Source: Parabacteroides gordonii MS-1 = DSM 23371
GTDB lineage: Bacteria; Bacteroidota; Bacteroidia; Bacteroidales; Tannerellaceae
DNA: 64,000 nucleotides
Assembly (NCBI RefSeq): GCF_000969825.1
Contig: NZ_KQ033919.1
Coordinates: forward strand, 114,030 to 178,029
Direction: 5' to 3'
Position numbers and translations under genes: made by a program. The notes below the pieces were generated by a model. It searched no databases and was not told the origin of the DNA. It saw only the letters and a program-made list of their open reading frames with translations. Numbering within the stretch: the first letter of the stretch is position 1; each line of letters begins with the position of its first letter. Below, piece after piece: positions 1 through 64,000 of this stretch.

Positions 1-3000
1 CACCTTGACTGCAACGACGTGGGCATACCGAGCGTGCACAAGGTTCCGGGCATGTTCCTGCCCACGGGTGTCATCAACCCGATACCTCCCGCCAGACAGA
101 TACTCACCAGCCCGGTTCCCGTCCCCCTCAACCCCATGGCGGCACTCGCCCGCAAGTGCACGGGGGCGTTCGGGCGTTTCTACAAGAAAAAGACCAGGAA
201 GCTGGCGGACAGGCTGCACAGCAAGGTCAACGACAATATAAAGAGCAAATCCCTGAAGAACATGCTCCACAAGGCCATCTGTACGGTCACGGGCCACCCG
301 GTGGACGTGGCCAGCGGCACGTTCTTCACCGACGAGGAGGACTTCTGGCTCGACGGCCCGGTGCCCCTGTCATGGGAGCGCACGTGGTACAGCCGCAGCG
401 ACTACCGGGGGCCTCTGGGCAACGGGTGGCACCACGCCTACGACATGGGCGTCGTCGCGGACACGGAAGAGGGCACGCTGACGCTCCGCATGAGTGACGG
501 CATCCCGGTGGCCTTCCCCCTGCCTACATCGGAGGAACCCTCGTTCATCCTCTCCGAGCGCAAGGAAGCCCGTCTGGAACAGGACGGCGGCTACTGCGTG
601 TGGGACATGGCCGAGGACCTCTACTACCGCTTCACGCGCAAGGAGTACGATTCCGTGCGCCTGCTTGAGAGCGTGACCGACTGCAACGGCCTGGGCATCC
701 GCTTCGACTACACGAAAGAGGGCCTGCTGCGCTCCATCACCGACAGCGCGGGCCGCCGCCTGAGGGTGGAGCACGACACGAGAAGCGGACGCATCCTTGA
801 AATATGCGGCCCGCATCCGGAAGATCCGGAGAAAGAAATTACCCTCGCCTCCTACGAGTACGACGCCGACGGCAACATGACCCTCCAGCGCAACGCGGCG
901 GGCGACGTGATGACATACGAATATGCCGGAAGGCTCATCGTGAAGGAGACATGGCGCAACGGCCTTGCGTGGTACTTCGAGTACGACGGTACGGGCGTGG
1001 GTTCGCGCTGCGTGCACACGTGGGGCGACGGCGGCATATACGACCACAGGCTCACGTTCCGGGAGGGAGTGACCGAGGTGCTCGACAGCCACGGGGAGCT
1101 GACGGTGTACCACCACCGCGGCGGCCTTGTGTGGAAGAAGGTCGATGCCAACGGCGGGGAACACCTGTGGCGTTACGACGACAGTCGCCGGCTACTCGCA
1201 CAGACGGACCCGCTCGGTAACAGTACCCTGTACAAATATGACCGCTGGGGGAACTGCACCGACAGCTCCGACCCGTGCGGCGGCAGCGTGTCCGCCGTGT
1301 ACCCTGCCAAGGGGAACCTGCGCAACCGTCCCGTATCCGTTACCACGCCGGACGGCGGCACGTGGGAGTTCGGCTATGACCGCTCCGGCAATCTGGTGAG
1401 CCGCACCAACCCCGAAGGTGCCGTCACGAGGATGACCTACCGCAACGGTGCGGTGGCATCGGTGAAAGACCCCTACGGCGTGGCAACGAGGCTCGCCTAT
1501 GACCGTTTCCATAACCTCACGGAAGCCTCCGACAGCCGGGGGAACACCTCGCTGTACGGCTACGACCTGCTGGGCAGGTGCGTGAGCGTCACCAACCCCA
1601 AGGGTGCGGTGCAGAAAAGGGAATACGACCCTGTGGGCCGCGTGGTGCGCGTGCTCGACTTCGACGGCAACGACATACGCCTGTCCTACGACGGGATAGA
1701 CAACCTCACCGAATACCGTGACAACGTCCAGCACGTGGAGTACGGCTACTCCGGCATGTGGAAGCTGACAAGGCGCCGCGACCACCGGGGCGTGGTGAAC
1801 TTCCGCTATGACCGGGAGGAACGCCTGCGCCGTGTGACAAACGAGAGGCTCCAGAGCTACGAGTTCACCCTCGACGCTGTGGGAAACGTCACCGCCGAGA
1901 AAGGCTTCGACGGGGCCGTCCGTCATTACCTGCGTGACAGGGGCGGACGCGTCGTCAGGGAGACGCTGCCGTCGGGAACGGAAAGGGAATACGGCTATGA
2001 CGCCTGCTCGCGCGTGACGCGCGTCTCATACCCCACGGCCGGCGACCCCGACCAGACCTACGCCTACGGGCTGTCCGGCAGGCTGGTGCAGGCATCGAGG
2101 GGGGAAAGCACGGTGGAGTTCGCATACAACTCCCTGGGACTTCCGACACGGGAAACGGCCGACGGCAACACCATACTCCGCACCTACGACCATACCGGCA
2201 GGATACTCACGCTCGACAGCACGGCGGGGGCCTCGCTGCGCTACACCCGCAACGGCTACGGGGAGCTTGAGGGGTTCACTGCCACCGGCGGCAGCGACGC
2301 CGACGGCGCGGGCTCGTGGGAATCGGCACACCGCCACGACACGCTGGGCTTCGAGGTGGAACGCATCCTTCCGGGAGGCATTGTCCGCTCGTTCGCCTAT
2401 GATGACATAGGCCGTCTGGTGGATGCCCGCACACGCAAGGACTCGCGCACACGGCATATGCGCCGCTACCGCTGGGGCGTCGCCGACAGGCTGTTGTCCG
2501 TGGAGGACAGCAGGCGTGGCGAGACCCGCTACTCCTATACCCCGACGGGGCAGCTCGAAAGGGCGGAATATCCCGACGGCAGGGAGCAGTGGAGGAAGAG
2601 CGACCAGACGGGAAACCTGTATCCCGACCCGGACATGAAGTTGCGCCGCTACCTCGGTGGCGGGCGGCTGGAGCAGGACGGCGAATGGCACTGCGAGTAC
2701 GACGCGGACGGGAACCTGACGGAACGCTACCTCGGCACGGGAAGGTGGCTTGACGGCAAGAAGGACCGCTGGAGATACCGGTGGAACGCCGACGGCTCTC
2801 TGGCAAAGGTGGTGCGGCCCGACAAGAGGGAGGTGGAGTTCACATACGACGCGCTCGGGCGCAGGCTCTCCAAGAGCTTCGGCACGACGGTGACGCGGTG
2901 GGTGTGGAACGGCAACGTGCCGCTGCACCAGTGGAAGGAGCGCAGGGAGTACTCCGTCATGGAGGACAGGTGGAACACGGCTCCGGAACGCCGTGACATG

Positions 3001-3702
3001 ACCGTGTGGCTCTTCGACGAGGACTCGTTCGTGCCGTCGGCGATGATAAGGGGCGGCAAGGCATACTCGATACTGACAGACCAGCTGGGAACCCCGACGG
3101 AGGCATACGATGCCGACGGCAACGAGGTGTGGAGCCGCGTGCTCGACATGGACGGCAACGTCATTGAGGAAACAGGCAACAGGGGTATGATACCGTTCCT
3201 GTTCCAGGGGCAGTACTACGACCCTGAGACCGGGCTGGCCTATAATCGCTTCCGCTACTACGACCCTAAGACAGGTGCATACATATCGCAAGATTCTATC
3301 GGGCTCGCAGGGGGAAATCCAACATTATATGGATATGTAGATGATCCGAATACTTGGATTGATGTGTTTGGATTGCACGTTCATCATATATGCACTAATA
3401 AAAATGAAGAGTGGTCTGATAAATTTAGAGAATTATTCCGTAAATATGGTTTAGGTAAATTTAAAAATGGCAATGAACGAAAAGATGTTTTAAATGATCC
3501 ACTTAATAAAGTATATGTGCCAGGACACAAAGGACCACATAGTGAAGAAGGATTTCACAGCGAGATATATGATAGATTAAAACAGGCAGGAGAAATTGGT
3601 GGTGAAGAAGGTTTTAGAGAAGAATTAGCAAAAATGAAAATTGAATGTGTAACTCCAGGTACTAAAATGAATGATACTATAACTAAAAAGAAACGAATAT
3701 GA
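1..3702 (+). CDS. Rhs-repeat T6SS effector with HNH/AHH-like toxin tip (5' end missing)
   Basis: The reading frame is open from the first base, so the true start lies upstream. The first ~100 residues (Pro-rich VPGMFLPTGV, then GHPVDVASGTFF) look like the end of a PAAR-like/DUF6531 region. A long run of YD/Rhs repeats (YDADGN, GYDxxGR) then forms the cocoon. The core ends with RYYDPKTGAYISQDSIGLAGG and DVFGL near 3375, the conserved boundary where Rhs proteins cleave themselves. After it, base composition changes from very GC-rich to AT-rich and a ~105-residue tip begins (HVHHICT, then GHKGPHSEEGFHSEIY). The paired HH and HxGxH motifs suggest an AHH-type HNH nuclease. Role inferred: antibacterial effector loaded on a T6SS spike. 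The stop overlaps the next start as ATGA, as expected for an effector-immunity pair. The family call is firm; the tip family is moderately sure. Confidence 0.93.
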   Translation, partial: HLDCNDVGIPSVHKVPGMFLPTGVINPIPPARQILTSPVPVPLNPMAALARKCTGAFGRFYKKKTRKLADRLHSKVNDNIKSKSLKNMLHKAICTVTGHPVDVASGTFFTDEEDFWLDGPVPLSWERTWYSRSDYRGPLGNGWHHAYDMGVVADTEEGTLTLRMSDGIPVAFPLPTSEEPSFILSERKEARLEQDGGYCVWDMAEDLYYRFTRKEYDSVRLLESVTDCNGLGIRFDYTKEGLLRSITDSAGRRLRVEHDTRSGRILEICGPHPEDPEKEITLASYEYDADGNMTLQRNAAGDVMTYEYAGRLIVKETWRNGLAWYFEYDGTGVGSRCVHTWGDGGIYDHRLTFREGVTEVLDSHGELTVYHHRGGLVWKKVDANGGEHLWRYDDSRRLLAQTDPLGNSTLYKYDRWGNCTDSSDPCGGSVSAVYPAKGNLRNRPVSVTTPDGGTWEFGYDRSGNLVSRTNPEGAVTRMTYRNGAVASVKDPYGVATRLAYDRFHNLTEASDSRGNTSLYGYDLLGRCVSVTNPKGAVQKREYDPVGRVVRVLDFDGNDIRLSYDGIDNLTEYRDNVQHVEYGYSGMWKLTRRRDHRGVVNFRYDREERLRRVTNERLQSYEFTLDAVGNVTAEKGFDGAVRHYLRDRGGRVVRETLPSGTEREYGYDACSRVTRVSYPTAGDPDQTYAYGLSGRLVQASRGESTVEFAYNSLGLPTRETADGNTILRTYDHTGRILTLDSTAGASLRYTRNGYGELEGFTATGGSDADGAGSWESAHRHDTLGFEVERILPGGIVRSFAYDDIGRLVDARTRKDSRTRHMRRYRWGVADRLLSVEDSRRGETRYSYTPTGQLERAEYPDGREQWRKSDQTGNLYPDPDMKLRRYLGGGRLEQDGEWHCEYDADGNLTERYLGTGRWLDGKKDRWRYRWNADGSLAKVVRPDKREVEFTYDALGRRLSKSFGTTVTRWVWNGNVPLHQWKERREYSVMEDRWNTAPERRDMTVWLFDEDSFVPSAMIRGGKAYSILTDQLGTPTEAYDADGNEVWSRVLDMDGNVIEETGNRGMIPFLFQGQYYDPETGLAYNRFRYYDPKTGAYISQDSIGLAGGNPTLYGYVDDPNTWIDVFGLHVHHICTNKNEEWSDKFRELFRKYGLGKFKNGNERKDVLNDPLNKVYVPGHKGPHSEEGFHSEIYDRLKQAGEIGGEEGFREELAKMKIECVTPGTKMNDTITKKKRI

Positions 3703-4289
3703 ATTATTATTTTCTATACACAAATTCGTCTAACAAATTATGGAAAAAATTTGTAACTTTTTCTGAGGATATACTATTAGATTCTAACGGTACTTCTTCT
3801 TTAAACGACATTGTTGACAATGTAAATAACCATATATTTATAAAAGCATTAATCAAAGGCAAAGGTATTTTGTCTAATTCTGAAACAGATTTTGTAAATA
3901 CGTATTTTCCTCCTTATGCAAGAATTAATGAGATATGTATGATTAGGGAAGATATATACAATTCCTTCCCTAATATTAATATTAACGGGGGAGAAGTGTA
4001 TGATGTAGATATAATTGGGGACTTCACGGTTAAATATAAAGCGTTGATTTTTAATAATATTATTGATTGTATTAATTGGGATTGTTCAAAAAATGATAAC
4101 TATCCTATATATAAGGATTTAGTATTAAATAGCTCTCTAATTCCCCAAGAAATAGATGGCTTCTTTTTAAAGAACTGGAGTCCGTATGGGAGATGCTATT
4201 CAATAGTCAACGACATATTAAAAGAGTATTTATTATCCCTTCCCGAATCTCATCATTTTATTTTATTTGAAAAACTAAAAACGATTTAA
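3699..4289 (+). CDS. Putative immunity protein for the Rhs toxin (Imm11/DUF1629-like)
   Basis: A 196-residue protein whose ATG overlaps the Rhs stop by 4 nt, so the two are translationally coupled. It is AT-rich like the toxin tip and unlike the Rhs core, so toxin and immunity were probably acquired together. No signal peptide or membrane segment is visible, fitting a cytoplasmic protein that binds the nuclease tip. The C-terminal half (DLVLNSSLIPQEIDGFFLKNW, then ESHHFILFEKL at the end) recalls Imm11/DUF1629 immunity proteins, which share a D-L-x-L-D-x-S-x-I-P pattern and a final G-x-x-F segment. That family call is tentative. The immunity role rests mainly on position. Confidence 0.8.
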   Translation: MNYYFLYTNSSNKLWKKFVTFSEDILLDSNGTSSLNDIVDNVNNHIFIKALIKGKGILSNSETDFVNTYFPPYARINEICMIREDIYNSFPNININGGEVYDVDIIGDFTVKYKALIFNNIIDCINWDCSKNDNYPIYKDLVLNSSLIPQEIDGFFLKNWSPYGRCYSIVNDILKEYLLSLPESHHFILFEKLKTI

Positions 4290-4368
4290 TTAATTTATTT
4301 AACAATAACATACCAATAATAGTCAAGAGATCGTAAATACCAAACGAATAAGCCTATTCCTTTTCAAG

Positions 4369-5859
4369 ATGAACATAGCTTCTAAATTTACATGGATACC
4401 TCTCTACAAAGAACTATCCGACTGGCTACTTGGAAAACAGAATAGCCAACCGGAACTTATATCTACGCTAAAAGAAATCGGCATTTCCGGTTTTCGTGAT
4501 GGTTCAGAAGGAGGCAAAGAGATTGTTTTGGAAGAGATCGACCCATTTACATTCTTTTCGTATCTCAACAAGTTTCACTCCGATGAAAGAAGAGTAGAAA
4601 TCCTACAGGATTTAAGGCGTAAGCTAAATTTTAGTTGTCCAGAACCAACAGATGTATCAGGCATCCCGACAACACATCCCATGAAAGTACATCTATTCCC
4701 ATGGAAGACAATCAGGGGCAACAATGATATAAATGTATTATGGGAATTGTTCGGACAAGTAAAAGGAGGGAAAGTAGATGAACGACTTTTTCAAACTGCA
4801 TTGAACATTAAAAGTGTCGGAAAGGGAAAACTCAGCATTGTTCTGTTCTACGCTAATCCGGAAAGATATGTTCCTTTGGACTCCAACACTTCATCGTATC
4901 TAAGAAGTAAAAAACTGGGCTACACTTATGATAGTTTTGCATCATATAATGAGTTGTCAGAAAAAATAGTCAAGACTCTTGGGAAACGTCCGTGGGAGAT
5001 TTCATACGAGGCATATAATTATACACCGGAGAGTGATTCATCAAGTATTGGTAGCATCCGGACTCTATTCGAGAAACTTGAAGATGAATTAGAGGACGAT
5101 ATGGATTACCATATCTTTTATCGAGGACAGTCAGATAAGAGTTTTGGATTGATTCCCTCCATCTATCGAGAGAAATTCTTAATCCAGAATGAAAATAGAA
5201 TTTTCAGAGATATTATCGCTCAAAGTCCAGCTGATTTCAAAGGGTGTACATCTACCTTTGAGAAGTTGGTCAAGATGCAGCATTACTCCTTGCCGACACG
5301 CCTCTTGGATATTACTACAAATCCTTTGGTAGCTCTGTATTTTGCGTGCGAGAATGATGCCGTTGACGGAAAACTGTTCCGATTCGAAGTTCAAATGTCA
5401 GATATTAAATATTTTGATAGCGATGCTGTCAGTGTCGTTTCTAATATCGCCAAACGCCCAATAGATTTCAGTATCGAAGATTTGAGAGAACTGGATAGGA
5501 AGGAGTTCAACTCCGAAGAGGAAATCCAATATCTTCTGCATGAAATTAAGTACGAGAAACCTCATTTTCAGAATGTGATTGACTCAAAGGATATCGAGAG
5601 AGTCTTTTGCGTGAAACCTATGTTTGACAATCCTCGCATAATCCGGCAGTCCGGGGCATTTTTCCTTTATGGTATCAATGGCAATAAAAGCAAGCCTGCA
5701 CAGCTTAACTTCAGATACAAAATGTACATCATCAATAAAGCGCAGAAGCAGAAGATCAGGAAGCAGCTTGAAGCCCTCGGCATAGATAAATCAACGTTGT
5801 TCCCAGAAGTCGAACACGTGGCCGAGCATATAAAGGACAAATACCATCTGTCTAAATAA
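4369..5859 (+). CDS. FRG-domain protein with McrB-type N-terminal module
   Basis: 496 residues. The FRG domain (about 245-335) is recognised by FYRGQSDKSFGLIPSIYRE and then KMQHYSLPTRLLDITTNPLVALYFAC; FRG proteins occur widely beside defence and toxin loci. Residues 5-190 (FTWIPLYKEL, IDPFTFFSYLNKF, IPTTHPMKVHLFPW, NVLWELFGQV, FYANPERYVPLDSNTSSYL) resemble the N-terminal sensor-like region seen before the AAA+ domain in some McrB-type restriction proteins, but no Walker motif follows. The protein therefore looks like a sensor module joined to an FRG effector module. It starts 79 nt after the immunity gene and a hairpin follows it. I infer an antiviral or toxin function; no substrate can be assigned. 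Confidence 0.82.
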   Translation: MNIASKFTWIPLYKELSDWLLGKQNSQPELISTLKEIGISGFRDGSEGGKEIVLEEIDPFTFFSYLNKFHSDERRVEILQDLRRKLNFSCPEPTDVSGIPTTHPMKVHLFPWKTIRGNNDINVLWELFGQVKGGKVDERLFQTALNIKSVGKGKLSIVLFYANPERYVPLDSNTSSYLRSKKLGYTYDSFASYNELSEKIVKTLGKRPWEISYEAYNYTPESDSSSIGSIRTLFEKLEDELEDDMDYHIFYRGQSDKSFGLIPSIYREKFLIQNENRIFRDIIAQSPADFKGCTSTFEKLVKMQHYSLPTRLLDITTNPLVALYFACENDAVDGKLFRFEVQMSDIKYFDSDAVSVVSNIAKRPIDFSIEDLRELDRKEFNSEEEIQYLLHEIKYEKPHFQNVIDSKDIERVFCVKPMFDNPRIIRQSGAFFLYGINGNKSKPAQLNFRYKMYIINKAQKQKIRKQLEALGIDKSTLFPEVEHVAEHIKDKYHLSK

Positions 5860-5883
5860 TCTTTTCCCTCATTTTAAAAAACA

Positions 5884-5912
5884 AGCCGAGCTATTACGCG
5901 GATAGCTCGGCT
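5884..5912. terminator. Hairpin terminator after the FRG gene
   Basis: Perfect 11-bp inverted repeat (AGCCGAGCTAT at 5884-5894, complement at 5902-5912, 7-nt loop) 24 nt after the FRG stop. No T-run follows on the plus strand; the nearer A-run on the left would give a T-run on the minus strand. Confidence 0.75.
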
Positions 5913-6064
5913 CTCAACTTGAAAAAATTACATCAAGTCTTAATCTTGTGGTACATCTTGAACTTGCAGGCATTTCTCTACTTTGTATAAATAATACTTA
6001 GAAGGGAGGATAGCCTGTAAATAGAGTTTCTTCTATTTTGCTGGTTAATAAATTTAATTGATTG

Positions 6065-6096
6065 TTTGTTATGTTCAAAGGAAAATTCTATATTTG
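6065..6096 (+). promoter_or_regulatory. Bacteroidales-type promoter for the TssD gene
   Basis: -33 element TTTG at 6065-6068, a 20-nt spacer and -7 box TATATTTG at 6089-6096, a near-ideal Bacteroidota primary sigma promoter about 95 nt before the tssD start. It gives the orphan tube gene its own transcription unit. Confidence 0.8.
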
Positions 6097-6190
6097 CGAA
6101 ATATGATATCCTCTTTCTTGTCTTGAAAGCGGTCTGACTGCTTTAACCAAGGCGAAATGTCTTGGTTTTATAATAAATAATAAGATCAGC

Positions 6191-6580
6191 ATGGCAGAAT
6201 TAAAGGCAACCGTGTGCTTGCAAGGGAAGGATATAGAAGTGATTTCATCACATATTGAATTTAACCGCAAGACAGATAATAAAGGAAGGCCAGTGACAAA
6301 TGTTATTGGCGGACGTATTACCATAACCGTTGAATCTACCAGAGAAACTACTATTCTTGAAGCAATGGTAAACAGTCCTTTCAAAGCGATAAGCGGCAAG
6401 GTGATTTATTACAACACTAAGGATAATTCAATCTTTCGTGTCGTGGAGTTCAAATATGCGTATATCGTATATTACAAAGAGGTTTACAATGTTGACAGGA
6501 AACGCCAAATGTATTCCACCATCACATTTTCTGCGGATATTATTATGATAGGAGACGCATGTTTAAGCAATCAATGGTAA
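6191..6580 (+). CDS. tssD: T6SS tube protein TssD (Hcp-like, Bacteroidota type)
   Basis: 129 residues, the usual length for Bacteroidota TssD. It has the family pattern: an N-terminal strand (MAELKATVCLQGKDIEVI), the central NRKTDNKGRPVTNVIGGRI segment matching the conserved N-R-x-x-D-x-K-G-R-P-x-x-x-x-x-G-G motif, then ESTRETTILEAMVNSPFKAISG (E-S-T-x-x-T-x-x-x-E-A-M-V-N) and a final strand typical of this fold (YSTITFSADIIMI). Hcp/TssD hexamers stack into the inner tube of the secretion needle and can carry effectors. No other T6SS structural gene is in the window, so this is an orphan copy between two cargo modules with its own promoter. It may partner with cargo-specific effectors. Confidence 0.9.
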   Translation: MAELKATVCLQGKDIEVISSHIEFNRKTDNKGRPVTNVIGGRITITVESTRETTILEAMVNSPFKAISGKVIYYNTKDNSIFRVVEFKYAYIVYYKEVYNVDRKRQMYSTITFSADIIMIGDACLSNQW

Positions 6581-6651
6581 GACTGACGATTCCTGCAAGC
6601 CTTTATTGGATCTTTCAAAGAAGAAACATGAAATTTAGTTGTTTGGATATT

Positions 6652-6679
6652 ATTGTATTAAGAAATATCACTAACTTTG
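6652..6679 (+). promoter_or_regulatory. Candidate promoter for the KAP NTPase gene
   Basis: TTG at about 6652 and TAACTTTG at 6672-6679, some 120 nt before the KAP start. The -7 box is good and the -33 element weak. Confidence 0.5.
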
Positions 6680-6802
6680 TTCATTGTGGATGTGGTGATA
6701 ATGGATTTGCAGCGTCGTTTACTATTTCAATATTTAATGTTCTTATTGCTACATTTTTGTTTTCCAATGGAGTTAAAATAGAATTATGTTAATAACAAAG
6801 GT

Positions 6803-8692
6803 ATGAATACTTTGATTCTTGATTTTTTAAACAGCTATGCTGATAATACTAATCCTCAGTATGCCGTGATGCTGAAAGGAAAATGGGGATGTGGCAAAAC
6901 TCATCTTATAAAAGAATGGAAGAAGAGGTTTGATGGAACCGCAGATACCGACGAGGAAATTACGCTAAAGCCCATTTATATTTCGACCTATGGAATGGAT
7001 AGCGTGAATGACATCAAGACAGCTATAGATAGGGAATTAAATCCTTTCTTCTATTCGAAAACGGGGCGTTTCATAAAGGGAGTTTTGAAATTAGCCGGTA
7101 AGGTAGTCTTCAAGACAAGTATGGATTTTAATGAAGACTCTAAAGAGGATGGTTCCTTTTCCGCAACACTGGATTCGTTGTCGTTACTACAAGTGAAAGA
7201 CGACAGTATAAAAGGTGTAAAGTTTCTGATATTCGATGACATCGAAAGGTGCCTGATAGAGATGAAGGAATTGTTAGGCTTTATCAACTATTTTGTAGAG
7301 CATTGTAATTGTCATGTTGTCGTAATTGGAGATGAGAACCACCTTGAAAAACTTCCCAAGGCTGTATTGGATGAGTTTAAGGAAAAGACCATAGGCAAGG
7401 AATTTGAAATACAACCTGACATAGAAGAAGCCATCGAATACTTCCTTGGCGAAGTACCGGTATCCGATTATTTGAAAGAAATGCGTGATTTCATTATTGC
7501 CTGTTTTAAGTGTACAAAATCCGACAACTTACGGGTTTTGAGACAATGTTTATATGATTTTAAAAGCCACTTAAACAAACTTCCTCCCGATCTGGTTGAA
7601 AAGGATAATATCTTTCTTAAAAATATTCTTGGGTCATTTATTGCAGTGTATGCAGAGTATAATAATAGTGAGAATAAAGAGGTAATTTGTAATTGGAGTA
7701 GAGATTGTCGGATTTCTCTACTCCAAGATAATAATGAGGATAAGCAAAGGATACAGCATCTAAGGGAAAAATATCACTCTTTAAACAAAGAGCTAATTTA
7801 TGATGTCTTAAATCCGGAGTATGTTACGGCTATTATACACTATATTATTACAGGTGCTCCACTTGTAGAATTTATTGTTACGGAGATAAGGGATAAGCAA
7901 AAAGAATTGAAACCTTGGGAAATGTTATCCGGCTTTTTCGATATGGAGCAGCAAAAACTTGAAAGTATTTGTCAGGACACTATAAAATCCATATTGGATA
8001 GAGAGATAAAAGACGCTTATCAACTTGGTTATAGTATTGCGTATCTATCATATTTTCATGCTATTGGCATTTTCTATTTTATACAGGCTTATGTCTCTTT
8101 AATAAAAGTAAGAATAGCAGAAATAATTAATAGTCAAACCAGTTTAGAGGAACTTTATCAGCTAAGAGGGCTTTTTATTAGTGGATGTAATTATGTAACC
8201 ACAGATTCCAAGACCTCCATAACGGATGATATTGTGGACTATTTCTTGCAGAAGATGAAATCAAAGATAAATGAGTTGCCGGATCAAATGCAAAAAGCAC
8301 TGCGTAATTTGACTGAAGGAACAGTAGAACAACTTATAATCATAGACAGATTGCCTTATCCAGATAAAAGTTGTACATACGAACTTCGTGCTATATTTGC
8401 ATATGAAGATGCCAATGCTCTTTTTGATGCTATCTGCAAACTAAGCAATAAAAGCAGAAATACTTTTACGCAATTTCTTGCTTATCATTATAATTTTGAC
8501 TATGATTTACAAGATGTGGGAGACAGATATAAGGCAGATGTTCCTTGTTTACTCAAGTTGAAAGATTTGGTCGGTAATGAAATCAGTATATCAAAAGGAG
8601 TGGATAAACTTGCCTTCATAAGATTAAAAGATGCCTTGATTGAAGCTATTAGGAGGTGTGAAGGCAAAAGTGATACATTGCCACCAATGTAG
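6803..8692 (+). CDS. KAP-type P-loop NTPase
   Basis: 629 residues. Walker A is GKWGCGKT at about 26-33; Walker B is FLIFDDIERC at about 141-150, followed by NCHVVVIGDENHL, a sensor-1-like strand. This is the KAP family layout, a P-loop NTPase group often found in defence islands. The C-terminal 350 residues are helical with no recognised domain. No transmembrane insertion is obvious, unlike many KAP proteins. The gene stands alone behind its own promoter, between the orphan tssD and a convergent terminator. I infer a defence or abortive-infection role from family and neighbourhood; substrate and trigger are unknown. Confidence 0.8.
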   Translation: MNTLILDFLNSYADNTNPQYAVMLKGKWGCGKTHLIKEWKKRFDGTADTDEEITLKPIYISTYGMDSVNDIKTAIDRELNPFFYSKTGRFIKGVLKLAGKVVFKTSMDFNEDSKEDGSFSATLDSLSLLQVKDDSIKGVKFLIFDDIERCLIEMKELLGFINYFVEHCNCHVVVIGDENHLEKLPKAVLDEFKEKTIGKEFEIQPDIEEAIEYFLGEVPVSDYLKEMRDFIIACFKCTKSDNLRVLRQCLYDFKSHLNKLPPDLVEKDNIFLKNILGSFIAVYAEYNNSENKEVICNWSRDCRISLLQDNNEDKQRIQHLREKYHSLNKELIYDVLNPEYVTAIIHYIITGAPLVEFIVTEIRDKQKELKPWEMLSGFFDMEQQKLESICQDTIKSILDREIKDAYQLGYSIAYLSYFHAIGIFYFIQAYVSLIKVRIAEIINSQTSLEELYQLRGLFISGCNYVTTDSKTSITDDIVDYFLQKMKSKINELPDQMQKALRNLTEGTVEQLIIIDRLPYPDKSCTYELRAIFAYEDANALFDAICKLSNKSRNTFTQFLAYHYNFDYDLQDVGDRYKADVPCLLKLKDLVGNEISISKGVDKLAFIRLKDALIEAIRRCEGKSDTLPPM

Positions 8693-8871
8693 AAGCTAAA
8701 AATGGCGTATCGCAAAAAACGGATATGCGATGAAAGAATATTATCTCTATTTGACTAAAAACAGAAGATATTAATAGCTATAAATGAGAATGGGTGGTGG
8801 CGGGGAATCGGGAGGTTATAAAGGGAGAAAGGATGCCATAAAAGAGTAGAGCCGTCGGCAGACCGGAGCGC

Positions 8872-8913
8872 AAAAAAATCCCTCTGCCCAGTCATCGCGA
8901 CCATGCAGAGGGA
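8872..8913 (-). terminator. Rho-independent terminator of the methylase-helicase gene
   Basis: Perfect 9-bp stem (TCCCTCTGC at 8879-8887, complement at 8905-8913). Read on the minus strand, a run of seven T follows at once. It lies 20 nt after the methylase stop and also separates it from the convergent KAP gene. Confidence 0.85.
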
Positions 8914-8933
8914 ACGGTTGAATTATGATTATG

Positions 8934-9896
8934 TCAAGCAGCTTCGGCAATAGCTTCGTGTTTGGCAGCCTGCGGTTGTTCGGCCTCTTTCAGGCTTTCA
9001 TCAATCCTGTGCTGGAGTTCCTTACATTCCTGTTTGAGCCTTGACAGTTCATCGGCTTTGCTCCACTGACGGCAAATGATGTCCTGCAATGTGGGAATTT
9101 CGCTTTCTATCCGCTCTACCGCCTTTTGTTGCTTCTCGATAAGAGAGGGCAATTTGCTTAATGCTCCATGCGGATATTGTGCCGACTCAACAAAACCAAG
9201 CGGCAGCGCACCGCTCAGACCGCATCGGTATTTCAATCCACTTATACCCTCTACAAAGAATGTATTGCGGTCAAACGTACCGTCCATATTATACTCGCTA
9301 TGCACCAACAAGTTTAGCCCTGCATACGTGCCAACTGTACCATACGCTCCGTTGCGGTAGGTCTTGGCGATACGGTGCAACTCCCGGCCAACTTCCTCGG
9401 TACTGGCTTGCGGCAAGTTCAAAAGCAGGGTTGCCTTTGCCCCATTATACGAGTTGATGTATTCCAAATCCCTCTTGAAATCGGCCTCAGTACGCTTTGC
9501 CTTTTCGATTTCTCCCTGACCGGCAGCTATTTTACGCTCGGCACGGATGCGTTCTTTCTTGAAAATAGCCTGTTCCTTTTCAAGCTGCATAATCTTGTTG
9601 TCGAGCTTCGTCTTGTTCAGCAAGTCGTTATTGCCTGACAGAATAGCCACGAACTCGGCGAAGTTCATACCGCTGTCCTCATCCATGCCTCCCTCGTCAA
9701 TACGACGCACGGCGATTGTGCCGTTGTTAATTTGATTGATAAACATCTGCTTGTTTCTCAACAGATTGAACTTGTAGGCGTCAAGGGTCTTTTCCGTGCC
9801 GTAAATTACAATATCTACCACATTGCCACCCCACAGCTTTACAGTGTTGCCTTTGCGTACCGCCCTGCCGTTTCGTTGCTCCATGTCAGCAGGTCG
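8934..9896 (-). CDS. N6-methylase/SNF2 helicase, 3' exon
   Basis: Continuation of the gene at 12360-16376, interrupted by the group II intron. The exon opens with RPADMEQRNGRAVRKGN, the second half of SNF2 motif VI (Q-x-x-G-R-x-x-R), which directly follows HHLEIPW of the first exon when the intron is removed at the boundaries 12359/9897. It continues with GTEKTLDAY, a long Glu/Lys-rich coiled-coil stretch (about 100-190 of this exon) and an Ala-rich C-terminus. A spliced protein of 1,659 residues results, near the size usual for these element-borne methylase-helicases. The sequence just upstream in the same frame (ALDLP and before) is intron. Confidence 0.9.
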   Translation of the reverse strand, partial: RPADMEQRNGRAVRKGNTVKLWGGNVVDIVIYGTEKTLDAYKFNLLRNKQMFINQINNGTIAVRRIDEGGMDEDSGMNFAEFVAILSGNNDLLNKTKLDNKIMQLEKEQAIFKKERIRAERKIAAGQGEIEKAKRTEADFKRDLEYINSYNGAKATLLLNLPQASTEEVGRELHRIAKTYRNGAYGTVGTYAGLNLLVHSEYNMDGTFDRNTFFVEGISGLKYRCGLSGALPLGFVESAQYPHGALSKLPSLIEKQQKAVERIESEIPTLQDIICRQWSKADELSRLKQECKELQHRIDESLKEAEQPQAAKHEAIAEAA

Positions 9897-9936
9897 ATCG
9901 GGTAGGTCAAGGGCATTACTGCCCTCTTCCCCCCTC

Positions 9937-9971
9937 AGAACCGTACATGAGGGTTTCCCCTCATACGGCTC
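9937..9971 (-). ncRNA. Group II intron domain V
   Basis: On the minus strand GAGCCGTATGAGGG, GAAA, CCCTCATGTACGGTTC: the catalytic domain V hairpin with its GAAA tetraloop and two-nucleotide bulge. Domain VI follows with a GGGC..GCCC stem up to the 3' end at 9897. Confidence 0.93.
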
Positions 9972-10014
9972 AAGCTTTTCTAAGTCTCTGTTCGTGTGCA
10001 GAGACCGGCTCATA

Positions 10015-11682
10015 CTACTTCTTGTTTCCATTGGTTTTACGGGATAATTTGAAACATTCATCATGAACCAACAGATTACATTTCCGTCCGTCTTGGACGG
10101 TTGGCATTACGTTCCATGCCTTATGCGTGTCAATCGGTTCACCACATATCGGACATTTCCGACCTTGCTTTTCCCATAGGTAAAGCAGGGACTTACGTCC
10201 TTTCAGTGTCACAAGCATCTTTGACTTCATTCTTTTATTGAAGTACAGGCGGCAGTCTGCGTCAAACGGATTCATGTCCCCCTTTATCTGCGTATATTGC
10301 AGGAAAGGAAACGAAGATGCCAGTTTCAACAAGGTAAGTTGGTCTTCTTTGCCGTTTGATTTCTTGAACTTAGCCGCAAAAGTCCAGCTGTTCCCTCGGA
10401 TATTGTGCCAATAACGGTCTTTTATCCACCGTTTCCCTTTCTTGGAATGACGGCGTTTAGCCCATTGCCACAAGGCGAGAAATATCTGATGGTCAATTCT
10501 GTGAAAAGAATCACGTGTCGCCCCATGCTGATAATATGCTCCCCATCCTCGGATTTTAGCATTCAACATCCTGATTAATGATTCCTGCTTGCAACCCTTA
10601 TGACCTTTTGTCACCTTACGGATATTCTCCATAAAGCGTTTTTCGGCTTTCTTGGTCGGCTTGGTCAATATTTCATTGCCGAATTTGCGGATGTTGAAAC
10701 CGAGAAAATCGAAACCGTCACGGATATTGGTTATCACCGTCTTTTCTTCTGATAAGGTCAGACCTCTTTCAGACATAAAGTCGGCTACCAATGGCTTGAT
10801 TTCCTTTTCAAGTGTTTCACGGTTCTCGCAGGTAATTATAAAGTCATCAGCGTAACGGACAAGATTCACCATTGGCGAATATAACTTACCTTTGATTCTA
10901 ACTCGTTTATATTTCTCTGCAAGGACTTTCTGCAATCCGTCCAATGTCATATTGGCAAGCGTGGGAGAGATAATGCCACCTTGTGGCGTTCCCTCCTCTG
11001 TCGGGAACATCTGTTTGTTGAAGATATAGCCGCATTTCAACCATTTTCGGAGTATTGCCTTGTCCATAGGGATGTTGGCAAGCAGCCATTCATGGCTGAT
11101 ATGGTCGAAGCACCCCTTTATGTCACCCTCCAGAATCCATTCGGGAGAATAGCCTTTTCGGAGAATGTTATGGCATTGCATTACCGCGTCCATACAGCGG
11201 CGTTCCTTGCGGAAACCGTATGAACGTGAGTCGGCTGTTGTTTCCGACACTGGTTCTAATGCCATAAGGTAGAGTGCTTGCATGGCTCTGTCTTTCATTG
11301 TCGGTATTCCCAACGGTCGCAGTTTGCCATTACTCTTTTTGATGTGGACTCTTCTCAATGGCTTCGGCTGGTAGCCTCTGCGTTTGAGTTCGCTTATCGC
11401 TTGTGTTTTTGCTTCGGGTTTCTCCCATGTTTCCATGTCCACTCCGGGGGTGTTGCCACCTCCGTTAGAAGTAACTCTCTTTACGGCTAAGGCTTTTGCG
11501 TAAAAAGAGTGGGTCAGCGTCCACTGCAAGGCTTTCACCTTGTTGTATCTGCCTTCCTTCTGAGCCTTTACAATTCGTGCTTGTAGCTTTCTGACAGCCA
11601 ACTCCGCTTTAGTCCAGTCTATTCTGTCCCAAAGTGTTTGCTGATTGTCAGCAGGCGCACACGATGTCTTGTTTTCGTTCAT
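10015..11682 (-). CDS. ltrA: Group II intron reverse transcriptase/maturase with HNH endonuclease
   Basis: 555 residues. Reverse transcriptase blocks are in order: LRPLGIPTMKDRAMQAL, ILEGDIKGCFDHISHEWLL, GTPQGGIISPTLANM and the active site VRYADDFIIT near residue 272. The thumb/maturase domain X follows (WGAYYQHGATRDSFHRIDHQ, then KKGKRWIKDRYW). The C-terminal 60 residues form an HNH endonuclease with two CxxC-like pairs (KCPICGEPI, then NLLVHDEC). The protein promotes splicing of its host intron and, with the RNA, target-primed retrohoming; the HNH domain cuts the second strand. All catalytic motifs look intact, so the intron may be active. Confidence 0.96.
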   Translation of the reverse strand: MNENKTSCAPADNQQTLWDRIDWTKAELAVRKLQARIVKAQKEGRYNKVKALQWTLTHSFYAKALAVKRVTSNGGGNTPGVDMETWEKPEAKTQAISELKRRGYQPKPLRRVHIKKSNGKLRPLGIPTMKDRAMQALYLMALEPVSETTADSRSYGFRKERRCMDAVMQCHNILRKGYSPEWILEGDIKGCFDHISHEWLLANIPMDKAILRKWLKCGYIFNKQMFPTEEGTPQGGIISPTLANMTLDGLQKVLAEKYKRVRIKGKLYSPMVNLVRYADDFIITCENRETLEKEIKPLVADFMSERGLTLSEEKTVITNIRDGFDFLGFNIRKFGNEILTKPTKKAEKRFMENIRKVTKGHKGCKQESLIRMLNAKIRGWGAYYQHGATRDSFHRIDHQIFLALWQWAKRRHSKKGKRWIKDRYWHNIRGNSWTFAAKFKKSNGKEDQLTLLKLASSFPFLQYTQIKGDMNPFDADCRLYFNKRMKSKMLVTLKGRKSLLYLWEKQGRKCPICGEPIDTHKAWNVMPTVQDGRKCNLLVHDECFKLSRKTNGNKK

Positions 11683-12359
11683 TTGCTTTCCTCCTTTTGA
11701 AAGTTCTAAAAGTTAATTGTAAAGAATCACCATTTGACAACATTCGGTTTGATTGCCTACCTAATGTCGTCACAGAAGTCTGCCCACTTTCGTGTCGGAT
11801 GATGTCGCCCACATCAGCCCGTGATGTCGGTTCAATCCGTATCCGCTCCATTACAGAACGGCATTCGCTTTTTCTGTTATCTTATACCTGCACACCATTC
11901 GGCTTTCATTGCTGTCAGCTTACCTGCCATTTTTACATGACAGGAGATATACAGGCTTACCATGTTCCACATAGATAACTAACGGATAGGTTAGGTTCTG
12001 TCTCATCCTCCGGCGGTGCTTATATCCGTGTAATCCTACCATGGAGAGGATTAACCGACCGCTTCCCTTTTGGGTAGAGTGTGCCAGTATCTTACACTCT
12101 TTCGTGACATTACGAAGTTTACTAACAGTTCGCTTGCGCTAACCATACTATCCAGCCTCGCCACTCTACGGTATGATACTAACCGTACTTGACTTCCCCT
12201 CACGGTTCTGTCTTGTCTTGCGAAAGTGTACTTTGTCCCGTCCGCTTAATACAACATTAAGGTGCACCGGTCGGTAGGCTACCGCTGACGGAACAGCGGG
12301 TTAAAACTGATACCCGTAAGTATCATTCCAACAATTATCTATGCGACTTCATGTCGCAC

Positions 12360-15300
12360 CCAAGGTATTTCAAGGTGATGCACTGCCACAGCCCTTTGCT
12401 GGGCGTTCACACCTGTGCCTAACATGGTCGTACTTCCAAAAAGAACTCGCACCTTGCCGTTGTTCATTTCTTCAAACAGCTTTTTTCTTGCCCTCTCGGT
12501 AGTGGCGCATTGGATAAACTGTATTTCATCAGCAGGAATACCGAGTTGTACCAACTTTTCTTTGATGTCGGCATATATGTTCCATTCGTTCGGTTTGTAT
12601 GTACCAAGATCGCTGAACACGAACTGTGTACCCCGATTGTCATTCGAGCGTATATAGTAGTCATAGATTGTCCTCGCACAGATAGAAGCCTTGTTATCGG
12701 CATCATCCTTGAACTTGCAACCCAACAAGCGCATATCAAGAGCCATTTTTCGGGCTACATTGGTCGCAACCAGCATTTTTGCCTTATCGAGATTGTCGGG
12801 TTGCGGAACGTCAAGTCCCAAGTCCTTCCACTGGCCGCTACCGGCAAAAGAAATCAAGCGTCCTATCATTTCCTCCTGCTCGATTGTCGGGGGATAAGAG
12901 AGGAAACGCACGTTCTTCTCAGGCACGTCAAGATTTATCATGTCGGCTGTACAGTAATCCGTAATCTCACGCAGGAACATTGCCAGCTCCGGTACTTTGA
13001 TGTAAGTACGGAAACGCTCTTTGCGCTTCACCGAGCCTGTCACATTCAACTCATAATCTGCCGTTTTCTTTGTGAATATGGCTGCCCACGCATCGAAACA
13101 GCTAATCCGTTGCCGTTGAAGCTCCTGCGGACGCAAATACTTGAACATCACATATAGTTCGGTAAGGGCGTTCACGACCACCGTACCCGACAGAAACGTA
13201 GCCCCAAGGTCACGACCTGTACGAAGTTGGATGTCACGAATGGCGAACAAGAGGTTCATTGCCCTTTGAGAGCCTTTGGTGTTGCCGATACCTGCCACAC
13301 GGTTATGGCGTGTCTGAAACATTAAGTTCTTGAAAATATGGCACTCATCTACAAAAATATGGTCTATTCCCATTGTGTGGAAGTCCACAGCATCGTCTTT
13401 CCGATTATTGATTTTCATACGCAGTTCTTGTAATTTAGCCCCAAGGTTCTGTTTGCGCTTTTCTAATCCCTCCTGCATCTTTCCGCTACGGTAACGCATG
13501 GTGGACTGCTCCAAAAATTCAAGGTTACGTTCCACATCGGCAAGCTCTTCCGTGAATATATCTATCATGGTCTCTTCTGACTGCGGTATCTTGGCGAACT
13601 GGTCGTGGGTCAGTATGATGCAGTCCCAGTTGTTGTTCTTGATTTTTGAAAAGACCTCTTGCCTGTTGGCAAGGGTAAAATCTTCCTTGCCCGGATAGAG
13701 AACTTTGGCCGTAGGGTATGCCTTGCGGAACGTATCAGCAATTTCGTGCACATTCGCTTTCAGTCCGATAATAAGCGGCTTGTGTACCAGTCCGAGACGT
13801 TTCATTTCGTAAGCGGTAACACACATTATCATCGTCTTGCCTGTGCCTACCTCATGCCAACAGATACCGCCTCCGTTCTGCTTAATCATCCAGATAGCAT
13901 CTTTCTGTGAGGGATAGAGGCTATCGTATGGAAATTGCCCGAAAGAGAGCTGCGGAAAGGTTTGTGCCGAACCGTCATAGTGCGGCCTAACATAGCAGTT
14001 GAAACGCTCGTTATATACCCTTACCAGCTCGTCCCGAACCTCTATCGGCTGCCTGTCAAGCCAGCAGTTGAAACGGTCTCTAATCTCCTGTATCTTGGTG
14101 GCTGCCTCTTGTATGGCTTCCTCGTCCGGCACACGCACCTTATCACCATTGCGGTATATCTTTTTCGTAATTTCGGGTACAGTATCATGCAGGGCATGAA
14201 CAAACAAATCCTCACCGTTATAGTTGCGGACGAAATAGGTGTTGTAAGCCACCGGAGAGTAACTTTGCAGACGTACCATGTAGGTGTCGTTCACATCGAA
14301 ATACATTACACTTGTCTCTACCTTGAAAAGTTCAGTTGCAAAATCGGCGTATAACTTTGTGTCAATCCAACGCTCGCCCATGTTAATATCGAGTTCCTCG
14401 TAGGGTATCGCTTCGGGTGTCGCATCCGCCAAAGCCCTTACAGCAGTTTCCGTCCAATCTTTTTCCCTGTCCGTGAGTTCGGACAAGTAAGAACCTATCT
14501 CCTTGCATTTGGCTATGACATTGCCTGAAAGGAACTTGCCTTTATGCTCCCACTCCCCGATAGCGGGATTGTAAAATATTTCACCTTTGAGGTCGCCGAT
14601 GATTTCTTCCTCGGCACTGTCCGTGGACTGCATCAGGTAGTCCATATCAACCTTGCCGTAGAAATTCAAGCTGCTTGCCAACGCTTCAATCGGTGTCAGC
14701 CGTTTGTTCGGGTCTATCTTCTTGAACGCCACAGGTTCACGCATGATGTCGGACTTGACTAAATCTTTTCCAAGCTGCATTTCTATTGTAAAGACTTCCA
14801 CACCGAGGCTGTCAAGCATGATAAACTCCTTGTTGTCGTTCTCGTGGAAACAGCCCCATTTGGCAACAAAGGCATCGTATCGGGCGTTCAGCTCTCTACG
14901 CAATCCGTTATCCTCTTTTTGTTCTTCCCTTTCTTTGATTGACAGTTCAAAGTATGCTTTGCGTATAGGAAAATAATCTTTCGCCCTATCTGTATTGACC
15001 TTACCCTCGTCCACCGGCACAAAATCAATGGCTACCTCTTGATAAAGACTTGATTTTCGATATTGGATAGTACCCACCTGGCCCTCAAACAGTACCATTG
15101 CGCCGTCTTTCATCCATGCTTCCACCCCATCCGTGTAGGCTCGTTTACCTTTTTCTACTTGTTTCATCGCTACATTCCCGAAAAGGGACATTTGCATATG
15201 TTCGCTGCCCTGTCCGTTCCCTGTGAAAAGACTTTTGCGGAAATATCGACCAAAGTCGAGTTTCAGCAGTGCGGCGAGATATTGCGACATGGCATTTTCA

Positions 15301-16376
15301 TTTCCCTGCCATTGGTATTTGCGCACATATTTTCCGTATTGGTTCTGTACAATGCGGCTACCTGTTGCAAGGGTAGTTTTCGGCATGGTAAACAATTTGT
15401 TGGCGTATTCGGTCATTGTGCCTATGGCGTCCGCCTTTTCCCTGCCTACTTGTAAAAACAGTTGTTCCCGTTGTGAGAGTACCGTCTTGTGCGTGTGCTT
15501 TTGGAATATCAGCAGGTCACTGCCTACCTCTATACCGCTTGTCTGCATGAAAAGCATATCGGGCAGACGGATTGCACTTATCAGGTCTGCATGATTTACA
15601 AGATATTCACGCACGAACTTGTTACCGGGCGTGTCGGCTATGCCCCTCGATGTGATGAAAGCCAATAATCCACCCTCATTCAACAACTCCATCGCTTTGA
15701 CAAAAAAGTAGTTGTGTATGGTCTTGGTGGCCTGTTCGTACATACCGCCTTTCTTCCACAGCTCCGCATCGAATACCCGGAAATTGCCAAACGGGATGTT
15801 GGAGGCTATGACATCGAAAGTTGTATGCTCAAAACCTTGTTCTCCAATGGTTTCAAATGCAGCCGTCCGTGTTAGCGTGTTCTCATGGAGCAGGGAAAGT
15901 ATCATCCCCGAAATGAGATCTTTCTCAATGGCATAGTCATACGTGCCGGACATGGCTATGGGCAGAAAACCGCCTATACCTGCACTCGGTTCGAGAAATG
16001 AACGCATTTTGAGGCCGTTTTCGCTGAACGTGGCGTGTATCTGCCGCACCACTGCATCAACAAGGAATTTAGGAGTGTAAAATGCTGTCAGTACAGATGC
16101 TTTGATACCCTCTATGACATTGTGTCGCATGGGTTCTGTGAAATGAGGGTAAGCATTGATTAACTCCTGCAATCTTTGTATCGGTTCTTGCATATCACCA
16201 CCTATGGGCTTGTCCGTACCTATATTCAACACTTCTTTGATACCCCCGAAACCAGAATATCGGGATAAAATTTCTTTTTCTTCCGCAGTGGCCTGCCTGC
16301 CTTGAACTTGGATTTTCATTGCCGTTTCTATGGCTTCCACGTTCGCTACCAATGATTTCAATTTGTTGTAACTCAT
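12360..16376 (-). CDS. N6-methylase/SNF2 helicase, 5' exon
   Basis: 1,339 residues of coding sequence before the intron. An N-terminal Rossmann methylase carries motif I (EPSAGIGGF, about 130) and motif IV SNIPFG (about 193, an NPPY-type site as in adenine methylases). A SNF2-type helicase follows with Walker A WHEVGTGKT (about 840), DEAH-like VDECH (about 1010) and the first half of motif VI (HHLEIPW, 1333-1339), where the intron cuts. Such giant methylase-helicases are usual on Bacteroidales conjugative elements and probably modify element DNA to escape restriction. The ATG at 16376 is preceded by one of the repeated fold-back modules. The frame runs six codons into the intron without the missing helicase end. 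Confidence 0.93.
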
Positions 16377-16590
16377 AATTTAACCTTTCTTTTTTTCCCT
16401 TTTTTCGGCCTGTTTGCGACCTTTGGGATTTATTTTCTGCCTCCAAAAGGTGGCGGAAACAATCTGACAAGGCTGATGCGGAAAAATACGCTCGACAGAC
16501 GGAGAGGAAGATTTTTACGGCTCACTCGCAGCGGAACGCCGGCATTGGCAAGATTGGAGCAGCCTATTACCTTTGCGGGAAAATAAGTCC
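16377..16590 (-). promoter_or_regulatory. Fold-back promoter module a (methylase-helicase)
   Basis: Arm A 16425-16479 is imperfectly complementary to arm B 16542-16590. Arm B contains TTGG (16545), a 20-nt spacer and TACCTTTG at 16568-16575, pointing away from the gene in duplex DNA but toward it if the plus strand folds back. A TTTCCC tract (GGGAAA in the mRNA) lies between arm A and the start codon. Confidence 0.7.
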
Positions 16591-16819
16591 ACGAGAGGTC
16601 GCACGGCAGCAGCAAAACGATAATAAATGACAATCAAATAGAAAGGGATGAATAAAACTGTAAAACAGGGGTGTTAAAACAGGGTAACGGACAATCGGAA
16701 CGGATTGCCCGTACTATAATCGGAGGAAGGTGAACTATAAAGGGAGGTGGAATCGGGTGGATTGGCCCATCTCTTGATAATTGCAGACTATTACTCTCAG
16801 AATGACGACTATATTAAAT
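16409..16819. repeat. Long direct repeat, copy 1
   Basis: About 410 nt, nearly identical to 19322-19719; the copies differ by a few substitutions, one extra T in copy 2 and a 14-nt deletion in copy 2. It contains fold-back module a and extends about 230 nt past its distal arm. Confidence 0.93.
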
Positions 16820-16884
16820 GTCGTAAAAAAATGCAACGGACTATTTTTTTTGTATCATGAGCGTATTATTCAGCAAATTAGTTG

Positions 16885-16892
16885 TATCTTTG
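16885..16892 (+). promoter_or_regulatory. -7 box for the toxin-antitoxin operon
   Basis: TATCTTTG, 22 nt before the ATG at 16915. Because the box sits here, a longer reading from a TTG at 16882 would begin inside the promoter, so ATG 16915 is the start. Confidence 0.75.
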
Positions 16893-16914
16893 TAATCGCA
16901 TAGATTTTTTTGAA

Positions 16915-17472
16915 ATGAAAACAGCTATACAGATTGCTAAAATAAGAGCAGTGGTACTCTACATCATGCAGAGTTTCACTCAAGGAGTGGACTATATAAA
17001 GTTATTTAAAATACTTTATTTTGCCCAACAGGACCATCTTGTCAAATATGGCAAAGTGATTGTCGAAGACTCTTTCAGAGCATTGAAGCATGGCCCGGTG
17101 CCAGCCTATACCTACAAGGCACTGCAAATTGCAGAAGGCAAACCCTTGGATGGGAATTTTGACGAGTTCCTTTCAGACATAGAGGTTCGTGACAAGAAGG
17201 TATATACTTCTGCCGTACCCGATATGGACTATATATCAGGTGCCAACAAACGTTGTCTTGACGCTGCTATCGCTAAATATAAGGATACAGACCCTTATGA
17301 CTTGTCCGATTTGTCGCATGACTCGGCATGGGAAGAAGCGATGACACGCATTCAGGATGATCCTCAAAAAAACTTCATTACCATTATAGATATAGCCCGG
17401 GCAGGAAAAGCTACCAAGGACATGGTAGATTATATCCGAGAAAAGCAGATTGTCAAGAACGCTTTATCTTAA
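16915..17472 (+). CDS. Panacea-domain (DUF4065/SocA-like) antitoxin
   Basis: 185 residues from the ATG after the -7 box. The Panacea pattern is clear: YIKLFKILYFAQQDHLVKYG, then EDSFRALKHGPVPAYTYKAL, the conserved K-L-x-K-x-L-Y-x-A and H-G-P-V-x-x-x-x-Y-x-x-L blocks. Panacea proteins act as antitoxins that neutralise many unrelated toxins encoded next to them. The next gene starts 5 nt later, a typical two-gene arrangement. The pair is flanked by the 0.4-kb repeats, so it may have been inserted into, or be deletable from, the element. The antitoxin role is inferred from family. Confidence 0.87.
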   Translation: MKTAIQIAKIRAVVLYIMQSFTQGVDYIKLFKILYFAQQDHLVKYGKVIVEDSFRALKHGPVPAYTYKALQIAEGKPLDGNFDEFLSDIEVRDKKVYTSAVPDMDYISGANKRCLDAAIAKYKDTDPYDLSDLSHDSAWEEAMTRIQDDPQKNFITIIDIARAGKATKDMVDYIREKQIVKNALS

Positions 17473-17477
17473 ATCAA

Positions 17478-17963
17478 ATGGACGACAAAACCGGTGCATT
17501 GGAAAAGCTGAAAGCTATAATGGCCAAAGCTGAGCAAGTAGATATGTCATCAGTCAAAATTGGTGACATTATTTATGTCCCCTTGGACGAAGAGGACGGA
17601 CTGATACTAAAAGACGGATATAAAGACCGCAATAAATATATTGTTATTATCGGCTTTACTCCGGAAGGTGTCGCTATCGGTGCTTTACTGATAAATTCGG
17701 AAATAGATTCTTCCAAGAGGTCGGAAGAGCTACTGGACTGCCAATATTCTTTGATGGTTCGGAACTATCGTGATATTCTGGACTATGACAGTTGGCTGGA
17801 TTGTTCCGATATATTCGAACTTTCAAAATTAAAAATCACGGAAAAGAACGGTAAACTGAAAGGTTGCCTGATTTCCGAAGACAGGGAACGGGTAATGCAG
17901 TTTCTAAGAGAGACAGAGGTGTTCGATAATGCAACTAAAAGACGTTATGGCATTATTAAATAA
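17478..17963 (+). CDS. Putative toxin partner of the Panacea antitoxin
   Basis: 161 residues, 5 nt after the Panacea gene. The first half has an SH3-barrel-like strand pattern (VKIGDIIYVPLDEEDGLIL, NKYIVIIGF, VAIGALLIN) reminiscent of PemK/MazF-type RNases, but I see no certain catalytic residue set. Residues 75-160 are mixed helix and strand with no recognised motif. The toxin assignment rests on position beside a Panacea gene; the MazF-like fold is a guess from pattern. Confidence 0.65.
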   Translation: MDDKTGALEKLKAIMAKAEQVDMSSVKIGDIIYVPLDEEDGLILKDGYKDRNKYIVIIGFTPEGVAIGALLINSEIDSSKRSEELLDCQYSLMVRNYRDILDYDSWLDCSDIFELSKLKITEKNGKLKGCLISEDRERVMQFLRETEVFDNATKRRYGIIK

Positions 17964-17982
17964 TGGCGTTAAATCATAGGGA

Positions 17983-18336
17983 ATGGATAGAATAGGTTTA
18001 GATACCAGAATTTCAAGGAAAGAATCGTTTCTATTGGCAAATGACGGTTTGTATTTAGGCAGATTGTCGTTGAACACATCTACTCCTGATTCCATATCCA
18101 ACAACGAGAATATATACGGTAGTCACTTTTCAAGTATATCTTTCAAGAATCGGTATTCCATATATGGAAGTCCCAGTTCATCGTTAAGTCCATACAATCC
18201 GAATACATTAACCCCACCAGTTATTTATTTAAGAGGTGAGAAAATCGGTTGTTTGAGTAAAAATGTGAATCTTACAAATCGTGTAGATCTGGACGTGCTT
18301 AATGACTGGATGATAAGTCAGCGATTATTTGATTAG
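17983..18336 (+). CDS. YGS-repeat protein of unknown function
   Basis: 117 residues, 19 nt after the putative toxin gene and on the same strand. The middle holds degenerate short repeats built around Y-G-S and S-x-x-S-x-x-N: NIYGSHFSSISFKNRY, SIYGSPSSSLSPYNPN. These are framed by two G-R-L-S-x-N / G-C-L-S-x-N segments (YLGRLSLNT, IGCLSKNVN). I recall the same repeat style in small uncharacterised proteins of many bacteria but know no function. Low-complexity Ser/Asn/Tyr composition suggests a beta-rich or extended structure. It may be a third member of the toxin-antitoxin operon. Confidence 0.65.
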   Translation: MDRIGLDTRISRKESFLLANDGLYLGRLSLNTSTPDSISNNENIYGSHFSSISFKNRYSIYGSPSSSLSPYNPNTLTPPVIYLRGEKIGCLSKNVNLTNRVDLDVLNDWMISQRLFD

Positions 18337-18475
18337 TTTTCCATACAGAAAAATACATAAGTTTCCAATCGTAAATTGGGAACTTATGTATTTAGTAGGT
18401 CAAATGCTGATGCCGTCCTATAAAACGACTGGAGTTATCGTTGTAAGTAATAACTTCTTCAGACATCATTAATCT

Positions 18476-19048
18476 CTACTTTCCAATCTTATACATATTA
18501 TCACGGGAGTCAAACCGCACACCGCAAAAAATGTAGTCAGGTGTACGCACTGCCCTTGCCGTGTATATATCCTTGCAGTTGCATTCTTCAAGGTATCCTG
18601 CCAAACTATCCACCATAATAGCGCAACTTAACTCCGCTGTTTGATGCTTGAACCGCCTGCCGTTTATTTCGACTAACACATAAGGGGCAAAAAAATCAAA
18701 CGGGCTATTGCTTTCGGGGGATAAGATACCGATGTCTATGAGTCTGACAGGATTTAACTTTTCGTCCTTTGCCTTGTCGTTGTCCTTTTCAATTTGTTCA
18801 CGTAGCAAGCGGAGATAGCAATCTTTCTTCGCTTCAAAGGTATGTATCGACTTAATCCACTCACGAATCCGTTTCTTAAAGTATGCCATACTATTGGAAA
18901 CAAAGAGCGTTATCCGTCCGTCTATGACAAAACCGTAATCGGTCATACCACTCCATTTACCCATACATTTATGGCGTACAGGTTCCCATGTCTTGCCTCC
19001 TACAAGGGCAACAAATTCATCTACTGCTGCTTTCTCTTTCCTTTTCAT
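18476..19048 (-). CDS. Hypothetical protein (190 aa) of the element
   Basis: Lys-rich N-terminus (MKRKEKAAVDEF), a central basic helical stretch (YFKKRIREWIKSIHTFEAKK) and a C-terminal domain with YIFCGVRFDSRDNMYKIG. No membrane segment or signal peptide. It lies 12 nt after the 73-residue gene on the same strand, so both probably share fold-back module b. No family recognised. Confidence 0.6.
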   Translation of the reverse strand: MKRKEKAAVDEFVALVGGKTWEPVRHKCMGKWSGMTDYGFVIDGRITLFVSNSMAYFKKRIREWIKSIHTFEAKKDCYLRLLREQIEKDNDKAKDEKLNPVRLIDIGILSPESNSPFDFFAPYVLVEINGRRFKHQTAELSCAIMVDSLAGYLEECNCKDIYTARAVRTPDYIFCGVRFDSRDNMYKIGK

Positions 19049-19060
19049 TGTATATAGTTT

Positions 19061-19282
19061 TTAAAATTCAGGAATAGTTGCTTTCTCAATCAAAACGTTG
19101 TCGGCATAATACTCAATCGCCCCCGTAGTAACACCAATATCCTGACAAGCTGTTCTGAGATAGTTTTGATAGTCGTTTCCAGAAAAGTTCTTACCACATA
19201 AGTTTTTGAAAATCATCGGAATGGATATATCGTCTGTACTCGATAGTATCACTTTGCCATTCTGCCTAATCTCTGTTTTCAT
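19061..19282 (-). CDS. Small hypothetical protein (73 aa)
   Basis: Soluble, with IPMIFKNLCGKNFSGNDYQNYLRTACQDIG in the centre. It is the first gene behind fold-back module b (copy 2 of the long repeat) and precedes the 190-residue gene by 12 nt. Function unknown. It is a real gene rather than chance, judging by its start placed at the normal distance from the conserved module. Confidence 0.55.
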   Translation of the reverse strand: MKTEIRQNGKVILSSTDDISIPMIFKNLCGKNFSGNDYQNYLRTACQDIGVTTGAIEYYADNVLIEKATIPEF

Positions 19283-19504
19283 AATGTTATTTTTTTATTG
19301 TTACTATTTCCCTTTGTTCAACCTGTTTGCGACCTTTGGGATTTATTTTTCTGCCTCCAAAAGGTGGCGGAAACAATCTGACAAGGCTGATGCGGAAAAA
19401 TACGCTTGACAGACGGAGAGGAAGATTTTTGCGGCTCACTCGCGGCGGAACGCCGGCATTAGCAAGATTGGAGCAGCCTATTACCTTTGCGGGAAAATAA
19501 GTCC
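19283..19504 (-). promoter_or_regulatory. Fold-back promoter module b
   Basis: Arm A 19338-19392 against arm B 19456-19504, with TACCTTTG at 19482-19489 in arm B. Nearly identical to module a; upstream of the 73-aa/190-aa gene pair. Confidence 0.68.
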
Positions 19505-19719
19505 ACGAGAGGTCGCACGGCAGCAGCAAAACGATAATAAATGACAATCAAATAGAAAGGGATGAATAAAACTGTAAAACAGGGGTGTTAAAACAGGGTA
19601 ACGGACAATCGGAACGAATTGCCCGTACTATAATCGGAGGAAGGTGAACTATAAAGGGAGGTGGAATCGGGTGGATTGGCCCATCTCTTGATAATTGCAG
19701 AATGACGACTGTATTAAAT
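19322..19719. repeat. Long direct repeat, copy 2
   Basis: Same orientation as 16409-16819 and over 95% identical by eye. Recombination between the copies would delete the toxin-antitoxin, YGS, 190-aa and 73-aa genes. Confidence 0.93.
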
Positions 19720-19819
19720 CATGGGGAATGAGTAAGTCTTTTTGATAAGGCAGAATGCAGTTCGGAACAGGCAACCTGAAAAACAATGTTTTTTGTTTGC
19801 TTATCCGCCAATTTTTCGT

Positions 19820-19955
19820 TATCTTTGTCAAAATGAAGACAGCAGACGGTACTTTCGGGTACGGTCATTGTCGTGACATGGAAGATTCATACTCGGCTTG
19901 GAAACAGGCGGAGATTGATATACATATTATACGTTCACTGAACGTCTTGGAATAG
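19820..19955 (+). CDS. Possible 40-residue ORF behind a good -7 box
   Basis: TATCTTTG at 19820-19827, then ATG at 19833 opening 40 codons to the stop at 19953. The peptide (MKTADGTFGYGHC at the start) resembles nothing I know. The -7 box to ATG distance (5 nt) would leave the transcription start at or inside the start codon, so it may be a leaderless gene, a remnant, or only a promoter for the reductase at 20135. Confidence 0.3.
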
Positions 19956-20134
19956 AAAACTGACACTTATCAAAAAGACAAGATGTATAGCAAAATATTC
20001 ATACTGTATGTTTATACAGCAAGGGTTTGCTTATCTGCCTTTTAGGTATGGCAGTACCTCTATTCCGGAATAGCGTAGGTTCATGCTGTTCTTTAGGGTG
20101 CAAGGTGGACATAATTCTTAAAAACACATTGAAT

Positions 20135-20620
20135 ATGAAACAGATTTCCTTGCACGTGTATCAGTCCATCGACGGTTGTCCGGCTCCTTCGGACAAGCAT
20201 TTTGATGCGGCTGTGGATGCCTCCAGTTGTGTGCTGATTGACGAAGAAACTTACCTGCGTATTTATATGAACCATTTGGGTTGGCCGATTACGGCGAAAG
20301 AGACTTTGGTTGTGACGAACGGCGGCATCGACCTGACGGAGAATGAACGAGTGAAGTTCATCCAAGGAGATGCAGTGGCAGAACTGAGACAGATGAAGGA
20401 AGACGGCGACGGTATGGTGGTGGCTTACGGTGAGGAAATCGGGGCTTTACTCTTGGATAACGGGCTGGCGGACGAAATCACAGTGACAACCGTTCCGGTA
20501 CTAATCGGCGGCGGCGAAAAGGCATTGGAATGCGGATTGAATGACGGCAGAGCTTGGATTGTGCGGTCAAATAAGGTGCTGGTGGACGGAAAAATGAGGA
20601 CGGTGTACGGGAAGGTCTAA
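20135..20620 (+). CDS. RibD-C/dihydrofolate-reductase-like protein
   Basis: 161 residues, counted from the ATG that opens MKQISLHVYQSIDGC, the usual first strand of the family (x-x-S-x-D-G). Other family marks are LVVTNGGIDL, VAYGEEIGALLLDNGLADEITVTTVPVLIGGGEKAL: the conserved G-G-x-x-L-x-x-x-L-x-x-x-x-L-x-D-E-x-x-x-x-x-x-P-V-x-x-G-x-G pattern. Such small proteins bind NADPH in the RibD C-terminal/DHFR fold; the substrate here is unknown. A longer frame begins upstream at 20027 but lacks family residues. A terminator hairpin follows 24 nt after the stop, so it is a single-gene unit. Confidence 0.82.
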   Translation: MKQISLHVYQSIDGCPAPSDKHFDAAVDASSCVLIDEETYLRIYMNHLGWPITAKETLVVTNGGIDLTENERVKFIQGDAVAELRQMKEDGDGMVVAYGEEIGALLLDNGLADEITVTTVPVLIGGGEKALECGLNDGRAWIVRSNKVLVDGKMRTVYGKV

Positions 20621-20644
20621 TATGACAAATAGATATTATAGCAA

Positions 20645-20670
20645 AAGTGCAGCAACCAATTGCTGCACTT
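20645..20670 (+). terminator. Terminator after the RibD-like gene
   Basis: Perfect 11-bp stem (AAGTGCAGCAA, loop CCAA, complement) followed by ATTTATAAAA. The stretch from there to 20961 holds no gene I can support. Confidence 0.85.
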
Positions 20671-20961
20671 ATTTATAAAAAGACGTGCCTTAAACATGCT
20701 AAATAGGCGAAAAGTAAGGCAAGTATATTACTTTTTAAGCCGAATACTAAAAAAGGTAGAGAAAGATATAAGGAGGATGGAGCCTCCGAAGATATAAAAA
20801 TACAGCAACACCAACTAAACCGGCACATAGGTAAAGCCGGGCAATACATCAGAACTAATAGCGTACTTTGCCATATCACGCTATGGCTGACAAAACAGCC
20901 TTTACATGAATGGCAAAGGAGTCACCGCTACGGCTCGGAATATGCGAAAACAAGATGGCTG

Positions 20962-21465
20962 TTATACGATTGAGCTGCCATAGAGATTTAGAACTTTTAG
21001 TCCATTCGCTGTAGCCTTACGATAAGTATAAAACGTACCACCCTTGGGTTTGCCGTCATACCAGGCAATAAGAGACGAACTTTGAAAAACCATATAGTCG
21101 TTGCGTCGAAGCAAACAGCCATGGTAGTAGTGTTCGCTCAGGATGATAACATCATCCGAGTTACAGAGAATAGTATCATACCGGGCTTTCATCGCATCGT
21201 TCCACCGCTCGGATTGTCCGCGATACGGTACTACGGCAATAACTTGCAGACCTGACAATTCGGACTGCAACGCAAGAGCAACTTCTGCCGCCAGCATATC
21301 AAACCCCATGGCACAACCACAGTAAAAATGACGATAACCTCCAGCGTATGCCTTGGTTATCGCTGCCTTTAATTGCAGCTTCAGTTGCTTCCTGTATAGG
21401 AATGGAATATTGCGGTGTCCACTGAAGCAAACGGACACTGCCTTATCATACTTTGTCTGGGTCAT
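20962..21465 (-). CDS. SLOG-family protein (DUF1273/YpsA-like)
   Basis: 167 residues. The family is shown by SVCFSGHRNIPF at the N-terminus, the Gly-rich YRHFYCGCAMGFDMLAAEVAL segment and VIAVVPYRGQSERW, matching the C-F-S-G-H-R and G-x-x-x-G-x-D-x-x-A-A-E motifs of DUF1273 proteins. SLOG domains bind nucleotides or nucleotide-derived signals and recur in defence systems. The start is one nt downstream of the PRTase stop, so both genes form a tight operon behind fold-back module c. Nucleotide sensing or processing is an inference from fold. Confidence 0.85.
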   Translation of the reverse strand: MTQTKYDKAVSVCFSGHRNIPFLYRKQLKLQLKAAITKAYAGGYRHFYCGCAMGFDMLAAEVALALQSELSGLQVIAVVPYRGQSERWNDAMKARYDTILCNSDDVIILSEHYYHGCLLRRNDYMVFQSSSLIAWYDGKPKGGTFYTYRKATANGLKVLNLYGSSIV

Positions 21466-21466
21466 A

Positions 21467-22033
21467 TTATTTCACTTTGTAATGGGTTCTTGCGAGGAAT
21501 ATACCTCCGAGTACATTAGCACCAAGGCTTTCAAGCTGATTGGCATAGGTAGCATAACTCAGCCCTTTGGTTATCACATCATCAAAGACTACCACAGACC
21601 TGCCGTTGAAAAAGGCCGAATCAAACTCAATGACGTTTACCTTACGGACTTCTTTCTCTGCCTTACGGTTTTCGTGAATGGTTAGCCTCTCACCACTCAC
21701 TGATACATGGTCATAACCATTGATAGCTCCCGTCAGTTCGCATACTCTTTGGCAGAATGCTTTGTAACGTATCTCGTTCTTCTTATCGGTGGATGCCGGT
21801 ACGGGAGAAAATACAATGTTAGTACATGATGTTCCATAACGTTCGGTCATGTTGGCTGCCGTGCGTTGAGCAACCTCTTCGTATGCCCGTCCATCCTTGA
21901 AATCAAAGACTAACTTGCGGTCTGCTATCTCACGCTCACTCACATTGCGTATGCGTGCAGGAAAATACTTACAGAACCATGCCTGTGGCTTGTCCAACTG
22001 TTTTTGAAGTTCTATGTCTATCGTCTTTGCCAT
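21467..22033 (-). CDS. Phosphoribosyltransferase-fold protein
   Basis: 188 residues. The PRPP-binding loop is SVVVFDDVITKG (about 145-156), preceded by FNGR and followed by YATYANQLESLGANVLGGIFLART, as in type I phosphoribosyltransferases such as ComF. The N-terminal part (WFCKYFPARI, ADRKLVFDFKDG) replaces the usual hood. It is the first gene of the operon with the SLOG gene and lies directly behind module c. A soluble cytoplasmic enzyme; the base or partner is not predictable. Confidence 0.85.
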   Translation of the reverse strand: MAKTIDIELQKQLDKPQAWFCKYFPARIRNVSEREIADRKLVFDFKDGRAYEEVAQRTAANMTERYGTSCTNIVFSPVPASTDKKNEIRYKAFCQRVCELTGAINGYDHVSVSGERLTIHENRKAEKEVRKVNVIEFDSAFFNGRSVVVFDDVITKGLSYATYANQLESLGANVLGGIFLARTHYKVK

Positions 22034-22243
22034 AACTCTGATAATTTTTCTTTTTCCCTCTTTTTGAAGGCTGTTCAGCCTGCTGAGGGATATTTTCTGC
22101 CATCAACTGCCGCCCAAGAATACCGATAAGACAAAACGGGGACAAGAAATACGCTCTGACGTGTCAGAGGAAGATTTTTCGTTCCAGCGATAGTGGCGAT
22201 TTGATGTTTGGTAAAAGGCGGCTTACTTTGCGGAAAATATGAC
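22034..22243 (-). promoter_or_regulatory. Fold-back promoter module c (PRTase-SLOG operon)
   Basis: Arm A about 22087-22135 against arm B about 22195-22243, with TTACTTTG at 22223-22230 in arm B. A GAAGGCTGTTCAGCCTGC hairpin and the TTTCCC tract lie next to the start codon. The -7 match and pairing are weaker than in modules a and d-h. Confidence 0.55.
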
Positions 22244-22379
22244 TACAGCAGAGCTAACCGACAAACAGAATATGCTTTCTTACTACAGGCGGTTGTCATA
22301 TAGACATGTAGAATAGGTGCAAGATTTATAAAAGGAATGGGTGGGCAGTGGAACGTCTGTGGCTTGCCGGTCCAAACTT

Positions 22380-22785
22380 CCCGATGAAGTGACCATACAA
22401 CTTAGTCTCAAATCTGGCGAAGCGTAAACCTTGGCAGTTTGTGACCGAGGTGTACGGTCTTTTCATGTTTGGCTTCCGTAAAGAGTCTTTCACTCACCCC
22501 ATAGCAGCTCTGCTGCCATAAGGTGAGTGAATGTCTCTTGCGGACAAGTCCTGTGACGCTCCGCTGATGGTGTGGGGCGAAGCTATAAAAACAAACAGAC
22601 GGCATTGCCGGTTACAAAAGAACAGATAGCAGAGGTCGCTGCAAGGACAACAGATTGGCTTGATTGACACTTGTGGCAAATATGCCATCGTCCTTGCTTT
22701 ATCCCAAAGACTGGTACACAGCATATAGCAGACTTGTATGCCATTTGCCGTGTACCGGTCAGGGCGAACATCTTCTATAAAAGTT
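22380..22785. other. Structured intergenic region with several long inverted repeats
   Basis: No gene. It contains GACCATACA/TGTACGGTC around 22390-22460, a long hairpin at about 22476-22541 (TTCACTCACC .. GGTGAGTGAA, with nested GCAG/CTGC), GCAAGGAC/GTCCTTGC around 22642-22697, and GGTACAC/GTGTACC around 22710-22757. It could be an RNA, an extension of module c, or a recombination or priming site. Confidence 0.5.
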
Positions 22786-22893
22786 GAGCATGTACAATTA
22801 AAAGAGGAAATTGTATGGGTAAGACTTTATGATATAAAAGTGATATGGCTTATAAATTATCGGTGCTATTTTAGATTAGTGCCACGATTTTGC

Positions 22894-22901
22894 TAACTTT
22901 G
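22894..22901 (+). promoter_or_regulatory. -7 box for the membrane-anchored PRTase gene
   Basis: TAACTTTG, about 130 nt before the ATG at 23030; a TTTT(G) tract precedes it. Confidence 0.55.
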
Positions 22902-23029
22902 CAAGTGAGTGAAAACGAATTTGATATAAGTAATGAAGCCATAACCCCCATATCCGATTATGTCGAAATACACCGTAATGTTGTAAATAACCAGATTGAA
23001 ACGGGCTGCTTCATTCAAATAAAAATACG

Positions 23030-23866
23030 ATGAATGCAAGACTATTGTTCATACTCCTGCTTTTCACAATTGGGGCATTGTGGTATATTATCGGCTACTG
23101 GCGACGAAAAGCAGGAGAAGCGGCATTCGCCGCCGCACGGTTGACCGAAAAGAGCGAGGAACGTGAACGTTACTGTCGTCTGGCGGTAATGGCCGGTCAT
23201 CGGGAAGCCTGCCGTATGTTCTGTCTCTTGCATCCCGAACGGTTTGATGGCCATTCTCCCCATAAGCCGTTCAAGTTACGAGGCATCCGAATCTCCTTTT
23301 ACGGATATTACTATCCGTCACGATACAATGCGCTGCTCAATGATGAACAGAGGGCTTTCTGCCATTCCATCTACCAGTTCAAACAAGGAGATATACACGG
23401 AATCGAGTTCTTTAAAACGTGTATGAATGCCTTGCAACTGAAAAAGAGACCTTACCATATAATGTTCATGCCGTGTAGCAACTGGATAAAATACGGTCAA
23501 CGGTTCAAACGGCTCGACTGGTACATCGGAAAGCACCGACAGGATTTAACTTCAGGACTGTACGACGTTGATATTTGCGATGCACGAGAAAGCCTGCATG
23601 AGGCCAAAGGTGGAGAGAAGCGTATCCTCGAACGAAACTACCTCATTACCGGAAAAATCAAAGGGAAAGAGATTATCATCATAGATGATGTGCTGACAAC
23701 CGGGCAAAGCGTGGTGGATTACAAGGAAGAGATAGAACGGTGCGGTGGCAAAGTAGTGGCGGCTATCTTCTATGGCAAGACGCTCTCCATGCCTTCGATG
23801 CTCCTTGTACAAATACACGTCTGGGGCAACCATATTGCCCATATTATTGAACGGATGACAAAGTAA
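23030..23866 (+). CDS. Membrane-anchored phosphoribosyltransferase-fold protein
   Basis: 278 residues. An N-terminal transmembrane segment (LLFILLLFTIGALWYIIGYW, residues 4-23) is followed by a positive stretch. The PRPP loop is IIIIDDVLTTGQSV (about 221-234) followed by GGKVVAAIFYGKT, a ComF-like arrangement. The middle (DGHSPHKPFKLRGIRISFYGYY) has no zinc-finger Cys cluster as real ComF would. It is divergent from the other PRTase and convergent with the LytM gene. Expected at the inner membrane with the catalytic domain in the cytoplasm. Function unknown; a link to DNA uptake or transfer is a guess. Confidence 0.8.
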   Translation: MNARLLFILLLFTIGALWYIIGYWRRKAGEAAFAAARLTEKSEERERYCRLAVMAGHREACRMFCLLHPERFDGHSPHKPFKLRGIRISFYGYYYPSRYNALLNDEQRAFCHSIYQFKQGDIHGIEFFKTCMNALQLKKRPYHIMFMPCSNWIKYGQRFKRLDWYIGKHRQDLTSGLYDVDICDARESLHEAKGGEKRILERNYLITGKIKGKEIIIIDDVLTTGQSVVDYKEEIERCGGKVVAAIFYGKTLSMPSMLLVQIHVWGNHIAHIIERMTK

Positions 23867-23898
23867 CCGGAACGTTTTCAGCCCTTTTCACTTCTCTT

Positions 23899-24558
23899 TT
23901 ACAAACCTGCCAATGCTGATATACACTCCTGCCGGATGGATTGGATATAATCGAGTATAAGCGAGGGGCTGATACTCCTGCCATTGAGTTTGCAGGTGAT
24001 ATGCAGGTGTTCGCCGGTGCTGCGTCCTGTGGAGCCGGTAATGCCAACCACATCACGAGGATGAACTATTGCCCCTTTGACGATAAGAATTTTAGAGAGA
24101 TGACAATAACTGACGGTGTACCTACCATGCCGCAAGGTTACATACTTGCCGGAAGTCTTGTCCTGTCCGACCTTCACGACCACACCCTCCATCATGGCCA
24201 TCACCTTGTCGCCACGTGCGCGCAAGTCCAGTCCGCCATGAAATTTACTCTTTCCCGTAAACGGGTCCTTACGGTAGCCATAAGGCGAAGTGACCTTGAT
24301 ATAACGTAACGGGTAACTTACACTCAAGTAACGATCCATCCACTTTTTCTTATCCATATCTGCGGATACCGGGATACCTGTTGAAACTTCCTGTACGGAA
24401 ATCTCGCTTTCGGATGCCGGTTCCGCTTGGTCTAACCCCATATCCAATACCTCCATCTTGTAGCGTGTTGGGGTAACGGCAACGGTATTGAATTGTGCTT
24501 TGGCTGGCGTGATACATAATGAGACACCCGTCATCATCAATAATAAAATCTTTCTCAT
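23899..24558 (-). CDS. Secreted LytM/M23 peptidoglycan peptidase
   Basis: 219 residues with a signal peptide (MRKILLLMMTGVSLCITPAKA). The C-terminal M23 domain has all metal and catalytic motifs: GYRKDPFTGKSKFHGGLDLRA (HxxxD), VSYCHLSKI (H) and STGEHLHIT (HxH). M23 enzymes cut peptide bridges in murein; in conjugative elements they open the wall for the transfer channel. It is divergent from the 24780 operon and shares its control region, including a 14-bp palindrome. The first ~85 residues after the signal have no recognised fold. Confidence 0.9.
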   Translation of the reverse strand: MRKILLLMMTGVSLCITPAKAQFNTVAVTPTRYKMEVLDMGLDQAEPASESEISVQEVSTGIPVSADMDKKKWMDRYLSVSYPLRYIKVTSPYGYRKDPFTGKSKFHGGLDLRARGDKVMAMMEGVVVKVGQDKTSGKYVTLRHGRYTVSYCHLSKILIVKGAIVHPRDVVGITGSTGRSTGEHLHITCKLNGRSISPSLILDYIQSIRQECISALAGL

Positions 24559-24615
24559 GGCAGCAAAGTTAGCACGCTCTTCTTATGGTCTGTCCATTGC
24601 CGACTGTTTTCTCTC

Positions 24616-24623
24616 CAAATATA
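24616..24623 (-). promoter_or_regulatory. -7 box for the LytM gene
   Basis: Minus-strand TATATTTG, about 58 nt before the start at 24558. Confidence 0.65.
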
Positions 24624-24636
24624 ACTATTTAATCAA

Positions 24637-24674
24637 TTTTGAATATGATTATTTGCGAAAAATCATATTCAAAA
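24637..24674. promoter_or_regulatory. 14-bp palindrome between divergent promoters (candidate operator)
   Basis: TTTTGAATATGATT (24637-24650), a 10-nt centre, then the exact complement (24661-24674). It lies between the -7 boxes of the LytM gene and of the 15-gene operon. The same half-site ATCATATT/AATATGAT recurs at 51662-51680. Confidence 0.7.
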
Positions 24675-24740
24675 CATTAAAAATACCACTTTATAATCAC
24701 TTATAAAGAAATGTTTTAGTCATCAGATAAGAAATCGCTC

Positions 24741-24748
24741 TATATTTG
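24741..24748 (+). promoter_or_regulatory. -7 box of the 15-gene operon
   Basis: TATATTTG, 32 nt before the ATG at 24780, with TTTTAG about 22 nt upstream. Confidence 0.72.
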
Positions 24749-24779
24749 CTGAGTATAATTTTATAACATCGTTCAGAAT

Positions 24780-25538
24780 ATGAAAAAAGAACAATTTGAG
24801 TTCAACGAACTGCCTTATCCGACATTGGCCCGCTTTGGGCTTACCCAAGAAATGATTGAAGATTTGCCCCTGTGTATCCTGAAAGAAATCGGGAAAGGCG
24901 GCTACTCGCCGGTACTGCCCATGCGTGTCACTAACGAGAATGGCGAAGTAATCGAGAGTCGCAGTCGGTTTGCCTTTATCCGTATGGATAGCGGCGAGGT
25001 GGATGTGGTTTTTTATCCCACACTGAAGTCGTCACCACTGGAATGCTACAACGAGGAGCAGCAAAAACAGTTGCTTGACGGCAAATCCATCATTGCAGAC
25101 GTGGCTATGGCGGACGGACGACGCAGTAAAGCTTTCGTGCAAATCGACGAGGAAACAAAACAGGTGATGTATGTTCCGACACCCATCATCGCCCGTAACC
25201 TGAAAGTGCTGGCAGAGGTAATGCACTTAGGTACAGTAGAAGTTAACGGAATGCAGCATGGTGAGCCTCTGACGGTGGCAGTGGATGGCGAACCTGTCAC
25301 GGTAGGCATCGACCTTCACAACAAGACGGGCATCCGTTTCTGCGCAGGTGACGCGCAGAAATGGAAAGAACAACCCAAGCGTGAATGGGATAAGTACACC
25401 TTCGGTTGCTACGGTTGCTGGGTGATGGATGATGACGGCAATCTCGACTACGTTCCAGAGGAGGAATACACAGAAGAACTGTGGAACGAACAGAAGAAAA
25501 GCGGTGAACGTAACCGAACGGCAGGTATTCACAAATAA
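24780..25538 (+). CDS. DUF4099-like conjugative-element protein
   Basis: 252 residues, first gene of the plus-strand operon. The N-terminus (FNELPYPTLARFGLTQEMIEDLPLCILKEIGKGGYSPVLPMRV) fits the DUF4099 pattern common in Bacteroidales conjugative elements: a short helix pair, L-P, then a G-K/R segment. The C-terminal part has GCYGCWVMDDDGNLDYVPEEEY and a charged tail. No signal peptide. DUF4099 proteins are of unknown function and are often joined to replication or transfer proteins. The family call is moderate. Confidence 0.65.
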   Translation: MKKEQFEFNELPYPTLARFGLTQEMIEDLPLCILKEIGKGGYSPVLPMRVTNENGEVIESRSRFAFIRMDSGEVDVVFYPTLKSSPLECYNEEQQKQLLDGKSIIADVAMADGRRSKAFVQIDEETKQVMYVPTPIIARNLKVLAEVMHLGTVEVNGMQHGEPLTVAVDGEPVTVGIDLHNKTGIRFCAGDAQKWKEQPKREWDKYTFGCYGCWVMDDDGNLDYVPEEEYTEELWNEQKKSGERNRTAGIHK

Positions 25539-25558
25539 AACCTATTTAATATAAGCGT

Positions 25559-25783
25559 ATGGCACAACAGAAATATTATCCCGAAGAGATTCTCGTCGAG
25601 AAGATGCAGAGCGGCGAATACGGCTGGCTCGATTACATCAACCATTTTTCTGCCGAGTGGCAGGAGGAGTACGCCCATTACTGTGAGGAAAAAGGACTCA
25701 CGGTCTGCGAAGATTCTGCCGCCGGGTTTGTCCGTTTCAAAGACGAACAATTGGAAGCGGCTATGAAATACGGCAACGCATAA
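25559..25783 (+). CDS. Small acidic hypothetical protein (74 aa)
   Basis: 20 nt after the DUF4099-like gene. Acidic helical protein (PEEILVEKMQSGEYGWLDYI, then YAHYCEEKGLTVCEDSAAGFVRFK). It resembles small conserved proteins of Bacteroidales conjugative elements but I cannot name a family. The tight spacing to both neighbours supports it as a real gene. Confidence 0.7.
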   Translation: MAQQKYYPEEILVEKMQSGEYGWLDYINHFSAEWQEEYAHYCEEKGLTVCEDSAAGFVRFKDEQLEAAMKYGNA

Positions 25784-25808
25784 CAAGTAACCATCATAAC
25801 ATCAGACT

Positions 25809-27377
25809 ATGACGATACGAACAAATACTAATCCTCGGCAGATGGACTTGCAACCCGAAATGCGCAATCTACTGATGCGTAACGGACTTCAAGCCCATGT
25901 CGCATTTGACGGAGGCGGCTACCGGCTGATTGTGCAAGGGCATGATTCACCGTTATTGGTCTATCCTATAACAGAACGACAGATGTTGGCTCTGACGGAC
26001 TGGGGAACGAATACGGCCAACAAGAAAGCCTACAACATACTCACGAGTATCATAGGAAAAGACTTCTATATGCCGAAAAATTTCGTCCATGCCCGCAATG
26101 CCAACGGTCGCGTGGCAATGGGGCTACATGGCTACCGCATCGGTATCGGTGAGTACGGACACATGGGGCGACTGGGTATGCCCCCTCCATTCCTTGGTTG
26201 GACACCACGCGAACAGTGGGGTTTCCACCTACGCAGAGTTGGTGGGCAGCTTTTCTTTCCGGGGCCATCCATCGTACCCGAACGCCCAGACGGGCGCATG
26301 AAGCCCGGCGAACTGCAATCGGGTGGCTACGGCTTTTACTACAAAGGCGGTCAACAGGAGCAACCCATTGTACAGCAAGATGTATTGAAGAACTTGCAGG
26401 AGGTCATTACACCGCTTGTCAGCCGTCCGCGCAGCAAGGAACCGGCACAAGCATACAAGGAGTTGATTGCTTCACCAGTCTATTTTTCCAACGAGAAATG
26501 GTCGGAGTGCCTTACTTCGCACGGTCTTATCGTGGATATGGAACGGAGGACACTGACCGTACAATCGGAAAGTGTCAATGCCGATATGGTCTATGACCTG
26601 ACGGAAGAAGAAGTGAAAAAACTGGCTACCGCATCCATCGAGGAACAACCTGTAGAGAAACGGTTGGATCTGCTGAACGGCATTATCGGAGCGGACTTTG
26701 CCGATAAAGTAACGATAGAACAGCTCAACAGCGAACAACGCATCAGTATCGGCCTGCATCCCGAAGTGCGGCATGAACTGGAAGAACGGCAGCGGCAGGA
26801 ACAAGAATTATTCATGCAGCAAGAAACTCCGATGCGGCAGGAATACATACAGGGCAGTATCGGTGCAGCCGTGGACGGTCGTGACCTGCAACTACTCAAC
26901 GAAAGCAAAGGCTGGTATCGTGAGGAGAAACATGGCCGGGAAGTAGAGGTCAGTGACATTGCCGTGCAACCGGCACAGACGGAGGGTAAATACAAGATGT
27001 CCGCTGTTATTGACGGACAGGTCATCAGCCACGAAATCAGCCAGAAAGACTACGACAAGTTTCTTGCTGTGGATGATTACCACCGGATGAAACTTTTTTC
27101 GAAGATTTTCAACGAGGTGGATATGAAGACACGTCCTGAAGCGAACAAGGGGCTTGGCGTGAAGATATTCGCTGCCCTTACCGCCGGTGCTGTGGTGGCA
27201 TCGGAAGTCGCACATGGCTTCCATCACCACCACTCTCCGGAGTTCTATGGCGAACGTTTCAGCGGACCGCCACATCCATACTTCAAGCCCGGCGTAGATA
27301 CACCGAGAGATGTGGCCATCCGTAATTTCGAGGCACAGATGAATCAAGATATTAATGAAATGAGAAGAGGGAGGTAA
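25809..27377 (+). CDS. Conjugative-element hypothetical protein (522 aa)
   Basis: No domain recognised with certainty. Residues 1-150 (LQPEMRNLLMRNGLQAHVAFDGG, YPITERQMLALTDWG) and 215-290 (VYFSNEKWSECLTSHGLIVD, VYDLTEEEVKKLATA, EKRLDLLNGIIGADFADKVT) repeat a similar pattern, T-x-x-x-x-x-A-L then N-x-L-x-x-I-I-G-x-D-F, so the protein may hold a duplicated domain. A Gln/Glu-rich helix follows, then a possible short hydrophobic segment near 455-470 (FAALTAGAVVASEVAHGFHHHH) and a Pro-rich end. Ends 4 nt before the Toprim gene. Confidence 0.7.
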   Translation: MTIRTNTNPRQMDLQPEMRNLLMRNGLQAHVAFDGGGYRLIVQGHDSPLLVYPITERQMLALTDWGTNTANKKAYNILTSIIGKDFYMPKNFVHARNANGRVAMGLHGYRIGIGEYGHMGRLGMPPPFLGWTPREQWGFHLRRVGGQLFFPGPSIVPERPDGRMKPGELQSGGYGFYYKGGQQEQPIVQQDVLKNLQEVITPLVSRPRSKEPAQAYKELIASPVYFSNEKWSECLTSHGLIVDMERRTLTVQSESVNADMVYDLTEEEVKKLATASIEEQPVEKRLDLLNGIIGADFADKVTIEQLNSEQRISIGLHPEVRHELEERQRQEQELFMQQETPMRQEYIQGSIGAAVDGRDLQLLNESKGWYREEKHGREVEVSDIAVQPAQTEGKYKMSAVIDGQVISHEISQKDYDKFLAVDDYHRMKLFSKIFNEVDMKTRPEANKGLGVKIFAALTAGAVVASEVAHGFHHHHSPEFYGERFSGPPHPYFKPGVDTPRDVAIRNFEAQMNQDINEMRRGR

Positions 27378-27381
27378 ACCT

Positions 27382-29073
27382 ATGAGAGACGGAGACCTTA
27401 CATACGATGACTTTCTGCAACGACTAAACATCCAGGACGTATTGATTGACGCAGGGTATCACCTGAACCGTCGTGACGGTCTGCGCTATCCCTCGTATGT
27501 TCGTTTGGACAGCGACGGCAGACGTATCCGTGGTGACAAATTTATTGTGACACAACAAGGAAAATGCTGTTTCCACGCACAACAACAGAAAGTTTATAAC
27601 ATCATTTCCTTCATCAAGGAGCATCCGCACTTTTTCACGGAGTACCATGCGGGTATGTCTCCGGACAGACTGGTGAATCTTGTCTGTAACAGATTACTGA
27701 ACATTCCTGTCACTGAACGGAAAACCCGAATAGTGAACCCTAAACGAGATGTAAAGCCATTTGACATAGCGGATTACGACATTCATAAGTTCAATCCGCA
27801 GAATCGGGAAACGCAGAAAAAATTTTATCCTTATTTTAAAAGCCGAGGTATCGACCTTTATACACAATATGCCTTCCATCGGCATTTTTATCTGGCTACG
27901 AAACATCGGGAGGACGGTGCGACCTACACGAACCTGTCCTTTCCACTAACCCTGCCCAAAGGCGACGGAGCGATTGTGGGACTTGAAGAACGAGGACGTG
28001 CCCGTATGGACGGGAGCGGCAGCTACAAAGGCAAAGCCGCAGGGAGCAATTCAAGCGAGGGACTGTGGATTGCCAGCCCTGCCCGCACTTCTCTCACCTC
28101 CGCCAAACATATCTATTGGTTCGAAAGTGCTTATGATGCGATGGCATATTACCAACTTCATCAGGCACAGAACAAGGATCTGCGAAAGGCGGTATTCATC
28201 TCTACCGGAGGGGCACCGAGCCAGCAGCAATTCAAAGGAGCGATAAAAGCAACTCCCCATGCCTCACATCATCTTTGCTTCGATCATGACCGTGCCGGAC
28301 AAGTCTATGCTATCCACTTTGCTCTCACTCATGCAGGCTGGAACTTCTCCACCTGTCTGTCACAAACCGGCAGACTGATTGTACAGAACAACAGCGAAGA
28401 CTATTCACAGTATGAAATAGAACTTGAACCATTCAATTTTGAAAAGATTACAGCCATACTGGGTATAAATGATGCAAAACAAAATTTGAAGAATGGGGAG
28501 CGTGACGACATGGGAATTGGTGACGGCTATCTACAGGAAATGAGAATGGTTTGTATGGATGAGTACGAAATGGCTCGTGACGAAGGTTCTGCCAGTGAGG
28601 AAGAATTAGAGAAAATGAGAAGCAATCTGGAAGCCATCGAAAAAGCGATTGATGCTTCCATTTCCGGTCCGGAAGCTACAGGATGCATCTTGTATGAATC
28701 TGCCGCAGAGGGTTATAAGGATTGGAACGACCAGCTACTCGGCAAACGGATAAAACCAGAGAAGGACAACCTTGACGATTGGGAGATCAGCGGTAAAGCC
28801 ACGCTGAATCATGCCTTGTCCGATTTGCCCGAAGTCAATCCGGAACATATCCGAAACGGATTATACGACGAAGCGGACCATGAGGCTGTGCGAAAGCGTC
28901 TTGAACGTGCGGACAGAGTAATATTCTCCTTTGAAACCAATGACCAAGGAATGTCAGATAAGGGTTTTCAGGAAATGTACAAGATACGGGAAGAACTTGC
29001 TCGGTTGGAAGTGGATATAACCAATTCTCTTTCCGGAATGAGAGAAGACTTTCATTCCCGTTTTCACCGATAA
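27382..29073 (+). CDS. Toprim-domain primase-like protein
   Basis: 563 residues. Residues 1-110 (FLQRLNIQDVLIDAGYHLNRRDGLRYPSY, FHAQQQKVYNIISFIKEHP) look like a primase N-terminal/DUF3991-type region but lack the CHC2 zinc cysteines. The Toprim domain is at about 245-340: YWFESAYDAMAYYQL (catalytic Glu), FISTGGAPS and LCFDHDRAGQ (D-x-D). The C-terminal 200 residues are helical and acidic. Such proteins may make primers or process DNA after transfer. It lies in the operon with ArdC and the tandem OB-fold protein, which fits replication or establishment in the recipient. Confidence 0.85.
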   Translation: MRDGDLTYDDFLQRLNIQDVLIDAGYHLNRRDGLRYPSYVRLDSDGRRIRGDKFIVTQQGKCCFHAQQQKVYNIISFIKEHPHFFTEYHAGMSPDRLVNLVCNRLLNIPVTERKTRIVNPKRDVKPFDIADYDIHKFNPQNRETQKKFYPYFKSRGIDLYTQYAFHRHFYLATKHREDGATYTNLSFPLTLPKGDGAIVGLEERGRARMDGSGSYKGKAAGSNSSEGLWIASPARTSLTSAKHIYWFESAYDAMAYYQLHQAQNKDLRKAVFISTGGAPSQQQFKGAIKATPHASHHLCFDHDRAGQVYAIHFALTHAGWNFSTCLSQTGRLIVQNNSEDYSQYEIELEPFNFEKITAILGINDAKQNLKNGERDDMGIGDGYLQEMRMVCMDEYEMARDEGSASEEELEKMRSNLEAIEKAIDASISGPEATGCILYESAAEGYKDWNDQLLGKRIKPEKDNLDDWEISGKATLNHALSDLPEVNPEHIRNGLYDEADHEAVRKRLERADRVIFSFETNDQGMSDKGFQEMYKIREELARLEVDITNSLSGMREDFHSRFHR

Positions 29074-29085
29074 TCCATAAAACCT

Positions 29086-29571
29086 ATGCAGAGAACTTGT
29101 CACAAAACCATTGTCATCCATCCACATACCGGGCAATTTGTCATCAACGAGCTGCCCACTCTCGTGCTGTGCGGCACTGTATGGGTGTACGGAGGCATGG
29201 AAGGGCTGCCATTGACAGCTATTGCCACAGTAATTGCCTTGATGCTCTCGTTACTGTTACTCTACCGTTATCTCTACCTGCGGCGAATCCGTTATTGCAT
29301 CGGTACGGAACAACTTGTCAGCGAATACGGTATTATCCGTCGCAAAGTGGATTATATGGAGCTATATCGTATCGTGGATTTTCAAGAGCACCAAAGCCTG
29401 CTGCAACAATTTTGTGGGCTGAAAACCGTACGTATCCTTTCAATGGACCGAAACACGCCCCGTCTTGACCTGATCGGTATCTTCCATCGGGACGACCTCG
29501 TGTCAATTATCCGTGAACGGGTAGAAACTAACAAACGAAAAAAGGGAATATATGAAATCACGAATCATTAG
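29086..29571 (+). CDS. Membrane protein with bacterial PH domain
   Basis: 161 residues. Two transmembrane segments (about 25-58) are followed by a bPH2-type domain: RRIRYCIGTEQLVSEYGIIRRKVDYMELYRIVDFQ, then GLKTVRILSMDRNTPRLDLIGI. This matches the YdbS-like PH family (strand, G-I-x-x-x-x-x-x-I-P-x-x-R-I). Role in transfer unknown. The next gene starts 20 nt before its stop, indicating translational coupling. Confidence 0.82.
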   Translation: MQRTCHKTIVIHPHTGQFVINELPTLVLCGTVWVYGGMEGLPLTAIATVIALMLSLLLLYRYLYLRRIRYCIGTEQLVSEYGIIRRKVDYMELYRIVDFQEHQSLLQQFCGLKTVRILSMDRNTPRLDLIGIFHRDDLVSIIRERVETNKRKKGIYEITNH

Positions 29572-30247
29572 TCTGGGGCTGGTTGCCTCGCTGGTATGCC
29601 TGCTTCCACAGGTGGCAGAAGCCCAAATTGCGGCTTCCAATCCGTTGGAATGGACTGCATTGGCCGAAGGTAACGAACTGATAAACGGGCAGATTGAAAA
29701 ACAAATAAAGGGACAGACACAAACAGCCTTGCTCCAAAACAGCATCGCTACCGAGTTCAACCAAATTCACAAGTGGGAGAAGCAGTACAACAGTTACCTC
29801 AAGACAGCAAGCGGTTACGCTTCATCACTGAAAGCCTGTACGCATCTCTACAATGACGGTGTGCGGATTTTCCTCACGCTGGGGAAATTAGGCAAGGCCA
29901 TCCAAAACAATCCGCAGGGCATTGTGGCCAGTATGAACATGAACAACCTCTATATAGAAACAGCAACGGAACTTGTCTCTGTTTTTACATTGCTGAATGA
30001 CGCTGTGGCCAAAGGTAGCAACGAAAACATGCTTACGGGGGCAGAACGCAGCAAGACGCTATGGGCGTTGAACGACCAACTATCGGATTTTAGCCGGAAG
30101 TTGCATCTGCTCTATTTGAGCATACGGTACTATACTTTCAATGATGTGTGGAACAACGTAACGGCAGGAATGCTTGACCGTGACAACGGTGAGGCAGCTC
30201 GTATGGCTCTGTCCCATTGGCACAGGGCGGCAGCTCTCGTCCGATAA
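29552..30247 (+). CDS. Secreted conjugation protein, paralogue 1
   Basis: 231 residues with a signal peptide (LGLVASLVCLLPQVAEA). The mature part is alpha-helical with a Gln-rich first helix (GQIEKQIKGQTQTALLQNS), as in VirB5-like or T-pilus-associated proteins. Its end (YYTFNDVWNNVTAGMLDRDNG) matches the same region of the next gene product, so the two are diverged duplicates. Expected periplasmic. No defined family. Confidence 0.78.
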   Translation: MKSRIISLGLVASLVCLLPQVAEAQIAASNPLEWTALAEGNELINGQIEKQIKGQTQTALLQNSIATEFNQIHKWEKQYNSYLKTASGYASSLKACTHLYNDGVRIFLTLGKLGKAIQNNPQGIVASMNMNNLYIETATELVSVFTLLNDAVAKGSNENMLTGAERSKTLWALNDQLSDFSRKLHLLYLSIRYYTFNDVWNNVTAGMLDRDNGEAARMALSHWHRAAALVR

Positions 30248-30259
30248 AATATATCAGTT

Positions 30260-30946
30260 ATGAAATGGACAATTTGGATAAGTATATTACTGCTGTGTCT
30301 TACCGGTATCGGTGAGGTACAAGCGCAGAATGACCCTGTACTGGCCGGAATGATTGCAGTATATACCGAAAAGGCAGAGAAGGAGCTGAAGAATCAGGAA
30401 AAGGTCATGCTGATGCAGACCACCGGACATATTTGGACAAAAGAAGAAGTGCAGGCGACAACAGACCTGCAACGAGAGTTTAATAACTATCTAAACTCTT
30501 TCCGGTCAATAGTCTGCTATGCGGCGCAAACTTATGGGTTCTATTATGAGGTATCGAGGCTGACAGACAATATGGGCGACTTCACCAAACAATTGAAGCG
30601 AAGTCCAGCCAATACGCTTGCCGTAGCCCTATCCACACAGCGCAACAAGATTTATAGGGAACTGATGATGAACAGCGTGGAAATAGTGAACGATATACGC
30701 ACAGCGTGCCTTTCGGAGAACAAGATGACGGAAAAAGAGCGTATGGAAATTGTCTTTGGCATCCGTCCAAAGCTCAAAACAATGAACACAAAGCTGCAAC
30801 GACTGACCAAAGCGGTAAAGTACACGACAATGGGCGACATTTGGCGGGAAATCGACGAGGGTGCACATCCCGAAGCCGATAAACGTAGTATCGTGGACGC
30901 AGCCAAGCGACGTTGGCGACAGATTGGAAAGAATGTAAGACCTTAA
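30260..30946 (+). CDS. Secreted conjugation protein, paralogue 2
   Basis: 228 residues with a signal peptide (ISILLLCLTGIGEVQA). Helical throughout; the C-terminal segment (YTTMGDIWREIDEGAHPEADK) aligns with that of the preceding gene. It starts 12 nt after paralogue 1. Role inferred: periplasmic component of the transfer apparatus, from its signal peptide and operon partners. Confidence 0.78.
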   Translation: MKWTIWISILLLCLTGIGEVQAQNDPVLAGMIAVYTEKAEKELKNQEKVMLMQTTGHIWTKEEVQATTDLQREFNNYLNSFRSIVCYAAQTYGFYYEVSRLTDNMGDFTKQLKRSPANTLAVALSTQRNKIYRELMMNSVEIVNDIRTACLSENKMTEKERMEIVFGIRPKLKTMNTKLQRLTKAVKYTTMGDIWREIDEGAHPEADKRSIVDAAKRRWRQIGKNVRP

Positions 30947-30958
30947 AAATGTAATGAT

Positions 30959-31603
30959 ATGGGAATTTGGGATTCAATATTAAAATATGGCGGCAAAGCA
31001 GCAAAAGCTACCGGAAGAAGTATGGGACATGCTGCACTGCATCCTTCACAAACCTTACGGGGCACAGGACAAGCCGTCAAGACCGCAGCCATCGGCGGTG
31101 CAGTCGGTTATGTGGGTTGGGAGAAACTAACCACAGATAAGAGCGTGGTACATATCGTAAGCGATGCGGTCATAGGGAAATCGGCTACGGATACCCTTGC
31201 AGATGCAGCGGACGGTGTGCGAGAACTGACAAGCAAAGCCGGAGAAGCAGTCGGTTCCGTCAGCGGTACGGTAGCCGGCATAGACTCAAAACTGGGTGGA
31301 GTATCGAATTTTCTACGGCAAGTCTCCAATGGCGGAGTTTCCGATATGTTCGGTAACTTTTTCCGTAATCTCGGACAGGGTAACGTGTCGGGATTGAGTA
31401 TAGCGGGACTGGTCGCAGCAGCATTTCTTATATTCGGACGCTTCGGCTGGCTGGGCAAGATTGCCGGTGCATTTCTCGGCATGATGCTTATCGGCAACAA
31501 TGCCGGTATTTTCCGCACACCTGATACGAGAAGCATACAACGAATACAGACACCCGCTCTTCCCGTTGAAGAACAGACGAATAGCGGAGGGATGAAAAGA
31601 TAA
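30959..31603 (+). CDS. Membrane protein of the conjugation operon (214 aa)
   Basis: An amphipathic N-terminus rich in Gly, Ala and Lys, an Ala-rich helical stretch (SDAVIGKSATDTLADAADG), then two transmembrane helices at about 140-180 (LSIAGLVAAAFLIFGRFGWL, IAGAFLGMMLIGN). No signal peptide. No family recognised; position suggests an inner-membrane part of the transfer machinery. Confidence 0.72.
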   Translation: MGIWDSILKYGGKAAKATGRSMGHAALHPSQTLRGTGQAVKTAAIGGAVGYVGWEKLTTDKSVVHIVSDAVIGKSATDTLADAADGVRELTSKAGEAVGSVSGTVAGIDSKLGGVSNFLRQVSNGGVSDMFGNFFRNLGQGNVSGLSIAGLVAAAFLIFGRFGWLGKIAGAFLGMMLIGNNAGIFRTPDTRSIQRIQTPALPVEEQTNSGGMKR

Positions 31604-31635
31604 GAATAAGAATACGAATCAAATATAATCACATA

Positions 31636-32771
31636 ATGAAATATACAGAAGAAATGATCCTGCAATCCGAAAGTGGATACTGTATGCCTTTTGAAGAACG
31701 GAAGGGCAAGGATGTGAAACTATCGCTCGGCTACGGCGAACAAACCGATCCGACAACGGGCAAAACATATTTTCATCATGGCATCGACTTCGATGTACGG
31801 TGCTACACGCTGGCGGCTGTCGCCAGCGGTATCGTGTCAGGTATAGGCAATGACCCTATACTCGGCATCTGCCAAACTATACGCTATGGGGAGTATGAAG
31901 TGACCTATGGGCATTTGTCAAATGTTTTCGCCCAGTTCGGACAGCGTGTCAAGGCCGGACAGACTGTAGCTTTAAGCGGTGACAAGCTGCATATCGGGAT
32001 ACGCTTCAAGGGTGAGGAACTGAATCCGCTGGAATTTCTAACCATGCTGTATGGGAATATCCAAGCATTGTGTCATGCTGATGGAGGCGAAGCGGCAACA
32101 TCTCCCAACATGGAGATGGCACTGACCACCGATTACGAGCAGGACAGACAGGAAATAGAGGAATTGATGCTACGTTTCCTGCCCTACTACATGGAAGACT
32201 TACAGCGTGGTGCATACCGACTTCCTCCACATACGGAGCAGTCACTCCGCCATGTCTTTACAATGGGAGCAGTCAAAGAATACTTCTATGAAAATATGCC
32301 AAGTATATCCAACCCACTCGGACTGGGACATAAAGCAATGCCGCTTGCTTGTAAGGTGCAGAACCTACTCATTGCGGACTTCCTGCATTACCTTGCCCTA
32401 CGGCATGGCGTGTACTTATCGACGATGGGCGATGATGTAAAAAAAAACTCTACGACGAATCCCTGACCCATAGTGGTATCATTGACCCACTGGCAGAATT
32501 AGACATAGACATCCAGAGCTTTGACATACCGAGAGCAGTCACGGTATATCCTGACCGGGCCGGTGTGCGCTGGTGGACGAAAGCATGGTTCAATAACCGG
32601 GAAGAGGGCGAAGCATCGGTGGAGATTGAGCGAGAACAAGCGATACGCTTCATTCACGACAACATCGAGAAGGATGTATGGCTGGAAGAGTTTTATCCCA
32701 AACAGATGGAAATTTACCACAACGCCATCGAGCAGACAAAAGAGCAATTATTAATGAATAGAATAGGATAA
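31636..32771 (+). CDS. M23-like protein split by a -1 frameshift at an A9 run
   Basis: The zero frame stops at 32466 (276 aa), but the coding pattern continues in the -1 frame to 32771. The switch point is nine A at 32439-32447, where a -1 slip on A-AAA-AAA joins KKK to LYDESLTHSGIIDPL and gives 378 residues. The M23-like domain (about 40-140) has FHHGIDFDV (HxxxD) and VTYGHLSN, but the last motif is DKLHIG, where the usual HxH has Lys in place of the first (catalytic) His, so activity is doubtful. No signal peptide. The break may be a sequencing error, a mutation or programmed frameshifting. The next gene starts 14 nt after the longer frame ends, which favours the full-length product. Confidence 0.8.
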
Positions 32772-32785
32772 ACATATAATACACT

Positions 32786-34576
32786 ATGGACGGAATCAAG
32801 CATAGCGGACGGTTTGCAGAAATGGAACGCCTCGTGAACGACTATTTCAACTGCCATATCGCACCCATCATGTCAAAAACGCGGACTGACCTCATACGGA
32901 ATCAGGGAGAGGAAATGAAAGAATATTCCACCTCTTTAGGTGGTATTCTCAGTATGATGGCATCTTCGGCACAACCAATGAGCGACCCCTATCAAGCACT
33001 CAAGGTCACAGGCGAATGGAACTCCAAAACAACAGAGGACTATATCGAGATGTGCAAGACGGAGATTACCGGTTCCGAGGAAATGCAGCAAGACCTTGCG
33101 TATATGGCCGGGCAGTGGCGGGATACCGTCGTGCAGGAAATCGGAAGGGCACGTTACAATGAGTTGTCAGAACAGCTCGGTTGTGACCTCGCCTATGCCT
33201 ATATGGACCACCGGATAGAGGAACTGATGATTGACCGGTTGGTGAAAGAACGTATGCCCAAGTCTTCCGCTGACTACATCATCCGAAAGGCTGCCGAATC
33301 GAGCCTGCTGGGATTATCGCAGACGTTAAGCCGTTCACCGCTGACCGATGAAATAGAGGCACGAGGCGAAGCAGCTTACCGCCCGAACAGATGGGAAAAA
33401 GGTACGGGATGGATGTTGGGCACAGCCGCAGATACCCTGATGATGGGTGGTACTGGTTCATGGACGGCACTGGCAAAGTTTACCGGTGCAGATGTGGCTA
33501 TTGCAGCCATCACCAATCATTTTGAAGGCAAGAAGCCTGATACCCTTTCAGTAGAACAGTGCATCAGTAAAGGAGTGTTCGGCAGAGACAGAAACGTATT
33601 CGACGATTTTCGCAAAGAGGCAGCCCAAATACAAATCAAAGAGAACACGGCGATTGGTACAGACAACAAGCAACTGAAAAAGAAAATCCCTGTCATGGAC
33701 TTTGGCTTCATGGAATGGACACAAAACCAGAATAGCGGTTTATTGTGGCCGAATGTACAGAGCAAGGAAGAACAGAAACATGAGGAACGGTACAAGGATG
33801 TGCCGATTGTTGTTGCTCCCGGACAGGAAGAAGCCTACTTGCAGTCTTTGGAACAACGTGACAAAGCGAAAATGGTCAGGACAGAACAGGATGAAACTAT
33901 GAAAGAAGAGAAGCATGAAACTGTTGTTCCTGCCAATGATGCGGAACAACATGTACAAACGATACAAAGTGCGCAAGTAGCACAGGGAAACGGAAACGGT
34001 TGGGGCGGACTGCTTGGTATGCTGGGACTGGATGGCATAGGTAATATCACAGGCAATCTCGGTTATGTAATGGCCATGCTCCCTGATGTTCTACTGGGAA
34101 TATTCACAGGCAAGACAGAATCATTGCATTTGGAAGACAATATGTTACCGATAGCGAGCATTGTGGCGGGTATGTTTGTGCGTAACCCGTTGCTGAAAAT
34201 GCTCCTGATAGGCCTGGGAGGTATGAACTTGTTGAATAAGGCAGGACACGAAGCCTTGAAAGAACGAACAGAGGGAAAACTGAACGTAACAAATGAGAAC
34301 AATGTGCAGTACCGACGCTATACAAATGAAACTCTGAACCCACGTATAGTAAACCCTGTATTGCAAGATAGTACGTTGATTGCCACGATAGACCGAGTAC
34401 CGTGTACCATCCAGTTGTCACCGATTGTAGCAGAAGCCTACCGTACCGGGGCATTGCCTTTGAACACGCTGGCAAATGCTGTCCTTGCCAAGAACGACCA
34501 GCTTCGCCAGGCTGCCGCACGGAATTATGAGGACGGAAAACTGGAAACCATCGTGCGCCCACGGGGTATTCAATAA
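32786..34576 (+). CDS. Conjugative-element hypothetical protein (596 aa)
   Basis: Helical N-terminal 200 residues (FAEMERLVNDYFNCHIAPIM, YMAGQWRDTVVQEIGRARYNEL), a Gly-rich hydrophobic patch near 205-225 (GWMLGTAADTLMMGGTGSW), a charged linker, then hydrophobic segments at about 410-480 (NITGNLGYVMAMLPDVLLGIF, IASIVAGMFVRNPLLKMLLIGLGG) and a C-terminal globular part. Probably membrane-associated. No family recognised. Confidence 0.72.
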   Translation: MDGIKHSGRFAEMERLVNDYFNCHIAPIMSKTRTDLIRNQGEEMKEYSTSLGGILSMMASSAQPMSDPYQALKVTGEWNSKTTEDYIEMCKTEITGSEEMQQDLAYMAGQWRDTVVQEIGRARYNELSEQLGCDLAYAYMDHRIEELMIDRLVKERMPKSSADYIIRKAAESSLLGLSQTLSRSPLTDEIEARGEAAYRPNRWEKGTGWMLGTAADTLMMGGTGSWTALAKFTGADVAIAAITNHFEGKKPDTLSVEQCISKGVFGRDRNVFDDFRKEAAQIQIKENTAIGTDNKQLKKKIPVMDFGFMEWTQNQNSGLLWPNVQSKEEQKHEERYKDVPIVVAPGQEEAYLQSLEQRDKAKMVRTEQDETMKEEKHETVVPANDAEQHVQTIQSAQVAQGNGNGWGGLLGMLGLDGIGNITGNLGYVMAMLPDVLLGIFTGKTESLHLEDNMLPIASIVAGMFVRNPLLKMLLIGLGGMNLLNKAGHEALKERTEGKLNVTNENNVQYRRYTNETLNPRIVNPVLQDSTLIATIDRVPCTIQLSPIVAEAYRTGALPLNTLANAVLAKNDQLRQAAARNYEDGKLETIVRPRGIQ

Positions 34577-34597
34577 TCCTATAATCAAATAAACGAT

Positions 34598-36847
34598 ATG
34601 AAAGAAAAATCGCAAATCGAAAAGAAAGCCGAGGAAAAACAAATCACCTTGCTTTCTACGGCTTTGAGTGAAGCCTCGAATGCCGGTGGACACTGGCTCA
34701 ACGCATCAGGAAAGGGATACCCGCGCTTCTATCCAAAGGGTGTTTCTGTCAGCGCATTCAATGCACTATTCATGACGCTGCATTCTGATAAAAATGGATG
34801 CAAAACCAACCAGTTCACGCTATTCAGCGATGCCAAGGCACAAGGAGCCTCGGTGCGTGAGAATGAGCAAGGCGTTCCATTTTTGTTTTATAATTGGAAC
34901 AAGTACGTTCACCGCAATAATCCAGAACAGGTTATCAGTCGTGATGACTACATGAAACTGTATGAAGAGGAACAAAAATTATATAAAGGTGTACATAACC
35001 GTGAAATTCGCACTTTGTTCAACATTGACCAGACGACACTACCCTACGTGGATAAGGAGCGATACGAAACGACGTTGCGGCGGTATGGAAGTGCAGTGGA
35101 AAGAGGATATACGGAAGCTGACAACCGACGGTTGCATATTCAATTCAACGACTTCCTACTGAGGATGCGAGACAACCTTGTGCCTGTTCGTTTGGATGGA
35201 AGCGGTGTACCCCACTACGAAACAGATAAGGATGCGGTCTATATGCCGCGACAAAGAGAGTTCAGACATTATCACGACTATATACAGGAAGCCTTGCGGC
35301 AAATCGTGAGTGCTACCGGACACCAACAACGGTTAGCGCGTGAAGGTATGGTGATGAAGAACGGTGTGGCTCCTTCGGAAGATGCTGTCAGACAGGAACG
35401 GTTGGTAGTGGAACTGGCTTCAGGGATTAAAATGTTGGAACTGGGGTTGCCAGCACGGTTGTCTGAAGAAAGTCTGAAGACAGTGGAATACTGGTGCCGG
35501 GAGCTGAAAGAGAACCCGAACTTGATGGACGCTCTCGAAAGTGACGTAAACAATGCCATCGAAGTAATCAATAAAGCGGAACGGGGCGAGAAAATCGAAT
35601 ACGCCACCATGCGCAACCGGCGAGACACTTCAACCATGCAGGAGCAAATGCCCAAACATTATTTTGTGTCGAACGAGATTCGGCAGCATCCGGATAAAGA
35701 AACGAAAAAAATTGTGCTTGTTATTGACCCACAGGCAAAAACCGCAGATGTAATTCTTCCAGCAGGGGCTTCTACAGAGGTAGATAACGAGATACCGGGA
35801 ATGAACAAGGGACGTATCATGCGAGCGTTGCAGAAAGATGGAATCGAGCAGGTACGCTTCTACAATACGGATGGTGCATTAGGTTATCGACCCGATGACA
35901 GTTATTTTGCCGAGAAGATGATTATGCTGGCCCGGCTGAAGAATTGGGCAATGGAGAAGCTCTCCACACTGGACGTGGCGTCAGCGGTCAAACAGGCGAA
36001 TGAGATCGGATTTGACCACGTAGAGATGATTCAAGATGATAAGAAACGATGGGCACTTTATATCAAACCCGAAAATAAGAGCGGATATAGCATCTATCCT
36101 GATAAAGAAGATATAAACCGCTTCTTTTCAACACTCAAGCAAGCGATGGATAACATCGGTAAGGTTCGGATGGAACTGGCGCACAAGTATTATGCGCTGG
36201 CCGAGGTCAAACCTGACCTGAAGGTGGATTTGTTCAGCAGCGAAATGCCGGAAATAGACTTGAACCGTATCCAGCGTGTTTCGGTTTTCAAAACCAAACA
36301 AGACGGCATACAATGCGTCGCAACTATTGATGGGCAGAAACAGCCTGCCCGAAGTGTCACTCCGCAACAGTGGCAGCGGATGTGGATAGCGGAAGAGCGT
36401 GACAGCTACAAACGTCATTTGGCAGCTACCTTATTCGCAGACGTACTACAAAAAGGACAATCGCAGGAGGCACACACCGGAGAGAAACAACAGAAAGAAG
36501 CAGAGTTGTGGCCGATAGAAACGGTAGCGCAGGAACGGACGGAATCAGACAACAAGGGTATTTCACCGGAACGGCAGTTGTGGGACAAACTTAAAGCGAA
36601 TCATCCCGATGCCTTGCAACTGCTTCGCACGAAAGATGGTTATCGGCTCTATAACGAAGATGCGGTACAGGGTGCAAAGATATTGGGCATAACCCTAAAA
36701 GAGTATCCGGAAGGGGACATTACGGCTTCAACGGAATTTTCAACGGAGCAGCTCGACAACTATCTGTCTAAGCTCGTCCGTGCCGGGGCACGGGTTGCTA
36801 TAAGTGACATGGAGGAACAAGAAACACACAGAGGTTTTCATAGATAA
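34598..36847 (+). CDS. ArdC-like protein with a degenerate zinc site
   Basis: 749 residues. The N-terminal ~100 residues (HWLNASGKGYPRFYPKGVSVSAFNALFM, QFTLFSDAKAQGASVRENEQGVPFLFYNW) match the ssDNA-binding ArdC/DUF1738 N-terminal pattern. Residues 230-330 align with the zincin half of the true ArdC encoded at 39304, but where that protein has FHEMTHSTG this one has LRQIVSATG, so the HExxH site is lost; the later glutamate region (RQERLVVELASGI against REELVAELGSAL) is kept. A charged C-terminal half holds YHDYIQEAL and DUF3945-like segments. Probably a DNA-binding scaffold rather than a protease. 12 nt before the next gene. Confidence 0.75.
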   Translation: MKEKSQIEKKAEEKQITLLSTALSEASNAGGHWLNASGKGYPRFYPKGVSVSAFNALFMTLHSDKNGCKTNQFTLFSDAKAQGASVRENEQGVPFLFYNWNKYVHRNNPEQVISRDDYMKLYEEEQKLYKGVHNREIRTLFNIDQTTLPYVDKERYETTLRRYGSAVERGYTEADNRRLHIQFNDFLLRMRDNLVPVRLDGSGVPHYETDKDAVYMPRQREFRHYHDYIQEALRQIVSATGHQQRLAREGMVMKNGVAPSEDAVRQERLVVELASGIKMLELGLPARLSEESLKTVEYWCRELKENPNLMDALESDVNNAIEVINKAERGEKIEYATMRNRRDTSTMQEQMPKHYFVSNEIRQHPDKETKKIVLVIDPQAKTADVILPAGASTEVDNEIPGMNKGRIMRALQKDGIEQVRFYNTDGALGYRPDDSYFAEKMIMLARLKNWAMEKLSTLDVASAVKQANEIGFDHVEMIQDDKKRWALYIKPENKSGYSIYPDKEDINRFFSTLKQAMDNIGKVRMELAHKYYALAEVKPDLKVDLFSSEMPEIDLNRIQRVSVFKTKQDGIQCVATIDGQKQPARSVTPQQWQRMWIAEERDSYKRHLAATLFADVLQKGQSQEAHTGEKQQKEAELWPIETVAQERTESDNKGISPERQLWDKLKANHPDALQLLRTKDGYRLYNEDAVQGAKILGITLKEYPEGDITASTEFSTEQLDNYLSKLVRAGARVAISDMEEQETHRGFHR

Positions 36848-36858
36848 GGAGTAAGGAA

Positions 36859-38415
36859 ATGAGCAAGAACCAACAATACGCAATGAAATATGCAGAGTAT
36901 GCTATGGAGCAGATGCGCCGGTACGGAATCCCCGCATCCGTGACGTTGGCACAAGGCATACTGGAAAGTTCCAACGGGCAAAGCCGTTTGGCGCAGAACG
37001 AGAACAATCATTTTGGCATCAAGGCTACGCCTGCATGGATTGCCGAAGGAGGAAGGTATGGTATATATACTGACGATAAGCCGAATGAGAAGTTTTGCAG
37101 TTATGACAGTGTGGGTGATTCATACGAACACCACTCCCGTTTTTTAAAAGAAAACAGCCGCTATGCCCAATGTTTTGCACTTTCGCCCGACGATTACAAG
37201 GGTTGGACACAAAATATCGAACAGGCCGGTTATGCCACAGGCGGAGAATATGCCGAGAGTCTGCAACGGATTATAGAGCAAAATGGCTTACAGCAGTATG
37301 ACAAACTGGTGATGCAGGAAATGGAGACACAGGGTAAGCGGTTCGGTACGGAACATAATCCTCTCCGAACGTCTGAAAATTCAGAGTATGGTGCGAAGTA
37401 CTCATTCCCGGTAGAGCGTGAAGAGTTTCTTTTTGTTACCTCGCCTTTCGGTATGCGGCAAGATCCGATGGACAACACGAAACAACAGATGCACAAGGGA
37501 ATTGATATCCGTTGCAATGGCGATGCGGTACTGGCTACTGAGAACAACGGGAAGGTGGTGGCTGTGAATCAGAATAAGAACACGCCCGGTGGAAAATCGC
37601 TGACTGTGGAATATACCAGAACGGATGGCAGCAAGGTACAATGTACTTATATGCACCTTAAGGAGGTTACTGTAAAGGTCGGTGATGTAGTACAAGCCGG
37701 TGGGAAGCTCGGCACATCGGGCAACACAGGTACACGTACAACGGGCGAACATCTACATTTCGGCGTGACAAACTTCTATGCAGACGGAACAAAGCGTGAC
37801 ATCGACCCTGCGGCTTATCTGACTGAAATCGCACAGAAAGGTAATATCAAATTGGAAGTGTTGCACAACGGGAACAGCCTGCTCACCCGATATAAAGGAA
37901 CAGAAGAGAATGCCGCCGGCAAAAACCTTTCGCCCGACGGATGGATGAAGAAGTTGCTTTCGTCAGAGGATAGCGGTGTGGGAATGTCAGGATGCAATGA
38001 CCCTATAGTAGAGATGGCGATGACAGCCTTTAGTTCCCTTATGCTATTGGCCGTACAAATCGACAACAAGAACGAGGAGGAGCAAAAGACTGCCATATCC
38101 AAACAAATGGATAGTGGACGCATCAATCTGAAATCATTATTACCGGGCATGAAAAACTGCGAACTGGCAATCAGTGAAAATGGAAAGGCTATTCTGCGAG
38201 TGAACAATGGAGAACTGCGCATGTCACGTGAGTTGACTACTGCGGAGTTAAGCCGTCTGTCGGCAACACTGAATAACAATACTCTCACAGAAGAAGCCAA
38301 AAGGATACGTGTAACCGGTATGCTGAATACGGTTATCCTCTCGGAAGCGGCTTCACAGAATTTTGAACAAGGGATGTCCCAACAGCAGGGACAGACAGAG
38401 AACCTAAAAAGATAG
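36859..38415 (+). CDS. Peptidoglycan hydrolase: glucosaminidase plus LytM domain
   Basis: 518 residues. Residues 10-150 form a glucosaminidase (GH73) domain: YGIPASVTLAQGILESSNGQSRLA with the catalytic Glu, NNHFGIKA, then YDSVGDSYEHHSRFLKENSRY. Residues 190-330 form an intact M23 domain: MHKGIDIRC (HxxxD), TYMHLKEV and TTGEHLHFGV (HxH). The C-terminal 180 residues have no recognised fold. No signal peptide is obvious, so export may be through the transfer channel. It would cut both glycan and peptide bonds to let the conjugation channel cross the wall. Confidence 0.9.
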   Translation: MSKNQQYAMKYAEYAMEQMRRYGIPASVTLAQGILESSNGQSRLAQNENNHFGIKATPAWIAEGGRYGIYTDDKPNEKFCSYDSVGDSYEHHSRFLKENSRYAQCFALSPDDYKGWTQNIEQAGYATGGEYAESLQRIIEQNGLQQYDKLVMQEMETQGKRFGTEHNPLRTSENSEYGAKYSFPVEREEFLFVTSPFGMRQDPMDNTKQQMHKGIDIRCNGDAVLATENNGKVVAVNQNKNTPGGKSLTVEYTRTDGSKVQCTYMHLKEVTVKVGDVVQAGGKLGTSGNTGTRTTGEHLHFGVTNFYADGTKRDIDPAAYLTEIAQKGNIKLEVLHNGNSLLTRYKGTEENAAGKNLSPDGWMKKLLSSEDSGVGMSGCNDPIVEMAMTAFSSLMLLAVQIDNKNEEEQKTAISKQMDSGRINLKSLLPGMKNCELAISENGKAILRVNNGELRMSRELTTAELSRLSATLNNNTLTEEAKRIRVTGMLNTVILSEAASQNFEQGMSQQQGQTENLKR

Positions 38416-38427
38416 AAGCGTGGCGAT

Positions 38428-38604
38428 ATGGTAAAATGCGTGATGATACAGCTATGCAGATGTCTGTTCGGACTGTCCTACCTTGCCTTGTATGTCCTGC
38501 TCTGCTACCAACTCTTCGGCTGGGTAGCAACGCTCATTATCGTGAGCGTTCAACTGTTCCTTGCCGGATGGCTGATCTGGGCAATGATACGAGCACCCGA
38601 TTAA
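38428..38604 (+). CDS. Small membrane protein (58 aa)
   Basis: 12 nt after the hydrolase gene, ATG at 38428, stop TAA at 38602. Begins MVKCVMIQLCRCLFGL and has two hydrophobic stretches (YLALYVLLCYQLFGWVA and TLIIVSVQLFLAGWLIW). Tight spacing and the membrane pattern make it credible. Function unknown. Confidence 0.6.
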   Translation: MVKCVMIQLCRCLFGLSYLALYVLLCYQLFGWVATLIIVSVQLFLAGWLIWAMIRAPD

Positions 38605-38686
38605 GAGCAATGATTTAGCAGTTCAACAACAAATCATGGCAACACAGTTGTCGGGTGATTATGTATCACATTAAAAGACAATAGAA

Positions 38687-39298
38687 ATGATAAAATGTAA
38701 TGTTACGGTATGTGGCGTTATCGGACGTGATGCGTCGATACGCACCAATAAGGAAGGGAAAACGTTCCTGGTTTTTCCTCTTCGAGTAATGATCCCTGAC
38801 ACAGACGGGAAGACTATGCCTATTGAGGTGGATGTCAGCAAAGATACTGCCGGAAAGGAGGTTTCCAAATATCGAAATGGTTCCCGCATCGAGGTTTCGG
38901 GGACAATGTATCTCAAACACCGTGGTGACAAACTTTATTTCAATCTTTTTATTAACGAAATTCGTACAGCTACGGCAGATGCGAAAGATACGGTCAAGGG
39001 CGAATTAGTATTTCGAGGTAAGGTCGGGCAGCATATCGAGGAAAAAAGGGATAAGAAAGACCAGCCTTACACAATGTTTTCGGCATTCAGTACGGAGAAA
39101 GTAGAGAATGGCTTTGAATACCAATGGGTACGTTTTTTCTGTTTTGGCAAAGAACGCGAAGCATGGTTACAGCCGGGCGTGCGAGTGGATGCCAAAGGTG
39201 AAATATCCCTTTCGGCATATAACGGAAAGCTGAATGTTTCATGCAAGGTGGAAGAACTTGTACAGTATGTAGCAGATTCGTCTAATTCCAATCAGTAA
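38687..39298 (+). CDS. Tandem OB-fold single-strand DNA-binding protein
   Basis: 203 residues with two SSB-like OB folds. The first (1-105) has NVTVCGVIGRDASIRTNKEGKTFLVFPL and SRIEVSGTMYLKH. The second (108-195) has ELVFRGKVGQHIEEK, TMFSAFSTEK, QWVRFFCFGKE and VDAKGEISLSAYNGKLN. It lacks the acidic tail of housekeeping SSB. Probably coats or protects transferred single strands. It lies 5 nt before ardC, fitting a role with the incoming strand. Confidence 0.83.
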   Translation: MIKCNVTVCGVIGRDASIRTNKEGKTFLVFPLRVMIPDTDGKTMPIEVDVSKDTAGKEVSKYRNGSRIEVSGTMYLKHRGDKLYFNLFINEIRTATADAKDTVKGELVFRGKVGQHIEEKRDKKDQPYTMFSAFSTEKVENGFEYQWVRFFCFGKEREAWLQPGVRVDAKGEISLSAYNGKLNVSCKVEELVQYVADSSNSNQ

Positions 39299-39303
39299 AG
39301 GAT

Positions 39304-40986
39304 ATGGCCGGATATAAAAAACAGCACACGGACGGGCCGAACAGCGAAGATAAAGCATTAGACCTCTTCGCTGAAATGATGATTGAGAAAATCGAGAGTA
39401 TCCGTAAGGATTGGAGAAAGCCATGGTTCACGGAAGAAGCGTTACAATGGCCCTGCAATCTTTCCGGACGCGAGTATAATGGCATGAATGCCATTATGTT
39501 GCTTATACATTGTGAAAAGGAAGGTTACAAGATTCCGCGCTTCTGCACTTTTGAGTGTGTACAACGGCTCAACAAATCCGATAAGGACAATCAGGAGAAA
39601 CCTCGTGTTTCTGTACTTCGTGGAGAAAAATCATTCCCAATCATGCTGACTACATTCACCTGCATACACAAGGATTCTGGTGAGAAGATTAAGTATGATG
39701 ACTACAAAAAACTATCTGATAACGAGAAGAAGGAATACAATGTTTATCCTAAGATGCAGGTATTCCGAGTCTTTAACGTGGCACAGACCAACTTGCAGGA
39801 GGCAAGACCGGAGCTGTGGCAAAAACTCGAAAAGGAGTATTCGCTACCGAAGATTGAGAACGGAGAGTATTTCAGCTTCGCTCCCGTCGATGCGCTGATA
39901 AAGGACAATCTGTGGATTTGTCCGATCAAACCACAGCATCAGGATAACGCTTACTACTCTATATCGAGAAATGAAATCGTTGTGCCGGAAAAGGAACAGT
40001 TCAAATCTGGAGAGGCGTTCTATGGAACACTATTCCATGAGATGACACACTCGACCGGTGCGGAAGGAGTTCTCGACCGTATCAAGCCGACAACTTTCGG
40101 CTCGGCAGAGTATGCGCGCGAAGAATTGGTAGCCGAGTTAGGCAGCGCATTGGTTGCCCAACGTTACGGCATGACGAAACATATAAAAGAGGACAGTTGT
40201 GCCTACCTCAAAGGATGGCTCGACGAATTGAAGGAATCGCCACAATTCATCAAGACAACTCTGTTGGATGTGAAAAGAGCGGCTTCTCTGATTACCCAAA
40301 AGGTGGATAAGATTGCACTGGAATTGAAGCAGAACATTGATGAAGAGCAAACAGTAGCACCGAAAGAAAAAGTGTATTATTCTTCCGTGGCCTATCTTCA
40401 GCTTACCGATGACACGATGCGGTTGGACGCATTCAAGGATAAGGGGGACTACGAAGGACTGCTGACTCTCGCCAAGGAGTATTATGACGGTAACGGCATT
40501 AACGAAGAATATACTTATTCTTCTCCCATACAGAACCGAGGAGACAATCTTTTGATTGAGGACAAGGATTTTGCTGTGGTGTACAATGGGAGTGTCGGGG
40601 GAACTTATGAAGTGATGCTGAAATTCACGGAAAAGGAAGTACGCGACCATATCAGGCGTTATGGTATCGAACATGCTGGAGATACATTAAAAGGGGTAGC
40701 CAAGGAGATGGCTGCGGAACAATTCGCTATCATGACACAACAAAAGATTCCTGCATTTGAAATGCCGAATGGTGATGTGCTGTATGTCAGCTATAATAAA
40801 GAATCCGACATGATAGATATCGGGCCGGTTACTAATGCGGGACTTGTCGCACAACATCGTTTCCCATACGACCATAATGCTTCGTTGGATGCCAACCTGC
40901 AAACCGTGAACGAAAAGCTGAATAATATGGAGGAATACCGGGAAGAGCTACAAGAAGCAGAGTACAGCGGCGGAATGCGCCGATAA
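39304..40986 (+). CDS. ArdC-family antirestriction protein/zincin
   Basis: 560 residues. The N-terminal ArdC/DUF1738 domain (PWFTEEALQWPCNLSGREYNGMNAIML, RVFNVAQTN) is followed by an intact zinc-metallopeptidase-like motif FHEMTHSTG (near 245) and YAREELVAELGSALVAQRYG with the third ligand glutamate. The C-terminal 200 residues (VAYLQLTDDTMRLDAF, ENEYTYSS-like region, FEMPNGDVLYVSYN) look like LPD accessory domains. ArdC proteins bind single-stranded DNA and protect incoming DNA from restriction. It is the last gene of the plus operon; a terminator follows. Confidence 0.9.
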   Translation: MAGYKKQHTDGPNSEDKALDLFAEMMIEKIESIRKDWRKPWFTEEALQWPCNLSGREYNGMNAIMLLIHCEKEGYKIPRFCTFECVQRLNKSDKDNQEKPRVSVLRGEKSFPIMLTTFTCIHKDSGEKIKYDDYKKLSDNEKKEYNVYPKMQVFRVFNVAQTNLQEARPELWQKLEKEYSLPKIENGEYFSFAPVDALIKDNLWICPIKPQHQDNAYYSISRNEIVVPEKEQFKSGEAFYGTLFHEMTHSTGAEGVLDRIKPTTFGSAEYAREELVAELGSALVAQRYGMTKHIKEDSCAYLKGWLDELKESPQFIKTTLLDVKRAASLITQKVDKIALELKQNIDEEQTVAPKEKVYYSSVAYLQLTDDTMRLDAFKDKGDYEGLLTLAKEYYDGNGINEEYTYSSPIQNRGDNLLIEDKDFAVVYNGSVGGTYEVMLKFTEKEVRDHIRRYGIEHAGDTLKGVAKEMAAEQFAIMTQQKIPAFEMPNGDVLYVSYNKESDMIDIGPVTNAGLVAQHRFPYDHNASLDANLQTVNEKLNNMEEYREELQEAEYSGGMRR

Positions 40987-41000
40987 AACGGAAAAAGATG

Positions 41001-41017
41001 CGGAGCTGTTTGCTCCG
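41001..41017. terminator. Terminator at the end of the 15-gene operon
   Basis: CGGAGC, loop TGTTT, GCTCCG, then TACCTTTTCTT on the plus strand; AAAAAG precedes it, so it can also serve the converging minus-strand genes. Confidence 0.8.
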
Positions 41018-41040
41018 TACCTTTTCTTGAATTTATTTTA

Positions 41041-41412
41041 TTACTCTAACAAATTATCTATCATAGACTGTAAATTTGTTATATCGCAATACTGATTATG
41101 TCCCCCTCTGTAATCTTTCGCGTGTTGGGCTGTCCGGATTAAGAAAGAATCGAGTTCTATTTTTACACCGCTACCCATTCGGGACAAACCGGAAGAGTGA
41201 CTGATGTAAACGAATTTACCGTTACGTTCTATGAAACAAGAGGTATTATAATGCCCCTTTAAGTTGAATGTTACTTTTGCGCCAACGGCTGTTGCGTACT
41301 TGGAAATCTCACGTACTAAGGCAGTTTGGAAACTGCGGTATTTTTTTGAAACATAGACTCCTGCATCTGCAAGGATTGCGTTCTGCCATTTGGTATAAAA
41401 ATTCTGTGCCAT
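41041..41412 (-). CDS. Hypothetical cargo protein (123 aa)
   Basis: Start taken at the internal ATG (MAQNFYTKWQ, 41412), because the upstream extension overlaps the neighbour and is low-complexity. Central strands GAKVTFNLKGHYNTSCFIERNGKFVYISHSS suggest a compact alpha/beta domain. Last gene of the three-gene minus set behind fold-back module d. No family recognised; antirestriction or DNA-related function is only suggested by position. Confidence 0.65.
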   Translation of the reverse strand: MAQNFYTKWQNAILADAGVYVSKKYRSFQTALVREISKYATAVGAKVTFNLKGHYNTSCFIERNGKFVYISHSSGLSRMGSGVKIELDSFLIRTAQHAKDYRGGHNQYCDITNLQSMIDNLLE

Positions 41413-41422
41413 ATTTTTAATA

Positions 41423-41707
41423 TTAATTCTGTAAATAATTCTCCCAATTCTCTTTGTCAATAGTTAATTTGTTCATTTCCCAATCGTATTCCACTTCCGG
41501 CATATCAGAATAAGGGAAATACACAGTGTAGCCTATCTGTCCATAAGAACAATGTAGCGGTATAACGCAAATCTCCTGACCACAATAAGGCTGTGGCGTA
41601 CAATATTTCTTCCAATCAAAACGACCTGCTGCTATATTGCAGCAAAGTAATTTTAGAGTTACTATACCTTTCCAACTCTGAAAATCTTTTTTATAACCTT
41701 TTTTCAT
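41423..41707 (-). CDS. Hypothetical cargo protein (94 aa)
   Basis: Starts MKKGYKKDFQSWKGIVTLKLLCC; has Tyr-rich strands (GYTVYFPYSDMPEVEYDWEMN). Middle gene of the 41712/41423/41041 set: 10 nt to the next gene, 4 nt from the previous one. Function unknown. Confidence 0.62.
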   Translation of the reverse strand: MKKGYKKDFQSWKGIVTLKLLCCNIAAGRFDWKKYCTPQPYCGQEICVIPLHCSYGQIGYTVYFPYSDMPEVEYDWEMNKLTIDKENWENYLQN

Positions 41708-41711
41708 ACTA

Positions 41712-41906
41712 CTAATGTGCTATATTATAATAAACTTCGGGTTCACTTGACACGTTGTAAATCCAGCTTCCGCAACGTACCAATAGAGCATTCTTGCCAT
41801 AATAGAGTTTCTTCATTCCGGTTATACTTCCTGTTATGTGAAAGTTAGGGAAACGACTGATGTCTATTTTCTGTGCATCGCATCTGTAGAGTGTTTTAGT
41901 TCTCAT
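41712..41906 (-). CDS. Small hypothetical cargo protein (64 aa)
   Basis: First gene behind fold-back module d. Start set at 41906 (MRTKTLYRCDAQKIDIS) because sequence further upstream encodes the conserved leader tract, not protein. Contains FPNFHITGSITGMKKLYYG. Unknown function. Confidence 0.6.
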   Translation of the reverse strand: MRTKTLYRCDAQKIDISRFPNFHITGSITGMKKLYYGKNALLVRCGSWIYNVSSEPEVYYNIAH

Positions 41907-42147
41907 TGCATTTATTTTTTTAAGTTGTTTTTTATTTCCCTCTTCTTGAAGCCTTCCGACTTTACCCAAGAGGTTGTTTCATGTGCATTTTCAACGGTGG
42001 ATGCAAGAACTATGAGCAAGTAACCGGAATGAAATTTTATGAATACCGGAATCTGTGATTGCGGAAGGTTACGTCAAATTTCATTTCAGGTAGCAACAGC
42101 GGTACTTGAACATCGTTTGCCACCGTACCTTCGCGCACGAAACAAAC
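41907..42147 (-). promoter_or_regulatory. Fold-back promoter module d
   Basis: Arm A 41973-42025 against arm B 42101-42147, with about 75-80% complementarity by eye. Arm B has TTG (42106), 17 nt, TACCTTCG (42126-42133). The stem is good on both sides of the -7 box and poor across it. A GAAGCCTTCC hairpin-like tract and TTTCCC lie near the start codon. Confidence 0.72.
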
Positions 42148-42291
42148 AATGGTACATGTCGGGACTGTAAGGATGTAATACAATTAGAACAGGGAATATG
42201 GAATAGGTAAAAGAGGCTATGAATTGGCAACAGAGGTTCGGCAGAACATGGTCTATAAAAGTAACCGGACTGTTATATAGGAAGATGATAA

Positions 42292-42316
42292 CCACCCGCT
42301 TGAGTTGCGGGTGGCT
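42292..42316. terminator. Hairpin after the 42338 gene
   Basis: CCACCCGC, loop TTGAGTT, GCGGGTGG, about 20 nt beyond the stop of the minus gene at 42338. Confidence 0.7.
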
Positions 42317-42337
42317 TTAAAAAAATTATATGGAGTA

Positions 42338-42823
42338 TCAGAAGTGATAGTCGATGACTCCTCCGATATAGAGTATCGTTCCCGGTTCAAGCGTACAGAC
42401 AAACTCCATAAATGCAAAAGATTTTTCGGCAAATGACTGGTATCCCTCTCCGTCCAAATAGAAATGATACGCAATATCCAATGGATTTTCCAATGCCTTT
42501 TCAAGTTGATAAACAGGGCCTACAAACTCCAACATATTTTCCGTCGTAATAGCTTCAGCTTTCTTACGGATGTTAGTCACAAAGTTCTCTTTCCATTGTT
42601 CCACACCACCAATGTAGCGTATGGTGTCATCACCTACAAGTTCGAACATATCTTTTGGTAGAGCAGTATTGACCAAATAACGAATATCCTCCTTACGTTC
42701 TTCGTCATCTATCTCCGCACAATAGTCATAGAAACTGCCATCTCCTTGATGGAGAGTGTCTTCATTCAGATAGTTTTCTTTTTCTATCCACATTTTAGAA
42801 ATCTGAAAAATTCGGCTGTGCAT
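42338..42823 (-). CDS. Acidic hypothetical cargo protein (161 aa)
   Basis: Start at 42823 (MHSRIFQISKMWIEKENYL); further upstream is leader sequence. Strongly acidic helical segments (YDYCAEIDDEERKEDIRYLV, LPKDMFELVGDDTIRYIG) and a final IDYHF. Behind fold-back module e, one transcription unit. Acidic character recalls DNA-mimic antirestriction proteins, but no such fold is proven. Confidence 0.68.
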   Translation of the reverse strand: MHSRIFQISKMWIEKENYLNEDTLHQGDGSFYDYCAEIDDEERKEDIRYLVNTALPKDMFELVGDDTIRYIGGVEQWKENFVTNIRKKAEAITTENMLEFVGPVYQLEKALENPLDIAYHFYLDGEGYQSFAEKSFAFMEFVCTLEPGTILYIGGVIDYHF

Positions 42824-43070
42824 AATTTTGAAATTTAAATGATTAAACTTTATTCCCTTTACTTGAAGCTCTTCCGGCTTCTTGTCAGGAATGATTTTTA
42901 TGCGAAATTGACAGCAAGGAAAGGATGGATAAGGCAAGTAAACAGTGGATGGAATGAAGTGGAATACCCAAATCTTCGATATGCGGAAGGCTGCCACAAG
43001 TATCCGGGAACTGTTAGCGCAGCGTTACTTGACGACCATTCTAAAGCTGTATCTTTGCATACAAAATCTC
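42824..43070 (-). promoter_or_regulatory. Fold-back promoter module e
   Basis: Arm A 42893-42943 against arm B 43024-43070. Arm B has TTG (43029), exactly 18 nt, TATCTTTG (43050-43057). GAAGCTCTTCCGGCTTC hairpin beside TTCCC upstream of the ATG. Sequence beyond arm B to 43279 resembles that beyond module f and holds no gene. Confidence 0.75.
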
Positions 43071-43279
43071 TCAGATAAGAACTGCCGATGTGCGATATAA
43101 AGAATATCCGGATTGGAAGAATATAAAAGACTGGAGAAGCACTCTGAGACTGTATAAAAGGACTGAAGGCGACAAAGTCTCCCCAATCTGCATGGCAAAT
43201 CAGAGAAGCTTATCGGATAATGATAGTTCGCTGCACGCTGTCAGCATACCGTCATTTCGTTTTCTGCATCGGATTAGTC

Positions 43280-43636
43280 TTAGCCTGCGGCATATTCATA
43301 GATGTTACAGAAAGAATTGTCGTTTTCATCTTTCCGTTGTTCGGCAATAGCAAGAATTTCTGTTATTGATTCGACAGACTGACCGCTTATCACCTCAAAC
43401 CACTTGAATACTTCTGTCTGGTTGACAAAATATTCCTTGTACCATTTGTCGTCTGGAGTACATAGGTCTGCAATGTACTTGTCGGGAAAGTATTTACCCT
43501 CTTGGTCATTTGTCCAGTACTCCGCCAGACCCGACTCTTCCGATTGATAGAAATAACATAGTGTTGGGAATTTCTCACATACCAGTTCAAGTGTTTCATC
43601 ACACGGAAACCAAACTGTTTCCGTTGTGAATTTCAA
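43280..43636 (-). CDS. Acidic hypothetical cargo protein (118 aa)
   Basis: Begins MKFTTETVWFPCDETLELV; Trp/Tyr- and acid-rich (FYQSEESGLAEYWTNDQEGKYFP). No signal or membrane segment. The 175 nt between it and the 43812 gene hold a hairpin (43784-43802) but only a partial fold-back module, so it may be cotranscribed with 43812. Unknown function. Confidence 0.65.
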   Translation of the reverse strand: MKFTTETVWFPCDETLELVCEKFPTLCYFYQSEESGLAEYWTNDQEGKYFPDKYIADLCTPDDKWYKEYFVNQTEVFKWFEVISGQSVESITEILAIAEQRKDENDNSFCNIYEYAAG

Positions 43637-43783
43637 GAATGTCAGGCCAATAAATGTGTTATACTGTTTAGAAACGGAGTACGACGAGTAAAAAAGGAAT
43701 AGGACCGGTAGTGGGAGTTCGGTGGAGCATGGCTATAAGAGTAATCGGGCTGAATATACAATACAAGGAAATGCTATCCACCC

Positions 43784-43802
43784 GCTTTGGCTACAGGTGG
43801 AT
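43784..43802. terminator. Weak hairpin between two cargo genes
   Basis: TATCCACC / GGTGGATA 8-bp arms, just beyond the stop of the 43812 gene; similar in sequence to the hairpin at 42292. Confidence 0.45.
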
Positions 43803-43811
43803 ATGTTATTG

Positions 43812-44282
43812 TCATTTCGCACCTCTCATGATGGTGAGTTGGTCGGGACGGTTAGGAAACCAATAAGAATCACTGTCAATATATACACATCTGCCACTAT
43901 TACAGAGATTCCCAAAAGCTAAGACCTCACAAGGTCCAAATATCACTCCATAATCGTTTGTAAACGCCACCATATCTCCCACACTCAAGTCGTTTTCCGT
44001 ATCCATCACCTTAGAAAGGTGGTCGTAAAACTCAATACCTTCAGCTTCACGTTCTGTTTTCCAACGCAAAAAGTCTTCTTTATGACTTCTACCGGTATGT
44101 ATCGGTGATAATTCAGAAGGAAAAACCTCCGCTTCCGAAGTATCAGATGCAATCAAAATAACGCTATCCTCTTCAATGTTTTCCGGAATAGAAGCCACTT
44201 GGTAAACCCCATTAGACAGACCACTATCTGGGTCATGCCAATAAAGAAAATTACCCAACTTGATAAAATCGTATTTTCCCAT
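43812..44282 (-). CDS. Hypothetical cargo protein (156 aa)
   Basis: Begins MGKYDFIKLGNFLYWHDPDSG; contains LSVGDMVAFTNDYGVIFGPCEVL, an SH3-like strand pair, and SDSYWFPNRPDQL near the end. Acidic centre. Directly behind fold-back module f. Unknown function. Confidence 0.68.
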   Translation of the reverse strand: MGKYDFIKLGNFLYWHDPDSGLSNGVYQVASIPENIEEDSVILIASDTSEAEVFPSELSPIHTGRSHKEDFLRWKTEREAEGIEFYDHLSKVMDTENDLSVGDMVAFTNDYGVIFGPCEVLAFGNLCNSGRCVYIDSDSYWFPNRPDQLTIMRGAK

Positions 44283-44585
44283 ATTCTTTGATTTATTATT
44301 TCCCTTTGCTTGAAGCTCTTTCAGCTTCTTGCCGGGGATTGATTTTTATGCAGGATTAACAGTGGAATAAGGGCGATAAGACAAGTAAACAGTAAATGGA
44401 ATGGAACGGAATACCCAACCTTCGAATGTAAGAGCAGAAGCAGGCTTGTCCTTTTATACCTTGCAATGAGAAGGGGACTGAAAGTCAATCTTTGATTTGA
44501 GGAAGGCTGCCGTAAAATATCCAGGAACCGTTAGCATAGCGGTGCTTGACAATCGTCCGGACACTGTACCTTTGCATATAAAATC
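44283..44585 (-). promoter_or_regulatory. Fold-back promoter module f
   Basis: Arm A 44342-44391 against arm B 44541-44585. Arm B has TTG (44546), exactly 18 nt, TACCTTTG (44567-44574). Pairing flanks the -7 box and fails across it. GAAGCTCTTTCAGCTTC hairpin next to TTTCCC near the start. Confidence 0.75.
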
Positions 44586-44711
44586 TCTTCGGCCAGATTT
44601 GCCGATGGTGCGATAAGGGAATACTCAGAATGGAAAAACATAAAAAGGGGTATCATATTATAGGCGAAATATATAACAGAGCTAATATAAGTCCTAAAAA
44701 AATATTTTTGC

Positions 44712-44719
44712 TATCTTTG
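44712..44719 (+). promoter_or_regulatory. -7 box for the histone H1-like gene
   Basis: TATCTTTG, 32 nt before the ATG at 44752. No clear -33 element. Confidence 0.65.
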
Positions 44720-44751
44720 CCAGCGTATTATATAATATTAAGAACATAACA

Positions 44752-44925
44752 ATGGAAAAAACATTTACACAAATCTGTGAATTGTTCGATCAATTCTCAA
44801 AAGATGCCAACCTCCAGATGGAGAAAAGCAACAAAGCTGCCGGAACTCGTGCCCGCAAAGTATCACTTGAACTTGAAAAACTTCTCAAACAGTTCAGAAA
44901 AGAGTCACTCGAAGCATCGAAATAA
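44752..44925 (+). CDS. Histone H1-like DNA-binding protein (57 aa)
   Basis: Starts MEKTFTQICELFDQFSKDAN, then SNKAAGTRARKVSLELEKLLKQFRKE. This is the pattern of the short histone H1/Hc1-like proteins of Bacteroides (acidic first helix, G-T-R-A-R-K, basic second helix). It binds DNA without known sequence preference and may compact or silence the element. Plus-strand single gene with its own promoter and a terminator hairpin 60 nt downstream, isolated among minus-strand genes. Confidence 0.85.
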   Translation: MEKTFTQICELFDQFSKDANLQMEKSNKAAGTRARKVSLELEKLLKQFRKESLEASK

Positions 44926-44984
44926 TTTTCATTCTGGTTCTGACAGTAGGAAAATGGCGAACTTCACGTGTACCATATCGAAAA

Positions 44985-45012
44985 AGCCTCTTCGCTTCAC
45001 AGCGGAGAGGCT
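44985..45012. terminator. Terminator between the H1-like and OmpA-like genes
   Basis: AGCCTCTTCGCT / AGCGGAGAGGCT, 12-bp stem with one wobble pair and a 4-nt loop; serves both converging genes. Confidence 0.8.
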
Positions 45013-45054
45013 TCATTGATTATGACAAAGTTAAACATCAATTATGCGAAATTT

Positions 45055-46497
45055 CTATTTCGCTTTTGGAAAAAACAACTCCACTTTCGTATGTCTGTTG
45101 GCTTCCACGGGCGTATAGTCGGCAATTCCACCTTTGCTAACTCTGATAATCCGCTTGGCTGGTATTCCACGTTGTTCCAGTTCTGCGGTAATAAAACTTG
45201 CTCTCGATATACTCAAAGAATCATTGATACTTGATGTTCCTGTAGAACTGTCAGCAGCACCAGTTACCCTCACGGATAAACTGTATTTCTTAGCTACACG
45301 AGCCAGTTCGTCAAGATTAAGCCTCTGTGAGGTATCCGTCAGATGTGTCGTATTGAGAGCAAAAAAGAAATAGATGGGTGTACCGATGCACTCTCCATCA
45401 GCGTATGAAAGAACCGTGGAATCCATAGCGAGGGTGTCCTGATGGGCGGACTGCACATTTCGGGAAGCCGTGTAATTATATGATGGCTTTCCATTCTCTG
45501 TCTGAAGAATAGTCGTGTCAAGAGGTGACGACCCGTCCCAATAGCTATGCTTCAATCTTGCACGAAGCGAGTTCAAACCGCTATAATTATTTATAGGATA
45601 TCTGCATCCGGTTATATCGTCGTTGTCAAAGATATGGCTATATGTATCGAGTAGTCCTTCGATTTCCAGAATTTTCTTTAATTCCACGAGCGTTCGCTTA
45701 TCTTGATTGTGACGTTCCACATAACGCCTGTTCTCCTCCGAAAGGAAGTTGCCATAATCGACAAGCTGTTCGTTCCGATGGATGTATGGTGCCGTATCCA
45801 CCGCGCGCTTCCAGCCGACCTTACCGAGATGAAAGGTGAATCCGGCAGTCAGCGAAAGCATGTGATCGCCCAGACGGTTTGGATAGCCATATCCGTCGAA
45901 ATCCTGGAATGTAGTTGTGTTAGAGAGTTCCAGCATAGCACTAACCCGTTTGGAAATACGGTATTGTGTTAGTATGCCGTAAGAAAGCGCAAAGGGATTG
46001 TTCCCGTTGGTGGCATTATGTAGCAGACCGACACCCATAAAGGGTGCAAGCCTCCAACGTACCTGTTCCTGTCGGGCATATCTGCGTCCAAGGAGATTCC
46101 ACAGGAGATCTGCATGGATATAATGGTAGTCCTGCGTAGATAATTGTGCATCCTTAAACTGCAAGCCACTATAATTTACCCTTGCGCCGACCAAAGGAGT
46201 AAACCATTTGCCGACGGCGAGGCTGTACGAAGGTTTCACTCGTCCAAAAAGGTCTTCACAACCGAGAGGTGTACCAAGAATAACTGTCGCACCTCCGGAT
46301 ATGCTAACAAACCAGTTGCCGGTTCGAGATGCCGGAAGTAGCACCCCGTTGAGATAGACGGGCTGCATCGGTTGAAGCAATTCCGCTACTTCATAATGAA
46401 TAGTGTGTCGTACAGTGTCCTTCTGTACGGGTTGTACACTTGCTTGTGCCTGCAACGTGCAGAGCAAAGCGAAGATGAAAATAATTTGTTTCGTCAT
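45055..46497 (-). CDS. OmpA-family outer-membrane protein
   Basis: 480 residues with a signal peptide (IIFIFALLCTLQAQA). Residues 50-240 show alternating amphipathic strands of a barrel (NWFVSISGGATVILG, WRLAPFMGVGLLHNAT, LSLTAGFTFHLGKVGW). The C-terminal OmpA domain at about 370-480 has IYFFFALNTTHLTD, SLSVRVTGAADSSTGTSSINDSLSISRASFITAEL and VEANRHTKVELFF, the peptidoglycan-binding pattern. Located between the relaxase gene and the H1-like gene on the element; it may act at the surface in mating-pair contact or exclusion, which is inference. Confidence 0.87.
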   Translation of the reverse strand: MTKQIIFIFALLCTLQAQASVQPVQKDTVRHTIHYEVAELLQPMQPVYLNGVLLPASRTGNWFVSISGGATVILGTPLGCEDLFGRVKPSYSLAVGKWFTPLVGARVNYSGLQFKDAQLSTQDYHYIHADLLWNLLGRRYARQEQVRWRLAPFMGVGLLHNATNGNNPFALSYGILTQYRISKRVSAMLELSNTTTFQDFDGYGYPNRLGDHMLSLTAGFTFHLGKVGWKRAVDTAPYIHRNEQLVDYGNFLSEENRRYVERHNQDKRTLVELKKILEIEGLLDTYSHIFDNDDITGCRYPINNYSGLNSLRARLKHSYWDGSSPLDTTILQTENGKPSYNYTASRNVQSAHQDTLAMDSTVLSYADGECIGTPIYFFFALNTTHLTDTSQRLNLDELARVAKKYSLSVRVTGAADSSTGTSSINDSLSISRASFITAELEQRGIPAKRIIRVSKGGIADYTPVEANRHTKVELFFPKAK

Positions 46498-46550
46498 ATT
46501 CCAATGATTTCATTAGTTATACTTTTAATCTGGTGTAAGGCGTATGCCAT

Positions 46551-48008
46551 TTACCGTTTAGATTTCTTGCCGATAGTCGAGCGCATCATGCGGCTCGCCA
46601 TCCTCATACAGCGAAGTGCCCATGCTCGGTTGTCCTCGTCCTCGTCGCGTCCCCATTTGAGGTCACTCCCTCCGCCTCCACCACCATGTGATTCGGCAAA
46701 TGTAGTGGCATCATCTACCATTCCGAGAAATAGCATTGTCGCACAGTGCATGATTTCCGTACCCCGCTCGGCGATAGACTGTACCAGTGAACCGTCAAAG
46801 AGCTGCCGTTCTGAAACATTCATTTGTGCCGATGCGTTACGATACTCGCTGATTACACTCTCCAGTAGGACGTCTTTAAACAAGCTATCCACTTTGGAGT
46901 GTACATCACGGGAATATTGATAGGCCTCCTCTTTGAGTTCTTCGGTACGTTCTTCAATGGCTCCCATATCCTTTTTCAGTTCGATGAGTTGCCGGTCAGC
47001 CGTCTGCAACTTTTCCTGCTTGTCTGCCAGTTGTCTGATGATTCCTTGCAGCTCTTTTTCCAACATTTGTATTTGGATTGCCAATTCTGCCGCATTGCCT
47101 TTGTTTTCTTTTAAATTGTACTCGGCTGCCGATAACAAGGTTTCTTTTTCAGTTTTCTGCTTTTCAAGATTGCTAACCATTGTCGTAAGCCCTTTGACTC
47201 TGCGTTCTGCCAACCGGATGTCTGATTGAAGTTCACCCAATACCTGTTGATGGAGTTTGATATTATCCTCGATTGTTGTACACTCTTCAGACAACATTCG
47301 GCGGTATTCCTCAGTCGTTCTGTGCCGTGCACCCGTTTCGGATATGCTTGTTCCTCTTGACATTCCCCACTTTGTATTGACTTCTGCGAAAAAGTCCGTA
47401 TGAAGTTGTTTCATTCTTGCACTATATTCAAACTTATCCTTACCGGCGAAGATTTCCTTGTACGCAAAGCGACTATCCTTGATTGGCAGAAGCGTACAGT
47501 GGATATGCGGGTTCAATTCATCCAGATGTACAATGAATGCAGCGATGTTCTGCTCACCATATCTGCCACAAACGAATGAATAAACATCCTTGGCCCAGCG
47601 TTCAATGTCACGCTTCCGTTCGATGCGGGTATTGTCCGCACCTTTTTCAAAGTCCACCTGTTGCGTACCGAAAGCAAGTTCCTGCATTCGCTGCCGTGAA
47701 CCGCCGAAGATGATATTTACCACCGTGCGGTATTTTGGTTCGAGCAGCCCCTCATTAGGATCTTTGATTCCACGGTGACTTAATATGTCCGCCATCCGTT
47801 TGGGAATGCTACGGCTTGTGTCGATGGGATGTATTTTACCTCCGGGCGCAATCTCGAAGTTCAGCCGTTTACGCGTAGGATCATAATTTCCCTTACTCAT
47901 AGCGTACTTCTCTGCCTTTTCACTACGGTCACGCAGATGTTCATTACTTTGGGCGGTGGTAATCCCTTTCGACACCTGCACGTCGAGTACCTGTTTTTGA
48001 TTTGCCAT
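46551..48008 (-). CDS. MobV-type relaxase
   Basis: 485 residues, start at 48008 (MANQKQVLDVQVSKG). The catalytic motif FIVHLDELNPHIHCTLLPI near 165-183 is the H-x-D-E-x-x-P-H-x-H signature of MobV/Mob_Pre relaxases. A coiled-coil stretch of about 150 residues follows (LEKQKTEKETLL, LEKELQGIIRQLADKQEKLQ) and a Gly-rich HGGGGGGS turn near the end. The enzyme nicks oriT and stays bound to the transferred strand. The next gene upstream lies 207 nt away, across a GC-rich inverted-repeat region that may be the oriT. Confidence 0.92.
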   Translation of the reverse strand: MANQKQVLDVQVSKGITTAQSNEHLRDRSEKAEKYAMSKGNYDPTRKRLNFEIAPGGKIHPIDTSRSIPKRMADILSHRGIKDPNEGLLEPKYRTVVNIIFGGSRQRMQELAFGTQQVDFEKGADNTRIERKRDIERWAKDVYSFVCGRYGEQNIAAFIVHLDELNPHIHCTLLPIKDSRFAYKEIFAGKDKFEYSARMKQLHTDFFAEVNTKWGMSRGTSISETGARHRTTEEYRRMLSEECTTIEDNIKLHQQVLGELQSDIRLAERRVKGLTTMVSNLEKQKTEKETLLSAAEYNLKENKGNAAELAIQIQMLEKELQGIIRQLADKQEKLQTADRQLIELKKDMGAIEERTEELKEEAYQYSRDVHSKVDSLFKDVLLESVISEYRNASAQMNVSERQLFDGSLVQSIAERGTEIMHCATMLFLGMVDDATTFAESHGGGGGGSDLKWGRDEDEDNRAWALRCMRMASRMMRSTIGKKSKR

Positions 48009-48029
48009 ACGTTTTTCATATTGTTTCGG

Positions 48030-48214
48030 ACAATCTACCGTGTCCCAGCTTGCTGCTTGTTCGGACACCCTTCCCACCAACGTCAGGCAGGTGGGGTATT
48101 AGGCTCCCCCTTCCCTTTGTTCGTGGCAGGCGGGCAAGCCCGGATGCCTTCTATAACTGGCAGGGGGGCTTCACTGGATACAAAAGTGGATTGTTGCGGT
48201 TATACATTCTGTTT
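48030..48214. other. Candidate oriT region
   Basis: Noncoding, GC-rich, between the relaxase gene and the 288-aa gene. It has CCCACC..GGTGGG (48073-48096 area) and AAGCCC..GGGCTT (48136-48171 area) inverted repeats. Placement beside a MobV gene is the main support; no nick site can be assigned. Confidence 0.45.
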
Positions 48215-49081
48215 TCAACCTCCAATCTGATACGTTGCCTCCTGTGCCTTTGCCGCAAATGCCAGAAAAGGCTTAAAAAGCGTTTTAAGGAACTCCCTGT
48301 CATCTTCATCATAATCGGAATTTTCATCCCTATCTACATCAAGAATAAGCCCGGCAATACCTTTCGAAGTTGCAATAAGTCCTGTCCAGTCCCCATACAA
48401 TTCCAATCGGAAGTAGTCCATAAACTCTGTACTGTCATCGAATCTCGACTTACGCAGTGCCCGTTGTATAGCGGCAAATGTAATGCACTCCAAAGCTACC
48501 ATACGAATCTTGACAGCTCGTTCATCATCATCCGCTGCCGGATTGATGCGAGTGATACTGTCCGGAGATGGGCAGCTATCGCATATGCCAGCTTCATCCA
48601 TTGCCCGACGAACAAGTTGCTCACACTTGATTCCGATCTCGTCAAGGGACACTTTGCCGATTATCCAATCGGACAATGCCTCACGTAGCTGTTCTGCAAG
48701 GTTCAACTTCTTCTGTCCATTGCAAGACTCCGTGGATTGGCTGGTTTGCACAGTCATGGTAATGATGACGCTTTTGGAAAGCCGGATGCGATTCAACAAG
48801 CCGAACTCTTCCATTACATCCAAAAAAGAACGGACAGTAGCCCTATGCCAATGCCATTCCGATGAAAGGTCAGAAACAGTCACGTGGCACTGGTTGGGTT
48901 GAAGTTCGTAGCCTTTGTTCCTTAAAAAAGGGGAAACAAAACCTGCCAAAGATTTATCCAATAAATCACAGAAGGCTTCTGTCTTTGTTTTTCGTTCACC
49001 GACTTTCTCCTTGAGGTAGTCAAATACTTCTCTGTCTGCCAATATAGGGACAGCTATTTTCTGCTTGGTTTTCATTTTCAT
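48215..49081 (-). CDS. Winged-helix-like mobilisation/replication accessory protein (288 aa)
   Basis: Basic N-terminus (MKMKTKQKIAVPI), then a ribbon-helix-like start (ADREVFDYLKEKVGERKTKTEAFCDLL) and a likely winged helix at about 65-105 (VTVSDLSSEWHWHRATVRSFLDVMEEFGLLNRIRLSK). The rest is helical and acidic with no known fold. It may bind DNA at the adjacent oriT candidate and help the relaxase. First member of the minus-strand set read after the 49100-51573 genes. Confidence 0.7.
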   Translation of the reverse strand: MKMKTKQKIAVPILADREVFDYLKEKVGERKTKTEAFCDLLDKSLAGFVSPFLRNKGYELQPNQCHVTVSDLSSEWHWHRATVRSFLDVMEEFGLLNRIRLSKSVIITMTVQTSQSTESCNGQKKLNLAEQLREALSDWIIGKVSLDEIGIKCEQLVRRAMDEAGICDSCPSPDSITRINPAADDDERAVKIRMVALECITFAAIQRALRKSRFDDSTEFMDYFRLELYGDWTGLIATSKGIAGLILDVDRDENSDYDEDDREFLKTLFKPFLAFAAKAQEATYQIGG

Positions 49082-49099
49082 TTCATTTTTTAATTATTA

Positions 49100-49657
49100 C
49101 TATTGTGCGGATATATCAGTGTTGCCGCTATCCGCATCTTGCGGCAATATCGCGTGATGATGGTCATAATAACTTTCGGCTAATAGTCTGGGGAATTTCA
49201 TCCATTCAGAGATTATGCCTATGTCCTGAAATTCGGTCATAACCCGAACAGAGGGATAGAACAGGGCAGCCAAAAGAAGATAGGCGGCAGTTACCGCCGT
49301 TGTGTACAAGTGTGGAACAAAACTGATGGCCAAAGCCACCAATGAGAGTATGACAAACATACATGGTCGGTCACATAAACCTCTTAACAATCTGTCCGCT
49401 CTCCTAAATGAATATATAGTGGCACAGATAGCAGTTGAAAGAAAAACACCGAACTCGCCAACATGTCCGCTGATGTAAACATAGTGGAAGAGCAATAGCA
49501 GAATCAATACGACCTGTACATATAGTTTACGAGCCTTTACACTGTGTATCATAGCATCGTAGAACCTTACCATAAAAGAACGGTGGCTTTTGTACAATGC
49601 TAATGGCAATACGAAAAGCGTTATACAGAAGATAAGTTGTAGTATATTCCAAATCAT
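49100..49657 (-). CDS. Multi-pass membrane protein (185 aa)
   Basis: Five or so hydrophobic segments (LQLIFCITLFVLPLALY, YVQVVLILLLLFHYVYIS, MFVILSLVALAISFVPHL, AVTAAYLLLAALFYPSV). The start codon overlaps the stop of the upstream gene by ATGA, so the pair is translationally coupled. No family recognised. Confidence 0.72.
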   Translation of the reverse strand: MIWNILQLIFCITLFVLPLALYKSHRSFMVRFYDAMIHSVKARKLYVQVVLILLLLFHYVYISGHVGEFGVFLSTAICATIYSFRRADRLLRGLCDRPCMFVILSLVALAISFVPHLYTTAVTAAYLLLAALFYPSVRVMTEFQDIGIISEWMKFPRLLAESYYDHHHAILPQDADSGNTDISAQ

Positions 49658-50049
49658 AAATAATAGGGTTTCTCGCGTATTTGAATGGGGGATATCATCA
49701 ACTCTAATTGGACAATATTGTGGGTGGCCAATAGGATGATAACTTCGGCGTCCCTCGGTGAAAGGTATATCGCTGCTTTCTTAATACGTTGCTTGAACGT
49801 ATGCTCCTGCTTACGGTAGGCTGCCAATGCCTTATCCAGTTTATGTTCCGGAATTGTCCATGTCATGCCTTTGGCGTATGAGCCTTTGTCTTTGCAAGCC
49901 CGCAGTACCAACGTGCGGGAAACAATGTAATTGATATATCCGTTTCTTGACAAAGCATACTCCTTATAGAAATTGTCATCAACAACCTCTATCCATGTCC
50001 GGTATTCCCTAATCCAATAAACCATTTGTCGGTATAGTGTGTCCCGCAT
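49654..50049 (-). CDS. Hypothetical basic protein (131 aa)
   Basis: Helical and Tyr/Lys-rich (MVYWIREYRTWIEVVDDNFYKEYALS, LAAYRKQEHTFKQRIKKAAIYLS). Ends with IQIREKPYYL. Soluble. Coupled to the membrane protein gene downstream; 10 nt from the gene upstream. Unknown function. Confidence 0.68.
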   Translation of the reverse strand: MRDTLYRQMVYWIREYRTWIEVVDDNFYKEYALSRNGYINYIVSRTLVLRACKDKGSYAKGMTWTIPEHKLDKALAAYRKQEHTFKQRIKKAAIYLSPRDAEVIILLATHNIVQLELMISPIQIREKPYYL

Positions 50050-50059
50050 AACATGACCA

Positions 50060-50512
50060 TTAAAGGAAATCCATCAAGAGATCGTCTTTGTTCTTCTTAT
50101 ACTTGAATGTGCCACTTTTGGAATGAAGATCCAAATCAAGGCACAGCTCGCCGTACATCTGCTCAAGAGAATCATAGATGGTGACAAGAATGCTATTTAC
50201 CTTACCGTCTGCATCTGTCTTGCAATTCATCTTGAACATCTGTCCAAATGCCGGGTTGGAGTATGCACAGGTGCTATGCCTGAATTTGTCAGCGTGCGTG
50301 GGGATGTGGTGGTAGAGAGTTATAAGCTCCATATCGTCCTCAAACAGATCCATCACTTCCTCCAAATCGTAAGGGTCGCGTAGCGGGAAGGTCAGTAGGG
50401 CGTAGTCACCGTAGAATTGTGCTTCCTCCATTGTCGTCACATCGAGTAGTTGCGGTAGTTGCAGAGGGACAAATGTCATAAAGTCATTGAAAAAATGTCG
50501 TAACATATTCAT
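50060..50512 (-). CDS. Acidic hypothetical protein (150 aa)
   Basis: Contains RDPYDLEEVMDLFEDDMELITLYHHI and ends with a Lys/Asp-rich tail. Soluble, no recognised family. Part of the 51573-to-49100 operon; 11 nt gap to the lipoprotein gene. Confidence 0.68.
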   Translation of the reverse strand: MNMLRHFFNDFMTFVPLQLPQLLDVTTMEEAQFYGDYALLTFPLRDPYDLEEVMDLFEDDMELITLYHHIPTHADKFRHSTCAYSNPAFGQMFKMNCKTDADGKVNSILVTIYDSLEQMYGELCLDLDLHSKSGTFKYKKNKDDLLMDFL

Positions 50513-50523
50513 TTTTTATATTG

Positions 50524-51573
50524 TTAGAGCGTCTGTATGAAAATATCCATAAGCATTCCTGGCAGTTCAGTCAGTTGACCACTTTCCGATTGCAGGATTC
50601 GGCTCAAGGTTTTGAACGCCACAGGTGTCTGTGCCGCCATCCTGTCAAGTTGTTTCCGTTCTTTATCGGAAAGCAATGTCATAGAGAATCCGTCCAGTGA
50701 AGTATAAGGGTGGATAAGCATCCATATATAAGCATGTGCTTGCGAAGAAGTCTTGATTTTTTTGTTCCGAACATCTTCTATACAAATCTGCATATTTTGT
50801 ATTTGGCGACGATTGGTGCGCATTGTCAAATAAAGCATAGCCTCCCGATAGGTAATCTCCTTTCTCTCAGCGGCAAAGAATATCTGCGAACAACACTGTT
50901 CAGTACCACGTGTGATGTCAGCCATACTCTCACCTTCGAAATCGTGCAAGTGAGAGAGGAACGCACGGAATATAGCATCTTCTTTAGTGATATAAGTAAT
51001 CAGTTCATTGCGGCTATGTATGCCGTTACGGATAGTTCGGGTCAGTAACATACGGTAAGCCGCAAGGATTTCCTCTTTGTTACCCTTATGAAGCGGAAGA
51101 TTATCCAGTGAGTTGAAAAACGGGCGGATTTCTCCAGCGGCATGATGCAGTTCCTCATCATTGTTATAAGGTGAGAACTCTCCTTTGAGAGCCAAAAGTT
51201 CCTGATAAGTACGCGTCTTTGAGAGGGCTAAGCGTGAGAACTCAGTGCGGATAGAATCATGCAGTCTGATACACTCTTCACGCTGATTGGAATGGGGGTG
51301 GCTGAGCGTATCATTCCGGAGATACCTAAAAACAGAGTCTTTTACTGTTTGCCATTGTAGGATATGCTTGGTCAATACTTGAAATGAGGAATCTTTCTGA
51401 CGTCGTATATTGTACAAGTACTCCCTGTATATTCCGGCAGGATCGTTCGTAGCTTCAGACAATGATTTGCCATTTCTATCGCTGCATGATATCAGGCCCA
51501 ATATGGCCAATGAAACGATACATCTTCCAGTCAAAAATGATGGAGTCTTGTAGTATGATTTTAAAATTTTCAT
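50524..51573 (-). CDS. Lipoprotein of unknown function (349 aa)
   Basis: Start chosen at 51573 (MKILKSYYKTPSF), giving a normal lipoprotein signal with lipobox LISC and Cys at 30; an ATG three codons earlier is possible. The mature protein is helical (YREYLYNIRRQKDSSFQVL, ITRGTEQCCSQIFFAAERKEITYREAML) and mostly charged. First gene of the minus-strand operon that runs to the membrane protein. Upstream lies a region with ATCATATT half-sites shared with the 24.6-kb control region. Confidence 0.75.
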   Translation of the reverse strand: MKILKSYYKTPSFLTGRCIVSLAILGLISCSDRNGKSLSEATNDPAGIYREYLYNIRRQKDSSFQVLTKHILQWQTVKDSVFRYLRNDTLSHPHSNQREECIRLHDSIRTEFSRLALSKTRTYQELLALKGEFSPYNNDEELHHAAGEIRPFFNSLDNLPLHKGNKEEILAAYRMLLTRTIRNGIHSRNELITYITKEDAIFRAFLSHLHDFEGESMADITRGTEQCCSQIFFAAERKEITYREAMLYLTMRTNRRQIQNMQICIEDVRNKKIKTSSQAHAYIWMLIHPYTSLDGFSMTLLSDKERKQLDRMAAQTPVAFKTLSRILQSESGQLTELPGMLMDIFIQTL

Positions 51574-51661
51574 ATTTAACAATTCATATTTAACGATGCA
51601 AATCTATATATTATTTTTATTGTAAAAGCCCTTTTATATCGCATTTAGTATAATTTTTGGT

Positions 51662-51680
51662 ATCATATTAATAATATGAT
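51662..51680. promoter_or_regulatory. Inverted repeat matching the 24.6-kb operator half-site
   Basis: ATCATATT, AAT, AATATGAT: 8-bp arms between the divergent lipoprotein and recombinase-like genes. The half-site equals the core of the palindrome at 24637-24674, in the opposite arrangement. Confidence 0.5.
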
Positions 51681-51770
51681 TATCAATGAAAACAAGTGCA
51701 AGAAAAAAGCTAAAAAAAGGATTTAGCGAGATTTTTGCCACGATATGATTTTAGATTAAAATGAAAGTGC

Positions 51771-51778
51771 TATATTTG
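51771..51778 (+). promoter_or_regulatory. -7 box for the recombinase-like gene
   Basis: TATATTTG, 29 nt before the ATG at 51808. Confidence 0.7.
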
Positions 51779-51807
51779 CACTTGTTATCAAAACAGTGTA
51801 TATTAAA

Positions 51808-52452
51808 ATGGCAAAAGTTGGCTATATATTCAAGGAAAATAATGACAGTTTTGATGCTGAGAGAGAATGGATGCAGCGATATGGTTGTGTACAAATCGTA
51901 GAGGAAACAGTTGAACATGAAACATTGAGACCTATGTGGAAACAGCTTATGGCGAATCTTCAAAGGGGCGATGAAATAGTCATATCCAAATTCAGCAATG
52001 CTGCACGCGGTTTAAGAGAACTGGCCGCGTTCATCGAACTATGCCGTATCAAAATTGTACGTGTCATATCCATTCATGACAGAGTTGATACTCGCGGTGA
52101 ATTATTCCCCGGTACGACAGCAGCCGATGTGTTGTGGATAATAGGGGCATTTCCGGAAGAAATTGCCGCGCTACGAAAATATTCCGCTCATGTCGAGAAG
52201 TTACGCCAGAATATCAAAGCCCCGGCTGTGCCGAAGGTATTACCTAAAGCTGAACGAGATAAGACAATCGTGGATATGTATATCAACGGGCATTCTTTCG
52301 ATGACATTTGGGCTGCAAGCGGTTTTAGCAGCAAAAGTTCTATTTGGCGCATACTCAATAAATATGGCGTAAAACTTGATCGTGGCCAAACCAGCGGTCC
52401 GCGTGTCAAACAGAACCCGAAAGAGGACGGAACAAATGAAGGTGACTCCTGA
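51808..52452 (+). CDS. Serine-recombinase-fold protein lacking catalytic residues
   Basis: 214 residues from MAKVGYIFKENND. The resolvase fold is clear in the order of blocks: VGYI, a Y-G-C turn, GDEIVISKFSNAARGLRELAAFIE, VRVISIHDRVDTRG, and a C-terminal helix-turn-helix (FDDIWAASGFSSKSSIWRILNKYGV). However, the Ser of the Y-x-R-V-S motif is Glu (GYIFKEN), and the D-R-x-x-R of the second motif reads S-N-A-A-R, so only the last Arg remains. It probably binds DNA without cutting it, as a regulator. Residues 130-165 include the E helix as usual. One-gene plus-strand unit divergent from the lipoprotein operon. Confidence 0.78.
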   Translation: MAKVGYIFKENNDSFDAEREWMQRYGCVQIVEETVEHETLRPMWKQLMANLQRGDEIVISKFSNAARGLRELAAFIELCRIKIVRVISIHDRVDTRGELFPGTTAADVLWIIGAFPEEIAALRKYSAHVEKLRQNIKAPAVPKVLPKAERDKTIVDMYINGHSFDDIWAASGFSSKSSIWRILNKYGVKLDRGQTSGPRVKQNPKEDGTNEGDS

Positions 52453-52541
52453 TAGAATTTTCAGATAATCAGGATCGTATATTTGTTTTTCGGTTATTAT
52501 TTTGTATTTTTATTATTGTTAAAACTATAAAAGTAAGACTT

Positions 52542-52646
52542 ATGGGAGATATTATAATTGTATTGCTGGTATTCTGGGTTGTCGGCAAGCTCTTGAAGGG
52601 CGTGTTTGGCGGTTTCAGTAAAAGCAGCTTCAAAGATGATAAGTAG
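52542..52646 (+). CDS. Possible 34-residue membrane peptide
   Basis: MGDIIIVLLVFWVVGKLLKG then GVFGGFSKSSFKDDK: one transmembrane helix and a basic/polar tail, 90 nt after the recombinase-like gene. Only the membrane pattern and isolated position support it. The remaining sequence to 52820 shows no gene. Confidence 0.4.
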   Translation: MGDIIIVLLVFWVVGKLLKGVFGGFSKSSFKDDK

Positions 52647-52820
52647 GCCAGCCAAGGGATGGGTAAATACGGTCAAAAAAGACTGGTTCAAGAGGCGTGA
52701 AATTGTAAAAAGGAAGTGGAATGGAATAAATATAAACGGAGCTTCCGGCAACAGGAGTCCAGGATATATCGGTTGAGATATACCCTGAATACATGTCGGA
52801 TATTGTCTGTCCGGAGATGT

Positions 52821-53501
52821 TTAGGCTTTCCACCTATACCCCTCGTTTGTCAGTTCCAAGTATTCCTCTAATCCCGGTTTTACGAAAAAGACAATTTCAA
52901 AGGCATCGTTACTTCCGCTATCGGGGAATGTCATGTCGGTTTCTCCATTTCGGATAGTCCCTTTGCCCACGTTGGAACCAAGGTCTTCATCCGCATAGGC
53001 ATATTGAAACTCGACGTCCGGAAATATTTCGGAGAGTGTTTGGATAAGCAGCGGCACACCTTCCCAAGCCGTATCAAACCAAAGCACGTTCGGTTCTTCA
53101 AAATTCTGATTAAAGGCATTCCATTTTGTACCCCAGTTAGCGATAGACCATTCATACCAAGTAGGATAACCGTATTTTCCCCAGTTTTTCAGATATGTCA
53201 TTCCAAGTTGTAATGCTTCTTCCCTGACTTTTTCCTCCTGAATTTCCATCCATTGAATGACTTTCAGGTCGTCCTGTGAATTGAACGGTTTACGTTGCTG
53301 TGCTATGATATACTGCATACCAAATTCCCCAGAAGTGGACGCTTCTATCAGTAAGTCCTTTGGCATAGGGATAATGTTGTTGAAGTCAATATAGCAAGGC
53401 GTACTGTCTTCATCTGTTTTTCCTTTTAAGAAATCCATCACATTTTGTACTGTTTCTCTGTCTGCGTTTATTTCTAAACGGTTTGTTACATAATTAGGCA
53501 T
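52821..53501 (-). CDS. DUF1281/Api92-like ferredoxin-fold protein
   Basis: 226 residues. Family pattern: MPNYVTNRLEINADRETVQNVMDFLKG at the start, then IDFNNIIPMPKDL, WCxxNWGTKWNA-like WSIANWGTKWNAFNQNFE, LWFDTAWEGVPLLIQTLSEIFPDVEFQYAYADEDLG. These proteins occur on plasmids, phages and conjugative elements and are of unknown function. Behind fold-back module m. A shorter relative begins the 59297 gene (MANYATNIFHA). Confidence 0.87.
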   Translation of the reverse strand: MPNYVTNRLEINADRETVQNVMDFLKGKTDEDSTPCYIDFNNIIPMPKDLLIEASTSGEFGMQYIIAQQRKPFNSQDDLKVIQWMEIQEEKVREEALQLGMTYLKNWGKYGYPTWYEWSIANWGTKWNAFNQNFEEPNVLWFDTAWEGVPLLIQTLSEIFPDVEFQYAYADEDLGSNVGKGTIRNGETDMTFPDSGSNDAFEIVFFVKPGLEEYLELTNEGYRWKA

Positions 53502-53741
53502 GATTTTAATGTTTAAAGAATTGGTTAGTATTAACTTTTATTTCCCATATTGTCGGTTCTTTACTGATTGAACCGTTTTGGGATTTATGGATGCGGTAAA
53601 CGGATGTCGATACAGCTTCATACGGCAACTTTTCTTGCCAAATTACTCTTGCGCAGGAAGGAAGAATTTTGTAAGAAATACACTTCAAGTAGCAGGATCA
53701 AGCGCGATAGCCGACCTTTGCATCTGATAAAACCAAACCGG
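53502..53741 (-). promoter_or_regulatory. Fold-back promoter module m (DUF1281 gene)
   Basis: Arm A about 53573-53622 against arm B about 53689-53741, with GACCTTTG at 53713-53720. The -7 box departs from consensus at the first base and the -33 TTG is not clear, so this copy is weaker. Confidence 0.5.
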
Positions 53742-53925
53742 TGATAGGATGAAGAATAGATGGGAGATAAAATGAAAAATAATTAATATAAAAGAAGAAT
53801 GCTATTCCTTTTGCAGAAATATAAAAAAGGAATAGAATGATATAATTATAAAAGAGGGATTATTATTACCCTCTCAATTATAAGAGGGTATGTTCTCAAA
53901 CTCCGACCCTTATTTGTAATACTGT

Positions 53926-53969
53926 AATACCGCAACACCTCCGTTAAAGGTCATTACGGTATTTTTTTT
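53926..53969. terminator. Terminator near the 3' end of the LPD11 gene
   Basis: AATACCG / CGGTATT arms with a 24-nt loop and a run of eight T on the plus strand. The A/T-rich repeats CCCTC/GAGGG at about 53853-53887 lie beside it. Confidence 0.6.
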
Positions 53970-53972
53970 GAA

Positions 53973-54227
53973 TTATTCTTGTGTTACTCCCATAGCATTG
54001 CTGTATTCTTTGATTTGCTCCATTGTCAGCCATTCGGGTTTTTCGTTTTCTCGGAAGCTGTCGTGAATTTTCGTCATGTATTCAATTTGTGTCTTTTCAG
54101 AACCAGCCCACAAACGACGAGAACTTTTGTTTCCAAAGCCAAGATAATATTCACAGTCGGCTTGCAAACGACCCAATAACATATATCTGAATTTTAAATC
54201 GTGCTGTAATACTTCTTCTATTGTCAT
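53973..54227 (-). CDS. LPD11-like small protein (84 aa)
   Basis: Pattern FRYMLLGRLQADCEYYLGFGNKSSRRLWAGSEKTQIEYM, then EKPEWLTMEQIKEYSNAMG, as in the LPD11 domain (large polyvalent protein-associated domain 11) found in phage and conjugative-element proteins. It stands alone here rather than in a polyvalent protein. Behind fold-back module g, in one transcription unit. Possibly injected or early-acting, by family habit; the function is unknown. Confidence 0.82.
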   Translation of the reverse strand: MTIEEVLQHDLKFRYMLLGRLQADCEYYLGFGNKSSRRLWAGSEKTQIEYMTKIHDSFRENEKPEWLTMEQIKEYSNAMGVTQE

Positions 54228-54472
54228 ACTCGTTTTCGTTTTTAATTAAGTTTTTTATTTTCCCTTTTTTCAAGTCTTTCGACTTTGCCGGAAGGGTTGT
54301 TTTTCATGTGCGTCCCAAACGACGAAGCAGGAACGCAGTGCAAGGAATCGGAAATGAAATTTTATGAATACCGAAATCTATGATTTAGGAAGATTACGTC
54401 AAATTTCATTTCGGATAGCGTAGCGATACTTGGATAGCGTTCGTTCGCCGTAATTTTGCACACGAAAACAAG
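54228..54472 (-). promoter_or_regulatory. Fold-back promoter module g
   Basis: Arm A 54296-54350 against arm B 54424-54472, one of the best matched pairs. Arm B has TTG (54430), exactly 18 nt, TAATTTTG (54451-54458). CAAGTCTTTCGACTTTG hairpin and TTTTCCC near the start. The stretch to 54718 holds no gene; a GATACC/GGTATC hairpin lies at about 54645-54680. Confidence 0.75.
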
Positions 54473-54718
54473 ACCGGGCGAAAGTCTGGATAACGACAGG
54501 AAACATCAACATTCATTACATAAGGGCTGTAAAAGAGAAGCAGGCAGTTACGCTGCTATAAAAGGGAAACAAGGAAATTAAAAAAGTGGGCACGGAGCAA
54601 TCTGTAAAAAAGGGGGGATGCCACCTGTCTTCGGGCAAAAGAAGATACCATACCGATAGGATTTAACCGATACGGTATCTCTTTGGTAGTCATCAGTACC
54701 ATACTTTCAGAAAACCAT

Positions 54719-55219
54719 TTAAAAACATTCGATATTCGCCTCTTGGAAAATCTGCGGGGCGTGCTGATAAAGCAAAGGAAGATTCAATACCGCCATTGGA
54801 TATTCCACAAATCCGCTTCTACGCTTGTAACCTGAATAGGTCGCTAAATTATTTGTCTCCAGAAACTCCATTGCATCCGGATAATGATTCACATCAATAA
54901 ATGTACGGTCTGGCAAATCGAGTGCATCCATGCTCTCCAAATTGACGGATAGCACGATATACTCTGTTTCATCTTCCACACTTTGCAAAGTAAGTGCTAA
55001 CCAGCCATTGCCATAAAATTGAGGCATGAGATAAAAGCGTTCTCCACGAAACTCGTATTCTTTCCGCGTTAGGGAGCTGTCCGGATCTACCAAGCGAAAA
55101 TCATCCTCTCCAGAAACAAATTCTGTTGATGGGTCACTGACATCCACATACGTTCCATTTACATTGTGACACAAATACTCTGCATTTTCTGAACGAACAA
55201 TCACAAATTGAATTTCCAT
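54719..55219 (-). CDS. Acidic hypothetical cargo protein (166 aa)
   Basis: Beta-rich and acidic: VIVRSENAEYLCHNVNGTYVDV, EDDFRLVDPDSSLTRKEYEFRGERFYLMP, ALTLQSVEDETEYIVLSVNLE. No membrane or signal segment. Behind module h. Could be a DNA mimic judging from acidity, but that is a guess; no family recognised. Confidence 0.68.
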   Translation of the reverse strand: MEIQFVIVRSENAEYLCHNVNGTYVDVSDPSTEFVSGEDDFRLVDPDSSLTRKEYEFRGERFYLMPQFYGNGWLALTLQSVEDETEYIVLSVNLESMDALDLPDRTFIDVNHYPDAMEFLETNNLATYSGYKRRSGFVEYPMAVLNLPLLYQHAPQIFQEANIECF

Positions 55220-55500
55220 ACTTTTAAAATTTAGCTATTAAACATCATGTTCTTTTTTTCCCTTTTTTCGGAAGCTTTTAGGCTTCTCCAGTCGGGATTT
55301 GATTTTTACGTGCATTCAAGATTGCCTTTAAGGAAAAGCAGGCAAGGAATTTGGACAGAATTTTTACAGTTGCGGTATGGAGCGTATACGACATTTGAGC
55401 GATTGAAAATCGGGAAAGCTACTGAAAAATTGTGTTCAAATAGCGTAGCGGTACTTGAATGTTTTTCCGTGGCAATACCTTTGCACAGGAAAAAACAAGT
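55220..55500 (-). promoter_or_regulatory. Fold-back promoter module h
   Basis: Arm A about 55301-55346 against arm B about 55449-55500. Arm B has TTG (55455), exactly 18 nt, TACCTTTG (55476-55483). GAAGCTTTTAGGCTTC hairpin and TTTCCC near the start. Confidence 0.72.
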
Positions 55501-55637
55501 CCTGACTGGTAGCAGCCTGAAACGAAATAATTTCGTTTTATACAAGGGTAAAACGGAGTGATAAAAAAGGGAATGACCACAAAGAGCAGCCGACAAAAGC
55601 CGGCTTTCTTTTGTTCCTGTGGGAGGAGCTGGGACAT

Positions 55638-55952
55638 TTAATCCGTTACATCATAATAATAGCTTAGCTCGTCATCTTCCAGATACTCCATTGCATATTG
55701 ACTGGCTTGTGCCCAAAGGGTATTATACAATGTCGCAATTTCCGGCCTTGTTTCATAATACTGCCATATCTTATGGTTAAGCACTAAAACCAGTTCCGTG
55801 AGATACTTGTAGTTCTCTTTCCACTCCTTAAAAGCACGGTTGAAAGTGTCCTGTATCGCCGAAAGACCAAATCGGTCAGCAATGGAAAAATCATTCCAAA
55901 AGGTTGTTTGCAATTCATAACCGTTCTCTAACATAAATTCTCTGAATGTCAT
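55638..55952 (-). CDS. Small acidic hypothetical cargo protein (104 aa)
   Basis: Helical: MTFREFMLENGYELQTTFWNDFSIADRFG, then FKEWKENYKYLTELVLVLNHKIWQYYETRPEIATLYNTLW and a final acidic DDELSYYYDVTD. It resembles small proteins common on Bacteroidales conjugative elements; no named family. Behind module i. Confidence 0.7.
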   Translation of the reverse strand: MTFREFMLENGYELQTTFWNDFSIADRFGLSAIQDTFNRAFKEWKENYKYLTELVLVLNHKIWQYYETRPEIATLYNTLWAQASQYAMEYLEDDELSYYYDVTD

Positions 55953-56177
55953 AATGCCTCAAATTTTAAGATTAATATTTTATTTATTTCCCTTCGATAC
56001 TTCCTGTACCGAAAGGTTGATTATTTTTCTGCCCACGGGATTGGCGGCCAGAACGGGCAAGGAGGATGCGGAAAATACACTCTTCGATATTTCGGAGAGG
56101 AAGATTTTACAGCAGCAAGTGTCAGCGGTCCTTGACAGGACGGACAGCCGGCAATCGAATTTTGCAGGGAAATAACC
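55953..56177 (-). promoter_or_regulatory. Fold-back promoter module i
   Basis: Arm A 56018-56069 against arm B 56125-56177, long well matched flanks (TTATTTTTCTGC and GGCCAG). The -7 region reads GAATTTTG (56157-56164), one base off consensus, and the TTG (56132) is 22 nt away, so the box is weaker than the stem. Confidence 0.6.
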
Positions 56178-56416
56178 AGGCTTGCGGGATAGAAATATAG
56201 GGGGTAGCTGGATGGGGCTATAAAGGAGGGCCGGAGTCTAAAAAAGGAAACTGGCACAAGCGGCCACCTACAACAGTTGGGCGGGAACATTCATAAATGT
56301 GTAAAAAGGAATAGTTTCCCACCACATTTTATGCAGAATATATACGGCATAAAACACAAGTGCGTAACAGCCTCTTGAGAAAGCGTTACGGCATTTGTTT
56401 AAGTACAGGTTACAGG

Positions 56417-56944
56417 CTATTTTACCTGAACGAGGTTGTCCTGTAGAGTTTTCCAGCCATACACTGCGGCCACATAGGGGTGGAGGGAACGTGTAACTTG
56501 GCGAAAACCATTCTCGTCAATTTCATAGTTGTAGATTTTTGCGGCAATCTGTTCTGCGTCGTCACGATTTTCAGCGACACGGTACAAAACATAATTCGTG
56601 CCATCATGGTGCGACATACGGCCTCGTATATCGTAGCCGTCACCGTACCACTCTGCATCATACTGGGTAGATTGTAATATCCCGGCAATGTTGTCACCCA
56701 AAATTTGATAGCCTTGTTTGCGTCCGTTCCACAATCCTAAATCTCCAAATGCAATAATGACTCCATTGACATCCTTGTTTAGGTTCTGCCGCTCATCCCC
56801 CAATTCATTATACACTTCGTCCGACCACTCTTCATCGCTGACCTTGTAGGCATCATCGTCCAGTTCTTCTCGCTTGAAATTTTGATAATACTCTCTTGCT
56901 GTTTCATCCAATAGAGCATCACTTGACCAAATTATTTGTTTCAT
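56417..56944 (-). CDS. Strongly acidic hypothetical cargo protein (175 aa)
   Basis: Very acidic: FKREELDDDAYKVSDEEWSDEVYNELGDE, then VIIAFGDLGLWNGRKQGYQIL and AEWYGDGYDIRGRMSHHDGTNYVLYRV. The I-A-F-G-D-L-G-x-W-N-G-R segment recurs in small proteins of phages and conjugative elements. The acid-rich surface fits a DNA-mimic antirestriction role, which is inference. Behind module j. Confidence 0.72.
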   Translation of the reverse strand: MKQIIWSSDALLDETAREYYQNFKREELDDDAYKVSDEEWSDEVYNELGDERQNLNKDVNGVIIAFGDLGLWNGRKQGYQILGDNIAGILQSTQYDAEWYGDGYDIRGRMSHHDGTNYVLYRVAENRDDAEQIAAKIYNYEIDENGFRQVTRSLHPYVAAVYGWKTLQDNLVQVK

Positions 56945-57150
56945 ACATTCTAATTTTTTATTTTCCCTTCCCTTCAGAGGCTTTTACCTCGTCCGGTGGG
57001 ATTTGATTTTACGTGCAAACCACAAGGCGGAAGAAGGGAACAATGCAAGGAGGAAGCGGAATCCGAAGGATTTCATTTGAACGGCATTGACTGCAAATGA
57101 AACGCGCCTTGCAGGTTCACGTCCGACTTAACTTCGCACTGTAAAATTAA
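56945..57150 (-). promoter_or_regulatory. Fold-back promoter module j
   Basis: Arm A 57001-57050 against arm B 57106-57150, well paired (TTTTACGTGC, GGGAAC, TGCAAGG). Arm B has TTG (57109), 17 nt, TAACTTCG (57129-57136). An extra perfect hairpin TTTCATTTG/CAAATGAAA sits in the loop. The stretch to 57431 holds no gene. Confidence 0.72.
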
Positions 57151-57431
57151 TGGACGGCGGACGTAACCTCACTTTTGGGAAGAAATATGGTTATAAGAGG
57201 GACTGGAAAGCTGCTCAGAGGTATGGAATTGAGAGAGTCTTCTTTTTTCTATTGAAAATCGTAATCTGCCTGTTCATCAAGTGGAGCTAAGTATAACAGT
57301 ATTACCGGGTGAAGATTTCATTTGGAGCTTGGCATCGCAACAGTCACTTATAAAAGTATGATGCGTATTAATCCGGTCATGAGCAAAACAAAAGCGACCA
57401 AAAGATCGCTTTGTTCATGATAAGGCAAGAA

Positions 57432-57812
57432 TTATTTTTTGCCTTTTTTCACGGGCTTTACCGGCTTTTCAGGAACATCCTCCTTTTCGATAGGAGGATA
57501 AAACTTGACAGCCACCATAACAACACGATTGTGCTTCACACCGACCTTGTCGGTCCACTCTTCAGGCTTAAAGTAGCCTTCAATGGTGAGCATCGTACCT
57601 TTGGTCAGTTGGTCGAATGACCCAGTATTCTCGTTTTTACGCCAAGCCTCAATATTCATAAAGGCTGAAATGCGGTTGGTTTCCTCGGCATTCCTTTCCT
57701 GACGGCTTACGGCCAATGGGAAACGTGCGACACTGCTGTTGGTGAACTCTCGGATTTCAGCGTCTTTACCTAAGAATCCGGTTACTGTGAAATTGTTTTC
57801 AATCTTTTTCAT
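57432..57812 (-). CDS. ssb: Single-strand DNA-binding protein SSB
   Basis: 126 residues, one OB fold: ENNFTVTGFLGKDAEIREFTNSSVARFPLAVSR, ISAFMNIEAWRKNEN, TKGTMLTIEGYFKPEEWTDKVGVKHNRVVMVAVKFYPP. The C-terminus is basic (VKPVKKGKK), not the acidic DDDIPF tail of housekeeping SSB. Plasmid ssb genes are typical of leading regions, where they blunt the SOS response in the recipient. Behind module k. Confidence 0.9.
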   Translation of the reverse strand: MKKIENNFTVTGFLGKDAEIREFTNSSVARFPLAVSRQERNAEETNRISAFMNIEAWRKNENTGSFDQLTKGTMLTIEGYFKPEEWTDKVGVKHNRVVMVAVKFYPPIEKEDVPEKPVKPVKKGKK

Positions 57813-58029
57813 GTTGAATTGCTTTTAGAAGTTATTAAATCAATTTTTACACTGCCTAAAAAGTAGATGTCGTTTAAGGGATGCACCAAGGATAGCGCGT
57901 CAATACGCTTTATTTTTAGCCACAGGTAAAATCGAAGGCTCGATAAAGGAAGATTGAAGCGGCTACGCCATTGGTCAAGACAACCATGTCGTTCCCGTCG
58001 GCATACTATCTTTGCAGAGGAAAAATGAT
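57813..58029 (-). promoter_or_regulatory. Fold-back promoter module k (ssb)
   Basis: Arm A 57839-57891 against arm B 57968-58029. TATCTTTG at 58007-58014 but no clear TTG at the expected distance. Pairing is moderate. From 58030 to 58509 I see no gene, only Lys-codon-rich shadow reading frames. Confidence 0.52.
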
Positions 58030-58509
58030 GATTGCTTCGATAAAAAGCGATTATGGAAAATGGGAAACAAGTAAACCGGTAATGATAAGGAAAAAGAGCA
58101 AATCCAAATGTCGGCACAAAGGCGAGACATCCGTCCGAAAGTCAGTGAAGAATAGCAAAGCCAAAGCGAGACATGCCTGGCTTGAATTGAGACTGTAACA
58201 AACAGAATACCATCCAATCAGAAAAAAGGCCACTGCATAAGGAATGTGTCAGCCAAGAGTGGACAGAAGCGTAGGTAGCCCATCCTTGGAGGATAGTGAT
58301 ATCCGCATCGAAAAAAAATGGAACTGGAAGGAAAAACGGCAGGAAGAACCAGACTTTTCACAAAGTGGTTTCCAATTCGCTTTGTGCGAATGGCTGGTTT
58401 CTACAAAAGGGAGTGGCGCAGCCAAAAGAAAAAGTTATAAAAGGAAAATGGAAGTAAGGCTGAAATGGGTGATTCCATTCCAGCCAGTCGATGATATTTG
58501 TCCAAGGTG

Positions 58510-58770
58510 TCATTGAAATTCAACCATCATAATACGATGCTCGAATATTTTGGTTTTGTCGCTGGGACGTCGCTGGCAAACCCAAAGGTGTCGTGCACCG
58601 TAACCGTATGTGAAATATTCATCAAGTGGAGTTTTTTTCTCCAACTGTCTCATGCTTTCACGCAATTCCGCCTCATTGCCAGAAAAAAGAATCGTGTTAA
58701 TGATTCGGAAATAAAGTTCAGTTACCTCGTCACAATAGGGGCAAAAGCTGTGTTCAATTGTTACTTTCAT
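58510..58770 (-). CDS. Small hypothetical protein with CPxC motif (86 aa)
   Basis: Starts MKVTIEHSFCPYCDEVTELYFRI; the CPYC pair suggests a metal site or redox pair. Rich in Glu and Arg; YGYGARHLWVCQRRPSD near the end adds a third Cys. 14 nt from the upstream gene; likely last of the 59599-to-58510 set. Confidence 0.65.
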   Translation of the reverse strand: MKVTIEHSFCPYCDEVTELYFRIINTILFSGNEAELRESMRQLEKKTPLDEYFTYGYGARHLWVCQRRPSDKTKIFEHRIMMVEFQ

Positions 58771-58784
58771 GCTTCTTTTGATTT

Positions 58785-59114
58785 TTATTGTACTTCGATT
58801 ATATCTTCAATTCGACCATATAGGACAGAACGTAGTGCGGTTTTGTCAATGGCATAATATTCGGCAATATGTCCATGTTGTTTCACGAAATACCGTTTGA
58901 GAACATCGGAGAAGTCAAAACGGTAGCCCATTAAAGCGATACCTCTTTTGAAATGGCAGCACTCTTTCACATTGCGGGTGAGCCAGTTCTTTTCTTCCCG
59001 ACTCAACTTGTCGCCATTATCAAGACGTTCCCGTAATTTGTAAACCTTGCTATCTTTCAGTTTTTCCAATTCGGGCACATCCCATTGGACGAATTTCATT
59101 GCTATCTGTGTCAT
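58785..59114 (-). CDS. Hypothetical cargo protein (109 aa)
   Basis: MTQIAMKFVQWDVPELEKLKDSKVYKLRERLDNGDKLSREEKNWLTRNVKEC, then FKRGIALMGYRFDFSDVLKRYFVKQHGHIAEYYAIDKTALR: a mostly helical basic protein of a kind common on Bacteroidales conjugative elements. A later ATG (MKFVQWDVP) is possible. Unknown function. Confidence 0.72.
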   Translation of the reverse strand: MTQIAMKFVQWDVPELEKLKDSKVYKLRERLDNGDKLSREEKNWLTRNVKECCHFKRGIALMGYRFDFSDVLKRYFVKQHGHIAEYYAIDKTALRSVLYGRIEDIIEVQ

Positions 59115-59141
59115 GGTTTCTATGTTGTAAAATTGTAAAAA

Positions 59142-59273
59142 TTACTTCATCACAGTATTTAATACTCTCTCTTTGCCACAGATGAAACGAACAGTGATTT
59201 TGTTGTCGAAATCACCGACAATCGTTCCATCCGTGTGTCTCTTATAGAATAAGCAAAGTGTAGGATAGACCAT
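59142..59273 (-). CDS. Small hypothetical protein (43 aa)
   Basis: MVYPTLCLFYKRHTDGTIVG, then DFDNKITVRFICGKERVLNTVMK. Lies between 59297 and 58785 on the same strand, 23 and 27 nt from its neighbours, with strand-like alternation. Too short for certainty. Confidence 0.5.
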   Translation of the reverse strand: MVYPTLCLFYKRHTDGTIVGDFDNKITVRFICGKERVLNTVMK

Positions 59274-59296
59274 AATTTTACTTTATCTTCTTCTAC

Positions 59297-59599
59297 TCAT
59301 TCAGTTACTAATTTGACCTTCCATTCTCCCTGAGAGAATATTCTAAAGCTCACGTACTCGTCTTCAAATTCATAGGTTAGAATCTTGATATAGACTTTAT
59401 CTTTGTCCTCCAACGATTCTACCAATTTTTTGATTTCTTCTTCTGGATACACCCAACGAGAGGAAAATTCTGCATCTACACTATCACCATATCGATTGGT
59501 AAATTCGCTGAAAGTGTCATCCAAGAAAGCCTCTATTTTGTCGAGGTCTGTTTTATTTTCCGTTCTTGCGTGGAAAATGTTGGTTGCATAATTTGCCAT
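59297..59599 (-). CDS. DUF1281-related short protein (100 aa)
   Basis: Start at 59599 (MANYATNIFHARTENKTDLDKIEAFLDDTFSEF). It shares the M-x-N-Y-x-T-N start with the DUF1281 protein at 52821, then a charged middle (WVYPEEEIKKLVESLEDKDKVYIKILTYEFEDEYVSFRIF). Probably a short form of the same fold. First gene behind module l. Confidence 0.72.
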   Translation of the reverse strand: MANYATNIFHARTENKTDLDKIEAFLDDTFSEFTNRYGDSVDAEFSSRWVYPEEEIKKLVESLEDKDKVYIKILTYEFEDEYVSFRIFSQGEWKVKLVTE

Positions 59600-59826
59600 A
59601 AATACCAAGTTTTAAGTTTGTTACTTTCCCTCCTGTAGCATTTCACTTACTTTCGGGCTTGATTGAAATTATGTCGCTTCAACAGGTGGCATGGCTATGT
59701 ATGCAGGGTTTCACTACAAAATACTACCTCTGCGAAGCGGAGCGTGGAGATTTTGTAGTGAACCTTCAGGTTACAACCTTGCATACAATAAAGACATGGC
59801 AAATACCTTTGCGACACAATTCCCAT
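59600..59826 (-). promoter_or_regulatory. Fold-back promoter module l
   Basis: Arm A 59661-59710 against arm B 59775-59826, long matches at ATTATGTCGC, GGCATGG and TGTATGCAGGGTT. Arm B has TACCTTTG at 59804-59811. The loop carries an additional perfect 13-bp hairpin (59710-59722 with 59750-59762) with an inner CTCTGC-gaa-GCGGAG. Confidence 0.7.
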
Positions 59827-60011
59827 CGGGCAGACCGAAAGTTGATATGCGAGCATGTGGGAGTTTGCTCGGTACGGATGTGTGTAAAAGGTGGCTATGA
59901 AGTAAAAGAGTATCGCAGCGAAAAGAGAAAAGAGGCAAGAGCTTATCTTCTCTTTTGGCTGTATGGGTAGAATGGGAAAATCACAAAAAGTAACATGAAA
60001 ATCCAGTTTGG

Positions 60012-60102
60012 TTTAGTTTGTTAGCCTTATATATGCTAAACTAAATTAAACTAAATATAGGCAGGCATTTTTGGCTGCCTGTACAAAAAAGATTATCTTT
60101 GC
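60012..60102. other. Inverted/direct repeat cluster near the right end of the element
   Basis: TTTAGTTTGTTAGC (60012-60025) and GCTAAACTAAA (60035-60045) form an imperfect inverted repeat, followed by more AAACTAAA repeats, a GGCAG/CTGCC hairpin (60060-60080) and a -7-like TATCTTTG (60094-60101) with no gene after it. Possible integrase-binding sites or element end; the partner att site is not in the window. Confidence 0.35.
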
Positions 60103-60396
60103 TACAAGCAATACAACTTCAAGAGATAATAATTTGTATTCTCTTTATGAGCTGCAAATAATTTGTTAGTTAAAGTTAGGAGCAAATTCTTCGAATGATG
60201 AGAGCAGATAAAATTGCTCGGAATGCACTCTGAAAGCAAACAAACGAAAAGAAAGAAACAGAGTGCAAATAGAAAAATGAGAAATCACTTTAATTCCTAT
60301 TTTTGTTCCTTATTTGTTTCTCCACTAAAATCACCTTTCTTATAACATATTGATTATAAAATATTTAAGTGTATATTTTTAAGATGATTAAGAATA

Positions 60397-60708
60397 TTAC
60401 CAAGTAACGGGATGTTTCGGGCGCAAAGTTGAAAAGATTCCTTTACTTAACCAAATAAAAGTCAATGTTTTTTTCGTTAACCAGTAAATATCATACTAAA
60501 TCACACTAGTAAAATAGGAGAAAATCATATAGTCCCTGCTTCTTCCCCTAAAATACACACGAAGCCCTTATCCATCTTTGAAACTTCAAAAACGGACAGC
60601 CATTTTACACGCTAAACTTTTCAGCAAAGCTCTTTTTATCTCAAAATCGTCTGGTGGAAAACGCCTTTTCTCACCGTAGGGGGATATCTTTTTTCCGTTA
60701 CTTGGTAA
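60397..60708. repeat. Inverted repeats around a 284-bp segment upstream of the fimbrial operon (candidate invertible promoter)
   Basis: TTACCAAGTAACGG at 60397-60410 and its exact complement CCGTTACTTGGTAA at 60695-60708. The distal repeat ends 27 nt before the DUF3575 start. Inside, on the plus strand, are CATCTTTG (60573-60580) and TATCTTTT (60685-60692), each one base off the -7 consensus. There is no gene between the repeats. Confidence 0.65.
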
Positions 60709-60735
60709 GTAACATCCACGAAACACTAGTTTAAT

Positions 60736-61389
60736 ATGTATATAAAGGGTAAATATCTTACACGGCTAATCATTTGCATTTCTCTACTGCAGGTATTAGT
60801 ATCTCCCGGTTTTGCACAAAGGGAGACGGATAAAGAGGGGTCGGAACTCAAAACGCCTCTCCTCGCACTGAAAACAAACCTTTTGTTTGACGCCGCCATG
60901 ATGCCTAACGTGGAGATCGAGCTCCCGCTGGGCCGTCGCTGGTCGCTCAACGGCGAATATATGTTCCCCTGGTGGCTGTTTAGCGGCGACAAATATTGCC
61001 TGCAAATCCTTGCCGGCGGTCTGGAAGGCCGCTACTGGCTGGGTAACCGCACGAAACGCCCCGCGCTGACAGGCCATTTCCTCGGCTTCTATGCCGGTGG
61101 CGGCAAATACGACCTGCAATGGGAACGCGAAGGCTATCAGGGCGAGTTCTTTATCGCCTCCGGCATTAGCTACGGATATACCCATAAGATATCACGCCAC
61201 CTACGGCTCGAATATACAATCGGCTTAGGCCTTCTGCGCACCGGCTATCGGCATTATCACGCCCGCGACAACTATCAGGTGTTGCATTGGCAGAACGACG
61301 GCAACTATACCTGGGTGGGCCCTACTAAAGTGAAAGTCTCGCTCGTCTGGGTATTGGGACGTAAAGTAAGGAAGGGAGGCAGACGATGA
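60736..61389 (+). CDS. DUF3575 fimbria-associated protein
   Basis: 217 residues with a signal peptide (LIICISLLQVLVSPGFAQ). DUF3575 pattern: LKTNLLFDAAMMPNVEIELPLGRRWSLNGEYMFPWW, then LGNRTKRPALTGHFLGFYAGGGKYDLQWEREGYQGEF and a beta-barrel-like end (LRLEYTIGLGLLRTGYRHYH). In Bacteroidales, DUF3575 genes usually begin fimbrial operons; the protein is probably in the outer membrane. Its stop overlaps the next start by 4 nt (ATGA). GC-rich codon use differs from the element to the left, fitting resident chromosome. Confidence 0.9.
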   Translation: MYIKGKYLTRLIICISLLQVLVSPGFAQRETDKEGSELKTPLLALKTNLLFDAAMMPNVEIELPLGRRWSLNGEYMFPWWLFSGDKYCLQILAGGLEGRYWLGNRTKRPALTGHFLGFYAGGGKYDLQWEREGYQGEFFIASGISYGYTHKISRHLRLEYTIGLGLLRTGYRHYHARDNYQVLHWQNDGNYTWVGPTKVKVSLVWVLGRKVRKGGRR

Positions 61390-62429
61390 AACGGAACGCT
61401 ATACATTATATATATCTACTGGCCGGTGTCTTTGTGCTCTTGCTTCTGTCGGCTGCTTGCGAACGTCGCGAACTGACCTATTTCGAAGAAGCCGAAATAA
61501 ACGTCGAAGTAGATTGGAGCCGTTCGGGGCTTAGTGAAAGCGGTTACGGAGCTACGGCCATGTTCTATCCCGCCGACGGAGGCAGCCCGATGAAGCTGCT
61601 GATGGGAAACCGCGAGTATACAACCGTTCGTTTGCGGGAAGGCCTTTACCGGGTGCTCGTCTTCAACCGTTCGCACGACGACTTCAGCACTATCGCATTC
61701 AACGGCAACAACTTCTACAATTTCATGGCACAGGCCAAACAGGTAGATACGCGGGTGGATATGGAGACGAAAGTGGAAACCCGTGTCATTGTCGATGCTC
61801 CCGAAGAGCTGGCATCCGATGCGCTCGAAGAGTTTGAGGTGACCGAGACCATGCTGGGAAATTACAAGAATAAGAATGCCAATCCCGGATGCAAATCGTC
61901 TGCCGACTCCCGCGATGCGGAAGAAACAGACCCCAACCGCTATGTGATCCGTTTTCTGCCGGCTAAGCTGACGCGTAAGGTGCTGGTCGAGATCCGGGTG
62001 CCGGGAATGAACAATCTGCGTTCGGCCGTCGGGCTGATCGAAAATGTGAGCGAAGGTGTTTACCCGGCCACCGGTCAGCCTTCGGCGGAAAGGGTCACAC
62101 AACAGTTCACGTTCGATAAGATAGAGTTCGACCCCGGCTCGCCGTTCGACGGAACGATATCGGGCAGCTGCAATGTGTTTGGTTTCGACCGCAGTCTGCC
62201 GCACCGCCTGACCCTCGAGACCCTGCTGGCCGACGGTAAGACACGGACGGAAGAAACCTTCGACACCACCCCCGAATACATCCTGCAGGAGAACGGCGAC
62301 ATCCTGATACGTATCCGGCTGACCGCCCGCAAGCTACCCGACGTGAAGCCGGAAGGGGTGCCCGACTCCGGGTTCGACGTCATCGTCGACGAATGGGGCA
62401 ACCCCATAGAGAGCGAACTTCCTTTATAA
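61386..62429 (+). CDS. DUF5119 lipoprotein of the fimbrial operon
   Basis: 347 residues with a lipoprotein signal (LLAGVFVLLLLSAAC, Cys 25). DUF5119 pattern: ERRELTYFEEAEINVEVDWSRSG, GYGATAMFYPADGGSPMKLLMGNREY, LREGLYRVLVFNRSHDDF. The C-terminal part is beta-rich. Such proteins are FimB/Mfa2-like anchor or assembly components beside fimbrillins. Translationally coupled to DUF3575. Confidence 0.85.
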   Translation: MKRNAIHYIYLLAGVFVLLLLSAACERRELTYFEEAEINVEVDWSRSGLSESGYGATAMFYPADGGSPMKLLMGNREYTTVRLREGLYRVLVFNRSHDDFSTIAFNGNNFYNFMAQAKQVDTRVDMETKVETRVIVDAPEELASDALEEFEVTETMLGNYKNKNANPGCKSSADSRDAEETDPNRYVIRFLPAKLTRKVLVEIRVPGMNNLRSAVGLIENVSEGVYPATGQPSAERVTQQFTFDKIEFDPGSPFDGTISGSCNVFGFDRSLPHRLTLETLLADGKTRTEETFDTTPEYILQENGDILIRIRLTARKLPDVKPEGVPDSGFDVIVDEWGNPIESELPL

Positions 62430-62473
62430 CAAACGAAATAGAACGAATTACTAACATTTAAAATTTCACAGAT

Positions 62474-63946
62474 ATGAAAACCTATCATTTCCTGACAACC
62501 GCCGCCCTCATAGTGATGGCCGGCTGTTCACAAAACGAGATCACAGACATCAGTCCGGATGCCAATCCGGCAGTGGGCTTCGATATTTATACCGGGGCAC
62601 AGACAAAAGGGACCGTAACGAACAACGAGTCAACTGGAACCGGAATCAAAAACAACACCGGCTTCGGCATTCTGGCCTACTATACCGGGCAGGCAACGTG
62701 GAATAGTTCCAGTGGTTTCGACCCGGATTTTATGTGGAACCAACAGGTGAAATATGGAAGTGGCTGGAAATACACCCCTGTCAAGTACTGGCCGAATACA
62801 GAAGGCGATAAGATCTCTTTCTTTGCCTATGCACCGTATAGTACGACACAAACGAGCAGCAGTGAAACGTACGGTATTAAACTACCGGCAGCCGCTGCCA
62901 CAACGAAGCCGACCATCACATTTAAATTGCAAGAAGATCCGACAAACATGGTCGACCTCGTAGCCGGTTTTCAGAAAGACCAGCAAAAGCAGACTACAGC
63001 TGTTGCTTTTACGCTTGGCCATCTGCTGTCGCGTGTCGAGTTTAAGGCGAAGCTGGATGCAGCTCTTACATCAACCAATGAGACGCATGTTTTCATCACC
63101 GGAATGCGTATCCTGGGAACAGCGAGCAACGGAACAGGTAAAGATGCTTCCGGTGTAAACAGTGTTTCTAAATTCTACAGTACGGCTACCTACGACTGGT
63201 CTGCTGGAACGTGGGATTACACAACAGTAGCTCCTACAAAGCAATCTGCAGCTTATTCCATAAACAAGGTAATGGATCTTAAATCACCTTCAGATAAAGG
63301 TGGATATGCGACTTCGAGTGTGGAAGTGACTCAAGATGGAAATCTTACAAAACTATTTAAAACAAACCAATACTTATTCCTGATCCCGCCCGCGGATAAT
63401 ACCGATCTTACCTCGGGTGGCGGTATTACAGCAGCGACCGATGTACGTGTGCAGGTAGATTATGATATCGTTACGGTGGACAATAAATTAACTGCGGGAC
63501 ATTCTAAAACATCTACCAGCGCTACGATATCTTTGCCTATCGGGACATTGAAACGTTCAAAAGCTTACGAATATATCCTGACTATTGGTCTGGAAGAGGT
63601 TAAAGTAAGTGCAACGGTTAGCGATTGGGCAAACGCCGATCAGGTTTACATCCCGTCTGTAGATGTAACTGAAGTTGCCAGCGCCACCAATGCCGGATCA
63701 GCCATTACGAGTTTGAATACAATAAAAGGCAGCAATCAGAACTGCAATTACTTTGTGGTGAACTTTAAAACGGAACCGGCTGGCGCTACCGATTGGAGTA
63801 TTTCGGCAACAACAACAGCCTTCAAGCTTGGCGACCAGATTGAACTGAAGTTCCCGACAAGTACTAAGCCGTCAAGTGTAACCTTGGCTGGTTGGACAGT
63901 CGTAAAAGGTTCTAGCAACAACTTCATCCTGACTAAAAACAACTAA
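62474..63946 (+). CDS. Fimbrillin-family lipoprotein (fimbrial subunit)
   Basis: 490 residues with a lipoprotein signal (FLTTAALIVMAGC, Cys 18). Fimbrillin pattern: VGFDIYTGAQTKGTV, GFGILAYYTGQATWNSS, KYTPVKYWPNTEGDKISFFAYAP, then VAFTLGHLLSRVEFKAKL and WANADQVYIP near the end of the two-lobed domain. The precursor is lipidated, carried to the surface and cut by a protease before strand-exchange polymerisation. The C-terminal ~110 residues add an Ig-like extension (SITSLNTIKGSNQNCNYFVV..). Confidence 0.9.
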   Translation: MKTYHFLTTAALIVMAGCSQNEITDISPDANPAVGFDIYTGAQTKGTVTNNESTGTGIKNNTGFGILAYYTGQATWNSSSGFDPDFMWNQQVKYGSGWKYTPVKYWPNTEGDKISFFAYAPYSTTQTSSSETYGIKLPAAAATTKPTITFKLQEDPTNMVDLVAGFQKDQQKQTTAVAFTLGHLLSRVEFKAKLDAALTSTNETHVFITGMRILGTASNGTGKDASGVNSVSKFYSTATYDWSAGTWDYTTVAPTKQSAAYSINKVMDLKSPSDKGGYATSSVEVTQDGNLTKLFKTNQYLFLIPPADNTDLTSGGGITAATDVRVQVDYDIVTVDNKLTAGHSKTSTSATISLPIGTLKRSKAYEYILTIGLEEVKVSATVSDWANADQVYIPSVDVTEVASATNAGSAITSLNTIKGSNQNCNYFVVNFKTEPAGATDWSISATTTAFKLGDQIELKFPTSTKPSSVTLAGWTVVKGSSNNFILTKNN

Positions 63947-63953
63947 TCCCGCC

Positions 63954-64000
63954 ATGCCGAAGTCTCCCTTTATATTATCCCTTCTGCTCCTGCTCGCCAC
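63954..64000 (+). CDS. Start of a further exported fimbrial-operon protein (3' end beyond window)
   Basis: ATG at 63954 opens MPKSPFILSLLLLLA, a signal-peptide start, 7 nt after the fimbrillin stop. The window ends after 15 codons. Presumably the next fimbrial component. Confidence 0.65.
   Translation, partial: MPKSPFILSLLLLLA

What the first reader, a model, noticed from the sequence alone, without database searches (positions are those of the whole stretch)
16377..59826. Thirteen fold-back promoters that aim at their genes only when the plus strand is single-stranded: candidate Bacteroidales ssDNA promoters
Each of 13 minus-strand genes or operons (methylase 16377, 73-aa gene 19283, PRTase-SLOG 22034, 41907, 42824, 44283, DUF1281 53502, LPD11 54228, 55220, 55953, 56945, ssb 57813, 59600) is preceded by two imperfectly complementary arms of about 50 nt. 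Arm B holds a Bacteroidales promoter (TTG, 17-20 nt, TANCTTTGC in the best copies) that points away from the gene in duplex DNA. If the plus strand folds on itself, arm B is the non-template and arm A the template strand, and RNA polymerase would run into the gene. Pairing is good on either side of the -7 box and poor across it in most copies, like a premelted -10. This is the arrangement of Frpo/ssi promoters of F-like plasmids, which express ssb and antirestriction genes from the incoming strand. I know of no described Bacteroidales example. Seen: arms, boxes, strand bias. Inferred: ssDNA activity.
Basis: partly seen in the sequence, partly recalled or inferred. Interest (0 to 1): 0.95.

Follow-up and report, generated by a model that had tools for sequence, protein, structure and literature searches.

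The report
Bacteroidales promoters for incoming single-stranded DNA
A mobile element of gut Bacteroidales carries 13 DNA fold-backs, one before each of 13 genes or operons including its single-strand-binding protein gene, and each is predicted to work as a promoter only while the incoming DNA strand is still single, which would switch these genes on as soon as the element enters a new cell.

Summary
The window is part of a T6SS-carrying conjugative element. All 13 modules exist, with arms matching over 42-93 positions. Arm B carries a Bacteroidetes -7 box pointing away from the gene; a TAnnTTTG facing the gene in duplex occurs in 0 of 13 regions. Arms match their own partner far better than other modules' partners. 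Before ssb the module recurs in 66 of 67 Bacteroidales loci on a combined fold-and-box score, in 56 on fold alone. In 22 orthologues of the 59600 module 15 of 44 pairs show double compensatory changes. G.T mismatches exceed A.C in plus orientation (42:16), so the plus strand seems to be the one that folds; this weakens after strict de-redundancy. An oriT-like hairpin and core next to the MobV gene point to plus as the transferred strand, with seven modules 5-12 kb behind it, though a mirror control is not clean. I read these as single-strand promoters, working like Frpo but unrelated in sequence and using another sigma factor's boxes. My searches showed no described Bacteroidales example.

The parts
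16378..16639 (+). fold-back module before the methylase-helicase gene; -7 box TACCTTTGC at 16568
   Evidence: arms 74/113 matches; z -1.0
19293..19552 (+). fold-back module before the DUF7688 gene; box TACCTTTGC at 19482 (near-copy of the 16377 module)
   Evidence: arms 70/110; z -1.9
22059..22269 (+). fold-back module before gene 21467-22033 (no Pfam family) and the SLOG gene behind it; box TTACTTTGC at 22223
   Evidence: arms 42/60; z -2.0; Pfam
41936..42196 (+). fold-back module before gene 41712-41906; box TACCTTCGC at 42126
   Evidence: arms 90/149; z -3.9
42851..43106 (+). fold-back module before the gene starting at 42823; box TATCTTTGC at 43050
   Evidence: arms 63/96; z -1.8
44343..44582 (+). 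fold-back module before gene 43812-44282; box TACCTTTGC at 44567 (weakest arms)
   Evidence: arms 61/104, score 29; z -0.7
53520..53787 (+). fold-back module before the DUF1281_C gene; box GACCTTTGC at 53713
   Evidence: arms 92/146; z -4.0
54243..54518 (+). fold-back module before the LPD11 gene; box TAATTTTGC at 54451
   Evidence: arms 93/151; z -3.0
55280..55518 (+). fold-back module before the DUF4313 gene; box TACCTTTGC at 55476
   Evidence: arms 74/108; z -8.0
55990..56202 (+). fold-back module before gene 55638-55952; box GAATTTTGC at 56157
   Evidence: arms 71/118; z -4.0
56959..57187 (+). fold-back module before gene 56417-56944; box TAACTTCGC at 57129
   Evidence: arms 73/124; z -4.3
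57817..58052 (+). fold-back module before ssb; box TATCTTTGC at 58007
   Evidence: arms 79/128; recurs in 66 of 67 relatives on combined score, 56 of 67 on fold alone; z -4.8
59627..59862 (+). fold-back module before gene 59297-59599; box TACCTTTGC at 59804
   Evidence: arms 86/134; 22 orthologues with covariation; z -7.8
57432..57812 (-). ssb gene of the predicted leading region
   Evidence: Pfam SSB
46551..48008 (-). MobV-family relaxase gene
   Evidence: Mob_Pre; same length as the annotated mobV of NZ_OY725765.1
48073..48110 (+). candidate oriT: inverted repeat CCCACC/GGTGGG, then G|TATTAGGC (predicted nick at or near 48096/48097), then the CCCCC arm of a second inverted repeat
   Evidence: repeat arms differ in relatives, core kept; mirror control
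12339..16376 (-). N6-methylase/SNF2 helicase gene (mhgA-like) behind the 16377 module
   Evidence: MhgA description in passages of PMC8102008

Best explanation
Each module is most likely a single-strand promoter: when the plus strand is alone, arm B is predicted to pair with arm A, so the TAnnTTTG box on arm B would sit in a duplex-like hairpin, and RNA polymerase carrying the Bacteroidetes primary sigma factor would start there and run along arm A into the gene. Shown: matching, co-varying arms; a -7 box on arm B and no gene-directed TAnnTTTG in the duplex; one prevailing polarity; recurrence before ssb across Bacteroidales; an oriT-like hairpin and core beside the relaxase gene. Inferred: that plus is the transferred strand, that the fold forms in the recipient, that polymerase starts there, and that conversion to duplex shuts the promoter off because the same box then points away from the gene. 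The result would be early, short-lived expression of ssb, a parB-like protein, a methylase and small unknown (perhaps anti-defence) proteins. The lost pairing at the TA end of the box would help melting.
For: Arm matching specific to each module. Compensatory double changes in 14 of 38 pairs of an RNAalifold structure and 15 of 44 of a DNA-parameter structure, where 97.0% of cells pair against 35-48% when slid and 0 of 500 shuffles reach any of five measures (the structure came from these sequences). Recurrence before ssb: 66 of 67 on combined score, fold alone at least 2 sd above shuffles in 56 of 67 and in 30 of 36 representatives. Polarity: 39 further modules same, 3 opposite, in 36 representative loci, 0 in shuffles (some of the 39 may be near neighbours or orthologues). 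Folding strand: G.T 42, A.C 16 in 12 window modules (between-module control 171:148); 259:138 in 108 modules (control 1231:1097). Plus fold more stable than minus in 12 of 13. Gene-directed TAnnTTTG in 0 of 13 window modules and 4 of 108 (8.0 expected), box exact in 73 of 108. oriT-like site 88-89 nt before mobV in 12 of 12 ssb loci that hold it, 5.1-9.9 kb from ssb, same polarity. Box 185-212 nt before 50 of 74 predicted starts. On F plasmid the same alignment step finds long fold-backs before ssb and another gene (boxes there not checked). Consensus TAnnTTTG from passages of PMC7366714.
Against: No transcript, nick or binding data. Five of 13 modules fold weakly alone. Exact TAnnTTTG in only 8 of 13 boxes, TTG at 17-20 nt in 8 of 13. 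Fold alone is within 1 sd of shuffles in 4 of 67 ssb loci (L022, L023, L033, L062). Among 108 modules, which were chosen for high own scores, own arm B ranks first in only 50 (within the first five in 97). The G.T excess falls to 131:82 (p 0.04) and 121:71 (p 0.02) with 62 and 53 modules. A stem of 5 or more also lies 3' of the core in 8 of 20 oriT-like sites. In pMV158 the nicked strand is the relaxase gene's coding strand, and in L087 the site lies in that orientation too. Modules at 41.9-44.3 kb would enter last and those at 16-22 kb late. The ArdC-like operon at 23-41 kb lies on the other strand without modules at the genes tested.
Confidence: 0.76

Rival explanations
1. The fold-backs are single-strand initiation sites: polymerase makes only a short primer RNA on the folded transferred strand, to start complementary-strand synthesis at many points, and gene expression is secondary.
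For: Same folded strand and same boxes would serve; Frpo was itself described for both uses (title of Masai and Arai 1997 in reference lists seen).
Against: Modules sit at a narrow distance before start codons (50 of 74 at 185-212 nt), which priming would not need.
Confidence: 0.07
2. The module is an RNA leader: a promoter further upstream on the minus strand makes an mRNA whose long 5' region folds and regulates translation or termination.
For: Arms co-vary as in a structured RNA, and arm A contains a small conserved CCC-stem-GGG hairpin.
Against: The minus strand, not the plus, would then tolerate G-U pairs; the observed excess is the other way. The conserved -7 box lies on the wrong strand for it. 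No Rfam family matches the modules.
Confidence: 0.04
3. Arm B is an ordinary duplex promoter for a rightward small RNA, and the arms are a decayed inverted duplication or an operator.
For: The boxes match the duplex promoter consensus of the phylum.
Against: Co-varying arms over about 100 nt, narrow distance to the gene behind, and polarity tied to the oriT-like site have no role in this reading.
Confidence: 0.05
4. The minus strand is the transferred one, as in pMV158 where the cleaved strand is the relaxase gene's coding strand, so the modules are not on the incoming strand.
For: pMV158 nicks the coding strand upstream of mobM and the relaxase gene here is on minus; a second stem lies 3' of the core in 8 of 20 sites.
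Against: In 18 of 20 sites a stem of 5-9 stands 5' of the core, 4 and 0 in the other two under this strict rule, in the order of pMV158 IR1/IR3, nick, IR2; the site search itself asked for a 5' stem, but the printout did not. The folding strand is plus.
Confidence: 0.08

Closest known systems
Frpo1/Frpo2 of F plasmid and the single-strand promoter of ColIb-P9
   Same: Fold-back on the transferred strand that rebuilds promoter boxes, before ssb and other early genes of the leading region (passages of PMC9849209); the same script finds long fold-backs there (boxes on F not checked).
   Different: No sequence similarity beyond chance (E 0.41); boxes of the Bacteroidetes primary sigma factor instead of -35/-10; 13 modules in the window and two in its flank against the two Frpo described for F in the passages seen; integrated element instead of plasmid.
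Leading-region anti-defence islands with Frpo-like candidates (PMC11541004, passages seen)
   Same: ssb, methyltransferase and small genes on one strand near oriT.
   Different: That work searched known Frpo sequences and the E. coli -35/-10 consensus, and its main text does not contain 'bacteroid', so this class would likely be missed.
oriT of pMV158 (MOBV)
   Same: Inverted repeat 5' of the nick core, second repeat around it, sharing one arm (passages of PMC5863519).
   Different: Other sequence; relaxase gene on the other side of the core in the window and most relatives, though not in L087.
GA1 T6SS elements of gut Bacteroidales (PMC8102008, passages seen)
   Same: T6SS, conjugation genes, tyrosine integrase, methylase-helicase gene.
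   Different: That paper's main text has no 'oriT' and no 'promoter'. Class assignment of this element is likely, not proven.

Membership tests
Single-strand promoters of conjugative elements (functional class) | stem-loop on one strand that brings promoter boxes into a paired helix and points at the gene only when folded | tested here: met
   (five of 13 fold weakly alone)
Single-strand promoters of conjugative elements (functional class) | lies in the leading region with the transferred strand as template of the gene | tested here: inconclusive
   fits for 7 of 13 modules if the oriT-like site is the nick; 3 would enter last and 3 late; nick not mapped
Single-strand promoters of conjugative elements (functional class) | transcription from single-stranded but not double-stranded template | not testable with these tools
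   needs in vitro transcription
Single-strand promoters of conjugative elements (functional class) | early transient expression in recipients | not testable with these tools
   needs a mating time course
Frpo/ssi sequence family | sequence similarity to Frpo | tested here: not met
   blastn of the F ssb fold-back against 13 modules: two chance-level hits, E 0.41
Frpo/ssi sequence family | sigma-70 boxes TTGACA and TATAAT | tested here: not met
   the conserved box is TANCTTTGC and no TTGACA consensus shows upstream of it (108 modules; modules were chosen by a TANCTTTGC score)
MOBV oriT | inverted repeat immediately 5' of the nick on the cleaved strand, second repeat around it | tested here: inconclusive
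   arrangement present and conserved, mirror control not clean; cleavage not shown
Rfam structured RNA | match to a curated family | tested here: not met
   only group II intron parts in the window at gathering level; in 52800-60200 one sub-threshold match, E 0.083

The most novel reading that the evidence does not exclude
Bacteroidales elements evolved, independently of Frpo, a class of single-strand promoters for their own sigma factor and gave a dozen or more establishment genes a private copy each, so that one incoming strand fires them all; a conserved apical motif (AAATAC..GGAGATTT) would be a site read only in the folded strand.
Probability: 0.62. Interest if true: 0.92.

Novelty: new variant of a known kind. 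Interest (0 to 1): 0.87.

Why it matters
Single-strand promoters with experimental support are, as far as I recall and saw, from enterobacterial plasmids. A second class across Bacteroidales, unrelated in sequence and built for a different sigma factor, would show that expressing establishment genes from the incoming strand is a general solution of conjugation, would mark many unknown small genes of gut elements as candidates for anti-defence work, and could help explain how large elements such as the T6SS-carrying ones spread through gut communities. It gives a search signature (fold-back with TANCTTTGC about 200 nt before a start codon) and a ready test.

Tried and rejected
A lax scan (box score 6, fold 26) of the 164 kb stretch gave 200 plus and 213 minus candidates against 249-299 in all in shuffles and did not discriminate; only strict thresholds do. 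A search for direct repeats of 14 bases or more marking the element's ends found none, so the ends are not mapped. The LPD11 family search in 123 genomes matched 5 and was not used further. A DNA pattern from the 59600 module found nothing in the own genome. The inverted repeat at 51.5-51.8 kb, between divergent genes, scores well but looks like an A+T-rich divergent promoter region, not a module. Prevotella plasmid pE2-28 gave only A+T-rich candidates. PADLOC hits of module genes are mainly methyltransferase and helicase domains and say little. Invertible promoter was rejected: the arms are imperfect and the box lies inside an arm.

Rows dropped: L018 and L070 (short upstream); L062; L040 from the ssb counts; opposite-polarity and weak-box candidates (146 to 108), so says nothing on polarity; 45 of 74 downstream frames were given. 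Of 29 rows I set nine aside by eye as chance (L066, L075, L084, L016, L061, L088, L101 and two of L116). Control genes were picked by hand (22 plus, 8 minus).
Full report
Setting. The window lies at C1:114030-178029 of a 6.79 Mb genome. With flanks it shows one mobile element of perhaps 115-120 kb whose ends are not mapped: two tyrosine integrases at -57.5 and -56.3 kb in window coordinates and tra genes on plus from -50 to -31 kb (TraG P-loop, TraM, DUF4138, coupling protein), parB- and parA-like genes and a second ssb on minus, T6SS-type genes on plus (a weak TssF match below its cut-off, a ClpB-type ATPase, a VgrG-type hub) followed by an RHS-repeat protein, a methylase-helicase on minus, an operon with two ArdC-like proteins and a toprim protein on plus, a MobV relaxase with accessory genes on minus, and small genes with ssb on minus up to about 60 kb. 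This fits the GA1 class of PMC8102008, of which I saw abstract and passages; the assignment is likely, not proven.

The observation. All 13 modules are present. Own arms match with a mean score of 36.0, foreign arms with 18.8 (sd 3.7); 11 of 13 rank their own partner first. The strict scan of the window gives 17 plus hits, the 13 and 4 others, against 4 minus hits. The same fold-back stands before a parB-like gene and the second ssb outside the window. A gene-directed TAnnTTTG occurs in 0 of 13 module regions; in 108 modules it occurs in 4, with 8.0 expected from shuffles, while the box on arm B is exact in 73. The consensus TAnnTTTG is from passages of PMC7366714.

Conservation. A scan for relatives of the window's ssb gave 69 loci in Bacteroides, Phocaeicola, Parabacteroides, Prevotella, Barnesiella, Duncaniella and other, mostly Bacteroidales, records. 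Of 67 with enough upstream DNA, 66 carry the module with at most 1 of 40 shuffles reaching the combined fold-and-box score. On fold alone 56 of 67 lie 2 sd or more above shuffles, 7 between 1 and 2 sd, and 4 below 1 sd (L022, L023, L033, L062); in 61 of 67 the box is 189-206 nt from the start. Many of the 67 are near-identical: at 95% identity 36 representatives remain besides the window, of which 30 reach 2 sd. Beyond the ssb module these 36 loci hold 39 further strict modules of the same polarity and 3 of the opposite, none in shuffled loci. For 74 predicted frames behind modules, 50 start 185-212 nt from the box. In 45 of those frames 14 Pfam families were found, among them SSB (4), DUF1281_C (4), N6 methylase (3), PcfK, RadC and DUF4313 (1 each).

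Covariation. Twenty-two orthologues of the 59600 module were aligned. RNAalifold gives 38 pairs, 14 with double compensatory changes. On a structure from DNA parameters 97.0% of cells pair, 15 of 44 pairs have a double change, 77 cells have one, and 0 of 500 shuffles reach any measure; sliding the partner drops pairing to 35-48%. The structure derives from these sequences, which favours it over slid versions. Among 108 modules, chosen for high own scores, own arms score 48.7 and foreign ones 22.9 on average; own ranks first in 50 and within five in 97.

Which strand folds. In a folded strand G.T is tolerated more than A.C. In plus orientation 12 distinct window modules show 42 G.T and 16 A.C, between-module pairs 171 and 148. 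In 108 modules it is 259 to 138 against 1231 to 1097, and 227 to 121 against 1033 to 953 with the box left out. With de-redundancy the excess stays but weakens: 204 to 113 (86 modules, p 2e-5), 131 to 82 (62, p 0.04), 121 to 71 (53, p 0.02). Plus folds are more stable than minus in 12 of 13 window modules. This speaks against an mRNA leader, which would fold from the other strand.

Shape. Around the box, pairing is lowest at and just before TA (0.56-0.58, with one similar low at position 13, 0.51), 0.94 at the GC end and 0.89-0.96 at positions 14-17. In the structure of the 22 orthologues TA lies in a bulge between two helices. An apical motif, AAATAC..ACC and GTGGAGATTT, is nearly invariant there; ssb modules have AATACTCTTT and GGAAGATT in one subgroup.

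Which strand is transferred. Upstream of mobV the plus strand reads inverted repeat CCCACC/GGTGGG, then G|TATTAGGC, then a C-rich arm complementary to GGGG. In relatives the repeat is CCTC/GAGG, CTTTGT/ACAAAG, CCCTC/GAGGG, CCTTC/GAAGG, CCCTGC/GCAGGG or others, while the core stays. A repeat directly 5' of the nick, overlapping a second repeat around it, is the order described for pMV158 (passages of PMC5863519); that hairpins lie 5' of the nick in other relaxase systems is recalled. This makes plus the transferred strand and puts seven modules (53.5-59.8 kb) 5-12 kb behind the nick. In 12 of 12 ssb loci that hold the site (L018-L022, L025, L043-L048; fewer independent types) it lies 88-89 nt before mobV and 5.1-9.9 kb from ssb with the same polarity. 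Against this: in a mirror test a stem of 5-9 stands 5' of the core in 18 of 20 sites, but one of 5-6 also 3' of it in 8 of 20 (L022, L086 and the six near-identical L043-L048); the site search itself asked for a 5' stem; in pMV158, and in L087, the core lies on the relaxase gene's coding strand; the modules at 41.9-44.3 kb would enter last; the nick is not mapped.

Comparison. On F plasmid the same alignment step finds fold-backs of score 95 before ssb and before another gene, 73 and 49 before two more, and 22 and 30 before two others; similarity to the modules is at chance level. I did not check promoter boxes on F. PMC9849209 (passages) reports that Frpo1 and Frpo2 are needed for early expression and that conversion to duplex turns it off. 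So the modules would work like Frpo but are not members of its sequence family. Of ten paper searches, seven bear on novelty; their listings showed no single-strand promoter described for Bacteroidales; the library lacks most subscription journals. [quoted passage not shown] fragilis ArdA protein, but the passages seen show no Bacteroides promoter. Two Frpo surveys (PMC11541004, PMC12826799; passages seen) do not contain 'bacteroid' in the main text.

Verdict. A widespread structured DNA element with strong covariation, narrow placing and strand polarity; single-strand promoter is the best reading at 0.76. The missing steps are a transcription assay and a mapped nick.

Noticed in passing
window 9897-12300: A group II intron (Rfam hits 9897-9973 and 12161-12300, maturase ORF 10015-11682) lies at the 3' side of the methylase-helicase gene, which reads 1345 aa against 1659 reported for MhgA; the gene is probably interrupted.
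   Followed up: partly
arm A of several modules, e.g. 59627-59680: Small conserved hairpin CCC..stem..GGG just upstream of the start codon, nearly invariant in 22 orthologues (columns 26-55); it would lie in the mRNA leader and competes with the long fold.
   Followed up: no
module apex, e.g. around 59720-59760 and 57910-57960: Nearly invariant apical motif AAATAC..GTGGAGATTT (ssb type AATACTCTTT..GGAAGATT), possibly a protein site or non-standard DNA fold.
   Followed up: no
window 16377-16780 and 19283-19700: Two near-identical modules with their flanks, a recent duplication.
   Followed up: no
window 41900-44600: Three modules lie on the trailing side of the predicted nick and would enter last, which early expression does not explain.
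   Followed up: no
L056:6264 and 19569: Modules of opposite polarity to the ssb module of the same locus, perhaps a second element or an inversion.
   Followed up: no
L087:3763: The oriT-like core lies on the coding strand of the MobV-like gene, as in pMV158, about 790 nt upstream of it.
   Followed up: no
C1 flank, window coordinates about -27.8 and -24.2 kb: Modules of the same class before a parB-like gene and a second ssb gene outside the window.
   Followed up: partly
window 23030-40986: Plus-strand operon with two ArdC-like proteins, toprim and a glucosaminidase/M23 peptidase, without modules at the genes tested and not templated by the predicted transferred strand.
   Followed up: no
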